This document shows, one piece after another, positions 1 to 64,000 of a stretch of 64,000 bases of DNA (position 1 is the first letter of the stretch; each line of letters starts with the position of its first letter). The stretch is from Solirubrum puertoriconensis (lineage in GTDB: Bacteria > Bacteroidota > Bacteroidia > Cytophagales > Hymenobacteraceae): NCBI RefSeq assembly GCF_001483135.1, contig NZ_LNAL01000006.1, positions 682,003 to 746,002 on the forward strand, given 5' to 3'. A model generated the notes under the pieces. It saw only the letters and a program-made list of their open reading frames with translations, did not search any database and was not told the origin of the DNA. A program made the position numbers and the translations under genes.

Positions 1-340
1 GCCTTACAAACGCGAAACCGTGGAAAGCGAAGGCGTGGATACGGTGTTCTTTAAAGTAGGCGGCTCAAAGATTGAACTGCTAGGTGGCACCACGCCCGAA
101 AGCGCTATTACCAAGTTTGTGGCCAAGAAGGGGGAAGGTATTCACCACGTGGCGTTTGAAGTGAGCGACATCAGGGCTGAGATGCAGCGCCTGCGCGAAG
201 CGGGGTTTACGTTGCTAAACGAGCAGCCCAAACGCGGCGCCGATAACAAGCTGGTGTGCTTTGTGCACCCCAAGAGCGCACACGGCGTATTGGTAGAGCT
301 CTGCCAGGAAATTACCTCTTCGGATCTGGAGGTCGACTAA
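1..340 (+). CDS. mce: Methylmalonyl-CoA epimerase, C-terminal part (5' end outside window)
   Basis: The open frame enters from the left edge (reading from base 2) and ends at 340, so only the last ~112 residues are present and the true start is not visible. The enzyme interconverts (R)- and (S)-methylmalonyl-CoA in propionate, odd-chain fatty acid and branched amino acid breakdown, in the cytoplasm. The fragment carries the second half of the glyoxalase/VOC fold: YKRETVESEGVDTVFF near the start, then EGIHHVAFEV, whose first His is a usual metal ligand, and GVLVELCQE at the end with the Glu ligand. The family is about 135 residues, so roughly 20-25 are missing. The next gene starts 8 bp after its stop, suggesting co-transcription. 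Confidence 0.9.
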   Translation, partial: PYKRETVESEGVDTVFFKVGGSKIELLGGTTPESAITKFVAKKGEGIHHVAFEVSDIRAEMQRLREAGFTLLNEQPKRGADNKLVCFVHPKSAHGVLVELCQEITSSDLEVD

Positions 341-348
341 CTTCTTTT

Positions 349-924
349 ATGAACTACTTTCAACAGGAGGTTGAAGCAGCCGTGGATGCGCTGCTGATGC
401 AGCTGGTCATTTTGTACCCCTCCGATACGGTATGGGGGATTGGTTGCGATGCGGAGGTGCCCCGAGCGGTTGAGAAAGTGCATAAACTAAAGCAACGACC
501 AGGCGAAAAAGGCTGTATTATATTGGTAGCCGACGAAGCTATGTTTGCTCGCTACGCCGAGCAAGTGCCCGACAACCTAGGCCAACTGCTAGCCGAGCAG
601 CAGCGCCCTACTACTTACGTGGTGAAGGGCAGCCGCTTGGTGGCGCCCAACCTTCTGGCTGCCGACGGTACCATTGGCCTGCGCGTGGTGCGCGGCGACG
701 AGTTTACCCACAAAGTGGTGCGGCGGCTAGGCCACGGACTGGTCTCTACCTCCGCGAACATCAGTGGGCAACCCACGCCGGCTATTTACAAGGAAATTGA
801 CCCTGCCATTGTGCGCGGAGTCGACCATGTGGTAAACTGGCGGCAAGACGACGAAAAGCGCTCGGAACCCTCACGCATAGTACGTGTACTGGCCAATGGT
901 TCGCTCGAGTTGTTACGCGATTAG
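349..924 (+). CDS. L-threonylcarbamoyladenylate synthase (Sua5/YciO/YrdC family)
   Basis: 191 residues from ATG 349. The open frame extends upstream to 256 inside mce, but ATG 349 gives the normal family N-terminus 8 bp after the mce stop. Family members make threonylcarbamoyl-AMP from Thr, bicarbonate and ATP, the first step of the t6A37 modification of ANN-decoding tRNAs, in the cytoplasm. Visible signatures are YPSDTVWGIG (residues 23-32), KQRPGEKG just after it, and STSANISG (about 134-141), which form the nucleotide and threonine pocket. It is the short single-domain form without the extra Sua5 domain. YciO-like paralogues of unclear role share these motifs, so tsaC/ywlC is not assigned with certainty. 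Confidence 0.85.
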   Translation: MNYFQQEVEAAVDALLMQLVILYPSDTVWGIGCDAEVPRAVEKVHKLKQRPGEKGCIILVADEAMFARYAEQVPDNLGQLLAEQQRPTTYVVKGSRLVAPNLLAADGTIGLRVVRGDEFTHKVVRRLGHGLVSTSANISGQPTPAIYKEIDPAIVRGVDHVVNWRQDDEKRSEPSRIVRVLANGSLELLRD

Positions 925-1362
925 GACTCGGCTACAGCAGCATGCGCATAGTTTCATAGCTATGCCTTGAGCAAAAATGCTTCTCACCGTTAGCAACGCT
1001 GACCGTTGGAATTGCGGGGCAGAGCACGTACAGGCGGCAGGTGCGTACTTGCAATTAGTCTCCTTTGCACTTCAGCATAGGTATTAAGCCCACCAACAGC
1101 GTCGCTACGCGCAAACCGAACAGCAAACGGACGAGGAAGGCTGCTTCACAAAAAGTCAAACGGCACTGATGAGGGAAGGCTAGGATCATCTCACACGTGT
1201 TTTGAACCGACCCGTGCAGGCACACAGCACTCTAGCGCTTGCTTTAACTGCCTGAAGTCGAAACGTACAAGCCGCCGGATGGATTGCAATGCAAGCCCGA
1301 TAACAAGCGGCCCTATAGAGCAGGGGTATGGTTGCTAAACCGGCGTTGCCGAACTTTGCGGC
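925..1362. other. Intergenic region without a supported gene
   Basis: About 440 bp between the Sua5-family gene and the CCA-adding-enzyme gene. Only short uncorroborated frames occur in it. Just before the next start there is GAACTTTG (1351-1358), one mismatch from the Bacteroidota -7 element TAnnTTTG, only 4 nt ahead of the ATG at 1363. If used, it would give a nearly leaderless mRNA. I see no convincing terminator after 924. Confidence 0.5.
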
Positions 1363-2814
1363 ATGAAACACCCCCAGTTACCCGACCTTTTTTTGTTTCG
1401 CACCATAGCCGAAGCGGCTCAGGAACTGGGCTACCCAGCATTTGTAATCGGCGGTTACGTGCGCGACCTAGCGCTGGAGCGCCCCAGCAAAGATGTGGAC
1501 GTGGTGTGCGTGGGCGATGGGATTACCCTGGCGCAAGCGGTCGGCCGTAAGTTACCCAACCGCCCCCGCGTAACCGTGTTCAAGAACTTTGGCACGGCCA
1601 TGTTGCCCACGCCCGAAATAGTGCTGGAGTTTGTGGGTGCCCGCAAAGAAAGCTACCGGGCCGAATCGCGCAAACCGGAGGTGCAGGCCGGAACCCTCGA
1701 GGAAGACTTGGCTCGCCGCGACTTCACCATCAATGCCCTAGGCCTGAGCCTGAACGCCGACGACTTCGGTACGCTCGTTGACCGCTATAACGGCATACAG
1801 GACCTGCAGGATAAGATTATCCGCACGCCGCTCGATCCGGATATCACTTTTTCCGACGACCCATTGCGCATGATGCGGGCCGTTCGGTTTGCCACGCAGT
1901 TAAACTTCGACATCGACCCCGATACTTTTGATGCCATCGGTCGAAATAAGGAACGCATCAAGATTGTATCGCAGGAGCGGATTACCGACGAGCTGAACAA
2001 GATTATCATGGCGCCGAAGCCGAGCTACGGCTTCAAGCTGCTGTTTGCTAGCGGCCTGCTGCAGCTCATTTTTCCGAAGATGGCAGCGTTGTACGGGGTG
2101 GAACGCCGTGGACAGCACGCACACAAAGACAATTTTTACCACACGCTGCAGGTGCTCGACAACGTGGTAGCTGCCGGTGCCGACTTGTGGCTCCGTTGGG
2201 CTGCCATTCTGCACGACATTGCCAAGCCGCCCACCAAACGCTTCGACCCCAAAGTTGGGTGGACGTTTCATGGGCACGAGGACAAAGGTGCCCGGTGGGT
2301 GCCCGGCATCTTCGCGGATTTGAAGCTGCCCCTAGGTGAGGAAATGCGCATGGTGCAAAAGTTGGTAAAACTGCACCTGCGCCCCATTGCGCTGGTAAAG
2401 GAAACCGTAACCGGCTCGGCCGTGCGCCGCCTGTTGTTTGAAGCCGGCGACGATATCGACCGCCTGATGACGTTGTGCCGCGCCGACATCACCAGCAAAG
2501 ACCACCAGCGTGTGGCCCGCTACTTGCGCAATTTCGAGCGGGTGGAGGAGAAGCTGAAGGAGGTAGAGGAAAAAGACCACCTGCGCAACTTCAAGCCCGT
2601 GATTACCGGCGAGGTAATCATGCAAACCTTTGGCCTCTCGCCCTCCAAAGCCGTGGGCGAGCTGAAGGATGCTGTGCTGGAGGCTATTCTTGATGGACAG
2701 GTGCGCAACGAGTTTGCCGAAGCGTACGCACTGCTACTCGAGCTTGGGCGCCGCAAAGGCCTCGAACCCAAATCGACCGACGCTGCGGGGGCTCCTGCGG
2801 TACCCTTGCCATGA
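1363..2814 (+). CDS. cca: CCA tRNA nucleotidyltransferase/poly(A) polymerase family protein with HD domain
   Basis: 483 residues. It is a class II polymerase-beta-type nucleotidyltransferase that probably adds or repairs the 3' CCA of tRNAs; poly(A) polymerases share the fold and cannot be excluded by eye. The head domain shows GGYVRD (30-35), the metal-binding DVD (44-46), and RRDFTINAL (about 117-125), the template-reading motif. DDPLRMMRAVRFA follows in the neck. A C-terminal HD domain is present (ILHDIAKPP, H284-D285) with later His residues, as in bacterial CCA enzymes with phosphohydrolase activity. The tRNA-Lys gene in this window does not encode CCA, consistent with a need for this enzyme. 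A strong terminator follows. Confidence 0.92.
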   Translation: MKHPQLPDLFLFRTIAEAAQELGYPAFVIGGYVRDLALERPSKDVDVVCVGDGITLAQAVGRKLPNRPRVTVFKNFGTAMLPTPEIVLEFVGARKESYRAESRKPEVQAGTLEEDLARRDFTINALGLSLNADDFGTLVDRYNGIQDLQDKIIRTPLDPDITFSDDPLRMMRAVRFATQLNFDIDPDTFDAIGRNKERIKIVSQERITDELNKIIMAPKPSYGFKLLFASGLLQLIFPKMAALYGVERRGQHAHKDNFYHTLQVLDNVVAAGADLWLRWAAILHDIAKPPTKRFDPKVGWTFHGHEDKGARWVPGIFADLKLPLGEEMRMVQKLVKLHLRPIALVKETVTGSAVRRLLFEAGDDIDRLMTLCRADITSKDHQRVARYLRNFERVEEKLKEVEEKDHLRNFKPVITGEVIMQTFGLSPSKAVGELKDAVLEAILDGQVRNEFAEAYALLLELGRRKGLEPKSTDAAGAPAVPLP

Positions 2815-2844
2815 GTATTGGCCGGATCTAACTGAGCACCTAGG

Positions 2845-2888
2845 AAAAACAAAGCGACGCGCCAGCACTGGCGCGTCGCTTTGTTTTT
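2845..2888. terminator. Bidirectional intrinsic terminator between convergent genes
   Basis: Perfect inverted repeat with 21-bp arms (2845-2865 and 2868-2888) around a CA centre, GC-rich in the middle and ending in A5 and T5, so it can act on both strands. It separates the CCA-enzyme gene (ending 2814) from the PspC gene coming the other way (ending 3133). CCTAGG (2839) abuts its left arm. The remaining bases up to 3132 show nothing else. Confidence 0.9.
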
Positions 2889-3132
2889 CCTCTGGGCAGC
2901 AGCCGCTGCGAGTTCGAGGAAACCGTCACCTTCCAGTTGCAGCGCGAAAGGTTGAAGGTCTCCTCGGGGGCAACCATTCACTCACCAAGGAGCCCCTAAA
3001 CTCGTAGAGTTGTAGCGGAAGGTGTTAAGTCCCATGCTCCTGCTTACGCAGTTATCGCGCGAAGGATACACCTGTAAGATAAGCAGTAGCGCAGTAGATT
3101 AAGTACTTAACGCAAGGCTTTGTTTTCAAGAA

Positions 3133-5727
3133 TTACTCCTGAACGCGGGATACCTTGGAAGCACCCGATTTGCTGTTGCGCACGTTGGAGGGGTTGCCGC
3201 TGTAAGCTACCTGGCTGGCTCCGGAAACATCGGTGCGTAGCTGCCGAACCACTGCTAGGCGGGCTTTGCTTACACCCGTTAGCTCCACCTCGGCGTTGTT
3301 TACCGGAAACTCGCTGGCTTGCACCTGGCAAGCGCCGCTGCCTTCGAGGCGCAGTTGGTCGGCTTGGCCCGTCAGCGACGATTTGCAAGCGCCGGCCAAA
3401 TCGAGCGACAGTGCCTTGCAGGTGCCGGCGAAGCGCAGGTGGCTGGCACCTGCTTGCTCCACATTCAGGGTATTCAGGTCGTTGAAGCCCGTAGCTTCAG
3501 CCTTCACGGCACCGGCTAGCTCGAGGCTGCTTAGCGTGGGCAGGGTTACTTCTACCAGCACTTCGTCGCCATCGTTGCGGCGCCAGTTGCCGAAGAGGTT
3601 GCTGCGGCGGGGACGTACCACTAACTCGTCGCCGTTGCGATGTACATCCAACTGGTTTAGCTCGCGGTCGGTGCCGTAGGCTTGCACCTGGTACTGGCCG
3701 CCTTGGCGCAGCACCACGTGGTAGGCGCCGTTCACTTCTACTTTGCTAAAATTGGCCTCGTTGTAGCTGCGGCGGGCGTCGCCATAATCGGCGGGGTCGG
3801 TCGAGAACTCATCCACGTCGCCTAGGTCGACTTCGATGTTCACATCCTCGTCGTCCGTGTCTACATCAATGCGCACGCCGTCGCTGTTGAACTCGCCTTC
3901 GTAGCCTTCCTCGTCTTCGCCCTCGGGCTGTGGGAAATCTTCGGCAGAGCAGTCGATGCACTCAAGCTGATTGCCGCGCAGGCGGTAGAGGTGCTTCGAC
4001 GCATCCTCGGGGCGCTGATCGTTCAGGAAGTTGTAATCGTCGAGCAAATGGGCAAAGTCGCGCGTGATACGGAACTGCTTGTTGCGGGGCAGGCGCAGGG
4101 TTACGTCGAGCTCCTGGTCGCGGAAGATGGCACCCGGGCGGAACGAGAAGCGGTTATCGAGCACCACGCTCGAATCGCGCAGCACGGCACGGTAGGCAAT
4201 GGAGTTACGCGCGGTGTTCGTTGCGTCTTCCAGGGTGCGGCCGTGGGCGCGGGCTTCTTGCGTCATCACGATCGTGTTTCCGCTATCTGCCGGTGCAAAT
4301 AGGATTTCGGGCTGCATATTCCAGTCGTAATCCAGCTCGCGGGCGTCGAGCGTAATGGTGTTGCCAGCCAACGTACCTAGGGTGCGGTTAGTGGTGTAGC
4401 TGCCTTCTTCCTGAAACTCCTGCGAGAGGCGCACGCCACCGGCAATGGAACCCACAATACCCAGCATCCAAAGGCCCAGCAATAGGAGCGTAAGCGTACG
4501 GTTCAGCAACCAGCGGCGCACCAGCAGGCCAACGCCCGAGAACAGCAGCAGCAACACCGGAATACCAGCCGCCAGGAAACCGCTCACCACAAACCACCAC
4601 GGCACACCGGCCAGCACGGCAAAGGCCGGGGCATCGCCCAGCTGAATGTTTTGCGACTCGGGCAACAGACCAATGGCCACACCAGCCACAATCAGCAGGC
4701 CCATGAGCAGGCCAAAACCAATCAGGATAAACATCAGGCCTACGAATACGCGCACTACCGTGCCCAATACCCGGGCTACCGGCCGAATGGCGCGGCCCAG
4801 CTCCTCAATAAAAGCGCCTACGGGGCGATTACTGACGGGCGTAGTGCCTTGGTTGCGCAGGCTTTGCTCGAGGCCCGAAAGGGTTACGGCTTCGCCGCGC
4901 ATCTGGGCTTTCTGGGATAGGGTGCGCGCTGGCGGCACCACCATCCACAGAATCAGGTACAGCAATAGGCCCGTGCCACCCAGGAAGATGCTAAGCACAA
5001 ATACGATGCGCAGAATAGCTACCTCGATGCCCATGTAGGCGGCCAAACCAGCGGCTACACCGCCAATCGAGCCACTATCAGTGTCGCGGAAGAGTTTGCG
5101 CGTCACGTCATCGTCAGGCATGGGGCGGTCATCGAAGCGCTTGGGCAGCGCAATCCAGAGCACCACGTAGGTGAGCAGGCTAATGGCTGGCAGAGCACCT
5201 AGGATATCGCCGATGATGGGCGAGAAAAGCGTGCCGATAAAAATAAGGCGCACCCACAGCGGGTTGATGTTGAAGTAGCGGGCCAAACCGGCTGCCACAC
5301 CCGCTACGCGGCGGTTCGTCATGTCGCGGTAGAGGCGGCGGGGTTCTTCAACCACCGTAGGAGCGGGCGCCGTGGCGGTGCTAGTGCCAGCGTAGGCGCC
5401 ACCACCTAGGGGCTGGCCGTAGCTAGCGGTATCCGCTACGTCGTCGTCATCGTCGAGCTGGCCATCCTGCTGAAAGTCCTGCACGCGGCCCATTTTCGCC
5501 ACCACGGCTTCCACGTCTTCGAACGTGATAACCTGCTTGGTGCTGGAGAGGCGGGCGGCAAAGATTTCGGCAATGCGTCCTTCGATATCGGCCACAATTT
5601 CCTCGTGTCCGCGGTAAGTACTGAAGTACGCCTTCACGTCCTGCAGGTAGCGCTGGAGTACTTCGTAGCCGTCTTCCTCAATGTGGAAGATCAGGCCCTG
5701 CAGATTGATGCTGATATTCTTTTTCAT
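3133..5727 (-). CDS. PspC-domain membrane protein with C-terminal DUF2807 (head-GIN) adhesin-like domain
   Basis: 864 residues. The order is: an N-terminal cytosolic segment (about 1-95, beginning MKKNISINLQG); two PspC-like units, one near 130-190 (RDMTNRRVAGVAAGLARYF) and one near 205-265 (FRDTDSGSIGGVAAGLAAYM), each with hydrophobic helices; several further membrane segments to about 430; a beta-rich region; a very acidic linker (about 600-650, rich in D and E); and a repetitive C-terminal beta-solenoid (about 660-860, with recurring GAS/GAC turns) matching the putative autotransporter adhesin domain. PspC proteins sense or respond to envelope stress in other bacteria. The specific role here is unknown. 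It is 29 bp downstream of the padR gene and is probably its main target. Confidence 0.88.
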   Translation of the reverse strand: MKKNISINLQGLIFHIEEDGYEVLQRYLQDVKAYFSTYRGHEEIVADIEGRIAEIFAARLSSTKQVITFEDVEAVVAKMGRVQDFQQDGQLDDDDDVADTASYGQPLGGGAYAGTSTATAPAPTVVEEPRRLYRDMTNRRVAGVAAGLARYFNINPLWVRLIFIGTLFSPIIGDILGALPAISLLTYVVLWIALPKRFDDRPMPDDDVTRKLFRDTDSGSIGGVAAGLAAYMGIEVAILRIVFVLSIFLGGTGLLLYLILWMVVPPARTLSQKAQMRGEAVTLSGLEQSLRNQGTTPVSNRPVGAFIEELGRAIRPVARVLGTVVRVFVGLMFILIGFGLLMGLLIVAGVAIGLLPESQNIQLGDAPAFAVLAGVPWWFVVSGFLAAGIPVLLLLFSGVGLLVRRWLLNRTLTLLLLGLWMLGIVGSIAGGVRLSQEFQEEGSYTTNRTLGTLAGNTITLDARELDYDWNMQPEILFAPADSGNTIVMTQEARAHGRTLEDATNTARNSIAYRAVLRDSSVVLDNRFSFRPGAIFRDQELDVTLRLPRNKQFRITRDFAHLLDDYNFLNDQRPEDASKHLYRLRGNQLECIDCSAEDFPQPEGEDEEGYEGEFNSDGVRIDVDTDDEDVNIEVDLGDVDEFSTDPADYGDARRSYNEANFSKVEVNGAYHVVLRQGGQYQVQAYGTDRELNQLDVHRNGDELVVRPRRSNLFGNWRRNDGDEVLVEVTLPTLSSLELAGAVKAEATGFNDLNTLNVEQAGASHLRFAGTCKALSLDLAGACKSSLTGQADQLRLEGSGACQVQASEFPVNNAEVELTGVSKARLAVVRQLRTDVSGASQVAYSGNPSNVRNSKSGASKVSRVQE

Positions 5728-5756
5728 CGCAGTGCTGCAACTGTAGGGGTGGTGAG

Positions 5757-6131
5757 TCAGATGGAGGCGCCGGCGGGCGCGACGCTGGCAGAGGAGTTGC
5801 CGTTGGGGTTGGAGCGGATGATCTGGATCGAGTCCTCAATCTCCTCCCACGTTAGGCGCAACTCGTGCAAGAACTGCTGCCCCACCTCGGTAAGGGTATA
5901 GTACTTGCGGGGTGGTCCACTGCTCGATTCCTTCCAGGTATAATCGAGCAGGCCGGCATTCTTCAGGCGGGTTAGCAGGGGGTACAGCGTACCCTCCACC
6001 ACAATCATGCGGGCTTGGGTTAGCTCCTCCAGCATGTCGGAGGCATACACCTCGCCCCGCGCAATGATTTCCAGGATGCAGAATTCCAGAATGCCCTTCC
6101 GCATCTGCACTTGGGTGTTTTCGACTTTCAT
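5757..6131 (-). CDS. PadR-family transcriptional regulator
   Basis: 124 residues from ATG at 6131 (MKVENTQVQMRKG). The frame continues upstream to 6239, but that stretch contains the promoter and is not PadR-like. It is a winged-helix DNA-binding protein: the wing region EGTLYPLLTRLKNAGLL and the following RKYYTLTEVGQ are the classic PadR signature, and the C-terminal helix that follows is the usual dimer arm. It heads the operon with the PspC gene, a pairing common in Bacteroidota. An imperfect palindrome over its -33 box (6179-6203) suggests autoregulation. The inducing signal cannot be read from the sequence. Confidence 0.9.
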   Translation of the reverse strand: MKVENTQVQMRKGILEFCILEIIARGEVYASDMLEELTQARMIVVEGTLYPLLTRLKNAGLLDYTWKESSSGPPRKYYTLTEVGQQFLHELRLTWEEIEDSIQIIRSNPNGNSSASVAPAGASI

Positions 6132-6165
6132 AGGCTTTGCGGGCAGTAGTCGGTGAAGTATGGTA

Positions 6166-6203
6166 CAAATATAAAAGCAGGTACTTTGTAAAGCAAGGTA
6201 CTT
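6166..6203 (-). promoter_or_regulatory. Promoter and probable PadR operator of the padR-pspC operon
   Basis: On the minus strand, TTG (6194-6196 as CAA), a 20-nt spacer, then TATATTTG (6166-6173 as CAAATATA) matches the Bacteroidota -33/-7 consensus. The start codon is about 35 nt downstream. An imperfect inverted repeat AGGTACTTTG - TAAAG - CAAGGTACTT (6179-6203, 8 of 10 positions symmetric) covers the -33 box and most of the spacer, where a repressor would act. Assignment to PadR is inferred from position. Confidence 0.7.
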
Positions 6204-6486
6204 GGTTGAAATAATTTTTGTTTCAGAATATCCCAACAATCATTTAGTTGATTGACAAAGCGTTGATGAATCAGCCGTGAGCTATGCTTATAGTAATCAG
6301 CGGCTGATTGTCGCCCGAGGGGCTGATGCAAACCAGCTGCCCCCGAGACTTCGTACCCTCATGTGGGTTTCCGCTAAAGCTAGGCCCCTGCATAAAGCTG
6401 AGGCAAATGAGCTGCCGCGTGCTGCACTATTAATAAGTAACTTGCGTTGTGAAAGCTCGTTCGTAACCGGGTGTTTTCGTTACTCT

Positions 6487-7599
6487 ATGACACACTTCTT
6501 CCGTCGCTCTATCACCACGTTGCTGGTTGCTCCGCTGTTAGGAGTGGTAGCAGCGCAGGCACAAACCAATCCGGTGCCTAAGGACAATACCCCTAAGTAT
6601 AGCAACGACTTTCTCTCGATTGGCGTGGGCGGACGGGCCCTGGCCATGGGTAGCACCCAAGTAAGCTTGGCCGATGATGCCACCGCCGGCTACTGGAACC
6701 CTGCCGGCCTGCTGCGGCAGAAGTCGAAATACGATGCCGTGCTGATGCACTCCGAGCTGTTTTCGGGCATTGTCAAGAACGATTACGCCGCTTTCTCGAT
6801 GCCGCTCGACGAGCGCAGCGCCATTGGGGCCAGCATCATCCGGGTTGGGGTAGATGACATTCCGGACACCCGGGCTTTGGTGAACGAGTACAATCAGATT
6901 TCCTACGACCGAATTACCTACTTCTCGGTAGCCGATTATGGCCTGCTGCTTTCGTATGCCCGCAAGCTGGAAGCCATTGAGGGGCTGCAGCTAGGGGCCA
7001 ACGCCAAAATTATTTACCGCAACGTGGGCGACTACGCCAATGCTTGGGGCTTTGGGATTGATGCCGGCGCGCAGTACGAGCGCAACAATTGGCGTTTTGG
7101 GCTGATGGCCCGCGACATTACCACCACCTACAACACCTGGAAAATCAACGCCGAGAAGTTTCAGCCTACCATCGATACGCTGGATTTCGTGCCAAGCAAC
7201 AGCACGGAAGTAACGCTGCCTCGGTTTGTGCTAGGCGTGAGCCGCTCGTTTAAGCTGCCCGGCGAGCTGACAGCCGTTTTGGCTACTGATTTGGAAATCA
7301 CTACCGACGGTAAGCGCAACACGCCGGTTTCTACCAACTTCGTGAGCATTGCGCCCCACATTGGGGCCGAAATTGGGTACCGCAACCTGCTGTTTTTGCG
7401 CGGCGGTGCTACCAACGTGCAGAAGATTGAGGCATTCAGCGGCAAGGAGGAGTGGAAGGTGCAGCCAACCCTAGGTGTAGGCGTGGCCCTGAGCGGCCTG
7501 CGTCTCGATTTGGCACTGTCGCGCTTGGCCATCGAACGGCTAGGACAAAGCTCGCAGGCCAATTCCATTATGGTGTCGTTGGGTTACGCCTTCAAATAA
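6487..7599 (+). CDS. PorV/PorQ-family outer-membrane protein
   Basis: 370 residues from ATG 6487. The open frame reaches back to 6277 but lacks a signal peptide there. Residues 1 to about 25 form a signal peptide ending AQAQ. The mature protein opens with FLSIGVGGRALAMGST and ATAGYWNPAGL, the family hallmark shared with FadL-like 14-strand barrels, and ends in an aromatic C-terminal beta-strand (MVSLGYAFK). PorV shuttles T9SS cargo to the PorU sortase; PorQ serves with PorZ in the attachment complex. I cannot decide between these or a third paralogue. It lies 61 bp upstream of a PorU2-like peptidase, so the pair may work together in cargo processing. Confidence 0.8.
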   Translation: MTHFFRRSITTLLVAPLLGVVAAQAQTNPVPKDNTPKYSNDFLSIGVGGRALAMGSTQVSLADDATAGYWNPAGLLRQKSKYDAVLMHSELFSGIVKNDYAAFSMPLDERSAIGASIIRVGVDDIPDTRALVNEYNQISYDRITYFSVADYGLLLSYARKLEAIEGLQLGANAKIIYRNVGDYANAWGFGIDAGAQYERNNWRFGLMARDITTTYNTWKINAEKFQPTIDTLDFVPSNSTEVTLPRFVLGVSRSFKLPGELTAVLATDLEITTDGKRNTPVSTNFVSIAPHIGAEIGYRNLLFLRGGATNVQKIEAFSGKEEWKVQPTLGVGVALSGLRLDLALSRLAIERLGQSSQANSIMVSLGYAFK

Positions 7600-7660
7600 A
7601 AGTATTGGCAGATGGCGGTGTCCCTAGGTACCAACCGCCGACGTTATAGATAACAACGTT

Positions 7661-10600
7661 ATGAAGAACCGATACGCACCTCGCATGTGGCGGTGGAGCA
7701 TATTGCTGGCAGTACTCCTGATGGGGCTGGCCCAATCAGTTGGGGCACAAACCCGGCAGTACGGCAACGAGTGGATCAACCACAGCCAGACGTATTACAA
7801 AATCAAAATCATCAAGGACGGCATCTACCGCCTCGATCAGGCCTACCTCTCACGGCTTGGTCTGAACGGGGTAGAGCCCCGGCGCCTGCAGTTGTGGCGG
7901 CGCGGGCAGGAGGTAGCCATGTACGGCGGCGGCAACCAGGCACAGCTTGATGCTACTACTTACCTCGAGTTCTTCGGCCAGCGCAACGACGGCAAACTCG
8001 ACCGCGACATGTACAAAACGGCTGCTGAGCAGCCGCACCAGCTCTACAGCCTATTTACCGATACGGCAGCGTACTTCCTTACCTGGTCGCAGGCTACCAC
8101 GGGCAAGCGCATGGCCGAGCCGGCAGTTACGGCCAGCGGCCACCACAACAACTGGCTGCAGCCGCGCCTACTAATTGATAACGGCGACTACCACTATGGC
8201 CAAACCGATGCGCAATTAGCTTGGATGCCCTGGGCCGACAGCGGCGAGGGTTTCCTAGGCGGCGCGATTGGCAGCAGCTGGACTTACCAACTCGACGGCA
8301 TTGGCCGCCGCTCGGCGCAGGGTGCCATGCCATGGGTAGAGGTGCTGTTGGTAGGCGCTTCGCCTTCGATGCACAACACCCTAATATCGGCTGTGGCAGG
8401 GGGCAACGGTGCCGAACGCGTGCTCACCTCTACACCTGTTAACTATGGCCCTTACGCTGTACGAAAAGTGCAGTACCAACTGCAGCGCAGCGACATTGGC
8501 GCCAATGGTCGGGTGGGAATCAAAGTAGCCGTTAGCAACCCTACAACCCCCATTACCGACAAGTTTAGGGTTGGCTACATCCGGGTGGTGCACCCGCAAA
8601 CGGTTACGTGGCAGGCGGGGCAGGCAGCCCTGCAAGTCCTGAACGACTCTACCTTGGCCGAGCCGGCCAGCTACCAGCTCGATAGCATTTCGGCCTCGGT
8701 AGTTGGCTACGATGTAACCGACCCCGCCAACGTGCAACGGATTGCCGGCGCTGGTACTAGCAACTCGCGCGTGTTCACGTTCCCATCGGCGGTTGGCCGC
8801 ACGCGCCAGTTGCTACTGGCCGATGCAGCGCAGGCCGAAGTACCCGCGCCAGCCGTGCGTGTGCGTTTTCGCCCCATCTCGCCCAGCGCCCATAATTTCT
8901 TAATTGTAAGCAGTGGAGCACTGATGCGCCCGGCAGGCAACGTAGCCAACCCAGTGCGCGAGTACGCCAACTACCGCGCGTCAAACTCCGGTGGGCGCTT
9001 CGACACCCTGGTAGTCACCAGCGACTTGCTCTACGACCAGTTTCACTACGGCGAACGGTCGCCGCTGGCAGTGCGGCGCTTTGCGCAATATATGCTCACG
9101 GCGCCGGTAGCCAATCGCTACTTGTTGCTGCTGGGCAAAGGCGTAATGATAACCGAAGGCTGGGGCGGTACCTTCTACCGCAAAGCCTCTACGGCTGCTC
9201 GGGCCACATTCCCGGATTTAGTGCCAGCCAGTACCCGCGGCGGTTCGGACATTTTCTTTACCGCCGATTGGCAAAACGACTCTTACTTCCCGCAAATACC
9301 CACGGGGCGTTTAGCTGCCCAAACTTCTGCCGACGTCCTCGGCTACCTAAACAAGCTGAAGGACCACGAAGCCCTAGGTGTTGAGCCGTGGCGCAAGAAC
9401 GTGCTGCACCTAGGGGGCGGCGTCCGGCAGAACGAGTTCGATCAGTTCCATGGCTACCTGCGTCGATATCAAAGCCGCGCCGAAGCGCCGCTGTTCGGGG
9501 CTAACGTTGAGAGCATCTTCCGCAGCAACTTAGGGGCGTACCCTGTTGAAACCGACATTGCGCCTAAGCTCAATCAGGGTGTTTCGCTGATTACCTACTT
9601 CGGGCACGGCTCCACAACCTACCTCGATCTGAACCCCAAGGACATTACGCTCGCCAGCAGTGGTTACGCCAATAAGGGTAAATACCCCGTATTCATGGCT
9701 TTTGGCTGTGCAGTAGGCAACAACTACACCCCTTATGGCTCCTTCGGCGAAACCTGGGTATTGGCACCCGAAAAAGGTGCTGTGGGTTTTATGGCCACCT
9801 CTGACTTTGCCGTCGACAACGAGCTGAACGATTACGCCGACCGCCTGTACTTGTTGATGTTTAACGATCCGCAGTGGTACGGCAAGCCGCTTACGGTTAT
9901 TCAGGCCGAGGTGAACAAGCGCTTAATGGCTATTCCGCAGTACACGAGCAGCCGTTATGCCGTGAGCATGATGATGAACACCACGTGGCAGGGCGACCCG
10001 GCGCTGTCGTTGTTCGCGCCGCCAAAGCCGGATTACGCCGCCAACAGTGCGCAAATACTGCCGCTCGATCCGGGCCCGGTGTTGGCTTCGTCGCAGCGGT
10101 TCAACTTGCAAATTACCGCAAGCAACTTCGGCAAATTCATTTCCGATGATGTAAAGGTGACGGTAGAGCGCCAGGTTGGATCAACGATTACGCGCACCTC
10201 CAAAACCTTTGCCGGCTGGCGCAACAACGCCGTGCTCGACTTTGAGCTGACGAATACCGGCAACGTGTTTGGCCTCAATACCTTCACGGTACGGATCGAT
10301 GACCCCAATGCAATCGACGAGCTAAACGAAAACAACAACTCGGTCACCACCACGTTCAGCTTCCTGCAAGGCGGGGTAACGGCGCTCAACCCGCACAACT
10401 TTGCCATTGTGGGCAAGCAGAACGTGCGCTTGGTGGCGCAAAGCAACTTGCCACAGGCCCAGCTGCGCACCTACGAGTTCCAGCTCGACACGGTAGCTAC
10501 TTTCAACTCACCCTTTTTGCGCAATAATTCGGTGCAAGCAACGGATGTGGTGGAGTGGCGCCCCAACCTGCCGGCACCTAGTGCGCCGCGCGATTCGGTG

Positions 10601-12742
10601 GTCTACTACTGGCGCGTACGTTTCGGGGCCAACCAAGGCCTCGACGAAAGCTGGGCAACCAACTCGTTCCGCTACATCAACAATAGCCCCGGGGGGTGGT
10701 CGCAAAGCCACTACGGGCAAATGGCCTCGAACCAGAAAACCGGCTTGGTGCAGGATGCTCCATCGGGCCGCTGGCAATTTGAGGAGCGCACCCGGCAGGT
10801 GCAGTTGAAAACCGCCGGTGGCGGCAGCGGTGGCAACACCTTCCGCCCGGGCTACGGCGTACTCACCGACAACATCTCTACCCAAACCGATAACTGTGGC
10901 TCTATCCGTACGGGTACGCCCAATATCATTGCCGCTGTGTACGATGGCCGTACGCTTAAGCAACTCAACAACATGGGCGGGGCCTACTTGCTTTGCGGCC
11001 AGAACGGTGCTCCGCTGTACCACTTCTACGCCGATGGCAGCGACAACATCAACACGGCTAGCGGGCAGGCAAAGCTGCTGCAGTTTCTGCGCGATGTACC
11101 AGCCGGGCATTATGTAGCGTTGGTAAGCATGAATACCGTGCGCTTCGGCAGCATGGATGCGGCCCTGAAAAACGAATTGGAAGCCATGGGTTCGCGGCTA
11201 ATCAAGCAAGCTCAGGACGGCGACCCGCTGGTAATGATGCTACGCAAAGGTTTCCCCGGCCAAGTGCAGGAGCGTACGTTTGATGCTGCCAGCACTACAC
11301 CGCGCCAGAATCAGGAAATCAGCCTAGGTGCCGCCGTAAATGCGCGCGCAGGCACTGGTACGGTGGTGAGCACGCGCGTTGGCCCCGCACAACAGTGGCA
11401 AACACTTTACCACACCATCAAGAAAACCGATGCTGCTGATGCGTACACGCTGCGCTTGGTAGGCTACGACGCCCAGAACAACCGCACCGTGCTGGTGCCC
11501 AGTGTTACCAATTTGGCTCATTCGCTGTCGGGTGTTAGCGCCCAGCAGTACCCGTACCTGCAACTTGAGGCGGTCCTCATCGACTCGGTCAACCGTACCG
11601 CTCCGCAGCTTAAGCAGTGGCTGGTAACCTACACGCCGCTGCCCGAAGGCGTGGTGCGCCGCGACCATCCGTCGTTGCCGGCCAATGTGTACGCCACCGC
11701 CAAGCTGAACGCCGACGCCGCCAGTTCGGGCTTCCTTGATATCCCGGTGAAGTTCGAGAACGTATCGGCTGTTGATTTCCCGGAGCGCCTGTGGGCCAAA
11801 GCTACCGTGCGCGAAACCGCCGCCAATGGGCAAAGCAAAGAAGTGGAGCTGCAGTCGGCCCGCATCCTGAAGTCCGATTCGGTGGCCACTTATGTATTCC
11901 GCCTCGATGTGCGCACGTTCAAAGGCGAAGGCGCCGTGCGAATTCAGGTGAACTCGCGCCAGGTGCCCGAGCAGTATTACTTCAACAACGAGCTAAACCT
12001 GACCTTCCAGGCACCCAATACTGCGGTACCGCCCGTGCTCGATGTGGCCTTCGATGGCGTGCACATCCTGAACGGCGACATTGTATCGGCCCGCCCCGAA
12101 ATCCTGGTTGATGTGAAGTACGAGGACAAGCGCCGCCCCATCGACGACCCAAGCAAAGTGCAGGTGTTCCTGACGCGCCCCAACCAGGCGCCGCAACAGG
12201 TTTCGATGACGGATGCTTCGCTGATTCGGTTTGCGCCCGATGCGGCCTCGGGCCGCACGCGCGTGTACTACACACCCGGCACCTTGGCCGATGGGGTGTA
12301 CAAGCTGGAGGTGCAAGCCCGCGACATGGCCGATAACCAATCCGGCGCGCAGCGTTATGCCGTGAACTTCGAGGTAATCAACACCTCGAGCATCACCAAT
12401 ATCTTCCCGTATCCGAACCCCGTTACCAGCCGGGCGCGCTTTGTGTTTACGCTTACGGGCAGCGAGCTGCCGCGCAACATGAAGATTCAGATCCTGACGC
12501 TCTCGGGAAAGGTGGTGCGCGAAATCATGCAGGCCGAACTAGGCCCGCTGCACATCGGCAACAACATCACCGAGTATGCCTGGGATGGCACCGACCAGTA
12601 CGGCGATAAGCTGGCCAACGGTACGTACCTCTACCGCGTGGTGATGGACGACCCGCAAAACAAATTCGAGCACCGCACCACCAACTCCAAGGCCGAGCAA
12701 GCCTTCAAGAAGGGGTGGGGCAAGCTGGTGCTGCTGCGTTAA
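7661..12742 (+). CDS. C25-family (gingipain-like) cysteine peptidase, probable T9SS sortase PorU2
   Basis: 1693 residues. A signal peptide (about 1-30, ending VGAQ) is followed by a PorU-type N-terminal domain (YYKIKIIKDGIYRLDQAYLS). The peptidase C25 core spans about 430-790, with the catalytic His in YFGHGST (H649) and nucleophile Cys in AFGCAVGN (C683). A CARDB-like domain follows (DELNENNNS, about 890), then Ig-like domains and a C-terminal FlgD-like domain (YPNPVTSRARF ... DQYGDKLANGTYLYRV). PorU removes the CTD of T9SS cargo and attaches it to anionic LPS. This longer form resembles what databases call PorU2, whose role is not settled. It lies in the same direction as, and 61 bp after, the PorV/PorQ-like gene. 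Confidence 0.85.
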   Translation: MKNRYAPRMWRWSILLAVLLMGLAQSVGAQTRQYGNEWINHSQTYYKIKIIKDGIYRLDQAYLSRLGLNGVEPRRLQLWRRGQEVAMYGGGNQAQLDATTYLEFFGQRNDGKLDRDMYKTAAEQPHQLYSLFTDTAAYFLTWSQATTGKRMAEPAVTASGHHNNWLQPRLLIDNGDYHYGQTDAQLAWMPWADSGEGFLGGAIGSSWTYQLDGIGRRSAQGAMPWVEVLLVGASPSMHNTLISAVAGGNGAERVLTSTPVNYGPYAVRKVQYQLQRSDIGANGRVGIKVAVSNPTTPITDKFRVGYIRVVHPQTVTWQAGQAALQVLNDSTLAEPASYQLDSISASVVGYDVTDPANVQRIAGAGTSNSRVFTFPSAVGRTRQLLLADAAQAEVPAPAVRVRFRPISPSAHNFLIVSSGALMRPAGNVANPVREYANYRASNSGGRFDTLVVTSDLLYDQFHYGERSPLAVRRFAQYMLTAPVANRYLLLLGKGVMITEGWGGTFYRKASTAARATFPDLVPASTRGGSDIFFTADWQNDSYFPQIPTGRLAAQTSADVLGYLNKLKDHEALGVEPWRKNVLHLGGGVRQNEFDQFHGYLRRYQSRAEAPLFGANVESIFRSNLGAYPVETDIAPKLNQGVSLITYFGHGSTTYLDLNPKDITLASSGYANKGKYPVFMAFGCAVGNNYTPYGSFGETWVLAPEKGAVGFMATSDFAVDNELNDYADRLYLLMFNDPQWYGKPLTVIQAEVNKRLMAIPQYTSSRYAVSMMMNTTWQGDPALSLFAPPKPDYAANSAQILPLDPGPVLASSQRFNLQITASNFGKFISDDVKVTVERQVGSTITRTSKTFAGWRNNAVLDFELTNTGNVFGLNTFTVRIDDPNAIDELNENNNSVTTTFSFLQGGVTALNPHNFAIVGKQNVRLVAQSNLPQAQLRTYEFQLDTVATFNSPFLRNNSVQATDVVEWRPNLPAPSAPRDSVVYYWRVRFGANQGLDESWATNSFRYINNSPGGWSQSHYGQMASNQKTGLVQDAPSGRWQFEERTRQVQLKTAGGGSGGNTFRPGYGVLTDNISTQTDNCGSIRTGTPNIIAAVYDGRTLKQLNNMGGAYLLCGQNGAPLYHFYADGSDNINTASGQAKLLQFLRDVPAGHYVALVSMNTVRFGSMDAALKNELEAMGSRLIKQAQDGDPLVMMLRKGFPGQVQERTFDAASTTPRQNQEISLGAAVNARAGTGTVVSTRVGPAQQWQTLYHTIKKTDAADAYTLRLVGYDAQNNRTVLVPSVTNLAHSLSGVSAQQYPYLQLEAVLIDSVNRTAPQLKQWLVTYTPLPEGVVRRDHPSLPANVYATAKLNADAASSGFLDIPVKFENVSAVDFPERLWAKATVRETAANGQSKEVELQSARILKSDSVATYVFRLDVRTFKGEGAVRIQVNSRQVPEQYYFNNELNLTFQAPNTAVPPVLDVAFDGVHILNGDIVSARPEILVDVKYEDKRRPIDDPSKVQVFLTRPNQAPQQVSMTDASLIRFAPDAASGRTRVYYTPGTLADGVYKLEVQARDMADNQSGAQRYAVNFEVINTSSITNIFPYPNPVTSRARFVFTLTGSELPRNMKIQILTLSGKVVREIMQAELGPLHIGNNITEYAWDGTDQYGDKLANGTYLYRVVMDDPQNKFEHRTTNSKAEQAFKKGWGKLVLLR

Positions 12743-12766
12743 GCAAGGTGCCAAGCAAGCCGAAGC

Positions 12767-12809
12767 AACCGGGGCCGCGACTAGCAAAGTCGCGGCCCCG
12801 GTTCTTTTT
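12767..12809 (+). terminator. Intrinsic terminator after the porU2-like gene
   Basis: 16-bp perfect GC-rich stem (12767-12782 with 12788-12803), 5-nt loop, followed by CTTTTT. It lies 24 bp after the stop of the C25 peptidase gene. Confidence 0.9.
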
Positions 12810-12904
12810 ACAGAGTAGTGGGCGGGGTTATGCCGTTACCTTTGGCCTGCCTTGGTGTTAGGCACGTTTCGGCACCTAGGGCAACTGCCATGCTCCAAAC
12901 TACC

Positions 12905-13876
12905 ATGCACGCTTTATGCTTCGATGAGTTCGGCGATGCCGAGGTACTGCGCTACGATGTAATGCCGGCGCCGGCGCTTCGGCCCGGACACATTCTGCTG
13001 CGCACCGAAGCCATCGGGCTAAACTTTGCCGATGTGTACCGCCGCAACGGCAACTACCACCTGGTAGGCAAGCCGCCGTACATCTTGGGCTACGAAGCGG
13101 CCGGAGTAGTAGAGACCGTGGCCGACGACGTAACCACCCTGCGCGTAGGCGACCGGGTAGCCGTAGCCGATGTACCCCACGCCAACGCCGAGTTGATGCT
13201 AGTGCCCATAACGCATGCCCTGCCCGTGCCGCACGACATCACAAGCAAACAAGCCGCGGCCGTGCTGTTGCAGGGCCTCACGGCGCAGTACCTTAGCTCC
13301 GATAGCTACCGCGTACAGCCCGGCACTTTGGCTGTAGTGCACGCAGCGGCGGGCGGGGTAGGGCAGTTGCTCACCCAGTTCATCAAAGCCCTAGGTGGTA
13401 CCGTTATCGGGCTAACCTCGAGCGAGGCTAAGGCTGCTGTCGCCCGCGCGGCTGGGGCCGATGAGGTGCTGTTGTATTCGCAGGATTGGGTAAGCGCCGT
13501 ACGCGAGTACCGCAACCAGCCTACCGGCGCCGATGTGGTATACGATTCGGTGGGCAGCACCGTGCCCGATAGCCTACGGGCAGCGCGTAGTGCTGGCGGA
13601 GCGGTGGTGTTCTACGGCATGGCCGGCGGCGACCCCGCACCCGTTGATCCGCGCATGCTGATGGACGAATCGAAGACCCTGACCGGCGGCGACTTGTGGA
13701 GTTACCTGACCACGCCGGCCGAACGGCAGCGCCGGGCAACTGCCTTGTTCGAGCTAATGCGCCAAGGCAAGCTGCGCGTCGATATTTCGGCCACGTTTGC
13801 GCTGGCCGATGGCGCCGCAGCCCACCGCTACCTCGAAAGCCGCCAAAGCACAGGCAAAGTGCTGCTGATTCCGTAG
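12905..13876 (+). CDS. Zinc-independent quinone oxidoreductase / MDR-superfamily alcohol dehydrogenase
   Basis: 323 residues from ATG 12905 (MHALCFDEFGDAEVL). ATG 12890 and an in-frame start at 12818 are alternatives, but 12905 gives the length and N-terminus usual for the family. It probably reduces quinones or alpha,beta-unsaturated carbonyls with NADPH in the cytoplasm. Visible features are GLNFADVYRRNG and LGYEAAGVVE in the catalytic domain and the Rossmann motif HAAAGGVGQLL (about 142-152). The Cys/His zinc ligands of zinc ADHs are absent. It is convergent with folA with only 15 bp between, a CCTAGG at 13883, and no hairpin. The exact substrate is unknown. Confidence 0.85.
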   Translation: MHALCFDEFGDAEVLRYDVMPAPALRPGHILLRTEAIGLNFADVYRRNGNYHLVGKPPYILGYEAAGVVETVADDVTTLRVGDRVAVADVPHANAELMLVPITHALPVPHDITSKQAAAVLLQGLTAQYLSSDSYRVQPGTLAVVHAAAGGVGQLLTQFIKALGGTVIGLTSSEAKAAVARAAGADEVLLYSQDWVSAVREYRNQPTGADVVYDSVGSTVPDSLRAARSAGGAVVFYGMAGGDPAPVDPRMLMDESKTLTGGDLWSYLTTPAERQRRATALFELMRQGKLRVDISATFALADGAAAHRYLESRQSTGKVLLIP

Positions 13877-13891
13877 CCGCTCCCTAGGTGC

Positions 13892-14383
13892 TTAGCGTCG
13901 GCGTTGTAGCGTCACGAAACTGTAGGCGTAGGCGTGTTTCTCGTCGGGCTCGTGCCGCTCGCGGCTGGTTTCGCGCCAAGTAGTATCGGCCTTAAAGTCG
14001 GGCAGTACGGTGTCGCCTTCGGCCTCGTGGTGCACCTCGGTTAGGTAAATGGTGTCGGCGGCGGGCAGGGCTTGGCGGTAGATTTCGGCGCCGCCAATCA
14101 CGTACACTTCCTCGGCGGTTTGGCGGGCCAGCTCCAGCGCACCTAGCACCGAGTGTGCTACTTCTACGCCCTCAACCTGCCAATCAGTCTGGCGCGTTAC
14201 CACAATGTTGCGCCGGTTGGGCAGCGGTTTGCCAATGCTCTCGTAGGTGCGCCGGCCCATCACGATGGGGTGCCCCGTCGTCAGCTGCTTAAAATGCTTG
14301 AGGTCGGCGGGCAAGTGCCAGGGCAGCTGGTTGTCGCGGCCAATTATGCCGTTATCGGCCCGGGCTACTACGAGAGCAATCAT
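13892..14383 (-). CDS. folA: Dihydrofolate reductase
   Basis: 163 residues, the usual length. It reduces dihydrofolate to tetrahydrofolate with NADPH. Signature residues are visible: MIALVVARADNGIIGRDNQLPWHLPAD (residues 1-27; N18, LPW and the catalytic acid D27), then PIVMGRRTYESIGKPLPNR and YVIGGAEIYRQ for NADPH binding. It starts 13 bp after the stop of fmt on the same strand, so fmt-folA is probably one transcript. The pairing makes sense because Fmt consumes the 10-formyl-tetrahydrofolate made from this pool. Confidence 0.95.
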   Translation of the reverse strand: MIALVVARADNGIIGRDNQLPWHLPADLKHFKQLTTGHPIVMGRRTYESIGKPLPNRRNIVVTRQTDWQVEGVEVAHSVLGALELARQTAEEVYVIGGAEIYRQALPAADTIYLTEVHHEAEGDTVLPDFKADTTWRETSRERHEPDEKHAYAYSFVTLQRRR

Positions 14384-14396
14384 GGGTAATTACTAA

Positions 14397-15338
14397 TTAT
14401 GAATTGATAAGTGACTGGGCGTTGAAGCCGCGCAGGAAGTCGCCCACGGGCATGCGTTTTTTGCCTTCGAGCTGCACATCAAGCAAATCGAGCTGGCCAT
14501 CGGCAGTTTGTACCCGCAGGTAGTTGCGGCCATCGGTTAGCCAGGCACCTAGGGGCGTGTCGGCAGTGGGGGCAGCCGGGTGCGCTTGCGCCCGAAACAC
14601 CTTCAGGCCGCGGCCGTCGGGCAGGTTGGTAAAGGCCGTTGGTATGGGCGACAGGCCCCGAACCAAGTTCACCAGTGCGTGTGCTGGCTGGCTGAAATCG
14701 AGGCGGCCGGTTTCCTTTTGGAGTTTGGGCGCGGGGCGCAGGTCGCCGCGGTCAGCTTGGGGCGTGCTGGGAGCTGTACCAGCGGCTATGGCCTGCACCG
14801 TTCGGAGGGCCAAGGCAGCACCGGCTTGTTTCAACTTGCCGTACAGCGAGCCGAAATCATCCTCCGGCTCAATGGCAACTTCGTCCTGGTAAATTAGGTC
14901 GCCGGTGTCGATTTCGTGCCGCAGAAAAAACGACGTAACGCCCGTCACCTGCTCGCCGTGTATTAGCGCCCAGTTGATGGGAGCCGCGCCGCGGTACTGC
15001 GGCAGTAACGAGGCGTGGATGTTGATGGACCCTAGGCGCGGCATGTTCCAAACAGCCTCGGGCAGCATCCGAAAAGCCACAATCACTTGCAGATCGGCCG
15101 CGTAGCTGCGCAACTCATCCTGGAACTCCGGCGACTTAAGGTTGGTAGGCTGCAATACGGGCAGGCCCAACTGCACCGCTACCTGTTTCACAGCCGATTC
15201 GTTCAGCTTCTGGCCGCGGCCGGCGGGTTTGTCGGGTGCCGTTACCACGGCCACCACTTGGCAGCCCGACCAACCGTGCAAAGCTTCAAGGGTGGGCACC
15301 GCAAAATCGGGTGTGCCCATAAATATTATTCGGAGCAT
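14397..15338 (-). CDS. fmt: Methionyl-tRNA formyltransferase
   Basis: 313 residues, full length. It transfers a formyl group from 10-formyl-THF to Met-tRNA(fMet) for translation initiation. The N-terminal formyltransferase domain begins MLRIIFMGTPDFAVPTLEAL and contains the active-site run INIHASLLPQYRGAAPI (Asn and His catalytic) with the catalytic Asp in RHEIDTGDLIY. The C-terminal OB-like domain that binds tRNA follows from about residue 210. It is immediately upstream of folA. The distance to the upstream namZ-like gene is 109 bp, so it may have its own promoter. Confidence 0.95.
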   Translation of the reverse strand: MLRIIFMGTPDFAVPTLEALHGWSGCQVVAVVTAPDKPAGRGQKLNESAVKQVAVQLGLPVLQPTNLKSPEFQDELRSYAADLQVIVAFRMLPEAVWNMPRLGSINIHASLLPQYRGAAPINWALIHGEQVTGVTSFFLRHEIDTGDLIYQDEVAIEPEDDFGSLYGKLKQAGAALALRTVQAIAAGTAPSTPQADRGDLRPAPKLQKETGRLDFSQPAHALVNLVRGLSPIPTAFTNLPDGRGLKVFRAQAHPAAPTADTPLGAWLTDGRNYLRVQTADGQLDLLDVQLEGKKRMPVGDFLRGFNAQSLINS

Positions 15339-15447
15339 GTTGATTCTGGAAATTTCAGCCCGCAGCAGGCACAGAGGCTTGCCGCTGAAGACGCTGCTGC
15401 ACTCTGCGCGAGAACCTGCAGCGCCTTGTGCGGGCTATACGAGCGGG

Positions 15448-16713
15448 TTATTTAAAGTCGGGGTACAGCAGGTACTTCTTGCGCATTTGCTTGTACTGAC
15501 CTAGGGCCGGCTCCCACGCTTGGCGAATTTCCTTTTCCGATTTACCCGCAATAATCATCTGGCGCACGGTGGGCGTGCCGGTGAGCTGCTCGAAGTACTT
15601 GCCGAAGAACTTGTCTTTGGCGCTGCTCTTCTGGTAGTAGTCGATGAGGTAGCGCAGGGTAAAGCCCATGTCGTTGCCGGTTTTGCGGAGGTCTTCGCCG
15701 TAGCAAAGCTTGCCGTTTTGGGGCGGCGAGGTGGAGCCCGGATTCGGCTTGGGCGTGAAGCTAAAGGGGCGAGTGCTCGGCTGCGTAGGGGCGCCAATCA
15801 CTTCGAATGGAAACTCAGTACCGCGGCCTACGCTCACATCGGTGCCCTCGAACAAGCACAGCGTAGCGTACAGCGACACCGCGTGCGGATTGGGCAGGTT
15901 AGGAGAGGGGCGCACAGGTAGCTCGTAGCGGGTGGCGTGGGTGTAGCCCTGCACGGGTATCACCGTAAGCTGACACTGCTTGCCGCCGGCCAGCCATTTC
16001 TCGCCGTTAATCATTTGGGCCAGCTCACCTACCGTGAGGCCGTGCACAATCGGAATAGGGTGCATGCCCACAAACGATTTGTGCTGCGGCTCCATAATGG
16101 GGCCATCCACGTACCAGCCGTTGGGGTTGGGGCGGTCGAGCACAATCACGGGTTTGCCCTGATCGGCGGCGGCCTCCATCACGTAGTGCATGGTACTGAT
16201 ATAAGTGTAGAAGCGTGTGCCCACGTCCTGAATGTCGAAAACAAGCACGTCCACATCCTGCAGCATTTCGGCTGTGGGTTTCTTGGTGGCACCGTAGAGG
16301 CTGCGCACTGGTTTGCCGGTGCGCTCATCCTTGCCGTCTTTAATGGTCGCACCGTCGGCCGCTTCGCCCCGGAAACCGTGCTCCGGACCGAAAATGGCCG
16401 TGATGTTGACGCCTTTCGCCAGCAGCGTATCGGGAAGCAGCGCCCGGCCTACCGTAGAAGTTTGGTTTACCACTACGCCCACCCGCTTGCCTTGCAACAG
16501 CGGTAGGTACTCGCCAAAGCGGGCAGCGCCCACTTGCAGCCCGGCCGGAGCGGCAGGCGTGCTGGGTGCGGCGGCTACCGTCGGGGCTGAACTTGGGACA
16601 GCCTCAGCGGAGTTATTTGCCGAGGTTGGCAACGTTGTAGGCCGTGCCGGCGTACAGGCCGGACCTTGCAACAAGAAAAGCGCGCACAGCGCCGAAAGGC
16701 TGTTGGGTATCAT
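15448..16713 (-). CDS. DUF1343 / NamZ-like exo-beta-N-acetylmuramidase, exported
   Basis: 421 residues from ATG 16713 (MIPNSLSALCALF). The open frame allows a start at 16743, but a TAAGTTTG -7 element overlaps that position. A hydrophobic export signal is followed by GPAC, a poor lipobox (Pro at -2), and a low-complexity Thr/Ala/Pro linker. The DUF1343 core shows VVVNQTSTVG, FGPEHGFRG, DIQDVGTRFYTYISTM and VLDRPNPNG. In this family NamZ releases terminal MurNAc from peptidoglycan fragments, so a role in cell-wall recycling in the periplasm is likely. It is divergent from the lolC/E-like gene, 63 bp away. Confidence 0.88.
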   Translation of the reverse strand: MIPNSLSALCALFLLQGPACTPARPTTLPTSANNSAEAVPSSAPTVAAAPSTPAAPAGLQVGAARFGEYLPLLQGKRVGVVVNQTSTVGRALLPDTLLAKGVNITAIFGPEHGFRGEAADGATIKDGKDERTGKPVRSLYGATKKPTAEMLQDVDVLVFDIQDVGTRFYTYISTMHYVMEAAADQGKPVIVLDRPNPNGWYVDGPIMEPQHKSFVGMHPIPIVHGLTVGELAQMINGEKWLAGGKQCQLTVIPVQGYTHATRYELPVRPSPNLPNPHAVSLYATLCLFEGTDVSVGRGTEFPFEVIGAPTQPSTRPFSFTPKPNPGSTSPPQNGKLCYGEDLRKTGNDMGFTLRYLIDYYQKSSAKDKFFGKYFEQLTGTPTVRQMIIAGKSEKEIRQAWEPALGQYKQMRKKYLLYPDFK

Positions 16714-16742
16714 CGTTGGCACTCTAGCGGTGAAAAGGGTCA

Positions 16743-16750
16743 CAAACTTA
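16743..16750 (-). promoter_or_regulatory. -7 promoter element for the namZ-like gene
   Basis: CAAACTTA on the plus strand reads TAAGTTTG on the minus strand, an exact TAnnTTTG, about 30 nt ahead of the chosen start at 16713. No clear -33 box is seen. A weaker opposite element, TAGCTTTA (16763-16770), precedes the divergent GTG start at 16777. Confidence 0.5.
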
Positions 16751-16776
16751 GCCTGCTTCGCGTAGCTTTACGCCCA

Positions 16777-17991
16777 GTGAACGTTTCGCGGTACATATCC
16801 CAGAAGATTGAAGGCTCCGATTCGGGGTCGTTCACCTCATCGGTGACCAAGATAGCCATCATTAGCATTGCCCTCGGTTTGGCGGTAATGCTAGTGTCGT
16901 TTGCCATCCTGGAGGGTTTCCGCAACGAAATTCAGGCCAAGATATTTTCGTTCGGCGCCCACCTCACCGTCAGCAAGTACGACAACAATAACTCGCTCGA
17001 GGTAGAACCCATCAACGGCGCCGAGCTCACGCGAGACTTGCGGCGGTACCCACAAATCAAGTCGTCGCAGCCGTTTGCCCGCAAAACGGCCATCATCAAA
17101 ACCCGCGACGAGGTACTGGGCGTGGTGCTGAAGGGCATTGATGAGGAAAACGGCCCATCGCCGATGCGGCAAAACTTGGTAACGGGCAAGTTTCTGACCT
17201 TCCCCGATACGGCCGCCGCCGAGCAAGTGCTGCTGTCGCGCAAAATGGCCGATAAGCTGCGCCTGAAGGTGGGCGACGATGCCTTGTTTTACTTTATTCA
17301 AAACCCACCTAGGGTGCGCAAGTTTGTAGTGGCCGGCATCTACCAAACTGGCCTCGACGAGTTCGACGAAGTGTACGTAATTGGCGACATTCGGCAGGTG
17401 CGCGAGCTAAACGCTTGGGCCGACTCGCTGGTAGGCGGCTACGAGGTAGTGCTGAAGGATTTCCGCCAGCTCGACCCCGTGTCGGACAACCTCTACAACT
17501 CGCTGCGCTACGACCTGAAGCTCGACAAGATTACCGACCAATACGCCCAACTGTTCGATTGGCTGCAGCTGCTCAACCGCAACGTTATCATCTTCCTGGT
17601 GCTGATCATCTTCGTGGCTACCTTCAACATGGTGGCTACGATCTTCATCATGATTTTGGAGCGCACCAACATGATCGGCATTCTGAAGGCCATCGGCGCT
17701 ACCGACAACCAGATTCGGCGGATGTTCTTCTTCCGCGGTCTCAACCTCACCGTTAAGGGTATGCTGTGGGGCAATCTGGTGGGCTTGGGTTTCTGCGCGG
17801 TGCAGTACTTTTTTCACCCCATTCCGCTCGACCCCGAGAACTACTACATGGACCGCGTGCCCATCTTCTGGGACCCGCGCATCATCCTGTTACTCAACGC
17901 GGCGGTATTCATTACGTCGCAGCTCGCTGTATTAATCCCCACCTACTTAATTGCCAGAATTAAGCCCGTAGTGGCAATTAAGTTTGACTAG
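16777..17991 (+). CDS. LolC/LolE-type lipoprotein-releasing ABC transporter permease (FtsX family)
   Basis: 404 residues from GTG 16777 (VNVSRYISQKIEGS). This start is chosen because the upstream frame is not conserved-looking and overlaps the divergent promoter, and because LolC/E proteins begin with a short cytosolic helix. The topology is LolC/E-like: one N-terminal membrane helix (about 22-45), a large periplasmic domain (to about 265), then three C-terminal helices with ERTNMIGILKAIGATDNQIR between helices 2 and 3, the usual FtsX coupling motif. It would extract lipoproteins from the inner membrane with LolD ATPase, which is not encoded nearby. Confidence 0.87.
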   Translation: MNVSRYISQKIEGSDSGSFTSSVTKIAIISIALGLAVMLVSFAILEGFRNEIQAKIFSFGAHLTVSKYDNNNSLEVEPINGAELTRDLRRYPQIKSSQPFARKTAIIKTRDEVLGVVLKGIDEENGPSPMRQNLVTGKFLTFPDTAAAEQVLLSRKMADKLRLKVGDDALFYFIQNPPRVRKFVVAGIYQTGLDEFDEVYVIGDIRQVRELNAWADSLVGGYEVVLKDFRQLDPVSDNLYNSLRYDLKLDKITDQYAQLFDWLQLLNRNVIIFLVLIIFVATFNMVATIFIMILERTNMIGILKAIGATDNQIRRMFFFRGLNLTVKGMLWGNLVGLGFCAVQYFFHPIPLDPENYYMDRVPIFWDPRIILLLNAAVFITSQLAVLIPTYLIARIKPVVAIKFD

Positions 17992-17999
17992 GTCCTGCA

Positions 18000-18365
18000 A
18001 TGAAAATCAAGAACGTCGAGGGCATGACCTTGGGTCAAGTGGAGGCGGAGATTGAGCGAGGTGGCAAGTTTGTGTATTACCAATACTGCGTCTCGCTGTT
18101 GGTGCTGACGTTCCGCCGTCCATCTAATATCTATCTGGTGCGAGCAGGCCAGAGCGACATCCTGCCCGGCTTAGGCTTTACAATACTCTCGGCGCTACTG
18201 GGTTGGTGGGGTATACCTTGGGGGTTTATTTACACGCCCATGGTGCTGTTCAACAACCTGCGCGGCGGCAAAGACGTGACCGAGGAGGTGCTGCACGACA
18301 TGCGTATGCGCCTAGTTGGAGCCGCCAAACCCGAGGCGACAGAACTGCATTCAACGCAATCTTAA
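18000..18365 (+). CDS. Conserved hypothetical small membrane-associated protein
   Basis: 121 residues, starting 8 bp after the stop of the LolC/E-like permease and so probably co-transcribed. I do not recognise the family. A polar N-terminus (MKIKNVEGMTLGQVEAEI) is followed by an aromatic segment YYQYCVSLLVLTF (about 26-38), RRPSNIYLVRAG, then a hydrophobic, Gly/Trp-rich segment GLGFTILSALLGWWGIPWG (about 58-76) that could span or embed in the membrane, and a charged C-terminus. A link to lipoprotein export is only suggested by position. A strong terminator follows. Confidence 0.75.
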   Translation: MKIKNVEGMTLGQVEAEIERGGKFVYYQYCVSLLVLTFRRPSNIYLVRAGQSDILPGLGFTILSALLGWWGIPWGFIYTPMVLFNNLRGGKDVTEEVLHDMRMRLVGAAKPEATELHSTQS

Positions 18366-18383
18366 GTTTGCTAGCAAGTACCA

Positions 18384-18423
18384 AGCAAAAGGGGGGCTGC
18401 CCATAGGCAGCCCCCCTTTTGCT
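18384..18423. terminator. Intrinsic terminator between convergent genes
   Basis: 18-bp perfect stem (18384-18401 with 18406-18423) with a CATA loop, containing G6/C6 and flanked by A4 and T4, so it can work both ways. It separates the small membrane protein gene from the convergent M23 peptidase gene. Confidence 0.9.
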
Positions 18424-18438
18424 GTAGCGACCTAGGTG

Positions 18439-19140
18439 CTAGTTCAGCCAGCGGCTTTGCAGTACCAAGTTGGGGTTGGGGCACAACTCAGCCCAGTATT
18501 CTTGCTCCTCAAGCAGCGCCACACCAGGGAAGTCGCCGCGGCGACCTTGCAAATCGGCCATTAGCTGAAAGTGCAGGTGGGGCGGCCAGTCGCCGTTTTC
18601 GGGCCAGGGGCCAACGGTGGCAAACGCTTCGCCTTTTTCGATACGCTGACCTTCTTGCAGGTAAACCAGCTCGGCTCGACCTAGGTGGCCGTAGAGCGAG
18701 TAGAACGTGGTGCCCTCCAACTCGTGCTGCAGAATTACCGTGGGGCCGTAGTCGCCGAAGTTGTCGTTATCGGCGAGGCTGTGCACGGTTGCTGCCAGCG
18801 GAGCTAACACTGGCGTGCCGGCAGGCAGCCACACATCAACGCCTAGGTGCAAGGAGCGAGCTGGCAAGGCAACATCGCCGAAGAGAGTAGGACTGCGGCG
18901 ATAGATAACACGGTTTTCCAAGTAGCCGCCTACACCGATGCGGGCATTTTGCGCCGCGAGCAACTCATTCACGAGCGCATCAAATGCTTCGGTATTGCGC
19001 AAATCGGCATCTTGCAAGCGCGGATTGCTGACCGTAAAATCGAGGCTGGTTACGTCGGTCCCGTTAAGGTCGACGGGCAGCACGGGGCCAAATTCGGCAG
19101 CATGGCGCTGCAGTAGCTTGGTAAGTGAAGTAGTAGTCAA
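18439..19140 (-). CDS. M23-family metallopeptidase (LytM-like)
   Basis: 233 residues. M23 enzymes are zinc endopeptidases that cut peptide cross-links in peptidoglycan. The zinc ligands are all visible: H98 and D102 in HLGVDVW and H190 in PPHLHFQ, with the catalytic H188 two residues before; YGH (150-152) completes the active site. Unusually for the family there is no obvious signal peptide or membrane helix at the N-terminus, so it may be exported by another route or act inside the cell on imported fragments. It is divergent from paaE, with about 226 bp between the starts. Confidence 0.88.
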   Translation of the reverse strand: MTTTSLTKLLQRHAAEFGPVLPVDLNGTDVTSLDFTVSNPRLQDADLRNTEAFDALVNELLAAQNARIGVGGYLENRVIYRRSPTLFGDVALPARSLHLGVDVWLPAGTPVLAPLAATVHSLADNDNFGDYGPTVILQHELEGTTFYSLYGHLGRAELVYLQEGQRIEKGEAFATVGPWPENGDWPPHLHFQLMADLQGRRGDFPGVALLEEQEYWAELCPNPNLVLQSRWLN

Positions 19141-19226
19141 GGCGAGCGAAAAATTGTCGGATAAGAGCGGCTACAAGGTGAGTAACCTGACTGCTGAGGC
19201 TGCAACTAACAACATCCAACGCGTAA

Positions 19227-19240
19227 CTAACAACTGTTAG
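19227..19240. promoter_or_regulatory. Probable TetR operator upstream of paaE
   Basis: CTAACA-AC-TGTTAG is a perfect 6+2+6 inverted repeat. It has the same design and outer bases as CTAACG-TT-CGTTAG (27571-27584) in the promoter of the tetR-paaABCD operon, giving a common form CTAACR-NN-YGTTAG. Extra CTAAC half-sites flank it. A weak -7-like TACCTTGC follows at 19274. This suggests that the TetR regulator of the paa operon also controls the distant paaE. Confidence 0.65.
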
Positions 19241-19366
19241 GAGCTAACTGTGAACTAACATTGGCTTTTGACGTACCTTGCACGCCCGTTGCCACAACCT
19301 GTGGCCGCGCTGCTTGTTGTTCCACCGAACCTTGTTTTCGAACGCCGACCACTGGCCGAGAACCGC

Positions 19367-20476
19367 ATGAGTACAAGTCCTTATCTGACCCTGAACGTTG
19401 TCGAACTCACCCGCGAAACCGACGACGCCATCACCATCCACCTCGAGCGTGCCGACCGCCAGGCCGTGGCTTGCCAGCCCGGGCAGTTCCTCACGCTCAT
19501 TGTGCCCTGTGGCTCGGGCAGCCGCCCCGAGCGCCGTTCTTACTCGCTCAGCAGCACGCCGAGCGAAGCACCGCGCCTGTCGGTAACCGTAAAGCGCGTA
19601 GCTGGTGGCCTCGTGAGCAACTACCTGCTCGATAACGTGCAGGTAGGCCAAATCATGGAGGCCATGGTTCCCATGGGCAACTTCACGGTGCAGTGCAACC
19701 CCGGCAAAGCCCGCTCGTTGGTGCTTATTGGGGCTGGTTCGGGCATCACGCCGCTCATGTCCATCCTCAAAGCGGTGCTGCAACAGGAGCCACAAAGCCA
19801 AGTGCTGCTCGTGTACGGCAACCGCAATGAGGAATCGGTCATCTTCAAGCAGCCGCTAGCCGACCTGGAGCAGCAGTACGCAGGCCGTTTGCAGGTAGAG
19901 CACGTGTTCAGCCAGCCCACCAAGCCGGTAGCCCCGCACCAGCACTCGGGCCGCCTCAACCGGACAATGATGCTGCGTATTCTGGAAAAGCGCCAGCAGC
20001 AACCTGCCGACAAGGCCGAGTACTACATGTGCGGCCCCGAAGGCATGATGACCGAGGCCAAAGCGGCGCTTGAGTTGCTGGGCGTACCGGGCAGCCAGAT
20101 CTTCCGCGAAAGTTTTGTAGCCTCGGCCGATTCGGCCGAAACCGCTGCTGCCCAGCCGGGTGGCCACGGCACTGTTTCAGCCGACGATTCGGATGAAATT
20201 GTGTCGCGTAAGGTGACCATTCAGTACGAAGGCACCGACTACGAACTGGAAGTGCCCCCCGGAAAAACCATTCTCGAAACTGCCCTCGATCAGGACATTG
20301 ACCTGCCTTACAGCTGCCAGGCCGGTTTGTGCACGGCTTGCCGCGGTAAGTGTTTGTCGGGCAAAGTACACCTCGACGAGCGTGAGGGCCTGTCCGACTC
20401 TGAGCTCAAGCAAGGCTACGTGCTGGTGTGCGTGGGGCACCCACTCACCAACGACGTAGTCATCGAAATCGGGTAA
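19367..20476 (+). CDS. paaE: Phenylacetyl-CoA epoxidase reductase subunit PaaE
   Basis: 369 residues from ATG 19367 (MSTSPYLTLNVV). The longer frame from 19268 covers the promoter region. PaaE passes electrons from NADPH through FAD and a 2Fe-2S cluster to the diiron PaaA subunit. The FAD-binding domain shows RRSYSLSS (56-63), the NAD(P) domain shows LIGAGSGITPLMS (about 122) and YYMCGPEGMM, and the C-terminal plant-type ferredoxin domain carries C317-x4-C322-x2-C325 and C355. It lies about 3.1 kb from the end of paaD and on the opposite strand to the other paa genes. The shared operator type upstream ties it to them. Confidence 0.93.
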   Translation: MSTSPYLTLNVVELTRETDDAITIHLERADRQAVACQPGQFLTLIVPCGSGSRPERRSYSLSSTPSEAPRLSVTVKRVAGGLVSNYLLDNVQVGQIMEAMVPMGNFTVQCNPGKARSLVLIGAGSGITPLMSILKAVLQQEPQSQVLLVYGNRNEESVIFKQPLADLEQQYAGRLQVEHVFSQPTKPVAPHQHSGRLNRTMMLRILEKRQQQPADKAEYYMCGPEGMMTEAKAALELLGVPGSQIFRESFVASADSAETAAAQPGGHGTVSADDSDEIVSRKVTIQYEGTDYELEVPPGKTILETALDQDIDLPYSCQAGLCTACRGKCLSGKVHLDEREGLSDSELKQGYVLVCVGHPLTNDVVIEIG

Positions 20477-20602
20477 TTACCTGCGCTTATTTGGTGGCCG
20501 GGCGTATAAGTATTTTCACGCCCGGCCATCCGACCTCAAAGGCGTAATCTGCGTAGGTACATAATTTGTTGCTGCGAAACTTTTGCTGCTGCTTTCTCGC
20601 CC

Positions 20603-22345
20603 ATGATTCACTCCCTTCCGGAAATCTCCGCCGACGTAACCGCGCCCACCCGGCCGCCCCGCCGGTATTTGCCTGAGGCATTCACCGTAACCGACTGGGC
20701 CGCGCTCGAACCGTATTTTATAGAGCTACGCGACCGGCCAGTAAACAATGCCGAGGAGCTGGAAGCGTGGCTGCTCGACCGCTCCGAACTGGAGTCGGTG
20801 CTGAGCGAAGACTTGGCGTGGCGCTACATCCGCATGACCTGCGACACGCAGGATCAGAACCGCGCCGAAGCTTTTCAGTACTTCGTGAGCCAGATCGAGC
20901 CGAATGCGGCGCCCTACGACCACGCACTCAACGAAAAGCTGGTTGCCTCGCCCTACATCGACGAGCTGAACCAGGACCGCTACCGCATCTTCCTGCGTTC
21001 GGTACGCCGCGCCCTAGAGATTTACCGGGCCGAAAACATTCCGCTTAAAACGGAAATCAGCACCAAGCAGCAGGAGTACGCTGCCACCGCGGGCGCCATG
21101 ACGGTAACCCTCGACGGCGAAGAAATGACGCTGCAGCGCGCTGCCGACCGCCTTAAAGATCCGAAACGCGCTAAGCGCGAAGAAGCATGGCGCGCCGTGC
21201 AAGACCGCCGCGTGCAGGACGCACAGAAGCTCGACGGGTTGTTTACGCAGCTGATCGGCCTGCGCCATCAGATGGCGCTGAATGCCGACTTCCCAAACTT
21301 CCGCGACTACATGTTCGCGGCCCTGGGTCGCTTCGACTACACCCCGCAGGACTGCTTCAATTTTCATACGGCCATTCGCGAAACAGTGGTGCCCCTGATC
21401 GACGAAATCGACCAGCACCGCCGCCACGACCTAGACCTTGCCGAACTGCGCCCCTGGGACCTCGACGTAGACACCTCGGGCAAAGCACCATTGCGCCCCT
21501 TTGAAACCGGACAGGAGCTGCTGGGCAAAACCATTACCGTATTCCAGCGCCTCGACCCCTTCTTGGGCGACTGCCTTACCACGATGCGCGAAATGGGCCA
21601 CCTCGACCTAGAGTCGCGCAAGGGCAAGGCCCCCGGTGGCTACAACTACCCGCTCGACGAAACCGGGGTGCCGTTCATCTTCATGAACGCTACTTCGTCG
21701 TTGCGCGACGTAATTACTATGCTGCACGAAGGCGGCCATGCGGTGCATTCTTTCCTGACGCGCCGCCTGCCCATGGGCGCCGATAAGCACCCGCCGAGTG
21801 AGGTAGCCGAACTGGCATCCATGTCGATGGAGCTTATTTCAATGGACCACTGGGACGTATTCTTCGGCAACGAAGACGAACTGCGTCGGGCCAAGAAAAC
21901 CCACCTCGAAAGCGTGCTCGAAACTTTCCCGTGGGTGGCTACCATCGATAAGTTTCAGCACTGGATTTACGAGAATCCGCAGCACAGCCCGGCCGCGCGC
22001 CAAGCCAAATGGGTTGAAATTTTCGACACGTTCAACCAACGTACGGTTAGCTGGGAAGGCATTGAGGCATACAAGCCATGGCTGTGGCAAAAGCAGCTGC
22101 ACCTTTACGAAGTGCCTTTCTACTACATCGAGTACGCCATGGCGCAGCTGGGGGCCATTGCGGTGTGGCGCAATTTCCGCCTCGATCCGCAAGCCGGCCT
22201 CGAAGCTTACAAGCGTGCATTGGCCCTAGGGTACACCGCTACCATCGGCGAAATTTACGAAGCAGCCGGCATCCGCTTCGATTTCAGCACCGAGTACCTG
22301 CGCAGCCTCGCCGACTTTGTGCGGCAAGAAATGGCGCAGCTCTAG
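20603..22345 (+). CDS. M3-family oligoendopeptidase (PepF-like)
   Basis: 580 residues. It is a cytosolic zinc peptidase that cuts short peptides. The zinc-binding HEGGH motif lies in MLHEGGHAVHSF (His375, Glu376, His379), with the third ligand Glu downstream in SEVAELASMSMELISM. The N-terminal half is the helical lid domain of PepF proteins (starting near PRRYLPEAF). The length suits the family. No signal peptide is present. It follows paaE by 126 bp, and a terminator sits directly after its stop. No functional link to phenylacetate breakdown is evident. Confidence 0.92.
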   Translation: MIHSLPEISADVTAPTRPPRRYLPEAFTVTDWAALEPYFIELRDRPVNNAEELEAWLLDRSELESVLSEDLAWRYIRMTCDTQDQNRAEAFQYFVSQIEPNAAPYDHALNEKLVASPYIDELNQDRYRIFLRSVRRALEIYRAENIPLKTEISTKQQEYAATAGAMTVTLDGEEMTLQRAADRLKDPKRAKREEAWRAVQDRRVQDAQKLDGLFTQLIGLRHQMALNADFPNFRDYMFAALGRFDYTPQDCFNFHTAIRETVVPLIDEIDQHRRHDLDLAELRPWDLDVDTSGKAPLRPFETGQELLGKTITVFQRLDPFLGDCLTTMREMGHLDLESRKGKAPGGYNYPLDETGVPFIFMNATSSLRDVITMLHEGGHAVHSFLTRRLPMGADKHPPSEVAELASMSMELISMDHWDVFFGNEDELRRAKKTHLESVLETFPWVATIDKFQHWIYENPQHSPAARQAKWVEIFDTFNQRTVSWEGIEAYKPWLWQKQLHLYEVPFYYIEYAMAQLGAIAVWRNFRLDPQAGLEAYKRALALGYTATIGEIYEAAGIRFDFSTEYLRSLADFVRQEMAQL

Positions 22346-22359
22346 GTTGGGAACAAGCC

Positions 22360-22403
22360 AAAAGCCGCGGCCCGGATCAAGGCTGATCCGGGCCGCGGCT
22401 TTT
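22360..22403. terminator. Bidirectional intrinsic terminator
   Basis: 20-bp perfect stem (22360-22379 with 22384-22403) with an AGGC loop, very GC-rich and flanked by A4 and T4. It lies 14 bp after the M3 peptidase stop and ahead of a convergent gene. Confidence 0.92.
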
Positions 22404-22438
22404 GTAAGCGCACGGGGCAGAACTGGCGCGGCAGCTAC

Positions 22439-22771
22439 TTATTTGCTCGTGGAGTTCATGGAGCGCAGGCACGTAACGCGCACAGTTTCGCCCACCATGC
22501 AAATGCTGCCGCGTGATTCGGGCTCGTAGCTGACCTTCACTTTTGCCCCGTCTGTTTTCACCAACTCTTGCCACAGTTTGCCTGAGGGCTCCAGGCGTTT
22601 GCCATCGGGCAACTCCAGTACGTAGCCGCACCCATCGAGTCCCGTAAGGTTGCGCACAGTGGCAATGGTTTCGCAATCTTCGCAGTTGGTGGGCTCCGGG
22701 TCGTTCTTGTCGCAGGTAAAAGCGGCTTGGGTAAGCAGCAAAGCAAACATCCAAAGGGCAGGTCGGCGCAT
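22439..22771 (-). CDS. Hypothetical small exported protein, possible lipoprotein
   Basis: 110 residues. The family is not recognised. The first ~19 residues (MRRPALWMFALLLTQAAFT) look like a signal peptide followed by Cys20 and a charged DKNDPEP, so it may be a lipoprotein, though the residues before Cys fit the lipobox poorly. The mature part has several Cys (NCEDCE, LDGCGYV, SICMVG, VTCLR) that could form disulfides, and a small beta-rich fold is likely from the alternating hydrophobic pattern. It is separated from the lemA-like gene by 167 bp containing a terminator, so it is its own unit. Confidence 0.7.
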   Translation of the reverse strand: MRRPALWMFALLLTQAAFTCDKNDPEPTNCEDCETIATVRNLTGLDGCGYVLELPDGKRLEPSGKLWQELVKTDGAKVKVSYEPESRGSICMVGETVRVTCLRSMNSTSK

Positions 22772-22879
22772 GGGTAGGATGGTTTGAGTTGGAATATGTG
22801 TGTACTTAAGAGTACCTCATATGCCGTTTGGTTGCATAGCGGCCTATGAATATTTCAGCCGCAGTAATGCGCAAACAAA

Positions 22880-22912
22880 ACAGCCGCTCAAGCACTTGGC
22901 AGGGGCGGCTGT
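22880..22912 (-). terminator. Terminator of the tetR-paaABCD-lemA-like operon
   Basis: Read on the minus strand, an 8-bp stem (ACAGCCGC with GCGGCTGT, loop about 17 nt) is followed by the T-rich run TTTTGTTT. It lies 26 bp after the lemA-like stop at 22939. The loop is long, so efficiency may be modest. Confidence 0.6.
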
Positions 22913-22938
22913 CGTAGGCTATAAGCAGTTTTGATGGG

Positions 22939-23538
22939 TTAGTACTTGAGCTCGAATAGGGGCAACGGTTGGAGCTTGGCGTACTTACGGCCTGCTTTTT
23001 TGAGGGCTGGGCCGTGCATCTGAATGTAATTGTTGTAGAGCTTCACGGCTTGGTCGTAACGCACGCGGTAGCCGGCCACTTCGCTGTCGGCCACCTTAAT
23101 GGTTTCGGTGAGGGCCTGCACATCCTGGTTCTTGTCGTAGTGCGGTTGGGCTAAGTCATACACGGCGCGCAGCACCGAGTCTTGGGCTACGTCGTAGGCA
23201 TCGATGCGCTCCGATACCGACATGGTTTGCTGATCGTAGCGCAGGCCCAGCAGCCGCTCGTTGGCTTTGGTGAGTTGCTTGGCCTGATCGGCGTTGGCAC
23301 CCGGTAGCCGCTGTAGCTCAGACAGCACGGCGGTGGTAGCCACTAACTTCTGGTTGTCGCTGTTCATCATCTGCTTCCAGCGCGAATCAACCGTGTCGCG
23401 CAGCACCTTTAACTGGGCGCGGGCAGCCGAAGGCGAGGTCGGGTCGACAACCGCAGCAGTTGGGTTATCGGCAGTTTTGCGGCACGAGGCCGCCGCCAGT
23501 AGCATTACCAGCGGAATAAAAATCAGCAGTTTACGCAT
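22939..23538 (-). CDS. LemA-like lipoprotein
   Basis: 199 residues from ATG 23538 (MRKLLIFIPLVMLLAAASC). The longer frame from 23583 puts a non-signal stretch in front of this clear lipoprotein signal, with lipobox AASC and Cys19. After a short polar tether come long amphipathic helices. The C-terminal YDQAVKLYNNYIQMHG and PLPLFEL resemble the conserved end of LemA proteins (YN...YN..I followed by PFFE), but the match is weak overall and may only reflect the fold. It is 69 bp after paaD and before the terminator, so it may be co-transcribed. A role in phenylacetate use is not evident. Confidence 0.65.
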   Translation of the reverse strand: MRKLLIFIPLVMLLAAASCRKTADNPTAAVVDPTSPSAARAQLKVLRDTVDSRWKQMMNSDNQKLVATTAVLSELQRLPGANADQAKQLTKANERLLGLRYDQQTMSVSERIDAYDVAQDSVLRAVYDLAQPHYDKNQDVQALTETIKVADSEVAGYRVRYDQAVKLYNNYIQMHGPALKKAGRKYAKLQPLPLFELKY

Positions 23539-23607
23539 AGGGGCTAGAACGCAAGAATTGGCCTGAATATTCCCCAAAACCACCCGCTCAGAGGTAAAAT
23601 GGCAGAA

Positions 23608-24117
23608 TTATACCGGCTTGAACTGCTCGAAGCCCTGGCGGCAATCGTTGCAGTAGTGCAAGGCACGACAAAGGGTAGGGCCGAAAGGACTGCGCAAGGT
23701 GGTGTTGCGGCTGCCGCAGTTGGGGCATTCGGCGTACTCTAAGATATCTAAATCGACGATGCCTTGGTGTACGGGCGGCGGCGATAATCGATGCGCCTTG
23801 AGGGCGGCACGCCCGCGTTCGGTTACCCAGTTGCTGCTCCAGGCTTCCTCAAGCGACATCTCAACGGCAAAGCGCTCCACGCCATGCTCGCGTAGTACAC
23901 GCTCCACGTCGCGCCGCATGTAGTCCATGGCCGGGCAGCCCGAGAAGGTAGGCGTCATCCGCACGGTAACATAGCCGTCGTCGGCCACGCGCACGTCCCG
24001 AATCACCCCTAGGTCGACGAGCGACACCGTGGGTATTTCGGGGTCAGTGACTACCTCGAGCCACGTCAGGATGGTGGCTTTGTCGGGAGCCGATAAGCTG
24101 TGCTGCGACTGATTCAT
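23608..24117 (-). CDS. paaD: Phenylacetyl-CoA epoxidase accessory protein PaaD
   Basis: 169 residues. PaaD is a SufT/MIP18-like protein thought to help assemble metal centres of the PaaABCE epoxidase. The MIP18 core reads VTDPEIPTVSLVDLGVI (about 22-38), followed by MTPTFSGCPAMD with the conserved Cys. The C-terminus has a zinc ribbon: CPNCGS and HYCNDCRQGF (four Cys). The length fits. It lies 82 bp after paaC. Confidence 0.95.
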   Translation of the reverse strand: MNQSQHSLSAPDKATILTWLEVVTDPEIPTVSLVDLGVIRDVRVADDGYVTVRMTPTFSGCPAMDYMRRDVERVLREHGVERFAVEMSLEEAWSSNWVTERGRAALKAHRLSPPPVHQGIVDLDILEYAECPNCGSRNTTLRSPFGPTLCRALHYCNDCRQGFEQFKPV

Positions 24118-24199
24118 AACCGTATGCAGAACGGAGAATGGCTAAGAATTAGTTGCCCTAGGTAGCTGGGCAAACAGCAGGAGCAAGTTGCGGTGGGGC

Positions 24200-24955
24200 T
24201 TACCAGTCGGCAGTGGGGTCGAGCCGGAAAACCTCGGCCATTTCGTCGAGCAGGGGCTGCAGGTGCTCGGTATGCTCGCCGTGACGGCCGCCGTACACGG
24301 GCGCAACCGTGCTGAGGTCGGGCAGCTCGAGGTTGGTTTGCGCCAACACTTTGCTGATGCTCTCCAGCCACTGGGCTTTCAGCTCGTCTTCGCCGGGGAA
24401 GATGCCATCGGCAATGATGGCCTCCTCGTGTTCGGTTTTCTCGAACAGACCTAGGGCGTAGGGGAGGGTTTCGTTCAGCGCCGTTTGCAGCATTTCAATA
24501 GCTTCCTCGGTGCTGGTACCTAGCTGCTTCACCCAGGTATTGGCGTGCAGCACGTGGTACTTCAGCTCGCCCTTCAGCTTGCGCGCAACCTGGGCTAATG
24601 GCTCGTAGGAGCTTGTGGCCAGCAGCTGAAAGCGCAACAGCTCGGCGTGGTCGTAGAGGAAGTGGCGGATGAGGCTGAAAGCGTAGTCGCCGATCGGCAG
24701 CTCTACCAACTGAGTGCAGTGGAACTGCGGCGCGTTGCGCGTAAAAGCCACCGTGTCGGGCTCAGCCTCGCCTAGGTTGTGCAGCAAGGTATAGAGCTGC
24801 AGCGAGTGGCCAAGCTTGTCCTGCGCCATCGACGAGAAGGCAATGTCCTCTTCCAGAATCGGACCTAGGCCATTCCACTCGGAGTTGCGATGACCCAGGA
24901 TGAGCTGGTCGTCGGCGAGGCGGTAGAGCAGGTCTTTGAGCGCGGTGGTATTCAT
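24200..24955 (-). CDS. paaC: Phenylacetyl-CoA epoxidase structural subunit PaaC
   Basis: 251 residues. PaaC is a ferritin-like helical subunit that lacks a working diiron site and forms the structural heterodimer with PaaA. Typical features are LADDQLILGHRNSEWNGLGP (about 12-31), EEDIAFSSMAQDKLGHSLQL and DYAFSLIRHFLYDHAEL. The length fits the family. It sits between paaB (54 bp upstream) and paaD in the operon. Confidence 0.95.
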   Translation of the reverse strand: MNTTALKDLLYRLADDQLILGHRNSEWNGLGPILEEDIAFSSMAQDKLGHSLQLYTLLHNLGEAEPDTVAFTRNAPQFHCTQLVELPIGDYAFSLIRHFLYDHAELLRFQLLATSSYEPLAQVARKLKGELKYHVLHANTWVKQLGTSTEEAIEMLQTALNETLPYALGLFEKTEHEEAIIADGIFPGEDELKAQWLESISKVLAQTNLELPDLSTVAPVYGGRHGEHTEHLQPLLDEMAEVFRLDPTADW

Positions 24956-25009
24956 GGGCGGTACCGCAAACGGGGATTCGCGGCAGGGTAGGTTGGGTAC
25001 TTTGGTTTG

Positions 25010-25669
25010 CTACTGCTGTTCTTGCTTGAAGCGGTCGATGCGGTCTTGCACTTTGTAGGCAATGGCATCGCGGTACTTCTTCTCGGGCGTGGTGCTCCAA
25101 ATGTCGCGGTCCTCGTCGTCGGAGGTTAGCACATCGGCCCAGCGCACCACCCACACGTTTACCACGGGACGTTGCTCACCGAATACCGCCTTGGCTTGCA
25201 GCAGGGCCTCATCAGGCGAGGCGGCGCGCACCATGCCTACGTGCACGTGTGCTTTGCCGCGCTTTTTCAGGTGGAAGATGGCGTAGTCCTCTTCGCCGCG
25301 GGCGTACGCTTCGGCTTGCTGCACGCTCTCGTCGGGCTCGGCACCAGTTTGCGCGGGCAACTGCTCGGTTACAAAGTCATACACCGACTCCGTATCGCCC
25401 ACGTAGCGCGTGAGGCTAATAGCCCGCGTGGGCGCTACCCACATACCCGTGCACGGAAAGCGGCGGCTGTACTGCTCTTTGGCAAACAGGAAGGCCACAT
25501 CTGCTGTGGGAGCGTGTACCGGGCCTACATAGGTGTAGGCGGTGCCTTCTTTTTTCTGGTGGAACGCCTCGTACGTTTCAAACTGGTCGAACGCTTCTTT
25601 GGGCTCGATGGACGGGGGCGCATCGGGCAAGTGCAAGCGTGTAATACGAGGGTCGAGAGAGGTCAGCAT
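25010..25669 (-). CDS. paaB: Phenylacetyl-CoA epoxidase subunit PaaB, double-length with two PaaB-like repeats
   Basis: 219 residues, about twice the ~95 of Proteobacterial PaaB. PaaB bridges PaaAC dimers in the epoxidase. Two copies of the fold can be read. The first (about 27-85) runs FETYEAFHQKKEGTAYTYVG, APTADVAFLFAKEQYSRR and GMWVAP. The second (about 130-180) runs YAIFHLKKRGKAHVHVG, AASPDEALLQAKAVFGE and NVWVVRW. A linker rich in Glu, Gln and Ala joins them. The C-terminal tail (TPEKKYRDAIAYKVQDR) is also PaaB-like. The double form may be general in this phylum. It is separated from paaA by 254 bp, unusually wide for this operon. Confidence 0.9.
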   Translation of the reverse strand: MLTSLDPRITRLHLPDAPPSIEPKEAFDQFETYEAFHQKKEGTAYTYVGPVHAPTADVAFLFAKEQYSRRFPCTGMWVAPTRAISLTRYVGDTESVYDFVTEQLPAQTGAEPDESVQQAEAYARGEEDYAIFHLKKRGKAHVHVGMVRAASPDEALLQAKAVFGEQRPVVNVWVVRWADVLTSDDEDRDIWSTTPEKKYRDAIAYKVQDRIDRFKQEQQ

Positions 25670-25923
25670 AACGGGGAGAAAGGTGAGTAGCGGAATGGCG
25701 AACTAAGCTTGGCCCGGTAGTAGGCACTGTGGTTCACCATCCCGCTAGTTCACAAGTAGAGCAGAGCAGCAGCAGGGCTCCCAAGTTCGGGGAAATGCTG
25801 GGGGAATGCAGGTTTGGGTTCCCCGCCGCGCTCATGGCAGCGAACATCTACCGTTAATCGTTTACCGGCTCGGGCGGGATGTAGGAACGGGAATGCAGCC
25901 CGTAAACGATCAACGACAGATGC
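25670..25923. other. Wide paaA-paaB spacer with inverted repeat
   Basis: 254 bp without a gene inside the paa operon. Near paaA, ATCGTTTAC (25857-25865) and GTAAACGAT (25902-25910) form a 9-bp inverted repeat with a 36-nt centre, and a few neighbouring bases also pair. It could be an RNA stem that slows decay or partly ends transcription after paaA, changing the PaaA:PaaB ratio. No promoter element was found for paaB. Confidence 0.4.
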
Positions 25924-26922
25924 TTAGGCCAGAGGCCGCACGTGTTTGGCGGCTTGCTGCTTGGCCTGCAAAGCCCGGCGAACCCAGGCTCCGTTTTCTT
26001 CGGCGGCGCGGCGCACCGCCAAGCGTTCTTTGTTGCAGGGGCCGTCGCCGTTAATCACGCGGCGTAGCTCGTCCCAATCCGGCTCGGTGTATTCCCACTT
26101 GCCGGTTTCTTCGTTCTTGCGCAGCTTGGGGTCGGGAATGGTAAGGCCGATTTCCAAGATTTTCGGCACATACATGTCGAGAAACTGCTGGCGGCAATCG
26201 TCGTTCGAGGCCATCTTCACCTTCCAGCGCATCAGAATTTCGGTGTGCTGGCTCATCTTATCGGCCGGCCCGAAGAACGTCATGATAGGCGGCCACCAAC
26301 GGTTCAGTGCCTCTTGCATCATGCGACGCTGCGTGGGCGTGCCGGTGGCCATGTGCACCACGGCATCGTGGCCGTACTTCAGGTGGAACGACTCCTCGGC
26401 GCAAATCCGCTCCAGGGCGCGGCAGTAGGGGCCGTACGAGCCTTTGGCGTTGGCCATCTGGTTTACGATGGCGCCCGCGTCGATCAGCCACGAAATCACG
26501 TTCGAGTCGGCCCAGGTTGGCGTGGGGTAGTTAAAGACGTTAGAGTACTTCGACTTGCCGTTGATCAGGTCCGTAATCATTTCCTCGCGCGTCTTACCTA
26601 GGGTTTCGGCCGCCGAGTACAGCAGCTGGGCGTGGCCCACCTCATCCTGCACTTTGGCCATTTGGGCCATTTTGCGGCGGAAACCCGGCGCGCGGGTAAT
26701 CCAAGTACCCTCCGGCAACGAACCGATGATTTCGGAGTGTGCGTGCTGCTCAATCATCCGAATGAGCTGCTTGCGGTACAGAGCCGGCATGTAGTCGTCG
26801 GGCTCGATTTTCTCGCCGCGGGCAATACGGGCCTCAAACTCGGCCAGCAGTTGCGGGTCTTCGTTTTCGAGGCCAGTCGGAGCCTGCGCCGGAATATCGT
26901 GGGTGCTGACGGAACCGTACAT
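25924..26922 (-). CDS. paaA: Phenylacetyl-CoA epoxidase catalytic subunit PaaA
   Basis: 332 residues. PaaA is the diiron oxygenase that converts phenylacetyl-CoA to its ring-1,2-epoxide, committing the aromatic ring to breakdown. Diiron ligands are visible in [21 protein letters not shown] and [12 protein letters not shown]. The N-terminus (about 24-45) carries the usual [13 protein letters not shown]. The C-terminal [17 protein letters not shown] and [12 protein letters not shown] are also typical. It is 30 bp downstream of the tetR gene, so expression is tied to that promoter. Confidence 0.97.
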
Positions 26923-26952
26923 GGTATATGAAATGAGTGGTTACAAAAGGAA

Positions 26953-27540
26953 TTACTTGGCCAAACCGCCCAGCAGCTGATCGGTTAAGCGCTCGGCAAT
27001 TTGATCGGGCCCGAGCTTGCCGTCTTTGCGGTACCAGTTGGGCAACCACGTTAGGCTGGCAAACAGGGTAAGCGCCGCAAAAGCGGGGTCGGGAGTTTGC
27101 AGCTCGCCGGCTTCTACACCACGCGCAATCAGCTCGCGGTAAGCAGCCTCGTAGCTGTGACGCAGCTTCAGAAATTCCGAAAGGGCCGGCTCGCTGAGGT
27201 GGCGCCACTCGTGCAGAAACACTACCGAGGCATCGGCATCGTGAATGAGCACGCGCACGTGGCTTTCGATGGCGCGGCGCAGCTGCGTAGCCGCCGAAGC
27301 CGAGGCATCGGCCGTGGCCTGGCGCAAGCCGGCCATAAATTCATCGGCCAGCCGGAAGCAAATGCGGTGCAGGATTTCCTCCTTCGAGCGGATGTGCGAG
27401 TAAATGCTACCCGCCTCGATACCTAGGGCCGCTGCCAACTCGCGCATGCTGGTAGCAGCATACCCACGCCGACGAAACAGGGCCGTAGCCGTTTGGTCGA
27501 TCTGGGCTTTGCGCGAAAGGGTAGGAGCCGTAGTTTCCAT
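26953..27540 (-). CDS. TetR-family regulator, probable repressor of the paa genes
   Basis: 195 residues. The N-terminal helix-turn-helix is classic: ALFRRRGYAATSMRELAAALG followed by IEAGSIYSHIRSKEEIL. The C-terminal helices form the ligand-binding and dimer domain. It is the first gene of the paaABCD operon, and a 6+2+6 inverted repeat sits in the spacer of the operon promoter, with a matching one upstream of paaE. By analogy with PaaR-type regulators the ligand may be phenylacetyl-CoA, but this is inference. Autoregulation is likely because the operator precedes its own gene. Confidence 0.9.
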   Translation of the reverse strand: METTAPTLSRKAQIDQTATALFRRRGYAATSMRELAAALGIEAGSIYSHIRSKEEILHRICFRLADEFMAGLRQATADASASAATQLRRAIESHVRVLIHDADASVVFLHEWRHLSEPALSEFLKLRHSYEAAYRELIARGVEAGELQTPDPAFAALTLFASLTWLPNWYRKDGKLGPDQIAERLTDQLLGGLAK

Positions 27541-27556
27541 ATTTGCTATATGCTAA

Positions 27557-27587
27557 CAAATGTATGGTTCCTAACGTTCGTTAGCAA
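27557..27587 (-). promoter_or_regulatory. tetR-paaABCD promoter with embedded TetR operator
   Basis: On the minus strand, TTG (27585-27587 as CAA), exactly 20 nt, then TACATTTG (27557-27564 as CAAATGTA) is a full match to the Bacteroidota promoter. The start codon is at 27540, leaving only about 10 nt of leader. The inverted repeat CTAACG-TT-CGTTAG (27571-27584) fills the spacer next to the -33 box, the place for a TetR repressor. Confidence 0.8.
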
Positions 27588-27604
27588 GGCTGGGTTGCTT
27601 TTTT

Positions 27605-27618
27605 TGCAAACGATTGCA
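27605..27618. promoter_or_regulatory. LacI-type operator-like palindrome between tetR-paa and thiL
   Basis: TGCAAACGATTGCA differs by one base from the perfect palindrome TGCAAACGTTTGCA found at 62094-62107 near a LacI-family gene. It lies 17 bp upstream of the -33 box of the paa promoter. It could bring the paa operon under a LacI-type regulator, for example a catabolite response. The functional link is inference. Confidence 0.45.
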
Positions 27619-27787
27619 GAATGTGCTGCCGAGGTGCACTGAGCGTAAGGTAGGAAGTAATACAACCTGAACAATTATGTCCTAGGTGCGGCTGCTGGTT
27701 TTGCTGATTCTTCCTAGATAGTTCATGCAGCCAGCGGCTCAGGAGGGCTTTGCTAACACGTTTTCGCGCAAAACTGCTTACTCAGGC

Positions 27788-27795
27788 TACCTTTG
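27788..27795 (+). promoter_or_regulatory. -7 promoter element for thiL
   Basis: TACCTTTG is an exact TAnnTTTG, 27 nt before the ATG at 27823. No clear -33 TTTG is seen at the right distance. Confidence 0.55.
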
Positions 27796-27822
27796 CGGCC
27801 CTTGCACCGTAGTGCTACCGTT

Positions 27823-28866
27823 ATGTCAGAACAAGTCACCCCGCTTAATCAAGTCGGCGAAATCGGCCTGATTCGCCTGATTCAAGATACCATCACCCTG
27901 CACCAGCCCAGCACCGTGCTCGGCATCGGCGACGATGCAGCCATTATTGCGCCGCCCGCCGAGCACGAAGTGGTCGTCAGCACCGATTTGCTCGTGGAAG
28001 GGGTGCACTTCGACCTGATGTTCTGCCCGCTTAAGCATCTAGGGTACAAGGCCGTGGCCGTGAACGTGTCGGACATTGCCGCCATGAACGCGCTGCCTAC
28101 CCAAATTACCGTGAGCCTGGCTTTACCGGCGCGCTTTTCGGTTGAGGCCGTGCAGGAGTTCTACGAAGGCGTGCGCTTGGCCAGCGAGGCGTACCGCGTG
28201 GATGTTATCGGAGGTGATACCACCGCTTCGCGCGCCGGCTTGGTTATTTCCGTAACCGCCATGGGCACGGTGGCCCGCGGCAAAGCCGTGCGCCGCAGCG
28301 GGGCTAAGGTCAACGACCTCATCTGCGTAACCGGCGACCTAGGCGGCGCCTACCTTGGCCTGCAAATTCTGGAACGCGAAAAGCAGGCCTACCTAGCCGA
28401 CCCCGAAACGCAGCCCAACCTAGCCGCTTACGAGTACGTGGTGCAGCGCCAGCTTCGGCCCGAAGCCCGTATGGACGTGGTGCACATGCTGCACGACATG
28501 GAGGTAACGCCCACCAGCATGATTGATATTTCCGACGGGCTTGCTTCCGAAATCATGCACCTGTGCTCGGCCTCGGGCGTTGGCGCCACCATCTTCTCCG
28601 ACCGCTTGCCCGCCGACCAGCAGGTGTACGACGTAGCCGACGAGTTCCGCCTCGATCCGGTGATGTGCGTGCTCAACGGCGGCGAAGACTACGAGTTGCT
28701 CTTTACGGTACCGCTCACCGATTTCGACAAGATCAAGAACCACCCCGACATTACCATTATCGGCAAAATAACCGAAGCCTCGGAAGGTGCGATTTTGGCT
28801 ACCAAGGGCGGCAACGCCGTACCGCTGCGGGCGCAGGGTTGGTCGCACTTCGGCAAGCAGCAGTAA
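27823..28866 (+). CDS. thiL: Thiamine-monophosphate kinase
   Basis: 347 residues from ATG 27823 (MSEQVTPLNQVGEIGLI). The frame reaches back to 27793, but the -7 element lies there. ThiL phosphorylates thiamine monophosphate to thiamine diphosphate, the active cofactor. Signatures: VLGIGDDAAII near the N-terminus (metal and substrate Asp pair), STDLLVEGVHFD, KAVAVNVSDIAAMNA, GGDTTAS and MIDISDGLASE, with NGGEDYELLF near the C-terminus. Length is normal. A 42-bp palindrome ends the unit. It is divergent from the tetR-paa operon. Confidence 0.95.
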   Translation: MSEQVTPLNQVGEIGLIRLIQDTITLHQPSTVLGIGDDAAIIAPPAEHEVVVSTDLLVEGVHFDLMFCPLKHLGYKAVAVNVSDIAAMNALPTQITVSLALPARFSVEAVQEFYEGVRLASEAYRVDVIGGDTTASRAGLVISVTAMGTVARGKAVRRSGAKVNDLICVTGDLGGAYLGLQILEREKQAYLADPETQPNLAAYEYVVQRQLRPEARMDVVHMLHDMEVTPTSMIDISDGLASEIMHLCSASGVGATIFSDRLPADQQVYDVADEFRLDPVMCVLNGGEDYELLFTVPLTDFDKIKNHPDITIIGKITEASEGAILATKGGNAVPLRAQGWSHFGKQQ

Positions 28867-28880
28867 CACTTGAATAATTA

Positions 28881-28922
28881 CAATGAAAAAGCCCGCGGCA
28901 GCTGCCGCGGGCTTTTTCATTG
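28881..28922. terminator. 42-bp perfect palindrome terminator after thiL
   Basis: Perfect, loopless inverted repeat with 21-bp arms (28881-28901 and 28902-28922). The core GCCCGCGGCAG is GC-rich and the edges carry A5 and T5, so it can end transcripts from both sides. It separates thiL from a convergent hypothetical gene. Confidence 0.9.
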
Positions 28923-28936
28923 TTGGGTACCTAGGG

Positions 28937-29311
28937 TTAGTCTTCGGGGTAAGGCACGAACACGAACTTCGTGAACTCGCCATCGACCACGAACAGACAG
29001 CAGAACTCGTCGGCGTCTTTGTACGCGCGCTCAAAGTCGTCGATGTGCTCGGGCGAAATGACGCCTTGCTGCACAAAAATGTCGAGGTACGAGGCCAGTA
29101 CGTACCACTCGGTTTCCATCTCGTCGGGCGAGATGAGCAGCGAACCGAAGGGCACCGGGATGCGCGCAAACACGAAGATGGGGTGCTTCGAAATGTCGCG
29201 GCGGCGAATTTGGTACGAGGCTTCTTTGAGGGTGTCGGCTACTACAGCAAAATCCTTGGTGATGGTGCCGAGGTATTTGCCGCTCAGCTCGGGGTCGTTG
29301 GCGTAATCCAT
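28937..29311 (-). CDS. Conserved hypothetical protein
   Basis: 124 residues from ATG 29311 (MDYANDPELSGKYLG). The longer frame to 29452 overlaps the next gene and looks unlike a real N-terminus. I do not recognise the family. It is soluble and acidic, with no signal peptide or membrane segment. The sequence alternates helices and strands and ends FVVDGEFTKFVFVPYPED. It is the last gene before the palindrome and starts 34 bp after the acyltransferase stop, so the two may share a transcript. Confidence 0.75.
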   Translation of the reverse strand: MDYANDPELSGKYLGTITKDFAVVADTLKEASYQIRRRDISKHPIFVFARIPVPFGSLLISPDEMETEWYVLASYLDIFVQQGVISPEHIDDFERAYKDADEFCCLFVVDGEFTKFVFVPYPED

Positions 29312-29345
29312 GGTCAGTAAAAAAGCTCGGGGCTTGAGGTTCGGG

Positions 29346-30446
29346 TTAAACAGCCTTTTGGTACGCAGGCTTCGGGGCAAAGCGGTCGGCCACTTTTTTG
29401 CCCAGCCGTATGGCCGGCCGCTCCACCAAAATGTTAAAGATGGTAGATGCAATCAAGGTTCCGACCACCACAAAGGCCAGCAGCACCCAGTACACGCGCC
29501 GCTCGCCGCCGATAAGCGAAGCGAGGTAATCCCAGCGGTCCATCACGAAGATGACGAACAGCCAGTGCAGCAGGTAAAGGCTATACGAAATGCGACCTAG
29601 GAAAAGTAGCGGCCGGATAGTGAGCCAGCGCTGCAGCAGCGGTTGGTTGATGACAAGGGCCAAAATAGCACCCGCAGCCAACCCCGTAAAGTGAAACAAA
29701 TCGAGGCGGAACAAGCCCAGCCAGTAGTTTTGGATGTCGCCCAGGGGGTAAATGCGCGTAATGTGCCGGATGGAATACAGCGCGAAAATCAGCAGATAAA
29801 TGCCGTAGCGGTAGGGGTACCAGCGGGCTTTTTTGATGTCGTACTGCTCGATGTTGCGGAAATAATACGTGAGCAGCATGCCCAGCCCAAAGTGCAGTAC
29901 GGCCCAACTAAACGCGCCGGTGGCAAGGATAACCAGCAGTAAACTCACGAACATAACGCGGCTGTTGCGGAGCAGCAAGGCCAGGAAAGGCACAAGCAAC
30001 GACACCACCATTTCGACCTCGAGCGTCCAGGCCGGCAGGTACAAATCGTGCTTGCCCCTGATCAGCAAAGCCTCTTCAACCCAATGGGTTTCGTTGGTAA
30101 CAAATTGGCGCACCAGCAGCCCTAGGTCGTCGGCGCGGTGGTTGTAGAGGTAGTACAAACCCAGTGCGGCCAGAAACGGCACGTACAAGCGCACAACGCG
30201 GTTGAGCACGTACTGCCGAAAGTGGGCACCGTCGATTTTCACCGATTCGTCGGGGTGGAAGTATTTCCACGAAAGCACCAAGCCGCTGAGCACGAAAAAC
30301 AGCGAAACCGCATCGCTGCCGTTGAACACCATCGAGCCCAGTTTGTAACCCAGGGTTTCGCCCCAGCGCCAACCAATAAAGTGATAAATCATTACGGAAA
30401 AGGCAGCTAAGCCCCTCACGCTATCCAGATACTCAACTCGCCGCAT
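29346..30446 (-). CDS. Acyltransferase family 3 (OafA/YrhL-like) membrane protein
   Basis: 366 residues. The family moves acetyl or other acyl groups onto sugars of O-antigen, capsule or other extracytoplasmic glycans. The N-terminus RRVEYLDSVRGLAAFSVMIYH with the conserved Arg and His is diagnostic, and about ten hydrophobic helices follow, including SDAVSLFFVLSGLVLS. It lacks the extra SGNH domain. The substrate cannot be inferred from the neighbours. The C-terminal part ends in a short basic tail. Confidence 0.9.
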   Translation of the reverse strand: MRRVEYLDSVRGLAAFSVMIYHFIGWRWGETLGYKLGSMVFNGSDAVSLFFVLSGLVLSWKYFHPDESVKIDGAHFRQYVLNRVVRLYVPFLAALGLYYLYNHRADDLGLLVRQFVTNETHWVEEALLIRGKHDLYLPAWTLEVEMVVSLLVPFLALLLRNSRVMFVSLLLVILATGAFSWAVLHFGLGMLLTYYFRNIEQYDIKKARWYPYRYGIYLLIFALYSIRHITRIYPLGDIQNYWLGLFRLDLFHFTGLAAGAILALVINQPLLQRWLTIRPLLFLGRISYSLYLLHWLFVIFVMDRWDYLASLIGGERRVYWVLLAFVVVGTLIASTIFNILVERPAIRLGKKVADRFAPKPAYQKAV

Positions 30447-30560
30447 GTAGTAGCGCCATTCACGATTACAGCCAGCAACTAACCACCGGCAGGTTTATTC
30501 AAACAAAACTCGTGAGAATTTTCGGCATCCAACGAGTGACGCCGTGCACTGCATACGCTC

Positions 30561-31631
30561 TCAGAATGCCCGATAGGTAACCGGCGCTGTAACCGGGGCA
30601 TGCGTGGTGGTTTCGGCTAGTACAGCGTTGATGGCCTGCGCCACCACGTCGGGGTGGTCTTCGGGGGTGAAGTGCCTGGCGCCGGGTATGCAGGTAAAGT
30701 CGGTTTTCAGATCAGTGGCCAGCCGCTGGCCCGAGTCAGGACTTAGTATGTCTTTTTGGCCCCAAACCACGCGGGCGGGCACGGTTACCTGCGGCAGATC
30801 GGAGGCAATGTTGAGCGTGTCGAGGTTGTTTACGCTGCGTACCTGGTCGGCAAAGGCGGCTGGCCCAAACGGTTGCCCATAGGGCTGTGCGTGCAGCCTG
30901 GCCGACTCCTGCCGGCGCCACTCATGCTTATCACCTAGGGCCAAAATGGCCTTGCGTAGCCAACCCTTGACGATGACGGGTGGCATTTTCTCAATCAAAC
31001 CGCTTGACTTTTGCGCCGCCAAAATGGGCGGCACAGGCCAGTTGTCGTATGCTACGCAATCGGCCAGCACTATGCCAGCACACACTTCGGGGTAGAGCGT
31101 GGCCATGCGCTGCACCACGCCACCGCCTAGGTCGTGTCCCACAAAAACGGCCTTGGTAATCTGCTCGTGCTGCAGCCACAGGTACAGGTACTCGGCCTGT
31201 CGGGCCACCGAAATGTTGCGCCCCAGGCCCGCTTGCATCGACCAACCGTAGCCCACCATCTCCCAAGCCAAGCACCGAACACCCGGGCGCACTACCTCGG
31301 GTATCACATAGCGCCACAACCTAGGGTTCGTGGGCAGCCCGTGCACCAGCACAACGGTATGCTCCGCGTTGGGCTCGCCGTGTTCTTCCCAGCGCATCTG
31401 CATGCCGTTGATGTGGGCGGCGCGCACCAGCTCGGGTGCTGCGTGCGGATCGGGGTTGAGCAGGTGCCGCTTGGGCTTATTGCGCAATGCCTCCACAAAT
31501 TGCCAGCCGGCTGCAGCCGCAAATGCCCAGCGCCAGCGGTTGTTGCGGGGCAGCAGCAAAGCGGAGGCTGCGGCGGCGCCAGCTAACAGCACATGACTAG
31601 TGCGGCTCGAAGAAGTAGTGCGCTTGGTCAT
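30561..31631 (-). CDS. Alpha/beta-fold hydrolase (haloalkane dehalogenase/epoxide hydrolase-like)
   Basis: 356 residues from ATG 31631 (MTKRTTSSSRTSHVL); the frame open to 31739 crosses a terminator hairpin. An N-terminal hydrophobic segment (about 12-45) may anchor the protein. The core shows VVLVHGLPTNPRLWR (oxyanion loop), the nucleophile elbow VGHDLGGG with Asp (about residue 167) as the nucleophile, as in dehalogenases and epoxide hydrolases rather than Ser esterases, WGQKDILSPDSG with the acid, and the catalytic His in GARHFTPEDHP. The substrate is unknown. Confidence 0.85.
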   Translation of the reverse strand: MTKRTTSSSRTSHVLLAGAAAASALLLPRNNRWRWAFAAAAGWQFVEALRNKPKRHLLNPDPHAAPELVRAAHINGMQMRWEEHGEPNAEHTVVLVHGLPTNPRLWRYVIPEVVRPGVRCLAWEMVGYGWSMQAGLGRNISVARQAEYLYLWLQHEQITKAVFVGHDLGGGVVQRMATLYPEVCAGIVLADCVAYDNWPVPPILAAQKSSGLIEKMPPVIVKGWLRKAILALGDKHEWRRQESARLHAQPYGQPFGPAAFADQVRSVNNLDTLNIASDLPQVTVPARVVWGQKDILSPDSGQRLATDLKTDFTCIPGARHFTPEDHPDVVAQAINAVLAETTTHAPVTAPVTYRAF

Positions 31632-31744
31632 AAAGGCATCAACGTTTGGGTGGCACACGCTTCGCGGCATCAAAGCATTTGCTGATGTACGCCAAGATGG
31701 ATGCGTAGTTGGTGCTTTTAAACCTTGTCTGCATTTCAAGCAAA

Positions 31745-31778
31745 AAGCCCGGGCACTTCTGAAGAGGTGCCCGGGCTT
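31745..31778 (-). terminator. Terminator after the low-GC membrane protein gene
   Basis: 12-bp perfect GC-rich stem (31745-31756 with 31767-31778). On the minus strand it is followed by a T5 run, so it acts on the gene at 31809-32204. Confidence 0.8.
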
Positions 31779-31808
31779 AAGCTATTGGTAAGTCGAAAGA
31801 GAGCTAGT

Positions 31809-32204
31809 CTAAGGCCTGGAAAACTTCCACATCCTAGGGAATAGTAAGCCAAAGACAAGCCCGATTATGGCTGATTCGGCAAACACCACAATGGTGAAAG
31901 TGCCCGACCCTAAAAGAGCCCAACCTATTAATAAAGTGAAACTGCCTAAAGCATACAGTACTGACGCTATTGCAAACCTCATGAGACTCGAAGAGCGGCA
32001 GAACCTGCAAATGAGCTTTTCCGGCAATTGGATGAACAAGCCATTGGCCAACATCACAAAAATGAAAGACCAACTGGCTACGACAACTGTGTCAAGTGAC
32101 CTTAAGTTGGCATAACAAACCAAAGAGCTAGCCCCATGAAAAAAGATAGCAACGGCCCAACCTGCTACTAGTGCTAAGGTTGAAGCCAGTGTATAGCTTT
32201 TCAT
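31809..32204 (-). CDS. Hypothetical four-helix membrane protein of lower GC content
   Basis: 131 residues. The family is not recognised. Four hydrophobic segments can be read: about 6-23 (LASTLALVAGWAVAIFF), 41-60 (VVASWSFIFVMLANGLFIQL), 75-98 and 103-124 (FTIVVFAESAIIGLVFGLLF). The short loops are basic or polar. Its base composition is clearly richer in A+T than the genes around it, with AT-ending codons, suggesting recent arrival. It has its own terminator and lies between an alpha/beta hydrolase and rlmD. Confidence 0.75.
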   Translation of the reverse strand: MKSYTLASTLALVAGWAVAIFFHGASSLVCYANLRSLDTVVVASWSFIFVMLANGLFIQLPEKLICRFCRSSSLMRFAIASVLYALGSFTLLIGWALLGSGTFTIVVFAESAIIGLVFGLLFPRMWKFSRP

Positions 32205-32223
32205 AGTGCAAGCCAGCAGTTGA

Positions 32224-33636
32224 CTACTTCAGCTCCAGCAATACCACGTTCTCCACGTGGTGGGTGTGCGGGAACATATCCACCGGCTGCACACGGGTTA
32301 CCCGGTAGGTGTCGGCCAGCAACTCTAGGTCGCGGGCCTGGGTGGCGGGGTTGCAGCTCACGTACACGATGCGCGGGGCGCGCAGCTCAATGAGGCGATT
32401 TACCACATCCACGTGCATACCGGCGCGGGGCGGGTCGGTGATGATGACGTCGGGGCGACCGTGCTCGTCGGTAAAGTCCTTGGTCAGCACGTCCTTCATG
32501 TCGCCGGCGTAGAACTTGGTGTTCCGCACGCCGTTGATTTCCGAGTTCAGCTTGGCGTCTTCAATGGCCTGCGCCACGTACTCTACACCAATCACCTCGC
32601 GGGCCTGCTTGGCTACGAAGTTGGCAATGGTGCCGGCGCCGGTGTACAGATCGTACACTAGCTCCGAGCCGGTAAGACCAGCAAAGTCGCGGGCAATCTT
32701 GTACAGCTCGTAGGCTTGCTCGGAGTTGGTCTGATAGAACGACTTCGGCCCCACCCGGAAGCGCAAGCCTTCCATTTCCTCGTGGATGTAGGGCAGGCCC
32801 TTGTAGCACACCACCTCCAGGCCGTCGAGCGAGTCGTTGCCCTTGTCGTTGAGCACGTAGTTCATCGACGTGATTTCGGGGAACAGCTCCAGCAGGTGGT
32901 CCAGGATTACCGGTATCATCTGGTGCTGGCGGTAGAACGCGGCCACCACCATGATTTCGCCGGTGCTCTTGGCCGTGCGAATGGTAAGGGTGCGCAGCAG
33001 CCCGGTGTGCTTCATCAGGTTGCCGAAGCGCAGGTTGTTGGTGCGCGCATAGTCGCGGAACGCCAAGCGAATCTGGTTGCTCGGGTCGGGCTGCAGCCAG
33101 CAATGCTGAATGTCGATGATCTTATCGAAGCGCGAGGGCAGGTGGTAGCCCAGCACGCGGCGGTCGTACTGCTGCGATTCGTCGGCAATCTGCTCCGAAG
33201 TCAGCCAGCCGTTATAGCTGAAGGTGTACTCCAGCTTGTTGCGGTAGTAGGTGGTTTCCTTCGAACCTAGGATGGGCATAATCTCGGGCAGCTCAACCTT
33301 GCCGATGCGCTGCAGCGTGTCCTCAACCTGCTGCTGCTTGTACTGCAGCTGGGTTTCGTAGCCTAGGTGCTGCCACTTGCAGCCGCCGCAGGTGCCGAAG
33401 TGCAGGCAGAAAGGCTGCACGCGTAGCTCCGAGTACTTGTGGAAGTGTACGGGTACAGCCTCCAGAAAGCTCTTTTTCGACTTGGTGATGCGCAGGTCGA
33501 CCACGTCGCCGGGCGCCACGCCCGACACGAAAATGACGAGGTTGTTGTGGCGCACAAGGCATTTGCCCTCGGCTACCATGTCTTGTATTACCACTTCGCG
33601 GAGGTCCTCCGCGGGGATCTTCTTCGGATTGGGCAT
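32224..33636 (-). CDS. rlmD: 23S rRNA (uracil-C5)-methyltransferase RlmD-like
   Basis: 470 residues from ATG 33636 (MPNPKKIPAEDLREV); 10 extra codons in the open frame would sit on the promoter. It methylates C5 of a uridine in 23S rRNA (U1939 in E. coli) using SAM. An N-terminal TRAM domain (about 10-70) is followed by a 4Fe-4S motif with C77, C83 and C86 (CLHFGTCGGCKWQH), the SAM-binding VYDLYTGAGTIANF, DPPRAGMH, and the catalytic Cys in YVSCNPATQARDL (about residue 427). Length and order match RumA/RlmD. TrmA or RlmC paralogues are less likely given the TRAM domain and cluster. Confidence 0.9.
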   Translation of the reverse strand: MPNPKKIPAEDLREVVIQDMVAEGKCLVRHNNLVIFVSGVAPGDVVDLRITKSKKSFLEAVPVHFHKYSELRVQPFCLHFGTCGGCKWQHLGYETQLQYKQQQVEDTLQRIGKVELPEIMPILGSKETTYYRNKLEYTFSYNGWLTSEQIADESQQYDRRVLGYHLPSRFDKIIDIQHCWLQPDPSNQIRLAFRDYARTNNLRFGNLMKHTGLLRTLTIRTAKSTGEIMVVAAFYRQHQMIPVILDHLLELFPEITSMNYVLNDKGNDSLDGLEVVCYKGLPYIHEEMEGLRFRVGPKSFYQTNSEQAYELYKIARDFAGLTGSELVYDLYTGAGTIANFVAKQAREVIGVEYVAQAIEDAKLNSEINGVRNTKFYAGDMKDVLTKDFTDEHGRPDVIITDPPRAGMHVDVVNRLIELRAPRIVYVSCNPATQARDLELLADTYRVTRVQPVDMFPHTHHVENVVLLELK

Positions 33637-33652
33637 TACTTGATTCACAATG

Positions 33653-33660
33653 CAAAGATA
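33653..33660 (-). promoter_or_regulatory. -7 promoter element for rlmD
   Basis: CAAAGATA on the plus strand reads TATCTTTG on the minus strand, an exact TAnnTTTG, 17 nt from the start codon. A matching -33 box is not evident. Confidence 0.55.
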
Positions 33661-33781
33661 GACCAAGCAGAGCTGCCGATTTTTGGCGGAGCTACGATTT
33701 CCTAGCTAACACATGCACTGTTATTTAGCTATGGCCAATGAGCCTCTCATGCTTCATGCTACCTAGGCTCTTGCTACCAAT

Positions 33782-33815
33782 AAAAAAGCCGCTCCGGTTA
33801 CGGAGCGGCTTTTTT
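33782..33815. terminator. Terminator after the giant T9SS type B protein gene
   Basis: 15-bp perfect stem (33782-33796 with 33801-33815), GTTA loop, with A6 and T6 edges. It lies just after the stop of the 33834-38015 gene on the minus strand and could act in both directions. Confidence 0.92.
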
Positions 33816-33833
33816 CCTGATGAGCAGTAAATG

Positions 33834-36800
33834 CTAGCGAACCACCTCGAACCAGCCTTTGGTAATTTGGCCGTTGCTCTGCTTGAACTCGAAGTAGTAG
33901 GTGCCGGCAGGCTGTTTATCGGCGCCCCAGGTATTGCGGTAGTTGCTGGTGCGGTACACCTCTTTGCCCCAACGGTTAAACACCGCGAAGCTGTTGCCTG
34001 GGTATAGCTCCACGCTTCGGATGAAGAACACGTCGTTCAGCCCGTCGCCGTTGGGCGTAATCACGTTGTAGAAAGCCAACTTGTTCTCAAAGGCAGCATC
34101 GGCCTGGTTCGACCACGCCGAGCGGGCTTGCGCCTCGGAGCTGATGGCCTTGATGCGGAAGCCTTGGTTGAAGCCCGCCAAGCTGCTGGCAAAGCCGGCC
34201 GAGTAGGTGCTGTTGGCGTTGGCCGGCACGGTGGTCAGCAGTTGCAACTGGCCGCCATCGGCGGTGCGGTATACCTCGTAGCGAGCTACCGGGAAGCCTA
34301 GGTACGCGCTCCAACGCAGGGCCACTTTGCCTTCGGTGCGGCCTTGGCCGGGCTCCGAGTTGGTAAGCTCTAGGCGGATGGTGGTGTGATTAGTACTGCT
34401 AAGTGTAGTGCCGCAGGCATTCACTAGGTCGAGGCGGTACTCGTAAGCTTTGTCATCGGCATTAACGCCGGTGTCGCTGTAGCTGGCGGTGGTGTTGGCT
34501 ACGGTGCCTACCTGCACAAAGGCGGTTGTGCTGCCAGCGTCGCGGCGCATAATGCGCACTTGGTTAGGCGAGTTGGCGTTGTTCGGTACGTTCAGCGCGA
34601 GGATGATGCGGCGGTCGTCCTGCAAATCAACGGATGCGGTGTTCAGGGCAACCGTAGCGTTATCGAGCACCACGTTGAAGGTGGCCGCGCAGCCCACCGC
34701 CGACGACTCCGTTACCGAAATGCTGCGGGCAGCGGCGTTGGCGTCGAAATCCACCTGCACACGTTCGGTGCCTTGGCCGCTTACCACGGTGCCACCCGTT
34801 ACCGACCATTGGTACGTGCTGCCCGCGGTGCCCACCAGCGAGTAACCTAGGCCCGTAAACGAGCCCGGGCACACGCTGCGTGGGCCCGTAACCGCTGCGG
34901 CCGTAAGCTGCGGCACCACCGTGAACTGCATGGTAGAGGCCGCACCTAAGCAGCCCGCCGAGTTGGTTTCGCGCACCGTTAGGGTGTAGCTGATGGGAGC
35001 CGTTACGGCACCAGGAGCAGGCACCGCGAAAGTAGCCGTAGCACCCGTAGCGGCCAGCGCAACCGGGGCGCTGGTGCCTTGCTGCACTGCCCACTGGAAG
35101 GTAGAGCCGCTGGTACCCGGCACCGAGAAGCTTACGGTGCCAGCGCCTGCGCACACGCGCCTAGGTCCGGTAATAGCAACCGGGGCAGGGGAGGGCAGCA
35201 CCGTTACGTACAGCGTATCGGAAGTGCCGAGGCAACGAACCGAGCCTGGTTGGCTGGTTTCGGTTACCACAATTTTGCCCGTGCCGGGGCGCGTCCACTG
35301 CACTTGCAGGCTGGCCTGGTTGGTGCTTACCTGCGTACCGCCGATGATTTGCCAAGCGTAGGTAGAGCCGTTGGTGAACTGTGTTTGGTACGTGAACGGA
35401 CCATCGGCCTGGCACACGCGCGCAGGGCCGGTAGGCCGCTCGGTAGCCAGCAGCTGATTGATGCGCACCGGGAATACCACGGTATCCGACGAGCAGCCTT
35501 CCTGGTTTAGGCGGAACGCTTTCAGGCTAGCATTTGCATTAGTGCCGCCCCAGTTTACGATAACGTTGCTGGTACCTTGGCCACTGGCAATGGTGCCACC
35601 CTCAATCAGCCATTGATAGGCCGTGCCGCGAGGGTTACGGATGCTGTACGCCACGCCCGCTACCTGCGGGCACACCGAGGCACTGCCCTGGATAGGATCG
35701 GCTTCGGGGCGTGGGTTCACGCGCACCAGCACCGAGTCGCGGGCCGAGCAGCCTTGGGCGGTGGTTGCAGTCAGGTAAAGCTTCAGGGTTTGCGCAGCAC
35801 CAACCGGCGGAGCGGTAAAGGTGGGCTGCGCCACCGTAGCGTTGCTGAGGCCCGTTGCCGGGCTCCATTGGTAAGAGTAGCCAGCTAGGGCTGTCACGCC
35901 CAGGCGCACGCGCTGCCCGGCACAAACGGTTACGTCGGGGCCGGCATCGGCAGCGGCGGCAGGATTAAGGATAATTACTACCTGGCTTGTGGCGCTGCAG
36001 CCTTCCGGCGAGGTGGCGGTTAGGGTATACGTTAGGGTTTGCGGGGCCGAGCCCGGCGCTAGGGTTTGGCTGAGTTCAGGTTGCGCAACGGTGCTGCTGC
36101 TGAGGCCGGTTGCCGGGCTCCAGCGGTAGGTGTAGCCGGCAAGGGCTGCCGTACCTAGGGTAGTACGCTCGCCCGAGCACAGCGCCCGGTTGGCGCCTGC
36201 ATTGGCCACTACCGCTGGGTTTACCGTAACGGTTACCCGACCGTTGGCGCACGTACCATCGGCTGCTACCACGGTGTACGTGGTGGTTTGGCCCGGCGAC
36301 ACGGTAATGGACGTGCCGGTGTATGTTTGGCCGCCGCCCGTCCAGGTGTAGGTGGTACCTCCGCTGGCCGTGAGCGTAACCGATTGACCGGCGCAAATGG
36401 TGGGTGCCAATGGCGTGATACCAAGCGCTACCGTCGGCTGAATGCTGACCACACTGCTCACGGAGTCGCTGAGGCAACCTAGGGCCGAGCGGCTACGCAC
36501 CGTTACGCGGGCCTGGGCGCTGCCGTTCCAAAGCACCTGCACCGAAGAGCCGTTGTTGGCCCCCTGAATGGTACCGCCCTGCACGCGCCAGTTGTACCCA
36601 CCCGCCGGCGCTGTGCCCGATGCGGTGTACGTGTAGGTGCGCGAAATATCGCAGAGCTCCAGGGTGCCGGTAAGGCCCGTGGGGGCAGCCGTGCGGGTAA
36701 CGAAAATCTGGAACACCTCGGCCACGGTTTTCGAGCCGCAGGCGGCATCAGTGGCTGTTACGGCTACGTCGTAGGGGTTGGGGCGGGCGTCGCCGCAGCG

Positions 36801-38015
36801 CGGTGTAAAGCTAAACTGGCCGCTTGCGCTTCCGTTGCCCGATACCGTAACGGTGCCCGTGCTGGCGCCGGGAGCCACCGTGCCCGGCTGGCCCGCAAAC
36901 GAAGCATTGTAGCCGCCCGTGCCATCGAGCAAACCGCTGTTTACCCGCAAGCTCACGGGGTTGCCATCGGCATCGGTAGCGGCAAGGTTAAAGTTAAGGG
37001 CTTGGCCCTCTTCGATGGTGAAGGTGCGCTGACCTAGGGTGGCTGGCGTAAACTGCGGACTTCGGTTGGGCGCGCAAGGCCTCACAACCAGCTGTACATC
37101 GCGCCGGGTGGTGCCTACTTGCACCTCGGTACCGTTGATGCGCCTGTACTCTTTTACATCTATGGCCACTACGTACTTGCCCATGTTGGTAGCTGCGTAG
37201 CGGGCAATGCCAGTGCTGGCATTCAGCGAGGCATAGTTGCGCGCACCCGGCCCAAACGGATTGACGGCGCTAAAGCCCGGTAAGTAGGTTACCGGTACAG
37301 GAGGCAGCGTGAAGGCAGGGAAGGGCGGGTTGCCGGCAGAGGGCGTGCCAAAGGTGTAAATCAGTCGGTCGCCATCGGCATCAAAAGCGTTGTTGATGAT
37401 GATGGTTGTGTCGCCCTGGCAAACCACTACCACGGCCGTATCCGAAAACACCGGCGACGTGTTCGGGATCAGCGGCGGGGCCATTTCCGTGTATAGCGAC
37501 ATGTTGGTGTTGCCCGGATTCGTGATGTTGTTCACATCGTTGTTGCGGGCAATGTCGCTGTAGAAGGCGTAGTAGCCATCGAAGGACACGGGCAGGTTGA
37601 CAACCGCAGTGTACTTGGCCAGCGTAACCGGCACGTTACCGCCCGGGATGGTGCAGCCCCCCGGCAAGCTGGGGTTGATGCGAACCGTGCTGCTGCGCGG
37701 TATCCGCAACAAGCCGCCGTTTGCCAACGGGCTGTTTACGCTGGTAAGCGGAATGCGCGTGTTGTTCTGCGACTTGTTGTAAATCGAAACATCAACGTCG
37801 GGCCGACCTAGGCCACCCGGAGTTGCAGGACTATCGGAGTTCACGTAAACCACCACCGTAAGCTCGTAGCGGAACGGGGCTGCCTGTGGTCCGTTGGCAT
37901 CGAGGTACTTATACTGCATTTCGCCACCTAGCAAGTGCGACGCCAACGCGGTACCCTTGCCGAGTAAGCTCAGAATAACCCACAATGCTCCAAAGCGGAG
38001 TAAAGTTTTCATCAT
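33834..38015 (-). CDS. Giant Ig/PKD-like repeat surface protein with T9SS type B (gliding motility) C-terminal domain
   Basis: 1393 residues from ATG 38015 (MMKTLLRFGALWV). The second Met is equally possible. A signal peptide (about 1-26) is followed by SHLLGGEMQYKYL, a frequent start of gliding-motility-associated surface proteins. The middle consists of repeats: two near-identical units near 600-690 and 690-780 (each with SPATGLS and TLTATS or YLTATT), and four or more PKD-like units with a YxW...GGT core. The end VITPNGDGLNDVFFI ... FNRWGKEVYRTSNY ... GTYYFEF is the type B sorting domain used by T9SS. It is therefore secreted by T9SS and probably an adhesin. No enzyme domain is seen. Confidence 0.9.
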   Translation of the reverse strand: MMKTLLRFGALWVILSLLGKGTALASHLLGGEMQYKYLDANGPQAAPFRYELTVVVYVNSDSPATPGGLGRPDVDVSIYNKSQNNTRIPLTSVNSPLANGGLLRIPRSSTVRINPSLPGGCTIPGGNVPVTLAKYTAVVNLPVSFDGYYAFYSDIARNNDVNNITNPGNTNMSLYTEMAPPLIPNTSPVFSDTAVVVVCQGDTTIIINNAFDADGDRLIYTFGTPSAGNPPFPAFTLPPVPVTYLPGFSAVNPFGPGARNYASLNASTGIARYAATNMGKYVVAIDVKEYRRINGTEVQVGTTRRDVQLVVRPCAPNRSPQFTPATLGQRTFTIEEGQALNFNLAATDADGNPVSLRVNSGLLDGTGGYNASFAGQPGTVAPGASTGTVTVSGNGSASGQFSFTPRCGDARPNPYDVAVTATDAACGSKTVAEVFQIFVTRTAAPTGLTGTLELCDISRTYTYTASGTAPAGGYNWRVQGGTIQGANNGSSVQVLWNGSAQARVTVRSRSALGCLSDSVSSVVSIQPTVALGITPLAPTICAGQSVTLTASGGTTYTWTGGGQTYTGTSITVSPGQTTTYTVVAADGTCANGRVTVTVNPAVVANAGANRALCSGERTTLGTAALAGYTYRWSPATGLSSSTVAQPELSQTLAPGSAPQTLTYTLTATSPEGCSATSQVVIILNPAAAADAGPDVTVCAGQRVRLGVTALAGYSYQWSPATGLSNATVAQPTFTAPPVGAAQTLKLYLTATTAQGCSARDSVLVRVNPRPEADPIQGSASVCPQVAGVAYSIRNPRGTAYQWLIEGGTIASGQGTSNVIVNWGGTNANASLKAFRLNQEGCSSDTVVFPVRINQLLATERPTGPARVCQADGPFTYQTQFTNGSTYAWQIIGGTQVSTNQASLQVQWTRPGTGKIVVTETSQPGSVRCLGTSDTLYVTVLPSPAPVAITGPRRVCAGAGTVSFSVPGTSGSTFQWAVQQGTSAPVALAATGATATFAVPAPGAVTAPISYTLTVRETNSAGCLGAASTMQFTVVPQLTAAAVTGPRSVCPGSFTGLGYSLVGTAGSTYQWSVTGGTVVSGQGTERVQVDFDANAAARSISVTESSAVGCAATFNVVLDNATVALNTASVDLQDDRRIILALNVPNNANSPNQVRIMRRDAGSTTAFVQVGTVANTTASYSDTGVNADDKAYEYRLDLVNACGTTLSSTNHTTIRLELTNSEPGQGRTEGKVALRWSAYLGFPVARYEVYRTADGGQLQLLTTVPANANSTYSAGFASSLAGFNQGFRIKAISSEAQARSAWSNQADAAFENKLAFYNVITPNGDGLNDVFFIRSVELYPGNSFAVFNRWGKEVYRTSNYRNTWGADKQPAGTYYFEFKQSNGQITKGWFEVVR

Positions 38016-38046
38016 ATAGTGCCGAAGAGAGAAGCGGAAAAAGTAT

Positions 38047-38078
38047 AGGCGGCCGCACACGGAGCCGTGCGGCCGCCT
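38047..38078 (-). terminator. Hairpin between the two surface-protein genes
   Basis: 12-bp perfect GC-rich stem (38047-38058 with 38067-38078), 8-nt loop. On the minus strand it is followed by TATACTTTTT. It starts 8 nt after the stop of the upstream gene (38086) and probably ends or attenuates its transcript before the next gene starts at 38015. Confidence 0.65.
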
Positions 38079-38085
38079 ACGCAGG

Positions 38086-40317
38086 TTAGTTGCGCACCAC
38101 GCGGCGAGTAATCTGGTCGCCGTTGGGTGCAGTGAGGCGCAGCAGATAAACTCCTTGCGCCAGGGTGGTTAAATCGAGGCTAGCCTGGGTGTTCGCGCCC
38201 AACTGCACCGCCTGCTGGCGTACTTGGCTACCCAAGAGGGTTTCGATAGTCGCCGTGTAAGTGCCTACTGGAACAGCGGGCAGTTGCAGCTTCAGCAGGC
38301 CGTCGTGGGTGGGGTTCGGAAACACAGCCAAACCTGCCATGGCTTTCGACTCGCGCGTGGGCAACGGCGAGCTGATGTTAACGGAGTAGTCCTCCGTTTC
38401 TGAATTCATCTGGTTGGTTTGGCAAGCGAAAGCGAAGTTCGTATTCAGTCGCATCACCACCCGCATGCGCGTAAGCCCTTGGAAGGAAGCAATGCTGGGT
38501 ACCGTAAACGTGCTGGTGGTTGTACTGTTGGTGGTTGCGTTCAGCACGATTTCGCTCTGATCGAAGAAACCGTCGCGGTTGTAATCAATCCAGGTTGTAA
38601 CCGTGCGCCCAAAGTTCGTAGCTGCCGCAACGCTTAGGGTGTAGCTGATCCCGCTGCGCATTTCCAATACCTCGCGGGTGTAATCGCCGTAGCCACCGCT
38701 GTTTGCACCCGAAGAGTTGCTGTACGGCGTGGTTAAGTGGCCGCCGCCCAGGCTAACGTTGGTAATCCATACGCCTTGGTTGTTGCCCGACGAAGCACAG
38801 TACTGCACGCAAGGCACCGTTAGCACGATGTAGCGGCGTTTGGTAGTGGTTTGGGCGCCAAATGCGTTGGTCGCGGTCAGGCTTACATCAAACACGCCCG
38901 ATTTGGTATACGTGTGCGTGGGGTTTTGCTGCGTGGAGGTGTTGCCGTCGCCAAAGTTCCACAGCCAGCTCGTCGGCACATTTTGGCTTTCGTCGGTGAA
39001 GCGCACCGTCGTGGAGCACGTGGTGGCATAATTGGAGCTGAACTCTGCAGCGGGCGGTTGCGAGTTGGTTTGCACAATCACGCTGTAATCGAGGGTTTGG
39101 CCGTGCTGTAGGTCGCTGCAGGGCCCAAAGTTCGAGCCCACGAAATCAGACATGATGCGCAACCGCAGCGGTACGTTTTTGAAGGCGGAGCCAGGTACCA
39201 CAATGGTGCCCCGAACGGGCGAAGGCTGATTGAGCGTCGTGAGCAGCAACTCCGACGCGGCAAACTGCCCGTCGTTGTTGGCGTCCAGCCACACCCGGGT
39301 ATCTTGGTTGTTGGTACCGGTTTGGATTGTAATTGGGTAGCGGTTGCCTTCGGTGAGCGTAACCTTGCCAGAGCAAGTAAAATCCTGATAGCCGGTGGAG
39401 GAGTTGCTGAATGTGTTGTTGAGGGTGCCCAGCTGCACTTGGGTGATGCCGTAGCCGCAGCAGAAATTCAGGGTTTTGGGCGCGCAAGTGGCCGCAACCG
39501 GTATTTGGTTGTCGTAAATGATGTAGTTGGTGCGCGTTACCGTATTGGTGCCGGCGCTGTTCGTAACCGTGAGCGTTACGGTGTAGGTACCCGGCTGGGT
39601 GTAGCACTTATTTGGGTTTTGCTGCGAAGACGTGGTGCCGTCGCCGAAGTTCCATTGCCAGCCGGTGGGCGCATTGGTGCTCTGATCGGTAAATTGCACG
39701 CAGCCCGAGCACGTGGTGGTGCGGTCGGCCACGAAAGCAGCAACCGGAGGCTGCGAGTTGGCCTGTAGCGTTACGCGGTAATCCTCGGTTTGCGAGTACT
39801 GCGGGGTGGAGCAGGGCGTAGGCGGGGTGGCATTCACATAATCGGCTGCCACGCGCAGGCGCAACGGCGTGTTTAGGGTTGCCCCGGCCGGAATACGAAT
39901 GGTGCCGTTTTGCACATCCTTGCCCGATGCCGAAAACAGCAGCTCGCCACCGGTGCTCGTGGGCGCGTCGGTAAACTGCCCGTCGTTGTTCAGATCAAGC
40001 CATACCCGCACGTTTTCGTTGGCAGCCGGGTTGGTGCGCACCGAAATAGGGTAATCCTGGCCTACTGTCAGGTTGGTGCCGATGGTGCATGCGTAGTTGC
40101 GGTAGCCATCTTGCACGCCCGCCGTAACATTGCTGATGGAGCCCAGCGTTACGCTGAAAATGCCCATGTTGAACGGATAGGAAGTGCTAGGTGCCGAGCC
40201 CGGTGTGCAGTTGCTCGGGGCGGTTGGGCACTGGGCCAGCACATTTGAGGCCCACAACAAAGCAATAGGTAAAAACAAAGCCGACGACCAGCGTCGAAGG
40301 CGTAGAGGTGTTGCCAT
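38086..40317 (-). CDS. GEVED/PKD repeat surface protein with T9SS type A C-terminal domain
   Basis: 743 residues. A signal peptide (about 1-28, ending VLAQ) precedes three GEVED-type modules, each with an Asp-rich turn ([11 protein letters not shown] about 106, [11 protein letters not shown] about 342, [11 protein letters not shown] about 575) that could bind Ca2+ and an ending like EDY. Two PKD domains with [15 protein letters not shown] and [15 protein letters not shown] lie between them. The C-terminal ~75 residues ([14 protein letters not shown] ... GVYLLRL ... ITRRVVRN) form a T9SS type A sorting domain. It is a secreted, cell-surface attached or released protein, with no catalytic domain visible. 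The three modules probably arose by internal duplication. Confidence 0.9.
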
Positions 40318-40443
40318 ACAAGAGCCTAAGGAGCAGGTATAATCTACTGCCTAAATGTAGCGACTAAATGCAAGGAGGCGTAACATTAGTGCAAGATTGG
40401 CGTAGCAGATGCGCCATTGCCCACGCGCCTCACGAAAAGCCCG

Positions 40444-40451
40444 TAGCTTTG
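40444..40451 (+). promoter_or_regulatory. -7 promoter element for the SDR gene
   Basis: TAGCTTTG is an exact TAnnTTTG, 40 nt before the ATG at 40492. ATTG at 40416-40419 is a possible -33, although the 24-nt spacing is longer than usual. Confidence 0.5.
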
Positions 40452-40491
40452 CTCGTACCGGCTCTTGCCAGTAAGAGCCGCGCCATTAAGC

Positions 40492-41301
40492 ATGCAAGGA
40501 AAAGTAGTACTCATCACCGGTGGCACCTCTGGTATTGGCCAAGCGTGCGCGGTGGTATTTGGGCGAGCCGGCGCCCGCGTAGCATTTACCGGCCGCGACG
40601 AAGCCCGCCTTCAGCAAACCAGCCAGCAACTCCAAGCCCTAGGTATAGCCAGCCTAGCTATTCGGGCCGATGTAGGCGAGGAGGCCGATTGCCAACGGGC
40701 CGTTGAAGAAACAGTGAAAGCCTTTGGGCAGCTGGATGTGCTGATCAACAATGCCGGCATTTCCATGCGTGCCACCTTTGCCGACGCTTCGCTGGATGTC
40801 ATCCGCAAGTTGATGCAAACCAACTTCTTCGGCACGGTATACACCACCAAATACGCCTTGCCCTACATCCAACGCACGCGCGGCAGCATTGTGGGCATTT
40901 CCAGCATTGCCGGGTACCGCGGTTTGCCCGGTCGCACGGGCTACTCGGCCTCGAAGTTTGCCATGAATGGCTTCCTCGAAACCCTGCGTACCGAGTTGAT
41001 GCCGCAGGGAGTGCACGTGCTCACGGCCTGTCCGGGTTTCACGGCTTCCAACATCCGCAACACCGCCCTGGCTGCCGATGGCTCGCAGCAAGGCGAGTCT
41101 CCGCGCGACGAGGCCAGCATGATGACCAGCGAAGAAGTGGCCGCGCACATTATGCGCGCTGTGCAGGCTCGTCGTCCAACGTTGGTACTTACCGGCAAAG
41201 GCAAGCTCACGGTGTTTCTCAACAAGTGGCTGCCCGCCAGCATCATGGATAAGCTGGTGCTGAATGAGTTTAAGAAAGAAAAAGACTCGCCCGTAAGCTA
41301 A
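40492..41301 (+). CDS. SDR-family NAD(P)-dependent oxidoreductase
   Basis: 269 residues from ATG 40492 (MQGKVVLITGGTSGIG). The frame extends to 40465 without family features. It is a classical short-chain dehydrogenase: TGGTSGIG (9-16) binds the cofactor, NNAGIS stabilises the fold, and the catalytic set is Ser in ISSIAG, Y151 and K155 (YSASK). A basic residue pattern after beta-strand 2 (TGRDEARLQ) suggests NADP. The C-terminal extension (KLTVFLNKWLPASIMDKLVLNEF) resembles membrane-associated SDRs. The substrate cannot be told. Confidence 0.9.
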   Translation: MQGKVVLITGGTSGIGQACAVVFGRAGARVAFTGRDEARLQQTSQQLQALGIASLAIRADVGEEADCQRAVEETVKAFGQLDVLINNAGISMRATFADASLDVIRKLMQTNFFGTVYTTKYALPYIQRTRGSIVGISSIAGYRGLPGRTGYSASKFAMNGFLETLRTELMPQGVHVLTACPGFTASNIRNTALAADGSQQGESPRDEASMMTSEEVAAHIMRAVQARRPTLVLTGKGKLTVFLNKWLPASIMDKLVLNEFKKEKDSPVS

Positions 41302-41315
41302 GGCCAAGGGTGAGC

Positions 41316-41371
41316 TTTACAGCAGCAAAGCCGACGACTCCGCAATGGAGCGTCGGCTTTGCTGCTGTAAA
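41316..41371 (+). terminator. Hairpin after the SDR gene
   Basis: 21-bp perfect outer stem (41316-41336 with 41351-41371), then a bulged A and 4 more pairs around a GCAAT loop. It starts 14 bp after the SDR stop. It has no long T-run, so termination may depend on the stem alone. Confidence 0.7.
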
Positions 41372-41405
41372 CAGGTTGATCGTGTATAAATAACGTGTTA
41401 TGATC

Positions 41406-41447
41406 CCTAGGTGTCCTGCCTTTCCCGTAAGGCAAGCAGCACCTAGG
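41406..41447. repeat. Inverted repeat bounded by two CCTAGG hexamers
   Basis: CCTAGGTG (41406-41413) pairs with CACCTAGG (41440-41447), and an inner CTGCCTT pairs with AAGGCA. It lies 14 bp after the stop of the minus-strand gene at 41462, so it could end that transcript. No T-run follows. Confidence 0.5.
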
Positions 41448-41461
41448 AGTTGTGGCTCAGG

Positions 41462-42187
41462 CTAATTCACAATTACCAAATCGTGTTGCCGAATGTAGGC
41501 TGTGCGCCCGCGCCAGAGTACTTTAAACCAGATGTCCTCTTGCCCTTGTACTAGCAGCCGGTCGCCGGCGGCGGCGGTGCTTAGCCAACTGGCGCCGGCG
41601 CTGGGTGCCGTCATCAGCACCGCCCTAGGCCGACACACCAAACCCGTAGTTGGCGTGTCGAACACATTCAGAAACGCACCAACCAGCGCCAGGTATACCC
41701 CATAAAGTAGCCACCAGCCCCGCGCCGTACCCCGCCGCCGCAATACCAGTAAGGTACCCGCCGCCACAGCTACTCCCAGCAGCGTTTGGAGCACCGTAGG
41801 GTAATAGCGCCGGAAGGTAAGAGCCACCTGCTGGCGCCATGTATTGGGGTAGCCCGTAAGCCGGTGCGTTACCGAAAGCTCCGTCATTTTGCGCCACACT
41901 GCGGTGCTGGGGTAATGCGCTTGGTACAAATTGAGGTAGTACAGCGCCGAAGGGTATTGGTCACGGCTCTCCTGCACGGCGGCAAGGCGCAGCAACATCT
42001 GCGGACTGGCTTGTCCGTTTGCTAGTACCTGTTTGTAAAGCTGGTATGCTTCTGCAGGCTTACCCGCGTTGAAGAGCGAGTCGGCTTTTTTTGTGAGGAA
42101 AATTTGCTCCTGAGCCTGAGTTACTTGGATGGAAAAAGCCCACAGGAGCCAAAAAAGTACGACTTTTTTTGCCGAAAAGTTTGGCAT
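41462..42187 (-). CDS. TPR and SH3-like domain membrane protein (BatE-like)
   Basis: 241 residues from ATG 42187 (MPNFSAKKVVLFWLL). A signal peptide (about 1-26) ends VTQAQ. TPR-like helices follow (ADSLFNAGKPAEAYQLYKQVLA and a second repeat to about 100), then two membrane helices (about 136-155 and 162-180) with a basic RRRG between, and a C-terminal SH3-like domain (about 190-241; WFKVLWRGRTAYIRQHDLVIV). The layout recalls BatE of Bacteroidota, but no batABCD neighbours are present, so this is only a likeness. The start codon overlaps the -33 region of the divergent tRNA promoter. Confidence 0.7.
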   Translation of the reverse strand: MPNFSAKKVVLFWLLWAFSIQVTQAQEQIFLTKKADSLFNAGKPAEAYQLYKQVLANGQASPQMLLRLAAVQESRDQYPSALYYLNLYQAHYPSTAVWRKMTELSVTHRLTGYPNTWRQQVALTFRRYYPTVLQTLLGVAVAAGTLLVLRRRGTARGWWLLYGVYLALVGAFLNVFDTPTTGLVCRPRAVLMTAPSAGASWLSTAAAGDRLLVQGQEDIWFKVLWRGRTAYIRQHDLVIVN

Positions 42188-42212
42188 CAATAAATCCGAC
42201 CTACTACTTTTG
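42180..42212 (+). promoter_or_regulatory. Promoter of tRNA-Lys
   Basis: TTTG (42180-42183), 21-nt spacer, TACTTTTG (42205-42212) is a full match to the Bacteroidota -33/-7 consensus. Transcription would start near 42219, about 37 nt ahead of the mature tRNA. Its -33 box lies over the start of the divergent TPR/SH3 gene. Confidence 0.8.
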
Positions 42213-42255
42213 TGCCACAATCAACGACAGCAGGTCGCTGAAACCACAAAGAAAA

Positions 42256-42328
42256 CGATTCTGTAGCTCAGCTGGTAGAGCAATACACTTTTAATGTATG
42301 GGTCCTGGGTTCGAATCCCAGCGGAATC
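42256..42328 (+). tRNA. tRNA-Lys (anticodon TTT)
   Basis: 73 nt forming a full cloverleaf. The acceptor stem is GATTCTG with CGGAATC (one G-T pair), the D arm contains AGCTCAGCTGGTAGAGC, the anticodon loop is CTTTTAA (anticodon TTT), and the T arm is CTGGGTTCGAATCCCAG. The discriminator base is A. CCA is not encoded. It is a single gene with its own promoter and terminator. Confidence 0.97.
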
Positions 42329-42330
42329 AC

Positions 42331-42362
42331 AAAAAAAGCCTCACAGAGATGTGAGGCTTTTT
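42331..42362 (+). terminator. Terminator of tRNA-Lys
   Basis: 13-bp stem (42331-42343 with 42350-42362) with a 6-nt loop and T6 end, starting 3 nt after the tRNA. Confidence 0.95.
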
Positions 42363-42448
42363 TGTTTACTGCTCATGCTAACTACAAAGCATAGTTGGCG
42401 CGCTGCTCGAATGCTATCCTTGAGAATGACCAAACGACCCAAGCAGCA

Positions 42449-42637
42449 TTACTGGATGGGTCTTTTCGTGTAGCCGTAGCCGTTGTAGAAGTCCCGAAAT
42501 GTGTAGTAATCCGAGTCGCTATTGGCGTCGGAAGAAGCGTATTGCGAGGGGCCTGCAGGTACAGTCGCTAATGCTTTGTACACGGCAAGGGCGGCAAGTG
42601 CCACAAGCACTATAATAGCTGATAGAAGGAGTAGCAT
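42449..42637 (-). CDS. Small hypothetical membrane-anchored protein
   Basis: 62 residues. A strongly hydrophobic N-terminal segment (MLLLLSAIIVLVALAALAVY, 1-20) precedes a short polar tail rich in Ser, Asp and Tyr (SSDANSDSDYYTF). The family is not recognised. The frame is favoured by a sensible membrane-tail layout and by lying in an otherwise empty stretch, but it is short, so it may not be a real gene. Confidence 0.5.
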   Translation of the reverse strand: MLLLLSAIIVLVALAALAVYKALATVPAGPSQYASSDANSDSDYYTFRDFYNGYGYTKRPIQ

Positions 42638-42766
42638 AGGTGGGTGGGGAGAAAAGCTTGCTACTGCTTTGTACGCGGTTTGTTATTTGATGTTGAGACG
42701 ATAAAGCGGAAAGAAGCTAACCTTGTACGAGCTAAGTACACCCTTGAGCTATTAGAGAAACGAGGC

Positions 42767-44128
42767 TTACGCAGCTCTGAACTCTAGACGAAACACGCTG
42801 CCCTGCTTCTCGGCTGATTGCACCTTGATGCTGCCTTGGTGTAAGCGCATAATTTGCTTGGCCAAGCTTAGCCCAATGCCGGTGCCGTTTTTGCGCGTAG
42901 TGAAAAAGGGAATGAAGATGCTCTCGAGCAAATCAGCCGGAATGCCGTGGCCATTGTCGGCCACCTCGATAATGGGATGCCCGGCTTCACCTAGGTAGGC
43001 CGATACCTGAATGCGGGGCAGTGGGGAATTCGACACTGCGTGCGCGGCATTCTGGATAAGGTTGATGAGTACTTGCTCCAGCAATTGCCGATCGGCTTGC
43101 AGCGTTAAGCTTTCGGGTACGGTAGAAACGGAGCAGGCAATACCTTGCTCCGCTAATTGGGGCTGCAGCAGGCGGTACGTGCTGCTAAGCAGGTCGTGCA
43201 CCCGAACTTCGGCAAGCTGAGGTGTGGTAATTTTGCTGAAGTTGCGGTACACCTCGGCAAAGCGCAATAGCCCCTCGCTGCGGTTCTGAATGATGCTGAT
43301 GCCCTCTTCCACGTCGTCGAGCAAGGCGCGGTCGGTGCCAATCGGCTCGGGCACTTGCGCTAGCGCATGGCGCAGGTGCCGGCGCAGCGAGTCGGCCAAC
43401 GAAGCAATGGGCGCCACCGAGTTCATGATTTCGTGCGTCATCACGCGCAAGAGCTTCTGCCAGGCTTCGGTCTGGGTTTCGTCGAGGGCCTGGCTAACGT
43501 TCTTGAACGCCACGAGCGTAAACTGCTGATTCTGCAGCCGAAACACAGTGGCGGAAAGCAGCAGTTGCAGGCTGCGCTGCCCAACGGTTATTTTTACGAT
43601 GGCCGAAGCACCGGGCTGCAGCTTTTCAATTGCTTCGTAAAGCACCGGTTGGCGCCGCTCAAGGGCCTGAATGTTATGGAGGTAGGGCAATTCCAGAGTT
43701 TGCTTGAACGAGTCGTTGAGCCACTCCACTTGCCCATCGGCATCGTAGGAAATGATACCAGAATCTATCAGCTCGAGTAGGGTTTGCAGATAAGTGTACT
43801 GCGCCTCGCGCTCGGCGCTGAGCTGCCGGAAAGTGCTGTTTAGCTGATTGAAAGCCGCGTGCAGCGGGCGTAGGGAGCGGTCGGGGTGGGTTTCGTTGTA
43901 GTACTGCGCAAAGTCGCGGTACTTCACGGCCAGCAGGAAATCGGCCAACGCTTGGTTGCCACGCGTTACGTAACGCGTCAGCTCCCAGAATACCAGGCCT
44001 ACCAGCAAAACCAAACCGACCACCCACGCCGGCCGGCCGTGCACCCCGGCCAGCACGGCACCTAGGAGCAGCACGGCCAGCCCAAGCAGCCGCAGCAGTA
44101 TGCCAACTTCGAGGCGCTTAAAGGTCAT
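42767..44128 (-). CDS. Sensor histidine kinase (NtrY/PAS type)
   Basis: 453 residues from ATG 44128 (MTFKRLEVGILLRLL). The frame open to 44212 lies inside the regulator gene. Two N-terminal membrane helices (about 10-30 and 33-52) with a very short loop leave little outside domain. A PAS-like domain follows (about 115-200), then the dimerisation helix with the phospho-acceptor H232 in MTHEIMNSVAPI and the ATPase domain (N box NLIQNAAHA, G1 VADNGHGIPADL, F box FIPFFTTRKNGTGIGLSL). It overlaps the end of the response regulator gene by 11 nt, so the two are translated together. Confidence 0.92.
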   Translation of the reverse strand: MTFKRLEVGILLRLLGLAVLLLGAVLAGVHGRPAWVVGLVLLVGLVFWELTRYVTRGNQALADFLLAVKYRDFAQYYNETHPDRSLRPLHAAFNQLNSTFRQLSAEREAQYTYLQTLLELIDSGIISYDADGQVEWLNDSFKQTLELPYLHNIQALERRQPVLYEAIEKLQPGASAIVKITVGQRSLQLLLSATVFRLQNQQFTLVAFKNVSQALDETQTEAWQKLLRVMTHEIMNSVAPIASLADSLRRHLRHALAQVPEPIGTDRALLDDVEEGISIIQNRSEGLLRFAEVYRNFSKITTPQLAEVRVHDLLSSTYRLLQPQLAEQGIACSVSTVPESLTLQADRQLLEQVLINLIQNAAHAVSNSPLPRIQVSAYLGEAGHPIIEVADNGHGIPADLLESIFIPFFTTRKNGTGIGLSLAKQIMRLHQGSIKVQSAEKQGSVFRLEFRAA

Positions 44129-45506
44129 GTTTCTCGAGGCGGCGATATAGGGCGGTGCGGGTAAGACCCAGCTCTTTGGCGGCTTTGGTAATGTTGCCGT
44201 TGTGGCGCTCAATCACGCGCAGAATGGTGTTCTTTTCTACCTCGCTGAGCTGCAGCGGGCCTTCGGGTGGGTGCGGTTGTGCAGCCACGGCAGCGGCTGC
44301 CTGCTCCATCGGCGAGAAGGTGAAATCGTGCGGGCGGAGTACGTTGCCTTCGGCCAGAATTACGGCGCGCTCCACAGCGTGCTGCAGCTCGCGCACGTTG
44401 CCGGGCCAGTGGTGTTGCTTTAGCTTGTGCAGCGTGGTAGGCTCAAACTCGGGCGCGGGCTTGCGGTTGCGCTCGGCGTAAATGCGGCTGAAATGCTCGG
44501 CCAACAGCAGCACGTCGTCGGCGCGGGCGCGCAGGGGCGGCAGCGTAATCTCCACGGTGTTGAGGCGGTAAATCAGGTCGCGCCGAAATTCGTTGCGCGT
44601 GGCCATTTCGTACAGCGGTGCGTTGGTGGCCGATATCAGCCGGATGTCGACGGGCACGGGCGTGTTGCTACCTAGGGGAATTACCTGGCGGTTTTGAAGC
44701 ACTGTGAGCAACTTGGCCTGCTGCGGCAGCGAGATGTTGCCGATTTCATCAAGAAACAACGTGCCGCCCGAAGCGGCCTGAAAGCGGCCAACGCGGTCTT
44801 CGCGCGCATCGGTAAACGAGCCTTTCTTGTGCCCGAACAGCTCGCTCTCGAATATGCCTTCGCTCATGGCCGCTAAATCGGCCGTAACAAAGGGCTGCGC
44901 CGCGCGGTACGACTGCTGGTGCAGTGCTTTGGCGATGAGCTCCTTGCCGGTACCGTTTTCACCTAGGATGAGCACGTTGGCCTCGGTGGGCGCAATCTTT
45001 TCAATCTTATAAAACACCTCCTGCATAGCTTCCGACTGGCCCAGAATGTCGGCCCCGGAGAAGGAAGCGGGGCGCTTGGGCGCGTGGCTGGCCGGAGCGG
45101 TTTTGTCGGCGGAGACGGCGCGTTGTTGCAGGGCGGCTTCCAGGGTTTCGAGCAGCTGGGCGTTGTGCCAGGGCTTCACCACAAAGTCGCTGGCACCGGC
45201 TTTGAGTGAGCGAACGGCCGTGTTGATTTCGCCGTGGGCGGTAATCATGATAACCGTGGCGGTGGGGTCTTTCTCGCGAATGCGCCCCAGCCAATACAGT
45301 CCCTCGTTGCCGGTGCCTAGGTTGCTCTTGTAGTTCATGTCGAGAAAGATGACGTCGAAGCGCTGCTTGCCCAGGAGCGAGAGTAGCAGTTCGGGGTTCT
45401 TCTCCGTTACTACTTCCTGCACTTCGGTTTTGAGCAGCATGCGCATGGCGAACAGCACGTCCGTGTCGTCGTCGACTACCAACACGCGGGCTTTCTTCAG
45501 GACCAT
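44118..45506 (-). CDS. NtrC-family sigma-54-dependent response regulator
   Basis: 462 residues. The receiver domain has acid residues DDD (12-14), phospho-acceptor D56 and Lys in VVKPWH. The AAA+ domain has Walker A GENGTGKE (about 177), the sigma-54 contact loop as GSFTDA (about 230, in place of GAFTGA), Walker B GGTLFLDEIG and the arginine-finger region. The C-terminal Fis-like HTH (NGNITKAAKELGLTRTALYRRL) binds DNA. It is cotranscribed with the kinase gene and divergent from a MacAB-like exporter, which it probably activates, perhaps through the tandem repeats at 45645-45687. Confidence 0.93.
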   Translation of the reverse strand: MVLKKARVLVVDDDTDVLFAMRMLLKTEVQEVVTEKNPELLLSLLGKQRFDVIFLDMNYKSNLGTGNEGLYWLGRIREKDPTATVIMITAHGEINTAVRSLKAGASDFVVKPWHNAQLLETLEAALQQRAVSADKTAPASHAPKRPASFSGADILGQSEAMQEVFYKIEKIAPTEANVLILGENGTGKELIAKALHQQSYRAAQPFVTADLAAMSEGIFESELFGHKKGSFTDAREDRVGRFQAASGGTLFLDEIGNISLPQQAKLLTVLQNRQVIPLGSNTPVPVDIRLISATNAPLYEMATRNEFRRDLIYRLNTVEITLPPLRARADDVLLLAEHFSRIYAERNRKPAPEFEPTTLHKLKQHHWPGNVRELQHAVERAVILAEGNVLRPHDFTFSPMEQAAAAVAAQPHPPEGPLQLSEVEKNTILRVIERHNGNITKAAKELGLTRTALYRRLEKHDL

Positions 45507-45644
45507 TGAACCTAGGAGTATAAAGGGGAGGGTTGAGCCAGCGGCAGCTGGGTGCTGCCACCGCCCTCATAAACTGTACTAAGTTCCGAAAAACTGCGGC
45601 AGCTGCCCAGGAAAGCCGTTTTTAAATTCCGGAAGCACCTAGGG

Positions 45645-45687
45645 GTGTATCACTTCCGAACACTGAGGTGTATCAAAACCGAACACT
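45645..45687. repeat. Two tandem 20-bp sites between the NtrC-like regulator and the exporter genes
   Basis: GTGTATCACTTCCGAACACT (45645-45664) and GTGTATCAAAACCGAACACT (45668-45687) agree at 17 of 20 bases and are 23 bp apart start to start, about two helical turns. Each has outer GTGT/ACAC symmetry. They lie 118-160 bp upstream of the HlyD start, a typical place for enhancer-binding-protein sites. Binding by the divergent NtrC-like regulator is inference. Confidence 0.7.
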
Positions 45688-45804
45688 TTTGGGGCCTTAT
45701 TGCTGCATGCTGAAGTTAACAAGCTGATAAACAGAGTTTTATAAAATTGGCATCGTTCTTCGTGAGCATTTGGCAGTCGTATTTCAGGCGGCTTCTCAAG
45801 TGCC

Positions 45805-47064
45805 ATGGACGTTATCATCAAAAAGAAAACCTGGACGCCAACCCGCATACTGCTCCTAGGTGGCGCGGTGCTGGTGCTTGTGTTGGTAGGCGTAGGCTTG
45901 TTCTCGACGGCGGGCGCTGCCAAGCTGAACGTTGACCCGGAGCGGCTGACAATTAGCGAGGTTACGCGCGGTCCTTTTCAGGAGTTTGTGCCCGTCGATG
46001 GCGTGGTAATGCCTATTAAAACAATTTACCTCGATGCGCCCGAAGGCGGCACGGTGCAGCGCATTTTGGTAGAAGACGGCGCCACGCTGCAGCCTGGCCA
46101 GCCCATCATTCAGCTCGCCAACACCGATTTGCAGCTCGAGATGGTGAACCGCGAAACAGCCGTGTTCGACCTGATGAACAACCTGCACAATACGCGCAAC
46201 CTGCTGCAGCAAAACCGCATCCAGCAGCTCAACCAATTGGCCGACATCGACCACCAGCTGCAGGAGGCCAAGCGCGTGCACGACCTGAACAAGACGCTCT
46301 ACGAGCAGAAAGTGATTTCGCGGCAGGACTTTCTGCAGACGCAGAACAACTACCAGTATCAGCAGCGCCGGCGCCAACTTACGCGCCAGGCCCTGCGGCA
46401 GGATTCGGTAACCATGCGCCAGCAAATCAGCCAAATGGAGCAGTCGGTGGGGCGAATGCAGGCCAACCTGGCCCTGATGCGCCGCAAGCTCGACGACCTC
46501 ACGATTAAGGCACCCGCCGCGGGCCGCATTACCTCGCTCAACGCCGAAATAGGGGAGCTGAAAACCCGCGGCCAGCGCATCGGCCAGCTCGATATGCTTA
46601 GCGGCCTGAAGGTGCGCGCCACCGTCGACCAGTACTACATTTCGCGCATCTTCCCCGGCCAGAAGGTAGAGGCCGCCGTGAACGGCAAACCCTACCAATT
46701 GCAGGTAACCAAAATTTACCCGCAGGTAACCCAAGGGCTGCAGGTAGATATGGAGTTTGTGGGCGCCACGCCCGCCGATATCCGGCGGGGCCAAAGCCTG
46801 CCCGTGCGCCTCGCCCTCAGCGACCAAACCCAGGCCGTGCGGGTGCCCAAGGGCGGCTTTAACCAGAAAACCGGCGGCAACTGGGTATTTAAGGTGAACG
46901 AGAACGGCACCAAGGCCTACCGCACCGACATCCGCCTGGGTCGGCAGAACCCCGATTTCTACGAAGTGCTGGAAGGCCTGAAGCCCGGCGACCGGGTAAT
47001 TACCTCCAGCTACGAAGGCTACGAAAACATGGGCGAGCTGGTGCTCGAAGCCAAGCAGGAATAA
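45805..47064 (+). CDS. HlyD/MacA-family periplasmic adaptor subunit
   Basis: 419 residues. One membrane helix near the N-terminus (about 15-33, RILLLGGAVLVLVLVGVGLF) anchors it, and the rest lies in the periplasm. The biotinyl/lipoyl half-motifs (EGGTVQRILVEDGATLQPGQPI, about 75-96, and KAPAAGRITSLNAEIGELK, about 235-253) flank a long helical hairpin rich in Leu, Gln and Arg, and beta-barrel and membrane-proximal domains follow. It would link the ABC transporter downstream to an outer-membrane channel, which is not encoded here. It is the first gene of the adaptor-ATPase-permease set. Confidence 0.92.
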   Translation: MDVIIKKKTWTPTRILLLGGAVLVLVLVGVGLFSTAGAAKLNVDPERLTISEVTRGPFQEFVPVDGVVMPIKTIYLDAPEGGTVQRILVEDGATLQPGQPIIQLANTDLQLEMVNRETAVFDLMNNLHNTRNLLQQNRIQQLNQLADIDHQLQEAKRVHDLNKTLYEQKVISRQDFLQTQNNYQYQQRRRQLTRQALRQDSVTMRQQISQMEQSVGRMQANLALMRRKLDDLTIKAPAAGRITSLNAEIGELKTRGQRIGQLDMLSGLKVRATVDQYYISRIFPGQKVEAAVNGKPYQLQVTKIYPQVTQGLQVDMEFVGATPADIRRGQSLPVRLALSDQTQAVRVPKGGFNQKTGGNWVFKVNENGTKAYRTDIRLGRQNPDFYEVLEGLKPGDRVITSSYEGYENMGELVLEAKQE

Positions 47065-47263
47065 GCCCACCAACCCACAACCCTAGGTGCCGAGCGGCCC
47101 GCAGCGGCGGCAACAGCAACCCAACGCCGGATGCTTTAGTGAGTGAGTGACAACCAACCGCACTGCCTTGCCGCTGCGGCGCTGCTTGCACCTAGGGCCA
47201 ATACCACACCCCAATACCCGCTTCTTTTCCACAGCCTCTCTCACGCCGATACCCTCAACCACC

Positions 47264-47953
47264 ATGATCAAGATTGAGAACCTCGAGAAGATTTACCGCA
47301 CCGACGAGGTGCAAACCAAAGCTCTGAACAACGTGTCGCTCGCGGTAAACGAGGGCGAGTTTGTGGCCATTATGGGTCCTTCGGGCTGCGGCAAATCGAC
47401 GCTGCTGAACATCATCGGCTTGCTCGACGAGCCCGACGGCGGCAGCTTCCGGTTTGGCAGCACCGAGGTAGCGCACGTAAGCGAGCGGCAGCGCTCCAAG
47501 CTGCGCAAAGAGCACATCGGCTTCGTATTCCAGAGCTTCAACCTGATTGATGAGCTGACGGTGGCCGAAAACGTGGAGCTGCCGCTGATTTACCTGGGCA
47601 TGGGCGCGGCCGAGCGCAAGCAGCGCGTGGAGCAGGTGCTCGAGAAGATGAAGATTATGCACCGCCGCAACCACTTTCCGCAGCAGCTTTCGGGTGGGCA
47701 GCAGCAGCGCGTGGCGGTGGCCCGGGCCGTAGTAAACAGCCCCAAGCTCATTCTGGCCGACGAGCCCACCGGCAACCTCGACTCGCGCAACGGCAACGAG
47801 GTAATGGAGCTGCTTACGGAGCTAAACGAGGCCGGCACCACCATCGTGATGGTGACCCACTCGGAGCACGATGCCCGCTACGCCCACCGCGTGATTCGGC
47901 TGCTCGATGGCGAAGTAGTGCTCGAGAATGTGCAACAGCCTTTTACGGTGTAG
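47264..47953 (+). CDS. ABC transporter ATP-binding protein (MacB/LolD type)
   Basis: 229 residues from ATG 47264 (MIKIENLEKIYRTDE). The frame reaches 47147 but that stretch is not ABC-like. Walker A GPSGCGKST (about 39-47), Q-loop VFQSFNLI, signature LSGGQQQRVAVARA, Walker B LILADEPTGNLDS and the switch His in TMVTHSEH are all intact in type, as in the MacB/LolD group. It would power the two-domain permease that starts 53 bp later. Confidence 0.95.
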   Translation: MIKIENLEKIYRTDEVQTKALNNVSLAVNEGEFVAIMGPSGCGKSTLLNIIGLLDEPDGGSFRFGSTEVAHVSERQRSKLRKEHIGFVFQSFNLIDELTVAENVELPLIYLGMGAAERKQRVEQVLEKMKIMHRRNHFPQQLSGGQQQRVAVARAVVNSPKLILADEPTGNLDSRNGNEVMELLTELNEAGTTIVMVTHSEHDARYAHRVIRLLDGEVVLENVQQPFTV

Positions 47954-48006
47954 GGCAGCCGCGCCCCAGGCTTCGCTAACGCATCAGCTGCTTAACCTCC
48001 ACAGCC

Positions 48007-50436
48007 ATGTTCAAGAACTACCTCCTCGTGGCCTACCGCAACTTGGTACGGCACAAGAGCTTTTCCCTTATCAACATCTCTGGCCTGGCCCTAGGTATTA
48101 CGGCCTGCTTGCTGATTGGCCTGTTTGTGCACGACGAGCTGCAGTTCGACAAGAACGTGCCCGACGGCGAACGGATTTACCGGGTGTACACCCAGCAGAC
48201 CAAAACCGATGCACCCGAAACGTTTGCGCCGGTTGCGCCCATGTTCGCTACCACGCTCAAGCAGGAGTTTCCGGAAGTGGAGCAAACCATGCGCATACTG
48301 ATGCAGAATTCGGTGAATCTGCTGGAAGTAGGCGACAAGAAGATTTACGTGGGAGACGACCTGATGGTGGACTCCACGTTTTTCGATGTGTTTCAGCTGC
48401 CCTTTAAGTACGGCTCGGCGGCCAAAGCCTTGAATGCGCCCACCTCCATTGTGCTGACGGAGGAAGTAGCCCGCAACTTCTTCGGCGACGAAAACCCCAT
48501 TGGCAAGGAGATTAAAGTAGATAAGTCGACCTTCAACGTAACGGGCGTGCTGGAAAACAGCCTGGATAAGTTTCACCTGAAAGTCAACTTCATCGTACCG
48601 TTGGCGGCGGCCGAACTACCGGCCGAGCGCATGAAAAAATGGGGTTGGCAGCAGTTCTTCACCTACGTGAAGCTCCGCCCCGGCGCCGATGCCAAGCAAA
48701 CGCAAGCCAAGCTGCGGGCCTACCTGAACGATAAAGTACAGCCCACGCTGCCCCCCGACGAGAAGCTGACGAGCGTACCGGTGTTGCAGCCGCTGCACCA
48801 AATCCACCTGTACTCCTCCAACTTCAAGTACGATTCGTCGGTGAAGGGCAATATCACTTACGTGAAGGCGCTTAGCCTCATAGCCGTGTTCATCCTGCTC
48901 ATTGCGGGCTTCAACTTCGTGAACCTGGCCACAGCCAAATCGATGCAGCGGGCCAAGGAAGTAGGCGTGCGCAAAACCATTGGCGCCAGCCAGCAACAGC
49001 TAATGCTGCAGTTCCTGAGCGAAACGGTGCTGCTTACGCTGGCGAGCGTGGTGCTGGCGGCGGTATTTACCTCCTTGCTGCTGCCCGCCCTCAACGCCTT
49101 CACGGGCAAAACCATGGAATTTGATTTGCTCGCCAACCCTGCGCTGCTAGGCGTGCTGGTGCTGCTGACGGTGGTGGTAGGTCTGGTGGCTGGCTTCTAT
49201 CCGGCGTTGGTGCTATCGAGCTTTAAGCCCGTAAAGGTGCTGAAAAGCGCGGTGGTTACCGATGGCATTTTTGGCCGAGTGCAGTGGTTGCGCCACGGAC
49301 TGATTGTGGTGCAGTTTGCCTTGTCGGTGTTCCTGATTATTTGCGCCTTGGTGGTGTTCGGGCAGGTGTCGTACCTGCACAACAAGGAGCTGGGTTTCAA
49401 CCGCGAGCAGATCATGTTTTTCCCGATGCGCGGCCAAAACATGAACCAGCAGCACGAGGCGTTTAAGAACGAGCTGAAGCAAGTGCCCGGCGTGGTGTCG
49501 GCCAGCATTGGCTACGGATTCCCCGGCGACCAAGTAGCCGGCGACGGCATCATCGTACCTGCCAACGGCGAGCGGAAGGATCATCCGGTAACGCAGCTGA
49601 TGGTTGATTACGACTACATCAAAACCCTAGGCCTGCAGCTGGTGGCCGGGCGCGATTTTTCGAAAGAGCTAACTACCGACAAAGACCACGCCTTCATCAT
49701 CAACGAAACGGCCGTAAAGGAGCTCGGCTTTGGTACGCCGCAGCAAGCCCTAGGTAAAACGGTGGAGTGGGAGGTGTGGAACGACCGCAACCCCGACTCG
49801 CTGAAAGTGGGCAAGGTTATCGGGGTGGTTAAGGACTTCCACTACAAGAGCCTCTACGACAAGCTGGAGCCGGCCGTGCTGCAAATCTTTCCTGATGCAT
49901 ACTGGAAAGTGGCCGTAAAAATGCGAGCCGACAACCTCGGCAGCTCGGTGGATGGCGTGAAGCAAGTGTGGGCCAAGTTCAGCCCCGAAAGCCCCATCGA
50001 ATACAAGTTCCTTGACGACAACTTCGAGGAGATGTACCGCGCCGAGGACAAGCTGAACACGCTGCTGTGGGTGTTTACGGGCATTGCCATTTTTGTGGGC
50101 TGCCTGGGGCTGTTTGGCCTGGCTACCTACGCCGCCGAGCGCCGCAAAAAGGAAATCGGCATTCGGAAAGTGCTCGGCGCCGATGTATCGACTATTGTGG
50201 GGCTGCTTTCGAAGGAGTTCCTGAAGCTGGTGCTGGTGGCGGCCATTATTGCCTTTCCGGTGGCGTGGTACGTGATGCACGAGTGGCTGCAGGACTTTGC
50301 TTACCGTATCGACATGCCGTTGTGGGCCTTTGTGGTGGCAGCCGTTGCTGCTGGCACGGTGGCTTTCCTAACCGTGAGCTACCAGGCGGTGCGCGCCGCT
50401 ACGGCCAACCCTATCAAAAACCTGCGGGCTGAGTAG
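48007..50436 (+). CDS. Two-domain FtsX/MacB-like ABC transporter permease
   Basis: 809 residues. It is the doubled form found in Bacteroidota: two MacB_PCD-FtsX units. Half one begins YRNLVRHKSFSLINISGLALGI and has its FtsX helices near 290-410, ending with a coupling-type KEVGVRKTIGASQQQL (about 318). Half two begins near 425 (LRHGLIVVQFALSVFLI), has a large periplasmic domain, and FtsX helices from about 685 with KKEIGIRKVLGADVSTIV (about 715). Such mechanotransmission permeases work with a MacA adaptor in drug, peptide or lipoprotein export. The substrate is unknown. It ends 14 bp before a 56-bp palindrome. Confidence 0.93.
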   Translation: MFKNYLLVAYRNLVRHKSFSLINISGLALGITACLLIGLFVHDELQFDKNVPDGERIYRVYTQQTKTDAPETFAPVAPMFATTLKQEFPEVEQTMRILMQNSVNLLEVGDKKIYVGDDLMVDSTFFDVFQLPFKYGSAAKALNAPTSIVLTEEVARNFFGDENPIGKEIKVDKSTFNVTGVLENSLDKFHLKVNFIVPLAAAELPAERMKKWGWQQFFTYVKLRPGADAKQTQAKLRAYLNDKVQPTLPPDEKLTSVPVLQPLHQIHLYSSNFKYDSSVKGNITYVKALSLIAVFILLIAGFNFVNLATAKSMQRAKEVGVRKTIGASQQQLMLQFLSETVLLTLASVVLAAVFTSLLLPALNAFTGKTMEFDLLANPALLGVLVLLTVVVGLVAGFYPALVLSSFKPVKVLKSAVVTDGIFGRVQWLRHGLIVVQFALSVFLIICALVVFGQVSYLHNKELGFNREQIMFFPMRGQNMNQQHEAFKNELKQVPGVVSASIGYGFPGDQVAGDGIIVPANGERKDHPVTQLMVDYDYIKTLGLQLVAGRDFSKELTTDKDHAFIINETAVKELGFGTPQQALGKTVEWEVWNDRNPDSLKVGKVIGVVKDFHYKSLYDKLEPAVLQIFPDAYWKVAVKMRADNLGSSVDGVKQVWAKFSPESPIEYKFLDDNFEEMYRAEDKLNTLLWVFTGIAIFVGCLGLFGLATYAAERRKKEIGIRKVLGADVSTIVGLLSKEFLKLVLVAAIIAFPVAWYVMHEWLQDFAYRIDMPLWAFVVAAVAAGTVAFLTVSYQAVRAATANPIKNLRAE

Positions 50437-50450
50437 CACCACCCCATACA

Positions 50451-50506
50451 CCCCAACGCACACGCGGCGCCCCTAGGTACCTAGGGGCGCCGCGTGTGCG
50501 TTGGGG
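50451..50506. repeat. 56-bp perfect palindrome between convergent genes
   Basis: Two perfect 28-bp arms (50451-50478 and 50479-50506) meet with no spacer. The centre is CCTAGGTACCTAGG, two CCTAGG hexamers. It sits between the permease gene (ends 50436) and the convergent universal stress gene (ends 50518). No T-run follows on either side, so it is not a normal intrinsic terminator, although an RNA hairpin would be very stable. Confidence 0.95.
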
Positions 50507-50517
50507 CCATAGTGCCG

Positions 50518-51408
50518 TTAGGCTTCGGGCATGAGCAGGCTGTTGTTGTTGGGTTGGTAGGCTGCGGGTTGTGGCTCGGCGGGCTGTGGCTCGGTTACGG
50601 GCACCACCAGCACCGGCACGGGCGCAGTAGCAATTACCTGGGCCGTTACGCTCCGATGAAAAACCTCGCCTAGGTAGCTGCGGCTGCGGGCAAGTAGCAG
50701 CAGCAAATCGGCACCGGTTTCAACTTGAGCCTCCAGCAAACCCTCGGCGCAATTGCTGTTGAGGTAGCCCCGCAAGTACAAGGTGTGGCCATCGGCCAAA
50801 CCGCTGTGCTGCACGGCCCGGAGGGCGCTGGTGCAGCCGCCGTCGTCTTCCACCTCCGATACGTACGCCACCGTAAGCTCGGCGCCGAGGTTGCGCAGCA
50901 GGGCTGCCGTGCCAGCCGCCGCACTACCCAGGGCAAAGGCTTCGCGGTCGGCAGCTACCAGCACTTGCTGCGGCGGTATTGCCGGGGTGCCCACGGGCAC
51001 CAGCAGCAACGGCAACTGGGCTGCCCGCAGCAGCTCGAGGGCAGCCGTGCCTACCGGGGTGGTGTTTTGGTTGGCGGCGGGTAACCCAAGTACAAACACG
51101 GCTGGTTGGTAGCGCACGGCCAGGTCCTGGGCTAGCTCAGGCAGCAAATCGGTGGTGAGCTCCACGGTGGCAGGGCTACGCAGCTGCGCGGCCAGTTGGT
51201 TGAGCAGCGCGGCCGTATCGGCCGATTGCTCAAGCTCGTTGCGGCGCCAGGCCTCGCCGGCAAACACATAAGGATCGTAGAGCGAGGCGCGGTTGATGTG
51301 GAGCAGCACCAGCCGGCCGCCTTGGCTGCTTGCCAAGGCATCGGCGTACTGTAGTGCCGTGCGGGCCGCCGGGTAAAAGTTGGTAATTACGATGAAGGTG
51401 GGGCCCAT
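50518..51408 (-). CDS. Universal stress protein with two UspA domains
   Basis: 296 residues. Two tandem UspA folds: the first from about residue 1 (FIVITNFYPAARTALQYADALA, with VLLHINRA) to about 140, the second from about 150 (VLVAADREAFALGS) to about 280, ending in GLLEAQVETGADLLLLLARSRS, HRSVTAQVIATAPVPVLVVP. The last stretch is the C-terminal USP signature, but the ATP-binding G-2x-G-9x-G motif is not clean, so ATP binding is uncertain. No signal peptide. Function in stress survival is general to the family. Confidence 0.88.
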   Translation of the reverse strand: MGPTFIVITNFYPAARTALQYADALASSQGGRLVLLHINRASLYDPYVFAGEAWRRNELEQSADTAALLNQLAAQLRSPATVELTTDLLPELAQDLAVRYQPAVFVLGLPAANQNTTPVGTAALELLRAAQLPLLLVPVGTPAIPPQQVLVAADREAFALGSAAAGTAALLRNLGAELTVAYVSEVEDDGGCTSALRAVQHSGLADGHTLYLRGYLNSNCAEGLLEAQVETGADLLLLLARSRSYLGEVFHRSVTAQVIATAPVPVLVVPVTEPQPAEPQPAAYQPNNNSLLMPEA

Positions 51409-51492
51409 AGCAGTGTGCGTAACAGAAGTGGAGAAGACACGAGCCGCGCCGCAACCAACCAGCGCTTCCCTAGGTGCCAGCGGAATAAGGAA

Positions 51493-51708
51493 TTAGAAAG
51501 AACCGCCGTACAAGCCGTTGGCGTATTTGTTGCGCGCCAGGCCTTCGGCTTCGGTCAGGGTGTCGTTGAGGTGGTGGCCGTGCGCCGAGCTGTAGCTACC
51601 CGCCGCTTGCCACAACTGGCGGGCCGGCAAACCCACGCGCTGCCCAGAGTTGTTGTAAACCGATTTGGCGTAGTGCTGACGCACTTTGCAGGTGCTGCGA
51701 TAAATCAT
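51493..51708 (-). CDS. Small hypothetical protein
   Basis: 71 residues from ATG 51708 (MIYRSTCKVRQHYAK). The longer frame to 51801 is unlikely. The sequence is hydrophilic and basic at the start with an acidic helix near the end (NDTLTEAEGLARNKYANG). No family is recognised, and nothing else supports it beyond an open frame in otherwise gene-free DNA after the stress protein gene. Confidence 0.4.
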   Translation of the reverse strand: MIYRSTCKVRQHYAKSVYNNSGQRVGLPARQLWQAAGSYSSAHGHHLNDTLTEAEGLARNKYANGLYGGSF

Positions 51709-52429
51709 GCGAAATACTCTTGGTGAGTAGAAACTGCCGAGTATCAAAACGTTGCCCGGCGGACGGCGCAACAGGTGCAAGCGCGGCAACCCAGGTGCCA
51801 AAGCCGTACGCTGCGTGCAAGTTGAAACTAAGTGCGGCGAGCCCGAATGACGGCCGTCAATGACTTAGCTGATAAATATCATATTAGAAGTGGGTTGCAC
51901 CATATCCTGTTCAGGCAAGCGTACCCCTGGAAGCATGGTTCCTGAGGCTACAATTAGGCCAAGGCCTAGGTGCCGCTGGCTGTGGTGCAGGCCGGCAACA
52001 CCTAGGGGTGGGAGGGGCTAGTACACAAACGGGCCGTTGTGCGACGAGCGGTACTGATGCCAGCCAATGGCCGCCAACATCAGCACCAGCAGGTAAAACC
52101 AGAGGGTGGGCGTAACCATAACTGCTAGTACAAGGCAAGTGGTTGATCTTCAGAAAAACGGCTGCTCAGCCATCCTTAATATGCTACAGCGCAACGCCGA
52201 AAGCAATGATGATGATCAATGCGACAAAGCTTAGGCAGCAGGGCCGATGTGCTTTTTAACGCAAGCGCCACCGTACCAAAATCGGGTTGGATGGTACGCC
52301 GCTAGCTGGCTTTCTGCTCGGTCTTAATCAGGCAAGGGAAATGCAGGTATGATGCTCGGAATAAGCAGTATACAGATGTTTCGCATCCTAAAATTTCCGA
52401 TCTTCTTAGGTGTTACCAACCCCAACGCC
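51709..52429. other. Gene-poor intergenic region
   Basis: About 720 bp holding only a possible 33-codon membrane peptide (52018-52119, minus strand) and two CCTAGG sites (51965, 52001). The strand from about 52130 to 52300 is A+T-richer than its surroundings. I see no RNA gene. The exact promoter of the DUF5996 gene is not clear. Confidence 0.4.
52018..52119 (-). CDS. Possible 33-residue membrane peptide
   Basis: From ATG 52119 to TAG 52018, with one hydrophobic segment (LWFYLLVLMLAAIGW, about 6-20) and a polar end (HQYRSSHNGPFVY). The layout, a single transmembrane helix with a short basic-aromatic tail, is like many small membrane proteins, but the frame is very short and unproven. Confidence 0.4.
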   Translation of the reverse strand: MVTPTLWFYLLVLMLAAIGWHQYRSSHNGPFVY

Positions 52430-53365
52430 ATGAGCTCGTTACCTGCCGCCGCCCTGCCCCGCACCCAGGTTTGGCCTGCACTGCCCGCCGCCTCCTGGAC
52501 CGATACCCGCGAAACCCTGCACCGCTGGACGCAGATTGTGGGCAAAACGCGCCTGGCGTTGTGCCCCATGCTCAACCACTGGTGGCAGGTGCCGCTTTAC
52601 GTCACGCCCAGGGGCCTATCAACGGGCTCCATGCCATACAGTGGCGGCGCTTGCGAGGTGGTGTTCGATTTTCGGCAGCACCGGCTGCGGCTGCACACCA
52701 GCGCTGGCTCAACCCTGGAGCTTCCCCTCGAGGCCTGCTCGGTAGCCGAGTTTTACCGGCGCTACCGGGCGCTGCTGCGGCAGGCTGGCGTGGAGGTGCA
52801 AATTTGGCCCGTGCCGGTTGAGGTTGAAGACGCTACGCCTTTTGCCCTCGATGAGTACCACCGCACCTACGACACCGCTGCCGTGGAGCGCTTCTGGCAA
52901 GTGCTGCTCCTCAGCGACGAAGTGCTGAACGAGTTCCGGAGCGGGTTTGTGGGCAAGTGCAGCCCGGTGCACTTTTTCTGGGGTTCGTTTGATATGGCCG
53001 TTACGCGGTTTTCGGGCCGGCCCGCTCCGCCGCACCCCGGCGGGGTGCCCAACCTGGCCGATTGGGTTACGCGCGAAGCCTACTCGGCCGAGGTGAGCAG
53101 CGCGGGCTGGTGGCCGGGCGGCAACGGAGCCGAAGCCGCCTTCTACAGCTATGCGTACCCCGCGCCTGCCGGCTTTGCCAACGCTCCGGTGCAGCCTGCG
53201 CAGGCGTACTTCAGCACCGAGTTAGGCGAGTTTTTGCTACCCTACGAGGCGGTGCGCACGGCAACCGAGCCGCGGCAGTTGGTGCTCGAGTTCTTGCAAA
53301 GCACCTACGAGGCCGCCGCCGAGCTGGCCGCTTGGGAGCGGAGCAGCCTGGAGCGCGTGGCCTAG
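52430..53365 (+). CDS. DUF5996 family protein
   Basis: 311 residues from ATG 52430 (MSSLPAAALPRTQVWP). The frame open to 52349 has no family features. The family is of unknown function; its hallmarks here are WTDTRETLHRWTQIVGK near residue 24, LNHWWQVPLYVTPRGLSTG (about 49), and FFWGSFDMAVTRFSGR (about 185). The rest is a cytosolic alpha/beta protein without signal peptide. Its TAG stop lies within CCTAGG at 53361, which also holds the stop of the convergent gene, a 4-nt overlap. Confidence 0.88.
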   Translation: MSSLPAAALPRTQVWPALPAASWTDTRETLHRWTQIVGKTRLALCPMLNHWWQVPLYVTPRGLSTGSMPYSGGACEVVFDFRQHRLRLHTSAGSTLELPLEACSVAEFYRRYRALLRQAGVEVQIWPVPVEVEDATPFALDEYHRTYDTAAVERFWQVLLLSDEVLNEFRSGFVGKCSPVHFFWGSFDMAVTRFSGRPAPPHPGGVPNLADWVTREAYSAEVSSAGWWPGGNGAEAAFYSYAYPAPAGFANAPVQPAQAYFSTELGEFLLPYEAVRTATEPRQLVLEFLQSTYEAAAELAAWERSSLERVA

Positions 53366-54144
53366 GTGCTTTGGCTTTGGTAGCTAGGCTCGTGGTTGAG
53401 GGCCAGGATTTGGGCGCGGTACTCGGCGGGCAGCAGGCCGGTTTTGGCCCACTGGCTAAGCTTAAGATGCTGCGTGTGGCGGTACAGCGGCACCACCGGC
53501 CGCAGCCACGGAAGCTTGCCCAGCGGCAGCAAGCGGCGCACCTGCGGGGGCGTTACCATCAGCTGAGCTTGCCGCAGCAGCTGGTAGCGCAAAGCCCCTA
53601 GGTGACGGCGGTACTGCCGGTACAAGTCAGTACTGAAGCGGCTGTGCTCGAGGTGTTCGGCAAGGTGCTGCGCGCGCATGGGTACCCACGCCTGGTAGGT
53701 AGCCGGCAGGCCAGGTATGCCCATGCGTTGGCCTACGCGCCCGAATACGTCAAACACTTCTTGTTTCTCGGGCAGGGTAAGGGGGCGCTCCAGCAACTCG
53801 TAGGCCCTGATAGAGTAATCGATGAGCATGAACAACACGTCGCGGTAGGCCCAGTCGGGGATGGCCGCGCCGCGCTTGGCCTCCACGCCGGCATGTATGG
53901 CGGCAATGGTATCGATGGCACGTTCGGCGGCGTCGCGCGGAGCAAACACAATGCGGCGGGCATACTCCACCGTCGAGAACAAGCGGCCCAGCGGATCGGC
54001 GGGCAGCTTACCCGTGAAATACAGCCAATCAACGGCCTTGTTCAGCGCAAACTCGGCCGCTGAGCCCGCAAAAATGAAAAGCACCGTATCGGACTTGCCC
54101 CAGATGGTGCGCACTACCGAGTTCGTTGCAACGAAATACTCCAT
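53362..54144 (-). CDS. Oxygenase MpaB-like (DUF2236) protein
   Basis: 260 residues from ATG 54144 (MEYFVATNSVVRTIW). The frame open to 54159 adds only 5 residues and lacks features. The DUF2236 core reads ALNKAVDWLYFTGKLPADPLGRLFSTVEYARRIVFA (about 30-65), followed by an all-helical domain. The family includes heme-containing oxygenases such as the mycophenolic-acid enzyme MpaB and latex-clearing-like proteins, but heme ligands are not certain here. Its stop codon is TAG from the CCTAGG at 53361. Confidence 0.8.
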   Translation of the reverse strand: MEYFVATNSVVRTIWGKSDTVLFIFAGSAAEFALNKAVDWLYFTGKLPADPLGRLFSTVEYARRIVFAPRDAAERAIDTIAAIHAGVEAKRGAAIPDWAYRDVLFMLIDYSIRAYELLERPLTLPEKQEVFDVFGRVGQRMGIPGLPATYQAWVPMRAQHLAEHLEHSRFSTDLYRQYRRHLGALRYQLLRQAQLMVTPPQVRRLLPLGKLPWLRPVVPLYRHTQHLKLSQWAKTGLLPAEYRAQILALNHEPSYQSQST

Positions 54145-54301
54145 ACGAAAGCAAAGCAAAATGCCGCAGCTGTGAGTTCGATTTGACCTAGGTAAACTCG
54201 CCTATTTCAAGCAGTTTTGCATGTTTGCATCCGCGGTGCGATAAAAAAACTATGCAGGTTTTATCTTGTATTCCGGCTTGCGTGTTTCCGAACCGGCTGC
54301 A

Positions 54302-54322
54302 GGTTATGAATTTTGCATAACC
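54302..54322. promoter_or_regulatory. Palindromic operator upstream of the first lacI-like gene
   Basis: GGTTATG-AATTTTG-CATAACC has 7-bp perfect arms with a 7-nt centre and overlaps a -7-like GAATTTTG (54308-54315), 36 nt ahead of the start codon at 54358. Two more TTTGCAT repeats lie upstream (54216 and 54224), and the operator itself contains TTTGCAT. Likely autoregulation. Confidence 0.55.
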
Positions 54323-54357
54323 GACGTGCGGTTTCCTATTGCTTACCCCGTCCTCCT

Positions 54358-55416
54358 ATGTCAGCCAAAAAGCCTCACGCTTCTATCCGGGATATAGCCC
54401 GCCAGCTCAACCTCTCTACCTCCACGGTTTCGCGTGCGTTGTCCGATCACAAGGACATCAGCGACGCAACCAAGGCACGGGTGCAGCAGTTGGCGCAGGA
54501 GCTCAACTACCGGCCCAACCAGCTGGCCGCTGCCCTGCGCAAGGGCCGCAGCCAAACCATTGGGGTAATTGTGCCCCACATCAAAGGGTACTTCTTCCCG
54601 GCCGTGATGAACGGCATCGAGAAGGTGGCTACGCAGGAGGGCTTTAAGGTGATGATGTGCCAGAGCAACGAGGACCTAGGGCGTGAGCAGCAAAACGTAG
54701 AGGCCCTGCTCGACGCGCAGGTAGAAGGCATTCTGGTTTCGGTATCGGCTACCACATTCAAAGAGGTAGCGCACTTCGAGCAGGTGCGGCGCCACGGCAC
54801 GCCGCTGGTGTTCTTCGACCGCGTGCCCGAACTGGAGCAAAGCATGGCCGTCATCCTCGACGACTTTCAGGGCGCTTACCAGGCCACCACGCACCTCATC
54901 GAGCAAGGCTGCACGCGTATAGGCCACTTGGCCGGTCCGCAGCACCTTAACACCAGCCATAACCGCTATTTGGGATACCGTGAAGCCCTGCGCGCCCACG
55001 GCTTGCCCTTCGAAGAGCAGTGGGTGTTTTCGCTGCCGGCCCTCACGCACGAGGCCGGCCGCGAAGCCATGGAGTATCTGCTGAGCCTCAAAGCCAACTT
55101 CGACGGTATTTTTGCCGCCTACGCCATTCCCACGGTAGGTGCTTTGGAAGTGCTGCGCGAACACGGCCTGCGCGTGCCGCAGGACGTAGCCCTCGACTGC
55201 TTCAGCAACGAGCCCTTTACCCTGATGACGCAGCCGCGCCTGACTGTAGTAGATCAGCGGGCCGAGCAAATGGGCGAAACCGCCGTACGCCTGTTTCTGC
55301 AGCTGCTGAAGCGTGGCCCCGCTTACACGCCGCCGCACGTTATCCTGAAGCCCGAACTGATTGTGCGCGAGTCGTCGTTGCCCCGCACGCACGAGCAAGT
55401 GCTGGCGCAGGTGTAG
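54358..55416 (+). CDS. LacI-family transcriptional regulator
   Basis: 352 residues from ATG 54358 (MSAKKPHASIRDIAR). The HTH and hinge helix (IARQLNLSTSTVSRALSDHKDIS ... LNYRPNQLAAALRKGRS) and the periplasmic-binding-protein-like sensor (TIGVIVPHIKGYFF and so on) are complete. It is clearly a paralogue of the regulator at 60859-61896, sharing LAAALRKGRS and HLIEQGCTRI. The ligand is probably a sugar or related compound, but no sugar genes neighbour it, so its targets are elsewhere. A palindrome sits over its own promoter. A CCTAGG-containing terminator follows. Confidence 0.93.
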   Translation: MSAKKPHASIRDIARQLNLSTSTVSRALSDHKDISDATKARVQQLAQELNYRPNQLAAALRKGRSQTIGVIVPHIKGYFFPAVMNGIEKVATQEGFKVMMCQSNEDLGREQQNVEALLDAQVEGILVSVSATTFKEVAHFEQVRRHGTPLVFFDRVPELEQSMAVILDDFQGAYQATTHLIEQGCTRIGHLAGPQHLNTSHNRYLGYREALRAHGLPFEEQWVFSLPALTHEAGREAMEYLLSLKANFDGIFAAYAIPTVGALEVLREHGLRVPQDVALDCFSNEPFTLMTQPRLTVVDQRAEQMGETAVRLFLQLLKRGPAYTPPHVILKPELIVRESSLPRTHEQVLAQV

Positions 55417-55450
55417 GTCAGGCCGTAGCAAACAGGCAACCCCAACTGCA

Positions 55451-55490
55451 AAACACAAACGCCTAGGTCGATACCTAGGCGTTTGTGTTT
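55451..55490. terminator. Terminator after the first lacI-like gene
   Basis: 18-bp perfect stem (55451-55468 with 55473-55490), CGAT loop, ending in GTGTTT. Both arms hold a CCTAGG (55462 and 55474). It lies 34 bp after the regulator's stop. Confidence 0.8.
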
Positions 55491-55553
55491 CGAGCAACAT
55501 CAAAAGCTAGTACCTGTGGACGCGCACTACCAAGTTCGCGCTACAGGCATGAC

Positions 55554-56999
55554 TCAGTCGCGGTAGTTCAGCGCGGGCTTGCGGTTGCCGAGCAAAGGCT
55601 TGTACTGGTAGCTGCCAATGTCCTGCTTGAACTCCTCTTTAGCTTGGCTGAGCAAGGCAGGATTAGTAAGCAAATCGAGGGCCGTAAGGGTCATGGTTTT
55701 GGCCGCAACGAGCATGCCTTTGGTGCCGATTTCGGTGCCGCCGCACGCCACGGCCTGCCAGCTGTGCGCGGCGGTTCCGGGTACCCACGTGGCCGCCTCC
55801 AGGCCAACGGTGGGCACGGTGTAGCTTACATCGCCCACATCGGTGCTGCCACCGCCCTCGTGCATGGTGTAGGGGCTGATAGCTGCTGCGGCCTCAAGCG
55901 GGGGCGCCGGAAACCCAAACGAAGCCTGAATTTTGCGGCCGAACTCCTGCTCCTGCGGCGTGTACTGCACACCGCCCACGCGCGTGAGGTTTTGCTGCAG
56001 TGCTTTGGCCAGGGTTTCGTTGAGCAGCAGATCGTGGGTCCCGCCAATGACTTCGTACTCCATGGAGGTGCCGGTACCTAGGGCGGCGCCTTCAGCCGCT
56101 TTCACCACGCGGGCAAAAATGGCGGCCACATCGTCTTTTTTGGGGTGGCGCACATAATAATACACCTCGGCATAATCGGGCACTACGTTGGGGGCCTTGC
56201 CGCCGCTCGTAATTACGTAGTGAATGCGGGTCTCCTGCGGCACGTGTTCGCGCATCAAGTTCACCATGTGGTTCATGGCCTCCACGGCATCGAGGCCGCT
56301 GCGGCCGCGCTCGGGCGCCATGGCCGCGTGCGCCGATACGCCCCTGAAGCGAAACTTAGCCGATGAGTTGGCCAAGTAGTTGTTGAGCATGGCGCGGTTT
56401 TCGTTGGCGGGGTGCCAGTGTACCACGGCGTCAACGTCCTTAAAAAGCCCGTCGCGCACCATGTACACTTTGCCGCTGCCGCCTTCTTCGGCGGGCGTAC
56501 CGTACACTTTTATGGTGCCTTTTAGCTTGTGCTGCTGGATAAGCTTCTTCAGCTCGATGCCCGCCGCCACGCTGGCCGCGCCAAACAGGTGGTGCCCGCA
56601 ACCGTGGCCGGCATCTTTGCCCGCCACGGCTTGCTTGGCCGGCGCAGCCTGCTGCGACAAACCCGGCAGGGCGTCAAACTCAGCCAAAATGCCAATTACC
56701 GGTTCGCCGCTGCCGTAGGTAGCCACAAACGCCGTCGGTATTTCGGCCACACCGGCCTGCACGTTGAAGCCATTGGCGCGCAGCGTTTTCTGCAGCAGCG
56801 CCGAGCTGCGCGTTTCTTTGTAGCCTACCTCGGCGTAGTCCCAAATTTGTAAGGCCACCTTGCGGTAATCGGCGTAGTTGCCTTCGAGGTCTTTCAGCGC
56901 CTGCTGTTTAAGTGCCTCAACCGGGGTGGTATCGGTGGGGCCTGCAGCCGCCGTCAGCAGCAGAGTGCCGAGCAACAACGAGGCAGTAAGGATTCGCAT
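55554..56999 (-). CDS. Exported M20-family amidohydrolase (AbgB/IAA-amidohydrolase-like)
   Basis: 481 residues from ATG 56999 (MRILTASLLLGTLLL), a signal peptide; the frame open to 57041 places other residues before it. Metal-ligand motifs: AGHGCGHHLFGAASVAAG (about 130-147), GTPAEEGGSGK (about 167) with catalytic Glu, and a late GGGSTDVGDV. These fit the amidohydrolase branch (aminobenzoyl-glutamate utilisation B or similar) of metal-dependent M20 enzymes. It likely hydrolyses an N-acyl amino acid or peptide in the periplasm. The physiological substrate is unknown. Confidence 0.88.
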   Translation of the reverse strand: MRILTASLLLGTLLLTAAAGPTDTTPVEALKQQALKDLEGNYADYRKVALQIWDYAEVGYKETRSSALLQKTLRANGFNVQAGVAEIPTAFVATYGSGEPVIGILAEFDALPGLSQQAAPAKQAVAGKDAGHGCGHHLFGAASVAAGIELKKLIQQHKLKGTIKVYGTPAEEGGSGKVYMVRDGLFKDVDAVVHWHPANENRAMLNNYLANSSAKFRFRGVSAHAAMAPERGRSGLDAVEAMNHMVNLMREHVPQETRIHYVITSGGKAPNVVPDYAEVYYYVRHPKKDDVAAIFARVVKAAEGAALGTGTSMEYEVIGGTHDLLLNETLAKALQQNLTRVGGVQYTPQEQEFGRKIQASFGFPAPPLEAAAAISPYTMHEGGGSTDVGDVSYTVPTVGLEAATWVPGTAAHSWQAVACGGTEIGTKGMLVAAKTMTLTALDLLTNPALLSQAKEEFKQDIGSYQYKPLLGNRKPALNYRD

Positions 57000-57297
57000 T
57001 CGGGTAAGATAAGGTTGTGAGCTGAACGATGCTGAGGCCAAGGCTAGCCGCAGGCGCTCAAATTAGCGGAAACGCAGCATTGGGTAGCTACCGACGCACC
57101 GCTACGCTGCAGGTTGTTTGAGCGCGGTGTATGCTGACCTAGGTGCTACTCAGCCGACCACCAAAACCCACCTAGGCGCGCACGCATTGACAGCTAGCGG
57201 AGTGGGACCAAGCCCGCCAGTTGACCATTGCGCCCGGAAGTACGTAGGCAGTAGCGTCGCCTTGCTACCGCAAAGTGGCTCTACCACACCGCTGCCG

Positions 57298-58587
57298 ATG
57301 TCGATTTACCCTGTAATGCTGGCTGTGCTCGGCATAGCCATTCTGGGCGTGTCTTGGTTGCCTTCGTTGCTGGCCAAGTACCCGCTTTCGTACCCCGTTC
57401 TGTTTATCGCCTTGGGTTTAGGCGTGTATGCCTTGCCGCTCGATTGGCCCGCCGCCGAGCCGCTGCTGCACAAAAAGCTGGTGACGCATCTGTCCGAAAT
57501 CTGCGTAATCGTGGCCCTCACTGGCACTGGGCTCAAAATCGACCGGCCGTTTTCCATTCGTACCTGGCGCACGCCGCTGCTGCTGGTGTTGGTGCTGATG
57601 ACACTTACCATCGGGGGGCTAACGGCCGCCGCTTGGGGCCTGAGCAACTTAAGCATAGCCTCGGCGGTGCTGCTGGCTGCGTCGCTGGCACCCACCGACC
57701 CCGTGCTGGCCGGCGATGTGCAAGTCGGCGACCCCGGCGAAGGCCGCGAAGACAACGTACGGTTTGCCCTAACCGGCGAAGCGGGCCTGAACGATGGACT
57801 GGCCTTCCCGTTCGTGTACCTGGCCATTGCCTTGTTGCCGGCCGCCGAGCCGCTCTCCGATCGGGTGCTGCAGTGGGCTTGGTACGATGTGCTGTACCGC
57901 ACGGCGGCGGGTATTGGGCTAGGCTGGCTCTCGGGCAAGCTGCTTTCTTATCTCATCTTCAATCTGCCTAAGCGCATCAGCATTAGGCCCAGCGGCTACG
58001 GCTTTGTAGCGCTGGCTATTACGCTTATTAGCTACGGTGCCACTGAGCTTCTGCACGGTTACGGCTTCTTGGCAGTATTTGTGGCCGCCATTACGGTGCG
58101 TAGTCGCGAACGTAAGCACGAGTACCATCGCCACATGCACGCCTTTACCGACCAGATGGAACGCGTGCTGATTGTGGTGATTCTGGTGCTGTTTGGCGGT
58201 AGCATAGCAAGCGGTTTGCTGAAGCCCCTTACCTGGGAAGGCGCGGCCATTGGGCTGTTGCTGGTGCTGGTACTGCGGCCGCTGGCAGGCTACCTCACGT
58301 TGCTGGGCGACAAGCAGGTAAACAACGCCGAGCGCTGGGTTATAGCCTTTTTCGGCATCCGGGGTATTGGCTCGGTTTTCTACCTGAGTTTTGCTTTGGA
58401 GAAAGGCAACTTCGACAATGGCGAAGAACTGTGGGCCATCTTGGGCTTCAGCATGCTGTTGTCGATAACCTTGCACGGCGTACTGGCCACGCCCATCATG
58501 AATTGGCTGGACCGCAAGCATGGCCGCCCCACCGCCGAGGAGCACGAGCAGCAGCTAGAAGAAGCCGAAGCCAAAGCTGCAGACTAA
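57298..58587 (+). CDS. Cation:proton antiporter (CPA1/NhaP-like)
   Basis: 429 residues from ATG 57298 (MSIYPVMLAVLGIAIL). The frame open to 57118 has no membrane features before this start. About 12 membrane helices can be traced. Functional stretch: LAASLAPTDPVLAGDVQ with TDP (about 135), and the following GEAGLNDGLAFPFVYLA with the ND pair of the CPA1 family that carries the ion. The C-terminal tail is short and rich in Glu and Ala. It would exchange Na+ (or K+) for H+ at the inner membrane. It is upstream of and convergent with pirin. Confidence 0.9.
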   Translation: MSIYPVMLAVLGIAILGVSWLPSLLAKYPLSYPVLFIALGLGVYALPLDWPAAEPLLHKKLVTHLSEICVIVALTGTGLKIDRPFSIRTWRTPLLLVLVLMTLTIGGLTAAAWGLSNLSIASAVLLAASLAPTDPVLAGDVQVGDPGEGREDNVRFALTGEAGLNDGLAFPFVYLAIALLPAAEPLSDRVLQWAWYDVLYRTAAGIGLGWLSGKLLSYLIFNLPKRISIRPSGYGFVALAITLISYGATELLHGYGFLAVFVAAITVRSRERKHEYHRHMHAFTDQMERVLIVVILVLFGGSIASGLLKPLTWEGAAIGLLLVLVLRPLAGYLTLLGDKQVNNAERWVIAFFGIRGIGSVFYLSFALEKGNFDNGEELWAILGFSMLLSITLHGVLATPIMNWLDRKHGRPTAEEHEQQLEEAEAKAAD

Positions 58588-58609
58588 GCTTTTTGTGGGC
58601 ACCTAGGGC

Positions 58610-59524
58610 TCAGGATAACGGCTCGGGGGCTGCGGTGCCGGCGGGCTTGCTGCGGTCTTGCGGCAGCGGAATAAACTCGGCGTTGTCGTTGGGCGGCAGG
58701 GCAATGCGGCCGGCTTCCCAGTCGGCTTTGGCTTGCTCAATCCGCTCGCGCCGCGACGACACAAAGTTCCACCAGATAAACCGGTCGCCGACGTGTTCGC
58801 CGCCCAGCAGCATCAGGGTGCTGGCCTCGCGGGCCAGCAGAATGGGGTCTTGGCCCGGCGTGAAAACCAGCAACTGCCCCGCCGTGTAAGTGCGGCCGCC
58901 TACTTCCACGCTTCCCTTTGCCACGTAGGCGCCGCGCTCGGCATGGCCCTGCGGAAGCCCAAATCGGGCGCCGGGTTGCAGCACCACGTGCAAGTAAAAC
59001 AGGGGGGAGTGCGTGCGCACGTCGTTGCGCAGGCCGTAGGCGTTGCCGGCAATCAGGCGCATCCATACGCCCGTATCGGTAAACACAGGCAACTCGTGCG
59101 GCTGGTAGTTCACGAAGGAGGGCGCGGTTTCCTCGTCGGCCTCGGGCAGGGCCACCCACGTCTGAATCATCTCGAGGCTGCCGCCGGCCAGCGTGGCGGG
59201 GTCTTCGAAGCGCTCGGAATGGGCAATGCCGCTGCCGGCCGTCATCCAGTTTACCTCGCCGGGCCGGATGATTTGCTCCACACCCAGGCTGTCGCGGTGG
59301 GTAACTTGCCCGCCAAACAGGTAGCTAACCGTAGAAAGCCCAATGTGGGGGTGGGGCAGCACATCGAGATTGGTGAGTTGCTCGGGGGCGAGATTTACGG
59401 GCCCGGCGTGGTCCATAAAAATGAACGGCCCCACCATGCGGCGCATGCGAAAAGGCAAAATACGGCGCACGTTGAACCCGGCACTAATAGCAGCCGGCCG
59501 GGCATCAATTACTAAATCGAGCAT
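58610..59524 (-). CDS. Pirin-family protein
   Basis: 304 residues. Two cupin folds. The metal-binding N-terminal one carries HPHIGLSTVSYLFGGQVTHRDSLG (with the two His and later His) and GSGIAHSERFE near 97-106. The C-terminal cupin spans about 190-290. Pirins bind iron; some oxidise quercetin and others bind regulators. No substrate can be given. It overlaps no neighbour, and is convergent with the antiporter gene by 22 bp, with a CCTAGG (58602) between. Confidence 0.92.
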   Translation of the reverse strand: MLDLVIDARPAAISAGFNVRRILPFRMRRMVGPFIFMDHAGPVNLAPEQLTNLDVLPHPHIGLSTVSYLFGGQVTHRDSLGVEQIIRPGEVNWMTAGSGIAHSERFEDPATLAGGSLEMIQTWVALPEADEETAPSFVNYQPHELPVFTDTGVWMRLIAGNAYGLRNDVRTHSPLFYLHVVLQPGARFGLPQGHAERGAYVAKGSVEVGGRTYTAGQLLVFTPGQDPILLAREASTLMLLGGEHVGDRFIWWNFVSSRRERIEQAKADWEAGRIALPPNDNAEFIPLPQDRSKPAGTAAPEPLS

Positions 59525-59641
59525 GGCGGTAGGTAATTTGGTTGCGGCTAGGCCAACTCCCCTACAGGGCGGCGGCTTAATCTACAAATACTTGCGGTTG
59601 CTCAGGTAGGCAAAGAGCCGAACACCCAGAAAGAGCAAGCC

Positions 59642-60253
59642 CTAGGGGCTAGTAGCCAGATTAAAACCGGCAGCCAACTGCAGGCACTCGGCGTGGCGCG
59701 GGCAACTCAGCAAGTGGTCGTTTACCAGCCCAGCGGTTTGCATAAGGTTGTAGCAGGTAGCGGGGCCTGTCATCTTAAAACCGCGCCGTTTCAGCTCTTT
59801 GCTGAGGGCTTCGCTGGCAGGGGTGGAGAGCGGCGGCGGGTTGTCGGGGCTGCGTTGGTTATTGAGCGGGTATCCGCCCGCAAAGCCGTAGAAAAAGCGC
59901 AGAATCCCTAGGTCGCTGCCAAGTGCTTGGCGCAGCTTTAGCCAGGCCTGCGCGTTTTGCACCGTAGCCTCCAGCTTGCGGCGGTTGCGCAGGATGCGCG
60001 GGTTTTGCAGCAGTTCCTCAACGTCATCGGGCGTAAAGCGGGCAATGCGTTCGGGAGCGAAGCCAGCCAGCAACTCCCGGAACGCCTCGCGGCGGCTTAG
60101 CACCACCGGAAAATCGAAGCCGATTTGGAAGGAGTGCAGCACTAGGTACTCAAACAGGATGTCGGCGTCGGTAACCGGTTCGCCCCATTCGTGGTCGTGA
60201 AACGCGCGCAGTAACGGGTTTTTATCGGCCCAAGGGCAGCCGTTGGTAGCCAT
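59642..60253 (-). CDS. tag: DNA-3-methyladenine glycosylase I
   Basis: 203 residues from ATG 60253 (MATNGCPWADKNPLL). The frame open to 60289 adds a proline run and is unlikely. Tag removes 3-methyladenine from alkylated DNA, starting base-excision repair. The zinc ligands are visible: C6 and H19 near the start (CPWAD, FHDHEWG) and His/Cys in VNDHLLSCPRH near the end. The helix-hairpin-helix region and substrate residues (DFPVVLSRREAFRELLAGF) are in place. Its TAG stop comes from CCTAGG at 59641. Confidence 0.93.
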   Translation of the reverse strand: MATNGCPWADKNPLLRAFHDHEWGEPVTDADILFEYLVLHSFQIGFDFPVVLSRREAFRELLAGFAPERIARFTPDDVEELLQNPRILRNRRKLEATVQNAQAWLKLRQALGSDLGILRFFYGFAGGYPLNNQRSPDNPPPLSTPASEALSKELKRRGFKMTGPATCYNLMQTAGLVNDHLLSCPRHAECLQLAAGFNLATSP

Positions 60254-60560
60254 GCAGCAGGGTGGAGGAGGTGCAGGTGTGTAACCCAATCGGGCGCGAG
60301 TAGTTTGCTTGCGGTGCCCTAGGTGCCAAAGCAGCCGCCTAACCTAGGGAGCAAGTAAGGGCACGCCTCTTTGTGGGGTATGGCAACATTGGCCCGCCGC
60401 TTGCGCCTGAGCCTACATGGGGCCGCTCGGGCAGCCTTTTTTGCCCTGCTGAGGCTAGCTGATATACGCTTTCCGAATGAAAGCGGCTCATTGCCTGTGT
60501 GGTAGCTTGCGGGGCTTGGTGGGGGAACCTATCTGTCGGCAGAAGGCTTATCTTGCCGTT
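60254..60560. other. Intergenic region without a supported gene
   Basis: About 300 bp. It has two CCTAGG sites (60318 and 60343) and a weak TATCTTGC -7-like motif shortly before the start at 60561. No hairpin or RNA was found. Confidence 0.4.
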
Positions 60561-60833
60561 ATGTCTTACGAAGTAGCCAACCTCACCCTGGCCGAAGCCA
60601 CGCGGCTGGAGCCCGTTCTGCACTACGCCATTTGCATCGACGCCGACAACCGCCCCGGCAACCACGTGGGCGATTGGCCGGAGGAAGGCAAGGTGTACCC
60701 CGTGCGCTTGGTGACGAGCAAGCTCGAAGGGATGGAGCTTGTGCATGTGCTCGGCTTTCGGGCCGAAGCGCCTTACTACAACGCTTTTGCGCCGCACCGC
60801 TTTGCCGTGGTGGCCGAGGTATTCCTGAACTAA
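60561..60833 (+). CDS. Conserved hypothetical small protein
   Basis: 90 residues from ATG 60561 (MSYEVANLTLAEATRLE). The frame open to 60477 is unlikely. It is a soluble acidic alpha/beta protein, with HYAICIDADNRPGNHVGDWP (about 20-40) and a strand-rich C-terminus. I do not recognise the family. It is convergent with the lacI-like gene, 25 bp away. Confidence 0.65.
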   Translation: MSYEVANLTLAEATRLEPVLHYAICIDADNRPGNHVGDWPEEGKVYPVRLVTSKLEGMELVHVLGFRAEAPYYNAFAPHRFAVVAEVFLN

Positions 60834-60858
60834 CCATACCGGGCAGGCCGGCGGCTAC

Positions 60859-61896
60859 CTAGGCCGCTGGCACCCGCTCCGACGACCCCCGAATCAGCAG
60901 CTCGGGCTGCAGCGTAATCTGCCGCCCAACGGCTTTCTCCTCGTTTTCGTGCTGTGTCATCAGCTCGAGCAACAAGTGCACGGCCGTGCGCCCCATCTCT
61001 TCGCACCGCTGATCAACCGAAGTCAGCTTGGGCTCGGTAAGCGACGAAAATAACTCGTTGCTGAAGCCCGCCAGTGCCACATCATTGGGCACGCGCAAGC
61101 CATACCGCTTTAGCACCTGCATGGCACCCACCAACGACAAATCATTGGCCGCGAACACGGCATCGAGCTTGGGCGCCTGCTGCAGCAACTGCTCCATGCC
61201 GTCGAGGCCGTCTTGCATCGAGAGGTTGGAGAAGTGTACCAAGGCCTCGTCGTAGGCAACGCCGTGGGCGCGCAATGCATCCTGGTAGCCGCGGTAGCGG
61301 TTCTGGCAAATATTCACGTGCTGCGGGCCGCCTAGGTGCGCAATGCGCGTGCAGCCTTGCTCAATGAGGTGCGACACGGCCTGGTAAGCGCCCTGGTAAT
61401 CGTCGAGCACCACGGCGCTGGCATCGGGCGTTTCCATCACGCGGTCGAAGAACACCAGCGGAATGTTGCGCCGGCGCACCTCCTCAAAGTGGCTGAAGTC
61501 GCGGGTAGTAAGCGACACCGACACCAGAATGCCATCAACCTGCGCGTTCAGCAGGGTAGCAATGTTTTTCTTTTCGTGGGTTTCGTTTTCGTTCGATTGG
61601 CAGATCATCACGTTGAAGCCCGCCAGGTTGGCAATGGTTTCGATGCCTTTGAGCACCAACGCGAAGAAGTGCCCATCGATGTGCGGCACCACGACACCTA
61701 GGGTGTTGCTGCGCCCTTTGCGCAGAGCGGCCGCTAAGTGGTTGGGCTGGTAGTTGAGCTGCTTGGCCAGTTCCCACACCCGCTTTTTGGTAGCGTCGCT
61801 GATAGCGGGGTGGTTGTTTAGCACCCGCGAGATGGTGGAAACCGACAGGTTGAGCTGCTTGGCGAGGTCTGATATGGAGGCGCGACGAGTAGCCAC
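60859..61896 (-). CDS. LacI-family transcriptional regulator (paralogue of the 54358 gene)
   Basis: 345 residues. The N-terminal HTH and hinge helix (LAKQLNLSVSTISRVLNNHPAIS, LNYQPNHLAAALRKGRSN) precede a sugar-binding-like domain (TLGVVVPHIDGHFF, PLVFFDRV and onward). It shares most of these motifs with the protein at 54358-55416. Its TAG stop is from CCTAGG at 60858. A perfect palindrome TGCAAACGTTTGCA (62094-62107) lies 198 bp upstream and could be its operator. The effector is unknown. Confidence 0.93.
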   Translation of the reverse strand: MATRRASISDLAKQLNLSVSTISRVLNNHPAISDATKKRVWELAKQLNYQPNHLAAALRKGRSNTLGVVVPHIDGHFFALVLKGIETIANLAGFNVMICQSNENETHEKKNIATLLNAQVDGILVSVSLTTRDFSHFEEVRRRNIPLVFFDRVMETPDASAVVLDDYQGAYQAVSHLIEQGCTRIAHLGGPQHVNICQNRYRGYQDALRAHGVAYDEALVHFSNLSMQDGLDGMEQLLQQAPKLDAVFAANDLSLVGAMQVLKRYGLRVPNDVALAGFSNELFSSLTEPKLTSVDQRCEEMGRTAVHLLLELMTQHENEEKAVGRQITLQPELLIRGSSERVPAA

Positions 61897-62093
61897 TGGG
61901 GAGTGCTAAGTAAGAAATGAGCCTGCAAGTTCGGCTAAAACGAGCACTGAAGCGGCATGACTTCGGTACCGCCTGCTTTGCAAGTAATAACAAGTAATAC
62001 CCGCGACTAGGTTTTCGCAGCAACAGCCAGCATTAACGCCGCCGCCCGCCGCTAACGGGAGCTGGTGCAAGGAAGAAGCTGACGCATGATTTA

Positions 62094-62107
62094 TGCAAAC
62101 GTTTGCA
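62094..62107. promoter_or_regulatory. LacI-type operator over a promoter -33 box
   Basis: TGCAAACGTTTGCA is a perfect 14-bp palindrome with the central CG of LacI-family sites. It includes the TTTG that serves as the -33 box of the promoter at 62102-62133. Binding here would block that promoter. The nearest candidate regulator is the divergent LacI-like gene. Confidence 0.7.
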
Positions 62108-62133
62108 CAGAAAATTTCAGTCGCCTACATTTG
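62102..62133 (+). promoter_or_regulatory. Promoter reading towards the IS630-like HTH gene
   Basis: TTTG (62102-62105), 20-nt spacer, TACATTTG (62126-62133) is a full match to the Bacteroidota consensus. The first plus-strand gene begins at 62263, leaving about a 120-nt leader. Confidence 0.7.
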
Positions 62134-62262
62134 GCAAGTGAGCAGCCGCTAAAGCGCGAGGCATGGGCCGCGAATGCCTTGTAGCGAGTGGGTGCTTTTG
62201 CCAACCGACCCTGTGTCTTCCCCACCCAACACACATCGTTAGCTCTTAGTCATCCGTTACCA

Positions 62263-62739
62263 ATGGGCCGTCACCGTTACACCCTACAGCTTACTCGCAA
62301 GCAACAGGCATACCTAGCCGACTTTATCAACTCCGAAACGCTCTCCAAACAGCAGCGCAACCGCGCCATTGTGCTGCAGCATTGGCTGGCTGATTTCTCC
62401 GCGCAGGATTCGGCCGACATCCTGGGGCTCAGCATCGACCGCGTGTACAGCATGCGCCGCGCCTACTCGCAGCAAGGGTTCCGCGGCTATCTGCACGAGG
62501 TACCCCGTTGCGGTGCGCCCAACAAGCTCACGCCCGAGCTCGAAACCCTGTTGCGAAAACTCACGCAGGGGCAGGCCCCGGCCAAAGGCAAACGCTGGAC
62601 GCTTGCCTTGCTGGCGCAACGCATCGTGGAACTCGGCCACACCGACCGAATTTGCACGCTTACGGTGCACAAAGCCCTGAAGCGCATCCGGAGCACTGCG
62701 GCCACGCCGCAAGCCACCCACATGAGCCAAGCAGCCTAG
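62263..62739 (+). CDS. Orphan helix-turn-helix protein resembling the N-terminus of IS630-type transposases
   Basis: 158 residues from ATG 62263 (MGRHRYTLQLTRKQQ). It has a homeodomain-like HTH (KQQRNRAIVLQHWLADFSAQDSADILGLSIDRVYSMRR, about 30-67) and a second winged-type HTH (about 75-140, with CGAPNKLTPELETLLRKL). This is the DNA-binding half of IS630-family transposases, without the DDE catalytic domain and without terminal repeats seen nearby. It may be a domesticated regulator or a remnant. The C-terminus ends shortly after the second HTH. It is expressed from a promoter carrying a LacI-like operator. Confidence 0.75.
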   Translation: MGRHRYTLQLTRKQQAYLADFINSETLSKQQRNRAIVLQHWLADFSAQDSADILGLSIDRVYSMRRAYSQQGFRGYLHEVPRCGAPNKLTPELETLLRKLTQGQAPAKGKRWTLALLAQRIVELGHTDRICTLTVHKALKRIRSTAATPQATHMSQAA

Positions 62740-62761
62740 CTTGTGCTAAGCGCTTAAGTTG

Positions 62762-62914
62762 CTACAGCCGTTGCAGTGCCTCCATTACGAGGGCAATCAG
62801 TGGTATTAGCATGCCTACGCCCACAGTTGCAATGCTAACCCAAGCTGGGAGTATCCGATCGGCGGCCTCGTGGCGGCGCAAACGGTACCGCTCTACAATG
62901 AATGTGTGGTGCAT
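62762..62914 (-). CDS. Possible 50-residue membrane peptide
   Basis: ATG 62914 to TAG 62762. A basic N-terminus (MHHTFIVERYRLRRHEAA) precedes one clear membrane segment (WVSIATVGVGMLIPLIALVM, about 25-44). Such a layout is plausible for a small inner-membrane protein oriented by its positive N-terminus. A+T-rich DNA just upstream could hold the promoter. Unproven. Confidence 0.45.
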   Translation of the reverse strand: MHHTFIVERYRLRRHEAADRILPAWVSIATVGVGMLIPLIALVMEALQRL

Positions 62915-62934
62915 AGCGATGGTGGCTGATGTTT

Positions 62935-63000
62935 TAACGATATGATAATATAAACATAAAATTTAAATATTGCCATAGATCTGTAGTTTCTAGTTACCTC
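62935..63000. other. A+T-rich stretch
   Basis: About 65 bp, mostly A and T, unlike the GC-rich surroundings. It lies between a 62-bp palindrome and the possible 50-residue peptide gene. It may be the promoter region of the latter. Confidence 0.5.
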
Positions 63001-63035
63001 ATGTGTACAAGAAGCCGACTGACCATACACTAACG

Positions 63036-63097
63036 CCCCAAACACCCGATGCCCTAGCGCCTGCACGTGCAGGCGCTAGGGCATCGGGTGTTTGGGG
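63036..63097. repeat. 62-bp perfect palindrome
   Basis: Two perfect 31-bp arms (63036-63066 and 63067-63097) meet with no spacer at GCAC|GTGC. It lies 24 bp after the stop of elaA. No T-run flanks it, so it is not a classical terminator. In RNA it would fold into an extremely stable hairpin. Confidence 0.95.
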
Positions 63098-63120
63098 GCA
63101 ATCAGAATCCGGAAGTACCG

Positions 63121-63570
63121 CTAGGAACGCAGCATATGAATGTGCTCTATGCCATCTTCCAGGTAAATGTCATCGAGCTGCTCGAAGCCGAAGCTAGTGT
63201 AGAAGGCGCGCAAGTAGTACTGCGCCCCGATTTTTATGGCCTGCGGGCCAAACAACTGTTCGCACTGGGTAATGGCCTGTTGCATCAGCTCGCGGCCTAG
63301 GCCGTAGCGCCGGTACTTTGGGCTCACTACCACGCGCCCGATGCTGGCCTGCTCGTAGGAGCGGCCCGCCTCAAACAAGCGGGCGTAGGCCGCCAACTGG
63401 CCTTCGGGCGAATAACCCAGCAGGTGGTAAGCTTGCTGATCCATGCCGTCGATGTCCTGGAATGCGCAGGTTTGCTCCACCACAAATACCTCGCTGCGCA
63501 GTTGCAGCAGGTCGTACAGTTCGGCTAGGGTAAGCTCGGCAAAGGGCTTGGTAATCCAGGTAAGCGTCAT
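63121..63570 (-). CDS. elaA: GNAT-family N-acetyltransferase, ElaA-like
   Basis: 149 residues from ATG 63570 (MTLTWITKPFAELTL); the frame open to 63663 includes the promoter. ElaA-type members have the motif LLQLRSEVFVVEQTCAFQDIDGMDQQAYH (about 19-47) and the acetyl-CoA loop IGRVVVSPKYRRYGLGRELM (about 77-96) with the Q/RxxGxG/A signature. The acetylated target is unknown. Length is right for the family. Confidence 0.92.
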   Translation of the reverse strand: MTLTWITKPFAELTLAELYDLLQLRSEVFVVEQTCAFQDIDGMDQQAYHLLGYSPEGQLAAYARLFEAGRSYEQASIGRVVVSPKYRRYGLGRELMQQAITQCEQLFGPQAIKIGAQYYLRAFYTSFGFEQLDDIYLEDGIEHIHMLRS

Positions 63571-63588
63571 GGCAAGAAAATGTGAGCC

Positions 63589-63596
63589 CAAAGGTA
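63589..63596 (-). promoter_or_regulatory. -7 promoter element for elaA
   Basis: CAAAGGTA on the plus strand reads TACCTTTG on the minus strand, an exact TAnnTTTG, 19 nt from the start at 63570. A -33 box at the correct distance is not clear. Confidence 0.55.
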
Positions 63597-63685
63597 GGTG
63601 GCCAGCCGTGGTTTTGTCACGCTGGCTACCTGCGGCACTACATTCTCTTTTGCTCAACCGCACGAAGCGCCGTGTTTGGGCTTAG

Positions 63686-64000
63686 CTATTGCACGAGCAA
63701 GCTTCGGGTAAGCCGCTGCCCATCGATGCTGAGCTGGCACACGTACATGCCGGCTGCCAGCCCCGCCCGTTCGAAACGTATGGCGTGGCTGCCTGCGGGG
63801 CGGGCGGCATCGAGCAGCACGGCTACTTCGCGACCTGCCAGGTCGAGCACCGAAAGGCGCACATGGGCGTTGCGGCTAAGCGAAAAAGGCACCACCGCGC
63901 CATCGGCCGCAATGGGGTTGGGGTAGGCGGCCTGGAGCTGCATGCCTGCCTCGATGCTGCGGCGGTTGCTGGTTATGACCGAGGTAGTTTGCACGGGGTC
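63686..64000 (-). CDS. C-terminal part of a T9SS type A cargo protein (5' end outside window)
   Basis: At least 104 residues; the frame runs off the right edge. The C-terminal type A sorting domain is clear: AAYPNPIAADGAVVPFSL, NAHVRLSVLDLAGREVAVLLDA and AGMYVCQLSIDGQRLTRSLLVQ. It would be secreted by T9SS and processed by a PorU-type enzyme. The rest of the protein is unseen, so the biological function is open. Confidence 0.9.
   Translation of the reverse strand, partial: DPVQTTSVITSNRRSIEAGMQLQAAYPNPIAADGAVVPFSLSRNAHVRLSVLDLAGREVAVLLDAARPAGSHAIRFERAGLAAGMYVCQLSIDGQRLTRSLLVQ

What the first reader, a model, noticed from the sequence alone, without database searches (positions are those of the whole stretch)
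1..64000. Highly iterated palindrome CCTAGG across the whole window
Reading every line, I count about 90 CCTAGG sites (e.g. 576, 1737, 2331, 2839, 5198, 9373, 12875, 18431, 22225, 30121, 37807, 45511, 50472, 55462, 61331, 63296). At about 60% GC, roughly 20 are expected by chance in 64 kb, and CTAG tetramers are usually avoided in bacteria. Other CTAGG contexts (GCTAGG, TCTAGG, ACTAGG) total only about 20. Sites occur in genes on both strands and between genes. This resembles the HIP1 octamer (GCGATCGC) of cyanobacteria, suggesting a modification, repair or chromosome-organisation signal, or a very active mutational/gene-conversion bias.
Basis: partly seen in the sequence, partly recalled or inferred. 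Interest (0 to 1): 0.85.

Follow-up and report, generated by a model that had tools for sequence, protein, structure and literature searches.

The report
Lineage-specific repeated DNA words in Hymenobacteraceae
This bacterium carries the same short DNA word thousands of times across its chromosome, and relatives carry different words or none, as if each lineage stamped its own DNA with a password.

Summary
The window has 92 CCTAGG (12-22 expected by Markov orders 0-3). The whole genome has 6212, against 136 of the reversed control. Synonymous-codon shuffles of the window's genes give 7.5 against 60 seen.

The palindrome is only the core: in this clade the word is asymmetric, ACCTAGG followed by G, C or A. 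It is on or off within the genus: 3 of 8 genomes carry 5325-6212 CCTAGG, 5 carry 123-249. Other lineages of the family carry other words: ACCTAG(G/C)T, CCCTAGG(G/C), TGGCCTA(C/G), CTACCCC, and in Pontibacter AGGTATAG, AACTATA(G/A) or AAGTAT(A/G).

Copies arise by many kinds of base change, in genes largely synonymous and including transversions. That argues against one mutational chemistry and for a force favouring the word itself. I judge uptake-signal dialects, as in Neisseriaceae but without type IV pili, the most likely function (about 0.38). A methylation/repair (HIP1-like), structural or Chi-like role remains open. No driver gene was found: two methyltransferase classes, a pilus ATPase, ComEC, DUF5689 and an AddB-like nuclease do not track the words.

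The parts
1..64000 (.). 92 CCTAGG cores. Forward words ACCTAGG+V (43), core starts: 576, 2839, 4376, 5198, 5405, 9409, 12875, 14548, 15500, 17308, 24450, 24864, 26597, 27422, 28338, 28930, 29596, 30934, 31320, 33266, 33762, 34846, 36154, 36478, 37033, 37807, 41442, 44061, 44671, 44962, 45511, 45638, 47191, 50480, 52001, 54675, 55474, 56077, 57171, 58602, 60343, 60858, 61697. Reverse words B+CCTAGGT (35): 2331, 3821, 7470, 7623, 9373, 11323, 13390, 13883, 18842, 24008, 24157, 24771, 27681, 30121, 31126, 33362, 34297, 35160, 40638, 41406, 45316, 45855, 47082, 48090, 49749, 50472, 50669, 51469, 51965, 53361, 53597, 55462, 59907, 60318, 61331. Neither or both flanks (14): 1737, 8254, 15031, 18431, 18680, 22225, 31833, 41624, 42990, 49626, 54187, 57138, 59641, 63296.
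   Evidence: 61 in predicted genes, 29 intergenic, 2 at edges
50451..50506 (.). Perfect 56-bp palindrome at a convergent gene end with the word in both arms (CCCCTAGGT-ACCTAGGGG), an inverted pair as in DUS terminators
55451..55490 (.). Second convergent-end hairpin, two 18-bp arms and a 4-base loop, with the word in both arms (CGCCTAGGT..ACCTAGGCG)
41406..41447 (.). Outward-pointing inverted pair of words in a convergent gap (cores 36 bp apart)
51965..52006 (.). Outward-pointing inverted pair of words, intergenic, cores 36 bp apart
25924..26922 (-). PaaA-like gene (TIGR02156), used only as the anchor for fetching 80 named relatives; not part of the system

Best explanation
The words are a lineage-specific, genome-wide iterated signal. 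Shown: one short word per lineage sampled, about 1-3 copies per kb on both strands, rare in sister lineages; gained by whatever base change makes the word; kept more often than matched hexamers in the window's clade; densest where sequence is least constrained; sparse in the few accessory-looking stretches sampled. Inferred: a protein reads the word and DNA that carries it is favoured, so the word spreads by molecular drive. The most likely reader is a self-DNA receptor of natural transformation of the pilus-independent kind described in Riemerella: fragments carrying the word are taken up and recombined preferentially, the word accumulates, and the word drifts with the receptor, giving dialects. 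Lineages without a word would have lost the specificity or the competence.
For: Cross-dialect table: each word is 8-28 per 10 kb in its own lineage (2-6 in clade B, which splits between two forms) and mostly 0-3 elsewhere. Pontibacter dialects at one locus in 27 of 29 loci; the same words at other places in genus g6, probably Pontibacter, e.g. AACTATA 6-13 times per 3.5 kb in 5 of 7 loci. On/off within a genus; rich genomes in four parts of an rpoB tree. Of 41 coding phase-2 sites with a single difference from word-less G001, 38 differ at the Leu wobble base, 18 of them transversions; nnC-CTN-GGN uses CTA in 72, 69 and 50% (G000, G004, G007) against 1 of 185 in G001. G000 sites kept 72.8% in G004 (n=305) and 61.6% in G007 (n=294) against 51.8 and 54.0% for same-composition hexamers. 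In word-poor genomes 0 of 146 (G001), 0 of 45 (G005), 2 of 28 (G003) and 0 of 20 (G006) aligned sites are CCTAGG. Inverted pairs: 25 of 30 close intergenic pairs in clade A, over three related genomes; two hairpins at convergent ends in the window, as for DUS (PMC3630211, passages). A Bacteroidota member prefers its own DNA (PMC7965970 section 16), and Riemerella transforms without pilus homologues (PMC8459023). ComEC in 30 of 30 genomes.
Against: No receptor or driver gene found. DUS/USS uptake as known uses type IV pili (recalled; PMC7965970 passage); the pilus/secretion ATPase PF00437 is over cut-off in 1 of 30 genomes and unmatched in the 13 CCTAGG-rich ones. ComEC is equally present in word-poor genomes. 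DUF5689, the family of a Riemerella transformation protein, does not track the words, and sits beside a SusD-like and a phosphoesterase-like gene in the one locus I read. I saw no report of transformation in these bacteria, but did not search for that specifically. Dialect does not strictly follow phylogeny: G088 and G104 share clade A's word although they sit beside G072, which has another. Pontibacter densities (mean 1.9-3.1 per kb) exceed what fragment uptake would seem to need and are not evenly spaced (variance/mean 1.0-2.1); their close pairs are mostly tandem in two of three dialects. The clade B word is palindromic. Keeping in G007 is only modestly above control.
Confidence: 0.38

Rival explanations
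1. HIP1-like: the word contains the site of an orphan DNA methyltransferase, and a methylation-directed mismatch-repair step preserves mutations that create it (Elhai's model), or the methylated site has an epigenetic or repair role.
For: Same density, same alternation of words between relatives, palindromic core CCTAGG in clades A-C and palindromic whole words in B and in G072; Elhai ties alternate HIPs to cognate methyltransferases (abstract).
Against: C5 methyltransferases not found in 9 of 13 rich genomes; PF01555 enzymes not found in 8 of 13 rich genomes and commoner in poor ones, 8 of 11. The clade A and D words and the Pontibacter words AGGTATAG and AAGTAT(A/G) are asymmetric. Other methyltransferase classes were not searched.
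Confidence: 0.22
2. Structural signal: the word is a binding site for an abundant nucleoid or chromosome-segregation protein, favoured for chromosome packing, and changes as that protein changes.
For: No strand preference, present in genes and between genes, density up to about 3 per kb in Pontibacter, slight evenness in clade A (variance/mean 0.77-0.85 per kb).
Against: No candidate protein was sought or found; thousands of sites would have to be replaced at each change of word; four sister genomes of the same genus show no word in the 40-310 kb sampled.
Confidence: 0.18
3. Chi-like: the word regulates AddAB/RecBCD-type double-strand break processing and marks self DNA for repair.
For: An AddB-like nuclease (PF12705; open frame 962-1171 aa in 29 genomes, 430 in G109) in 30 of 30 genomes; Chi words differ between bacteria (recalled); asymmetric octamer.
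Against: No orientation bias in 326-340 kb of three genomes (192/199, 217/214, 190/195), while Chi is usually strand-skewed (recalled); AddB-like protein equally present in word-poor genomes; copy number far above known Chi (recalled).
Confidence: 0.12
4. Context-dependent mutation: one mutagenic chemistry (for example deamination of methylated C, or loss of Vsr-type repair) turns precursors into CCTAGG.
For: The commonest single differences from relatives are transitions at the central TA. At hexamer level the one-step precursors CCCAGG/CCTGGG are as common in word-poor genomes (104-135 per 100 kb) as CCTAGG is in rich ones (123-142 per 100 kb).
Against: At octamer level they are not: ACCCAGGG plus ACCTGGGG 2.5-8.7 per 100 kb in word-poor genomes against 67-81 ACCTAGGG in rich ones. 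For ACCTAGGG, 66 of 67 sites differ from G001 at two or more octamer positions, by G-A, C-T, G-T, C-G and other changes. The CTA-to-CTG drift in G007 is coding-only (69 of 96 lost phase-2 sites) while 42 of 54 intergenic sites are kept, so it looks like codon preference.
Confidence: 0.05

Closest known systems
DNA uptake sequence (DUS) dialects of Neisseriaceae
   Same: One abundant short word per lineage, several dialects in one family, some family members without a word, inverted pairs at terminators (PMC3630211 passages), in genes and between them
   Different: Different phylum; no type IV pilus ATPase in the rich genomes, so ComP-type reception is unlikely; words 7-8 bp, partly palindromic; dialect does not strictly follow phylogeny; uptake function untested
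HIP1 and alternate HIPs of cyanobacteria
   Same: Around 0.5-2.5 copies per kb, sporadic loss and replacement by other words, enriched extension around a palindromic core (PMC4390886 sections 7 and 18 part 1)
   Different: Words often asymmetric; no C5 or PF01555 methyltransferase tracks them; the Elhai text does not contain CCTAGG or a word beginning Bacteroid
Uptake signal sequence (USS) of Pasteurellaceae
   Same: Asymmetric 9-bp word at about one per kb, two subtypes (recalled; subtypes also in PMC3630211 passage)
   Different: Depends on type IV pilus machinery (recalled); far fewer variants
Chi sites of RecBCD/AddAB
   Same: Asymmetric 5-8 bp word, varies between bacteria (recalled)
   Different: No strand skew here; higher density; palindromic words in some lineages

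Membership tests
DUS/USS uptake signals | Short word far above expectation throughout the genome, specific to a lineage | tested here: met
   Whole-genome counts for CCTAGG; other words from samples of 12-340 kb
DUS/USS uptake signals | Dialects with a shared core that follow phylogeny | tested here: inconclusive
   Clades A and B are uniform; in clade C, G072 differs from G088 and G104, which share clade A's word. A shared CTA trinucleotide is visible in all words except the AAGTAT(A/G) one, but this was seen after the fact and not tested
DUS/USS uptake signals | Inverted pairs in terminator-like hairpins | tested here: inconclusive
   Clade A yes: 25 of 30 close intergenic pairs inverted, hairpins; Pontibacter close pairs tandem 39 of 55, 44 of 85 and 56 of 74
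DUS/USS uptake signals | Type IV pilus-type uptake machinery with sequence-reading pilin | tested here: not met
   PF00437 over cut-off in 1 of 30, matched in 0 of 13 rich genomes; pilins themselves not searched
DUS/USS uptake signals | Word raises uptake or transformation | not testable with these tools
   needs bench assay
HIP | Palindromic word | tested here: inconclusive
   Core CCTAGG palindromic; clade A word ACCTAGGV not (490 of 563 sites carry it, 17 are ACCTAGGT); clade B word palindromic
HIP | Cognate DNA methyltransferase present when the word is frequent | tested here: inconclusive
   PF00145 in 4 of 13 rich and 6 of 11 poor genomes, PF01555 in 5 of 13 and 8 of 11; PF02086, PF02384, PF07669 and others not searched
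Chi | Orientation bias with replication | tested here: not met
   192/199, 217/214, 190/195 in 326-340 kb of three genomes; replication direction itself was not mapped
Chi | RecBCD/AddAB present | tested here: met
   PF12705 protein in 30 of 30, word-poor genomes included; AddA not searched

The most novel reading that the evidence does not exclude
Hymenobacteraceae (at least Hymenobacter and Pontibacter) use a family of evolving DNA passwords, read by a so far unknown, pilus-independent receptor, to tell self DNA from foreign DNA: a third, independently evolved uptake-signal system and the first in Bacteroidota.
Probability: 0.33. Interest if true: 0.93.

Novelty: new variant of a known kind. 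Interest (0 to 1): 0.86.

Why it matters
Whatever reads these words, one family offers about eight words, word-less sisters and repeated changes between them. That is a natural experiment for two old questions: what drives HIP1-type words, and how sequence-specific uptake signals start and switch. It also gives a concrete, cheap prediction for competence in Bacteroidota, where self-preference has been measured in one species but no signal identified (PMC7965970 section 16). Practically, the words could raise transformation of strains that are hard to modify and they may flag foreign DNA in these genomes.

Tried and rejected
Tried without result: cytosine-5 methyltransferases, PF01555 methyltransferases, type IV pilus/T2SS ATPase, ComEC, DUF5689 (neighbours), AddB-like nuclease: none tracks the words. 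A Vsr-like explanation for the erosion seen in G007 was entertained after and dropped after (coding-only CTA to CTG); Vsr genes were not searched. A 33-bp-spaced outward pair seemed special; counts are small (10 pairs over three related genomes) and I leave it. Even spacing as a general trait was dropped: clade A slightly even, Pontibacter not. The first rpoB tree had rows on the wrong strand and was replaced. Weak candidate words (G-run words in H. roseosalivarius, BT188, qilianensis; AACGCTAT in Adhaeribacter terrigena) are not claimed. The high word scores of L216, L265, L268 and L227 come from repeats clustered in 2-3 kb and were not counted. CCTAGG copies in G041, G137 and G043 are partly a by-product of their own word TGGCCTA(C/G).

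Rows dropped: searches left out three of the 20 G000 loci (one unreadable, two with very few sites: 2 in 12.5 kb and 1 in 20 kb); one search kept all. Searches used only sites aligned without gaps. One search looked at 38 of 80 named loci, at all 80; dialects were read by eye from the top words. In one search I grouped 28 Hymenobacter loci as one control. G104 samples from two small contigs (82 kb, 0.26 per kb) are shown but replaced by a chromosomal 12-kb sample. The word of G129 was not determined (20 kb, 6 sites). A small G007 stretch was not used.

Papers: PMC4390886 outline and abstract, sections 7 and 18 (first part), passages; PMC1939737 passages; PMC3630211 passages; PMC8459023 sections 19, 20 and passages; PMC7965970 section 16 and passages; all others search listings only. 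Ten literature searches showed no report of these words in their listings; the library holds open-licence papers only. Chi facts, AvrII-type enzymes and a 2018 HIP1 selection study are recalled, not read.
Full report
1. The observation. The window holds 92 CCTAGG; all 16 coordinates given are exact. Expectations are 20.3, 13.8, 12.5 and 21.5 by Markov orders 0 to 3, and at orders 1-3 CCTAGG deviates more than any other hexamer. By an order-4 model the excess is only 1.26-fold, as the pentamer CTAGG is itself mostly CCTAGG. Shuffling synonymous codons within the 52 predicted window genes gives 7.5 (sd 2.9, max 15 of 200 shuffles) against 60 observed; the 8556 intergenic bases hold 29 against 2.3. 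My gene calls are a simple codon-usage predictor, so coding/intergenic splits are approximate. Genome-wide there are 6212 in 4.80 Mb, 136 for the reversed control GGATCC.

2. On/off among relatives. Of the 8 genomes held for the genus, G000, G004 and G007 have 6212, 5678 and 5325; the other five have 123-249. Of 204 genomes of the family, 13 have more than 1000 and the next highest have 888 and 876. Of 311 genomes drawn from the rest of the order, the highest is 1349 (with 610 of the control) and none reaches 2000. G001 is Hymenobacter busanensis MA3: 42 of 42 tested 60-mers of the named locus L204 occur in it; Hymenobacter and Pontibacter belong to Hymenobacteraceae.

3. The real word. In 439 kb of G000 (window plus 20 loci), 490 of 563 CCTAGG are ACCTAGG followed by G (243), C (199) or A (48); only 17 are the palindrome ACCTAGGT. 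Information falls to about 0.1 bit just outside these eight bases. ACCTAGGG is 35- to 49-fold above an order-2 model in G000, G004 and G007. Forward and reverse words are equal in number (192/199, 217/214, 190/195; intergenic 59/58, 75/69, 73/68). CCTAGG density is 0.9-1.1 per kb in genes and 2.1-2.5 per kb between genes, highest in convergent gaps (3.1-4.1 per kb).

4. How copies arise. Aligned to G001, none of 146 G000 sites is CCTAGG, and to G005 none of 45; over the window alone G003 shares 2 of 28 and G006 0 of 20. For ACCTAGGG, 66 of 67 aligned sites differ from G001 at two or more positions of the octamer. In 60 of these with longer gapless flanks, three word positions differ in 70, 82 and 48% against 10-38% in the flanks, and the changes towards the word include G to A, C to T, G to T, C to G and others. 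Most coding sites (273 of 294 in G000) read nnC-CTA-GGn, Leu-Gly. In that context CTA is used in 72% (G000, n=379), 69% (G004, n=421), 50% (G007, n=466) and 0.5% (G001, 1 of 185), although it is a minor CTN codon overall (11, 9, 6 and 3%). Of 41 such sites with a single difference from G001, 38 differ at the Leu wobble base, 20 by transition and 18 by transversion. The force thus seems to act on the word, by any route, against codon preference. G000 sites are kept in G004 in 72.8% and in G007 in 61.6%, against 51.8 and 54.0% for other hexamers of the same composition. In G007 coding sites are lost mainly as CTA to CTG (69 of 96 lost phase-2 sites), while 42 of 54 intergenic sites are kept, so the balance with codon preference seems weaker there. 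G001 shows slight avoidance (1 in genes against 8.6 expected).

5. Other lineages, other words. An rpoB tree of 30 genomes places the CCTAGG-rich genomes as A (G000, G004, G007, nested among word-poor genomes), B (G030, G036, G123), C (G072, G088, G104) and D (G041, G043, G129, G137, with the poorer G061 and G087 among them). Over-represented octamers differ: B ACCTAGGT plus ACCTAGCT; G072 CCCTAGGG/CCCTAGGC; G088 and G104 ACCTAGG-G/C/A, like clade A; G041, G137 and G043 TGGCCTA-C/G, of which their CCTAGG excess is partly a by-product; G044, sister to clade C, CTACCCC (21 in 12 kb). The word-poor relatives G001, G005, G003 and G006 (310, 78, 60 and 40 kb sampled) show no word of comparable count; G002 was not sampled. 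From 80 named loci around a PaaA-like gene, 27 of 29 Pontibacter loci carry one of three words: AGGTATAG (11), AACTATA-G/A (5), AAGTAT-A/G (11); P. beigongshangensis and P. qinzhouensis show none. Since these loci are syntenic I looked elsewhere: 3.5-kb loci of seven genomes of genus g6 (probably Pontibacter, not named by any search) around a DUF5689 gene show AACTATA 12, 9, 9, 6 and 13 times in five, AAGTAT(A/G) 8 times in one and AGGTATA 4 times in one, and a g6 rpoB locus shows AAGTAT(A/G) 6 times; eight g5 loci show each word 0-3 times. Outside its lineage each word is mostly 0-3 per 10 kb; exceptions are AAGTAT words in the AACTATA group (7.2), ACCTAGG-V in clade B (2.5-4.1) and CCCTAGG-S in G088 (3.3).

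6. Accessory-looking DNA. A whole 12.5-kb contig of G000 and the first 20 kb of its 259-kb contig hold 2 and 1 sites, whereas 17 other 20-kb samples hold 23-32 each; two small contigs of G104 hold 0.26 per kb. Whether these are plasmids was not tested.

7. Candidate drivers. C5 methyltransferases: 4 of 13 rich and 6 of 11 poor genomes. PF01555: 5 of 13 rich and 8 of 11 poor. PF00437: over cut-off in 1 of 30 genomes, matched in none of the 13 rich ones. ComEC: 30 of 30. DUF5689: over cut-off in 65 of 204 without tracking the words (strong in 3 of 3 of B, 2 of 3 of C, 1 of 4 of D; below cut-off in G000 and G004, no match in G007), next to a SusD-like gene and a phosphoesterase-like gene in the one locus read (names by eye, not by search). 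AddB-like nuclease: 30 of 30. No driver was found.

8. Mechanism. Shown: a lineage-specific word, favoured as such, gained by mixed changes, kept above control, strand-neutral, in inverted pairs in clade A (25 of 30 close intergenic pairs, three related genomes) and in two convergent-end hairpins of the window. Inferred: something reads it. I commit to a self-DNA uptake signal (0.38) because dialects, word-less sisters, inverted pairs and density match Neisseriaceae DUS, and because Bacteroidota transform without pilus homologues (PMC8459023) and R. columbina prefers its own DNA, with no signal reported beyond A/T-rich k-mers (PMC7965970 section 16). Against it: no pilus, no receptor, a word shared by clades A and part of C, Pontibacter densities and tandem pairs. 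HIP1-like methylation/repair (0.22), a structural site (0.18) and Chi (0.12) stay open; a single mutational chemistry (0.05) does not fit the octamer data.

9. Known or new. HIP1 and DUS are known kinds; filing under either is open or fails on a defining feature (methyltransferase; pilus). I found no report of these words in ten searches of an open-licence library. I call it a new variant of a known kind.

Noticed in passing
window 28881-28922, 18384-18423, 22359-22404: Long perfect or near-perfect hairpins at convergent gene ends; the first has partial matches elsewhere in G000 and in G001, G004, G005 and G007, so it looks like a shared family of terminator repeats.
   Followed up: partly
family genomes, control column: GGATCC is almost absent (0-10 copies) from many g4 genomes and present in a hundred or more copies in relatives, as if a BamHI-type restriction system had acted on part of the genus.
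   Followed up: no
window 7661-12742 and 33834-40317: A C25 (gingipain-family) peptidase protein and two PKD proteins with CHU_C or Por secretion tails, type IX secretion cargo by Pfam.
   Followed up: no
L198 (G044:C12:500001-512000): CTACCCC occurs 21 times in 12 kb; 4-5 copies in 3.6-kb loci of G034, G019, G036 and G087 hint at further users of this word.
   Followed up: partly
L210, L214, L218: Spread-out C-run words (CCCCCCAG, GGGGGCAA) in H. roseosalivarius, BT188 and H. qilianensis, possible weak dialects.
   Followed up: no
L216, L265: Dense octamers (ATGAGTGA; CATAACTC) clustered in 2-3 kb, apparently tandem repeats, in two MAG contigs.
   Followed up: no
G000:C5:1-20000 (L064): Only 1 CCTAGG in 20 kb of a 259-kb contig, although G+C is 61%; possible recently acquired replicon or element.
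   Followed up: no
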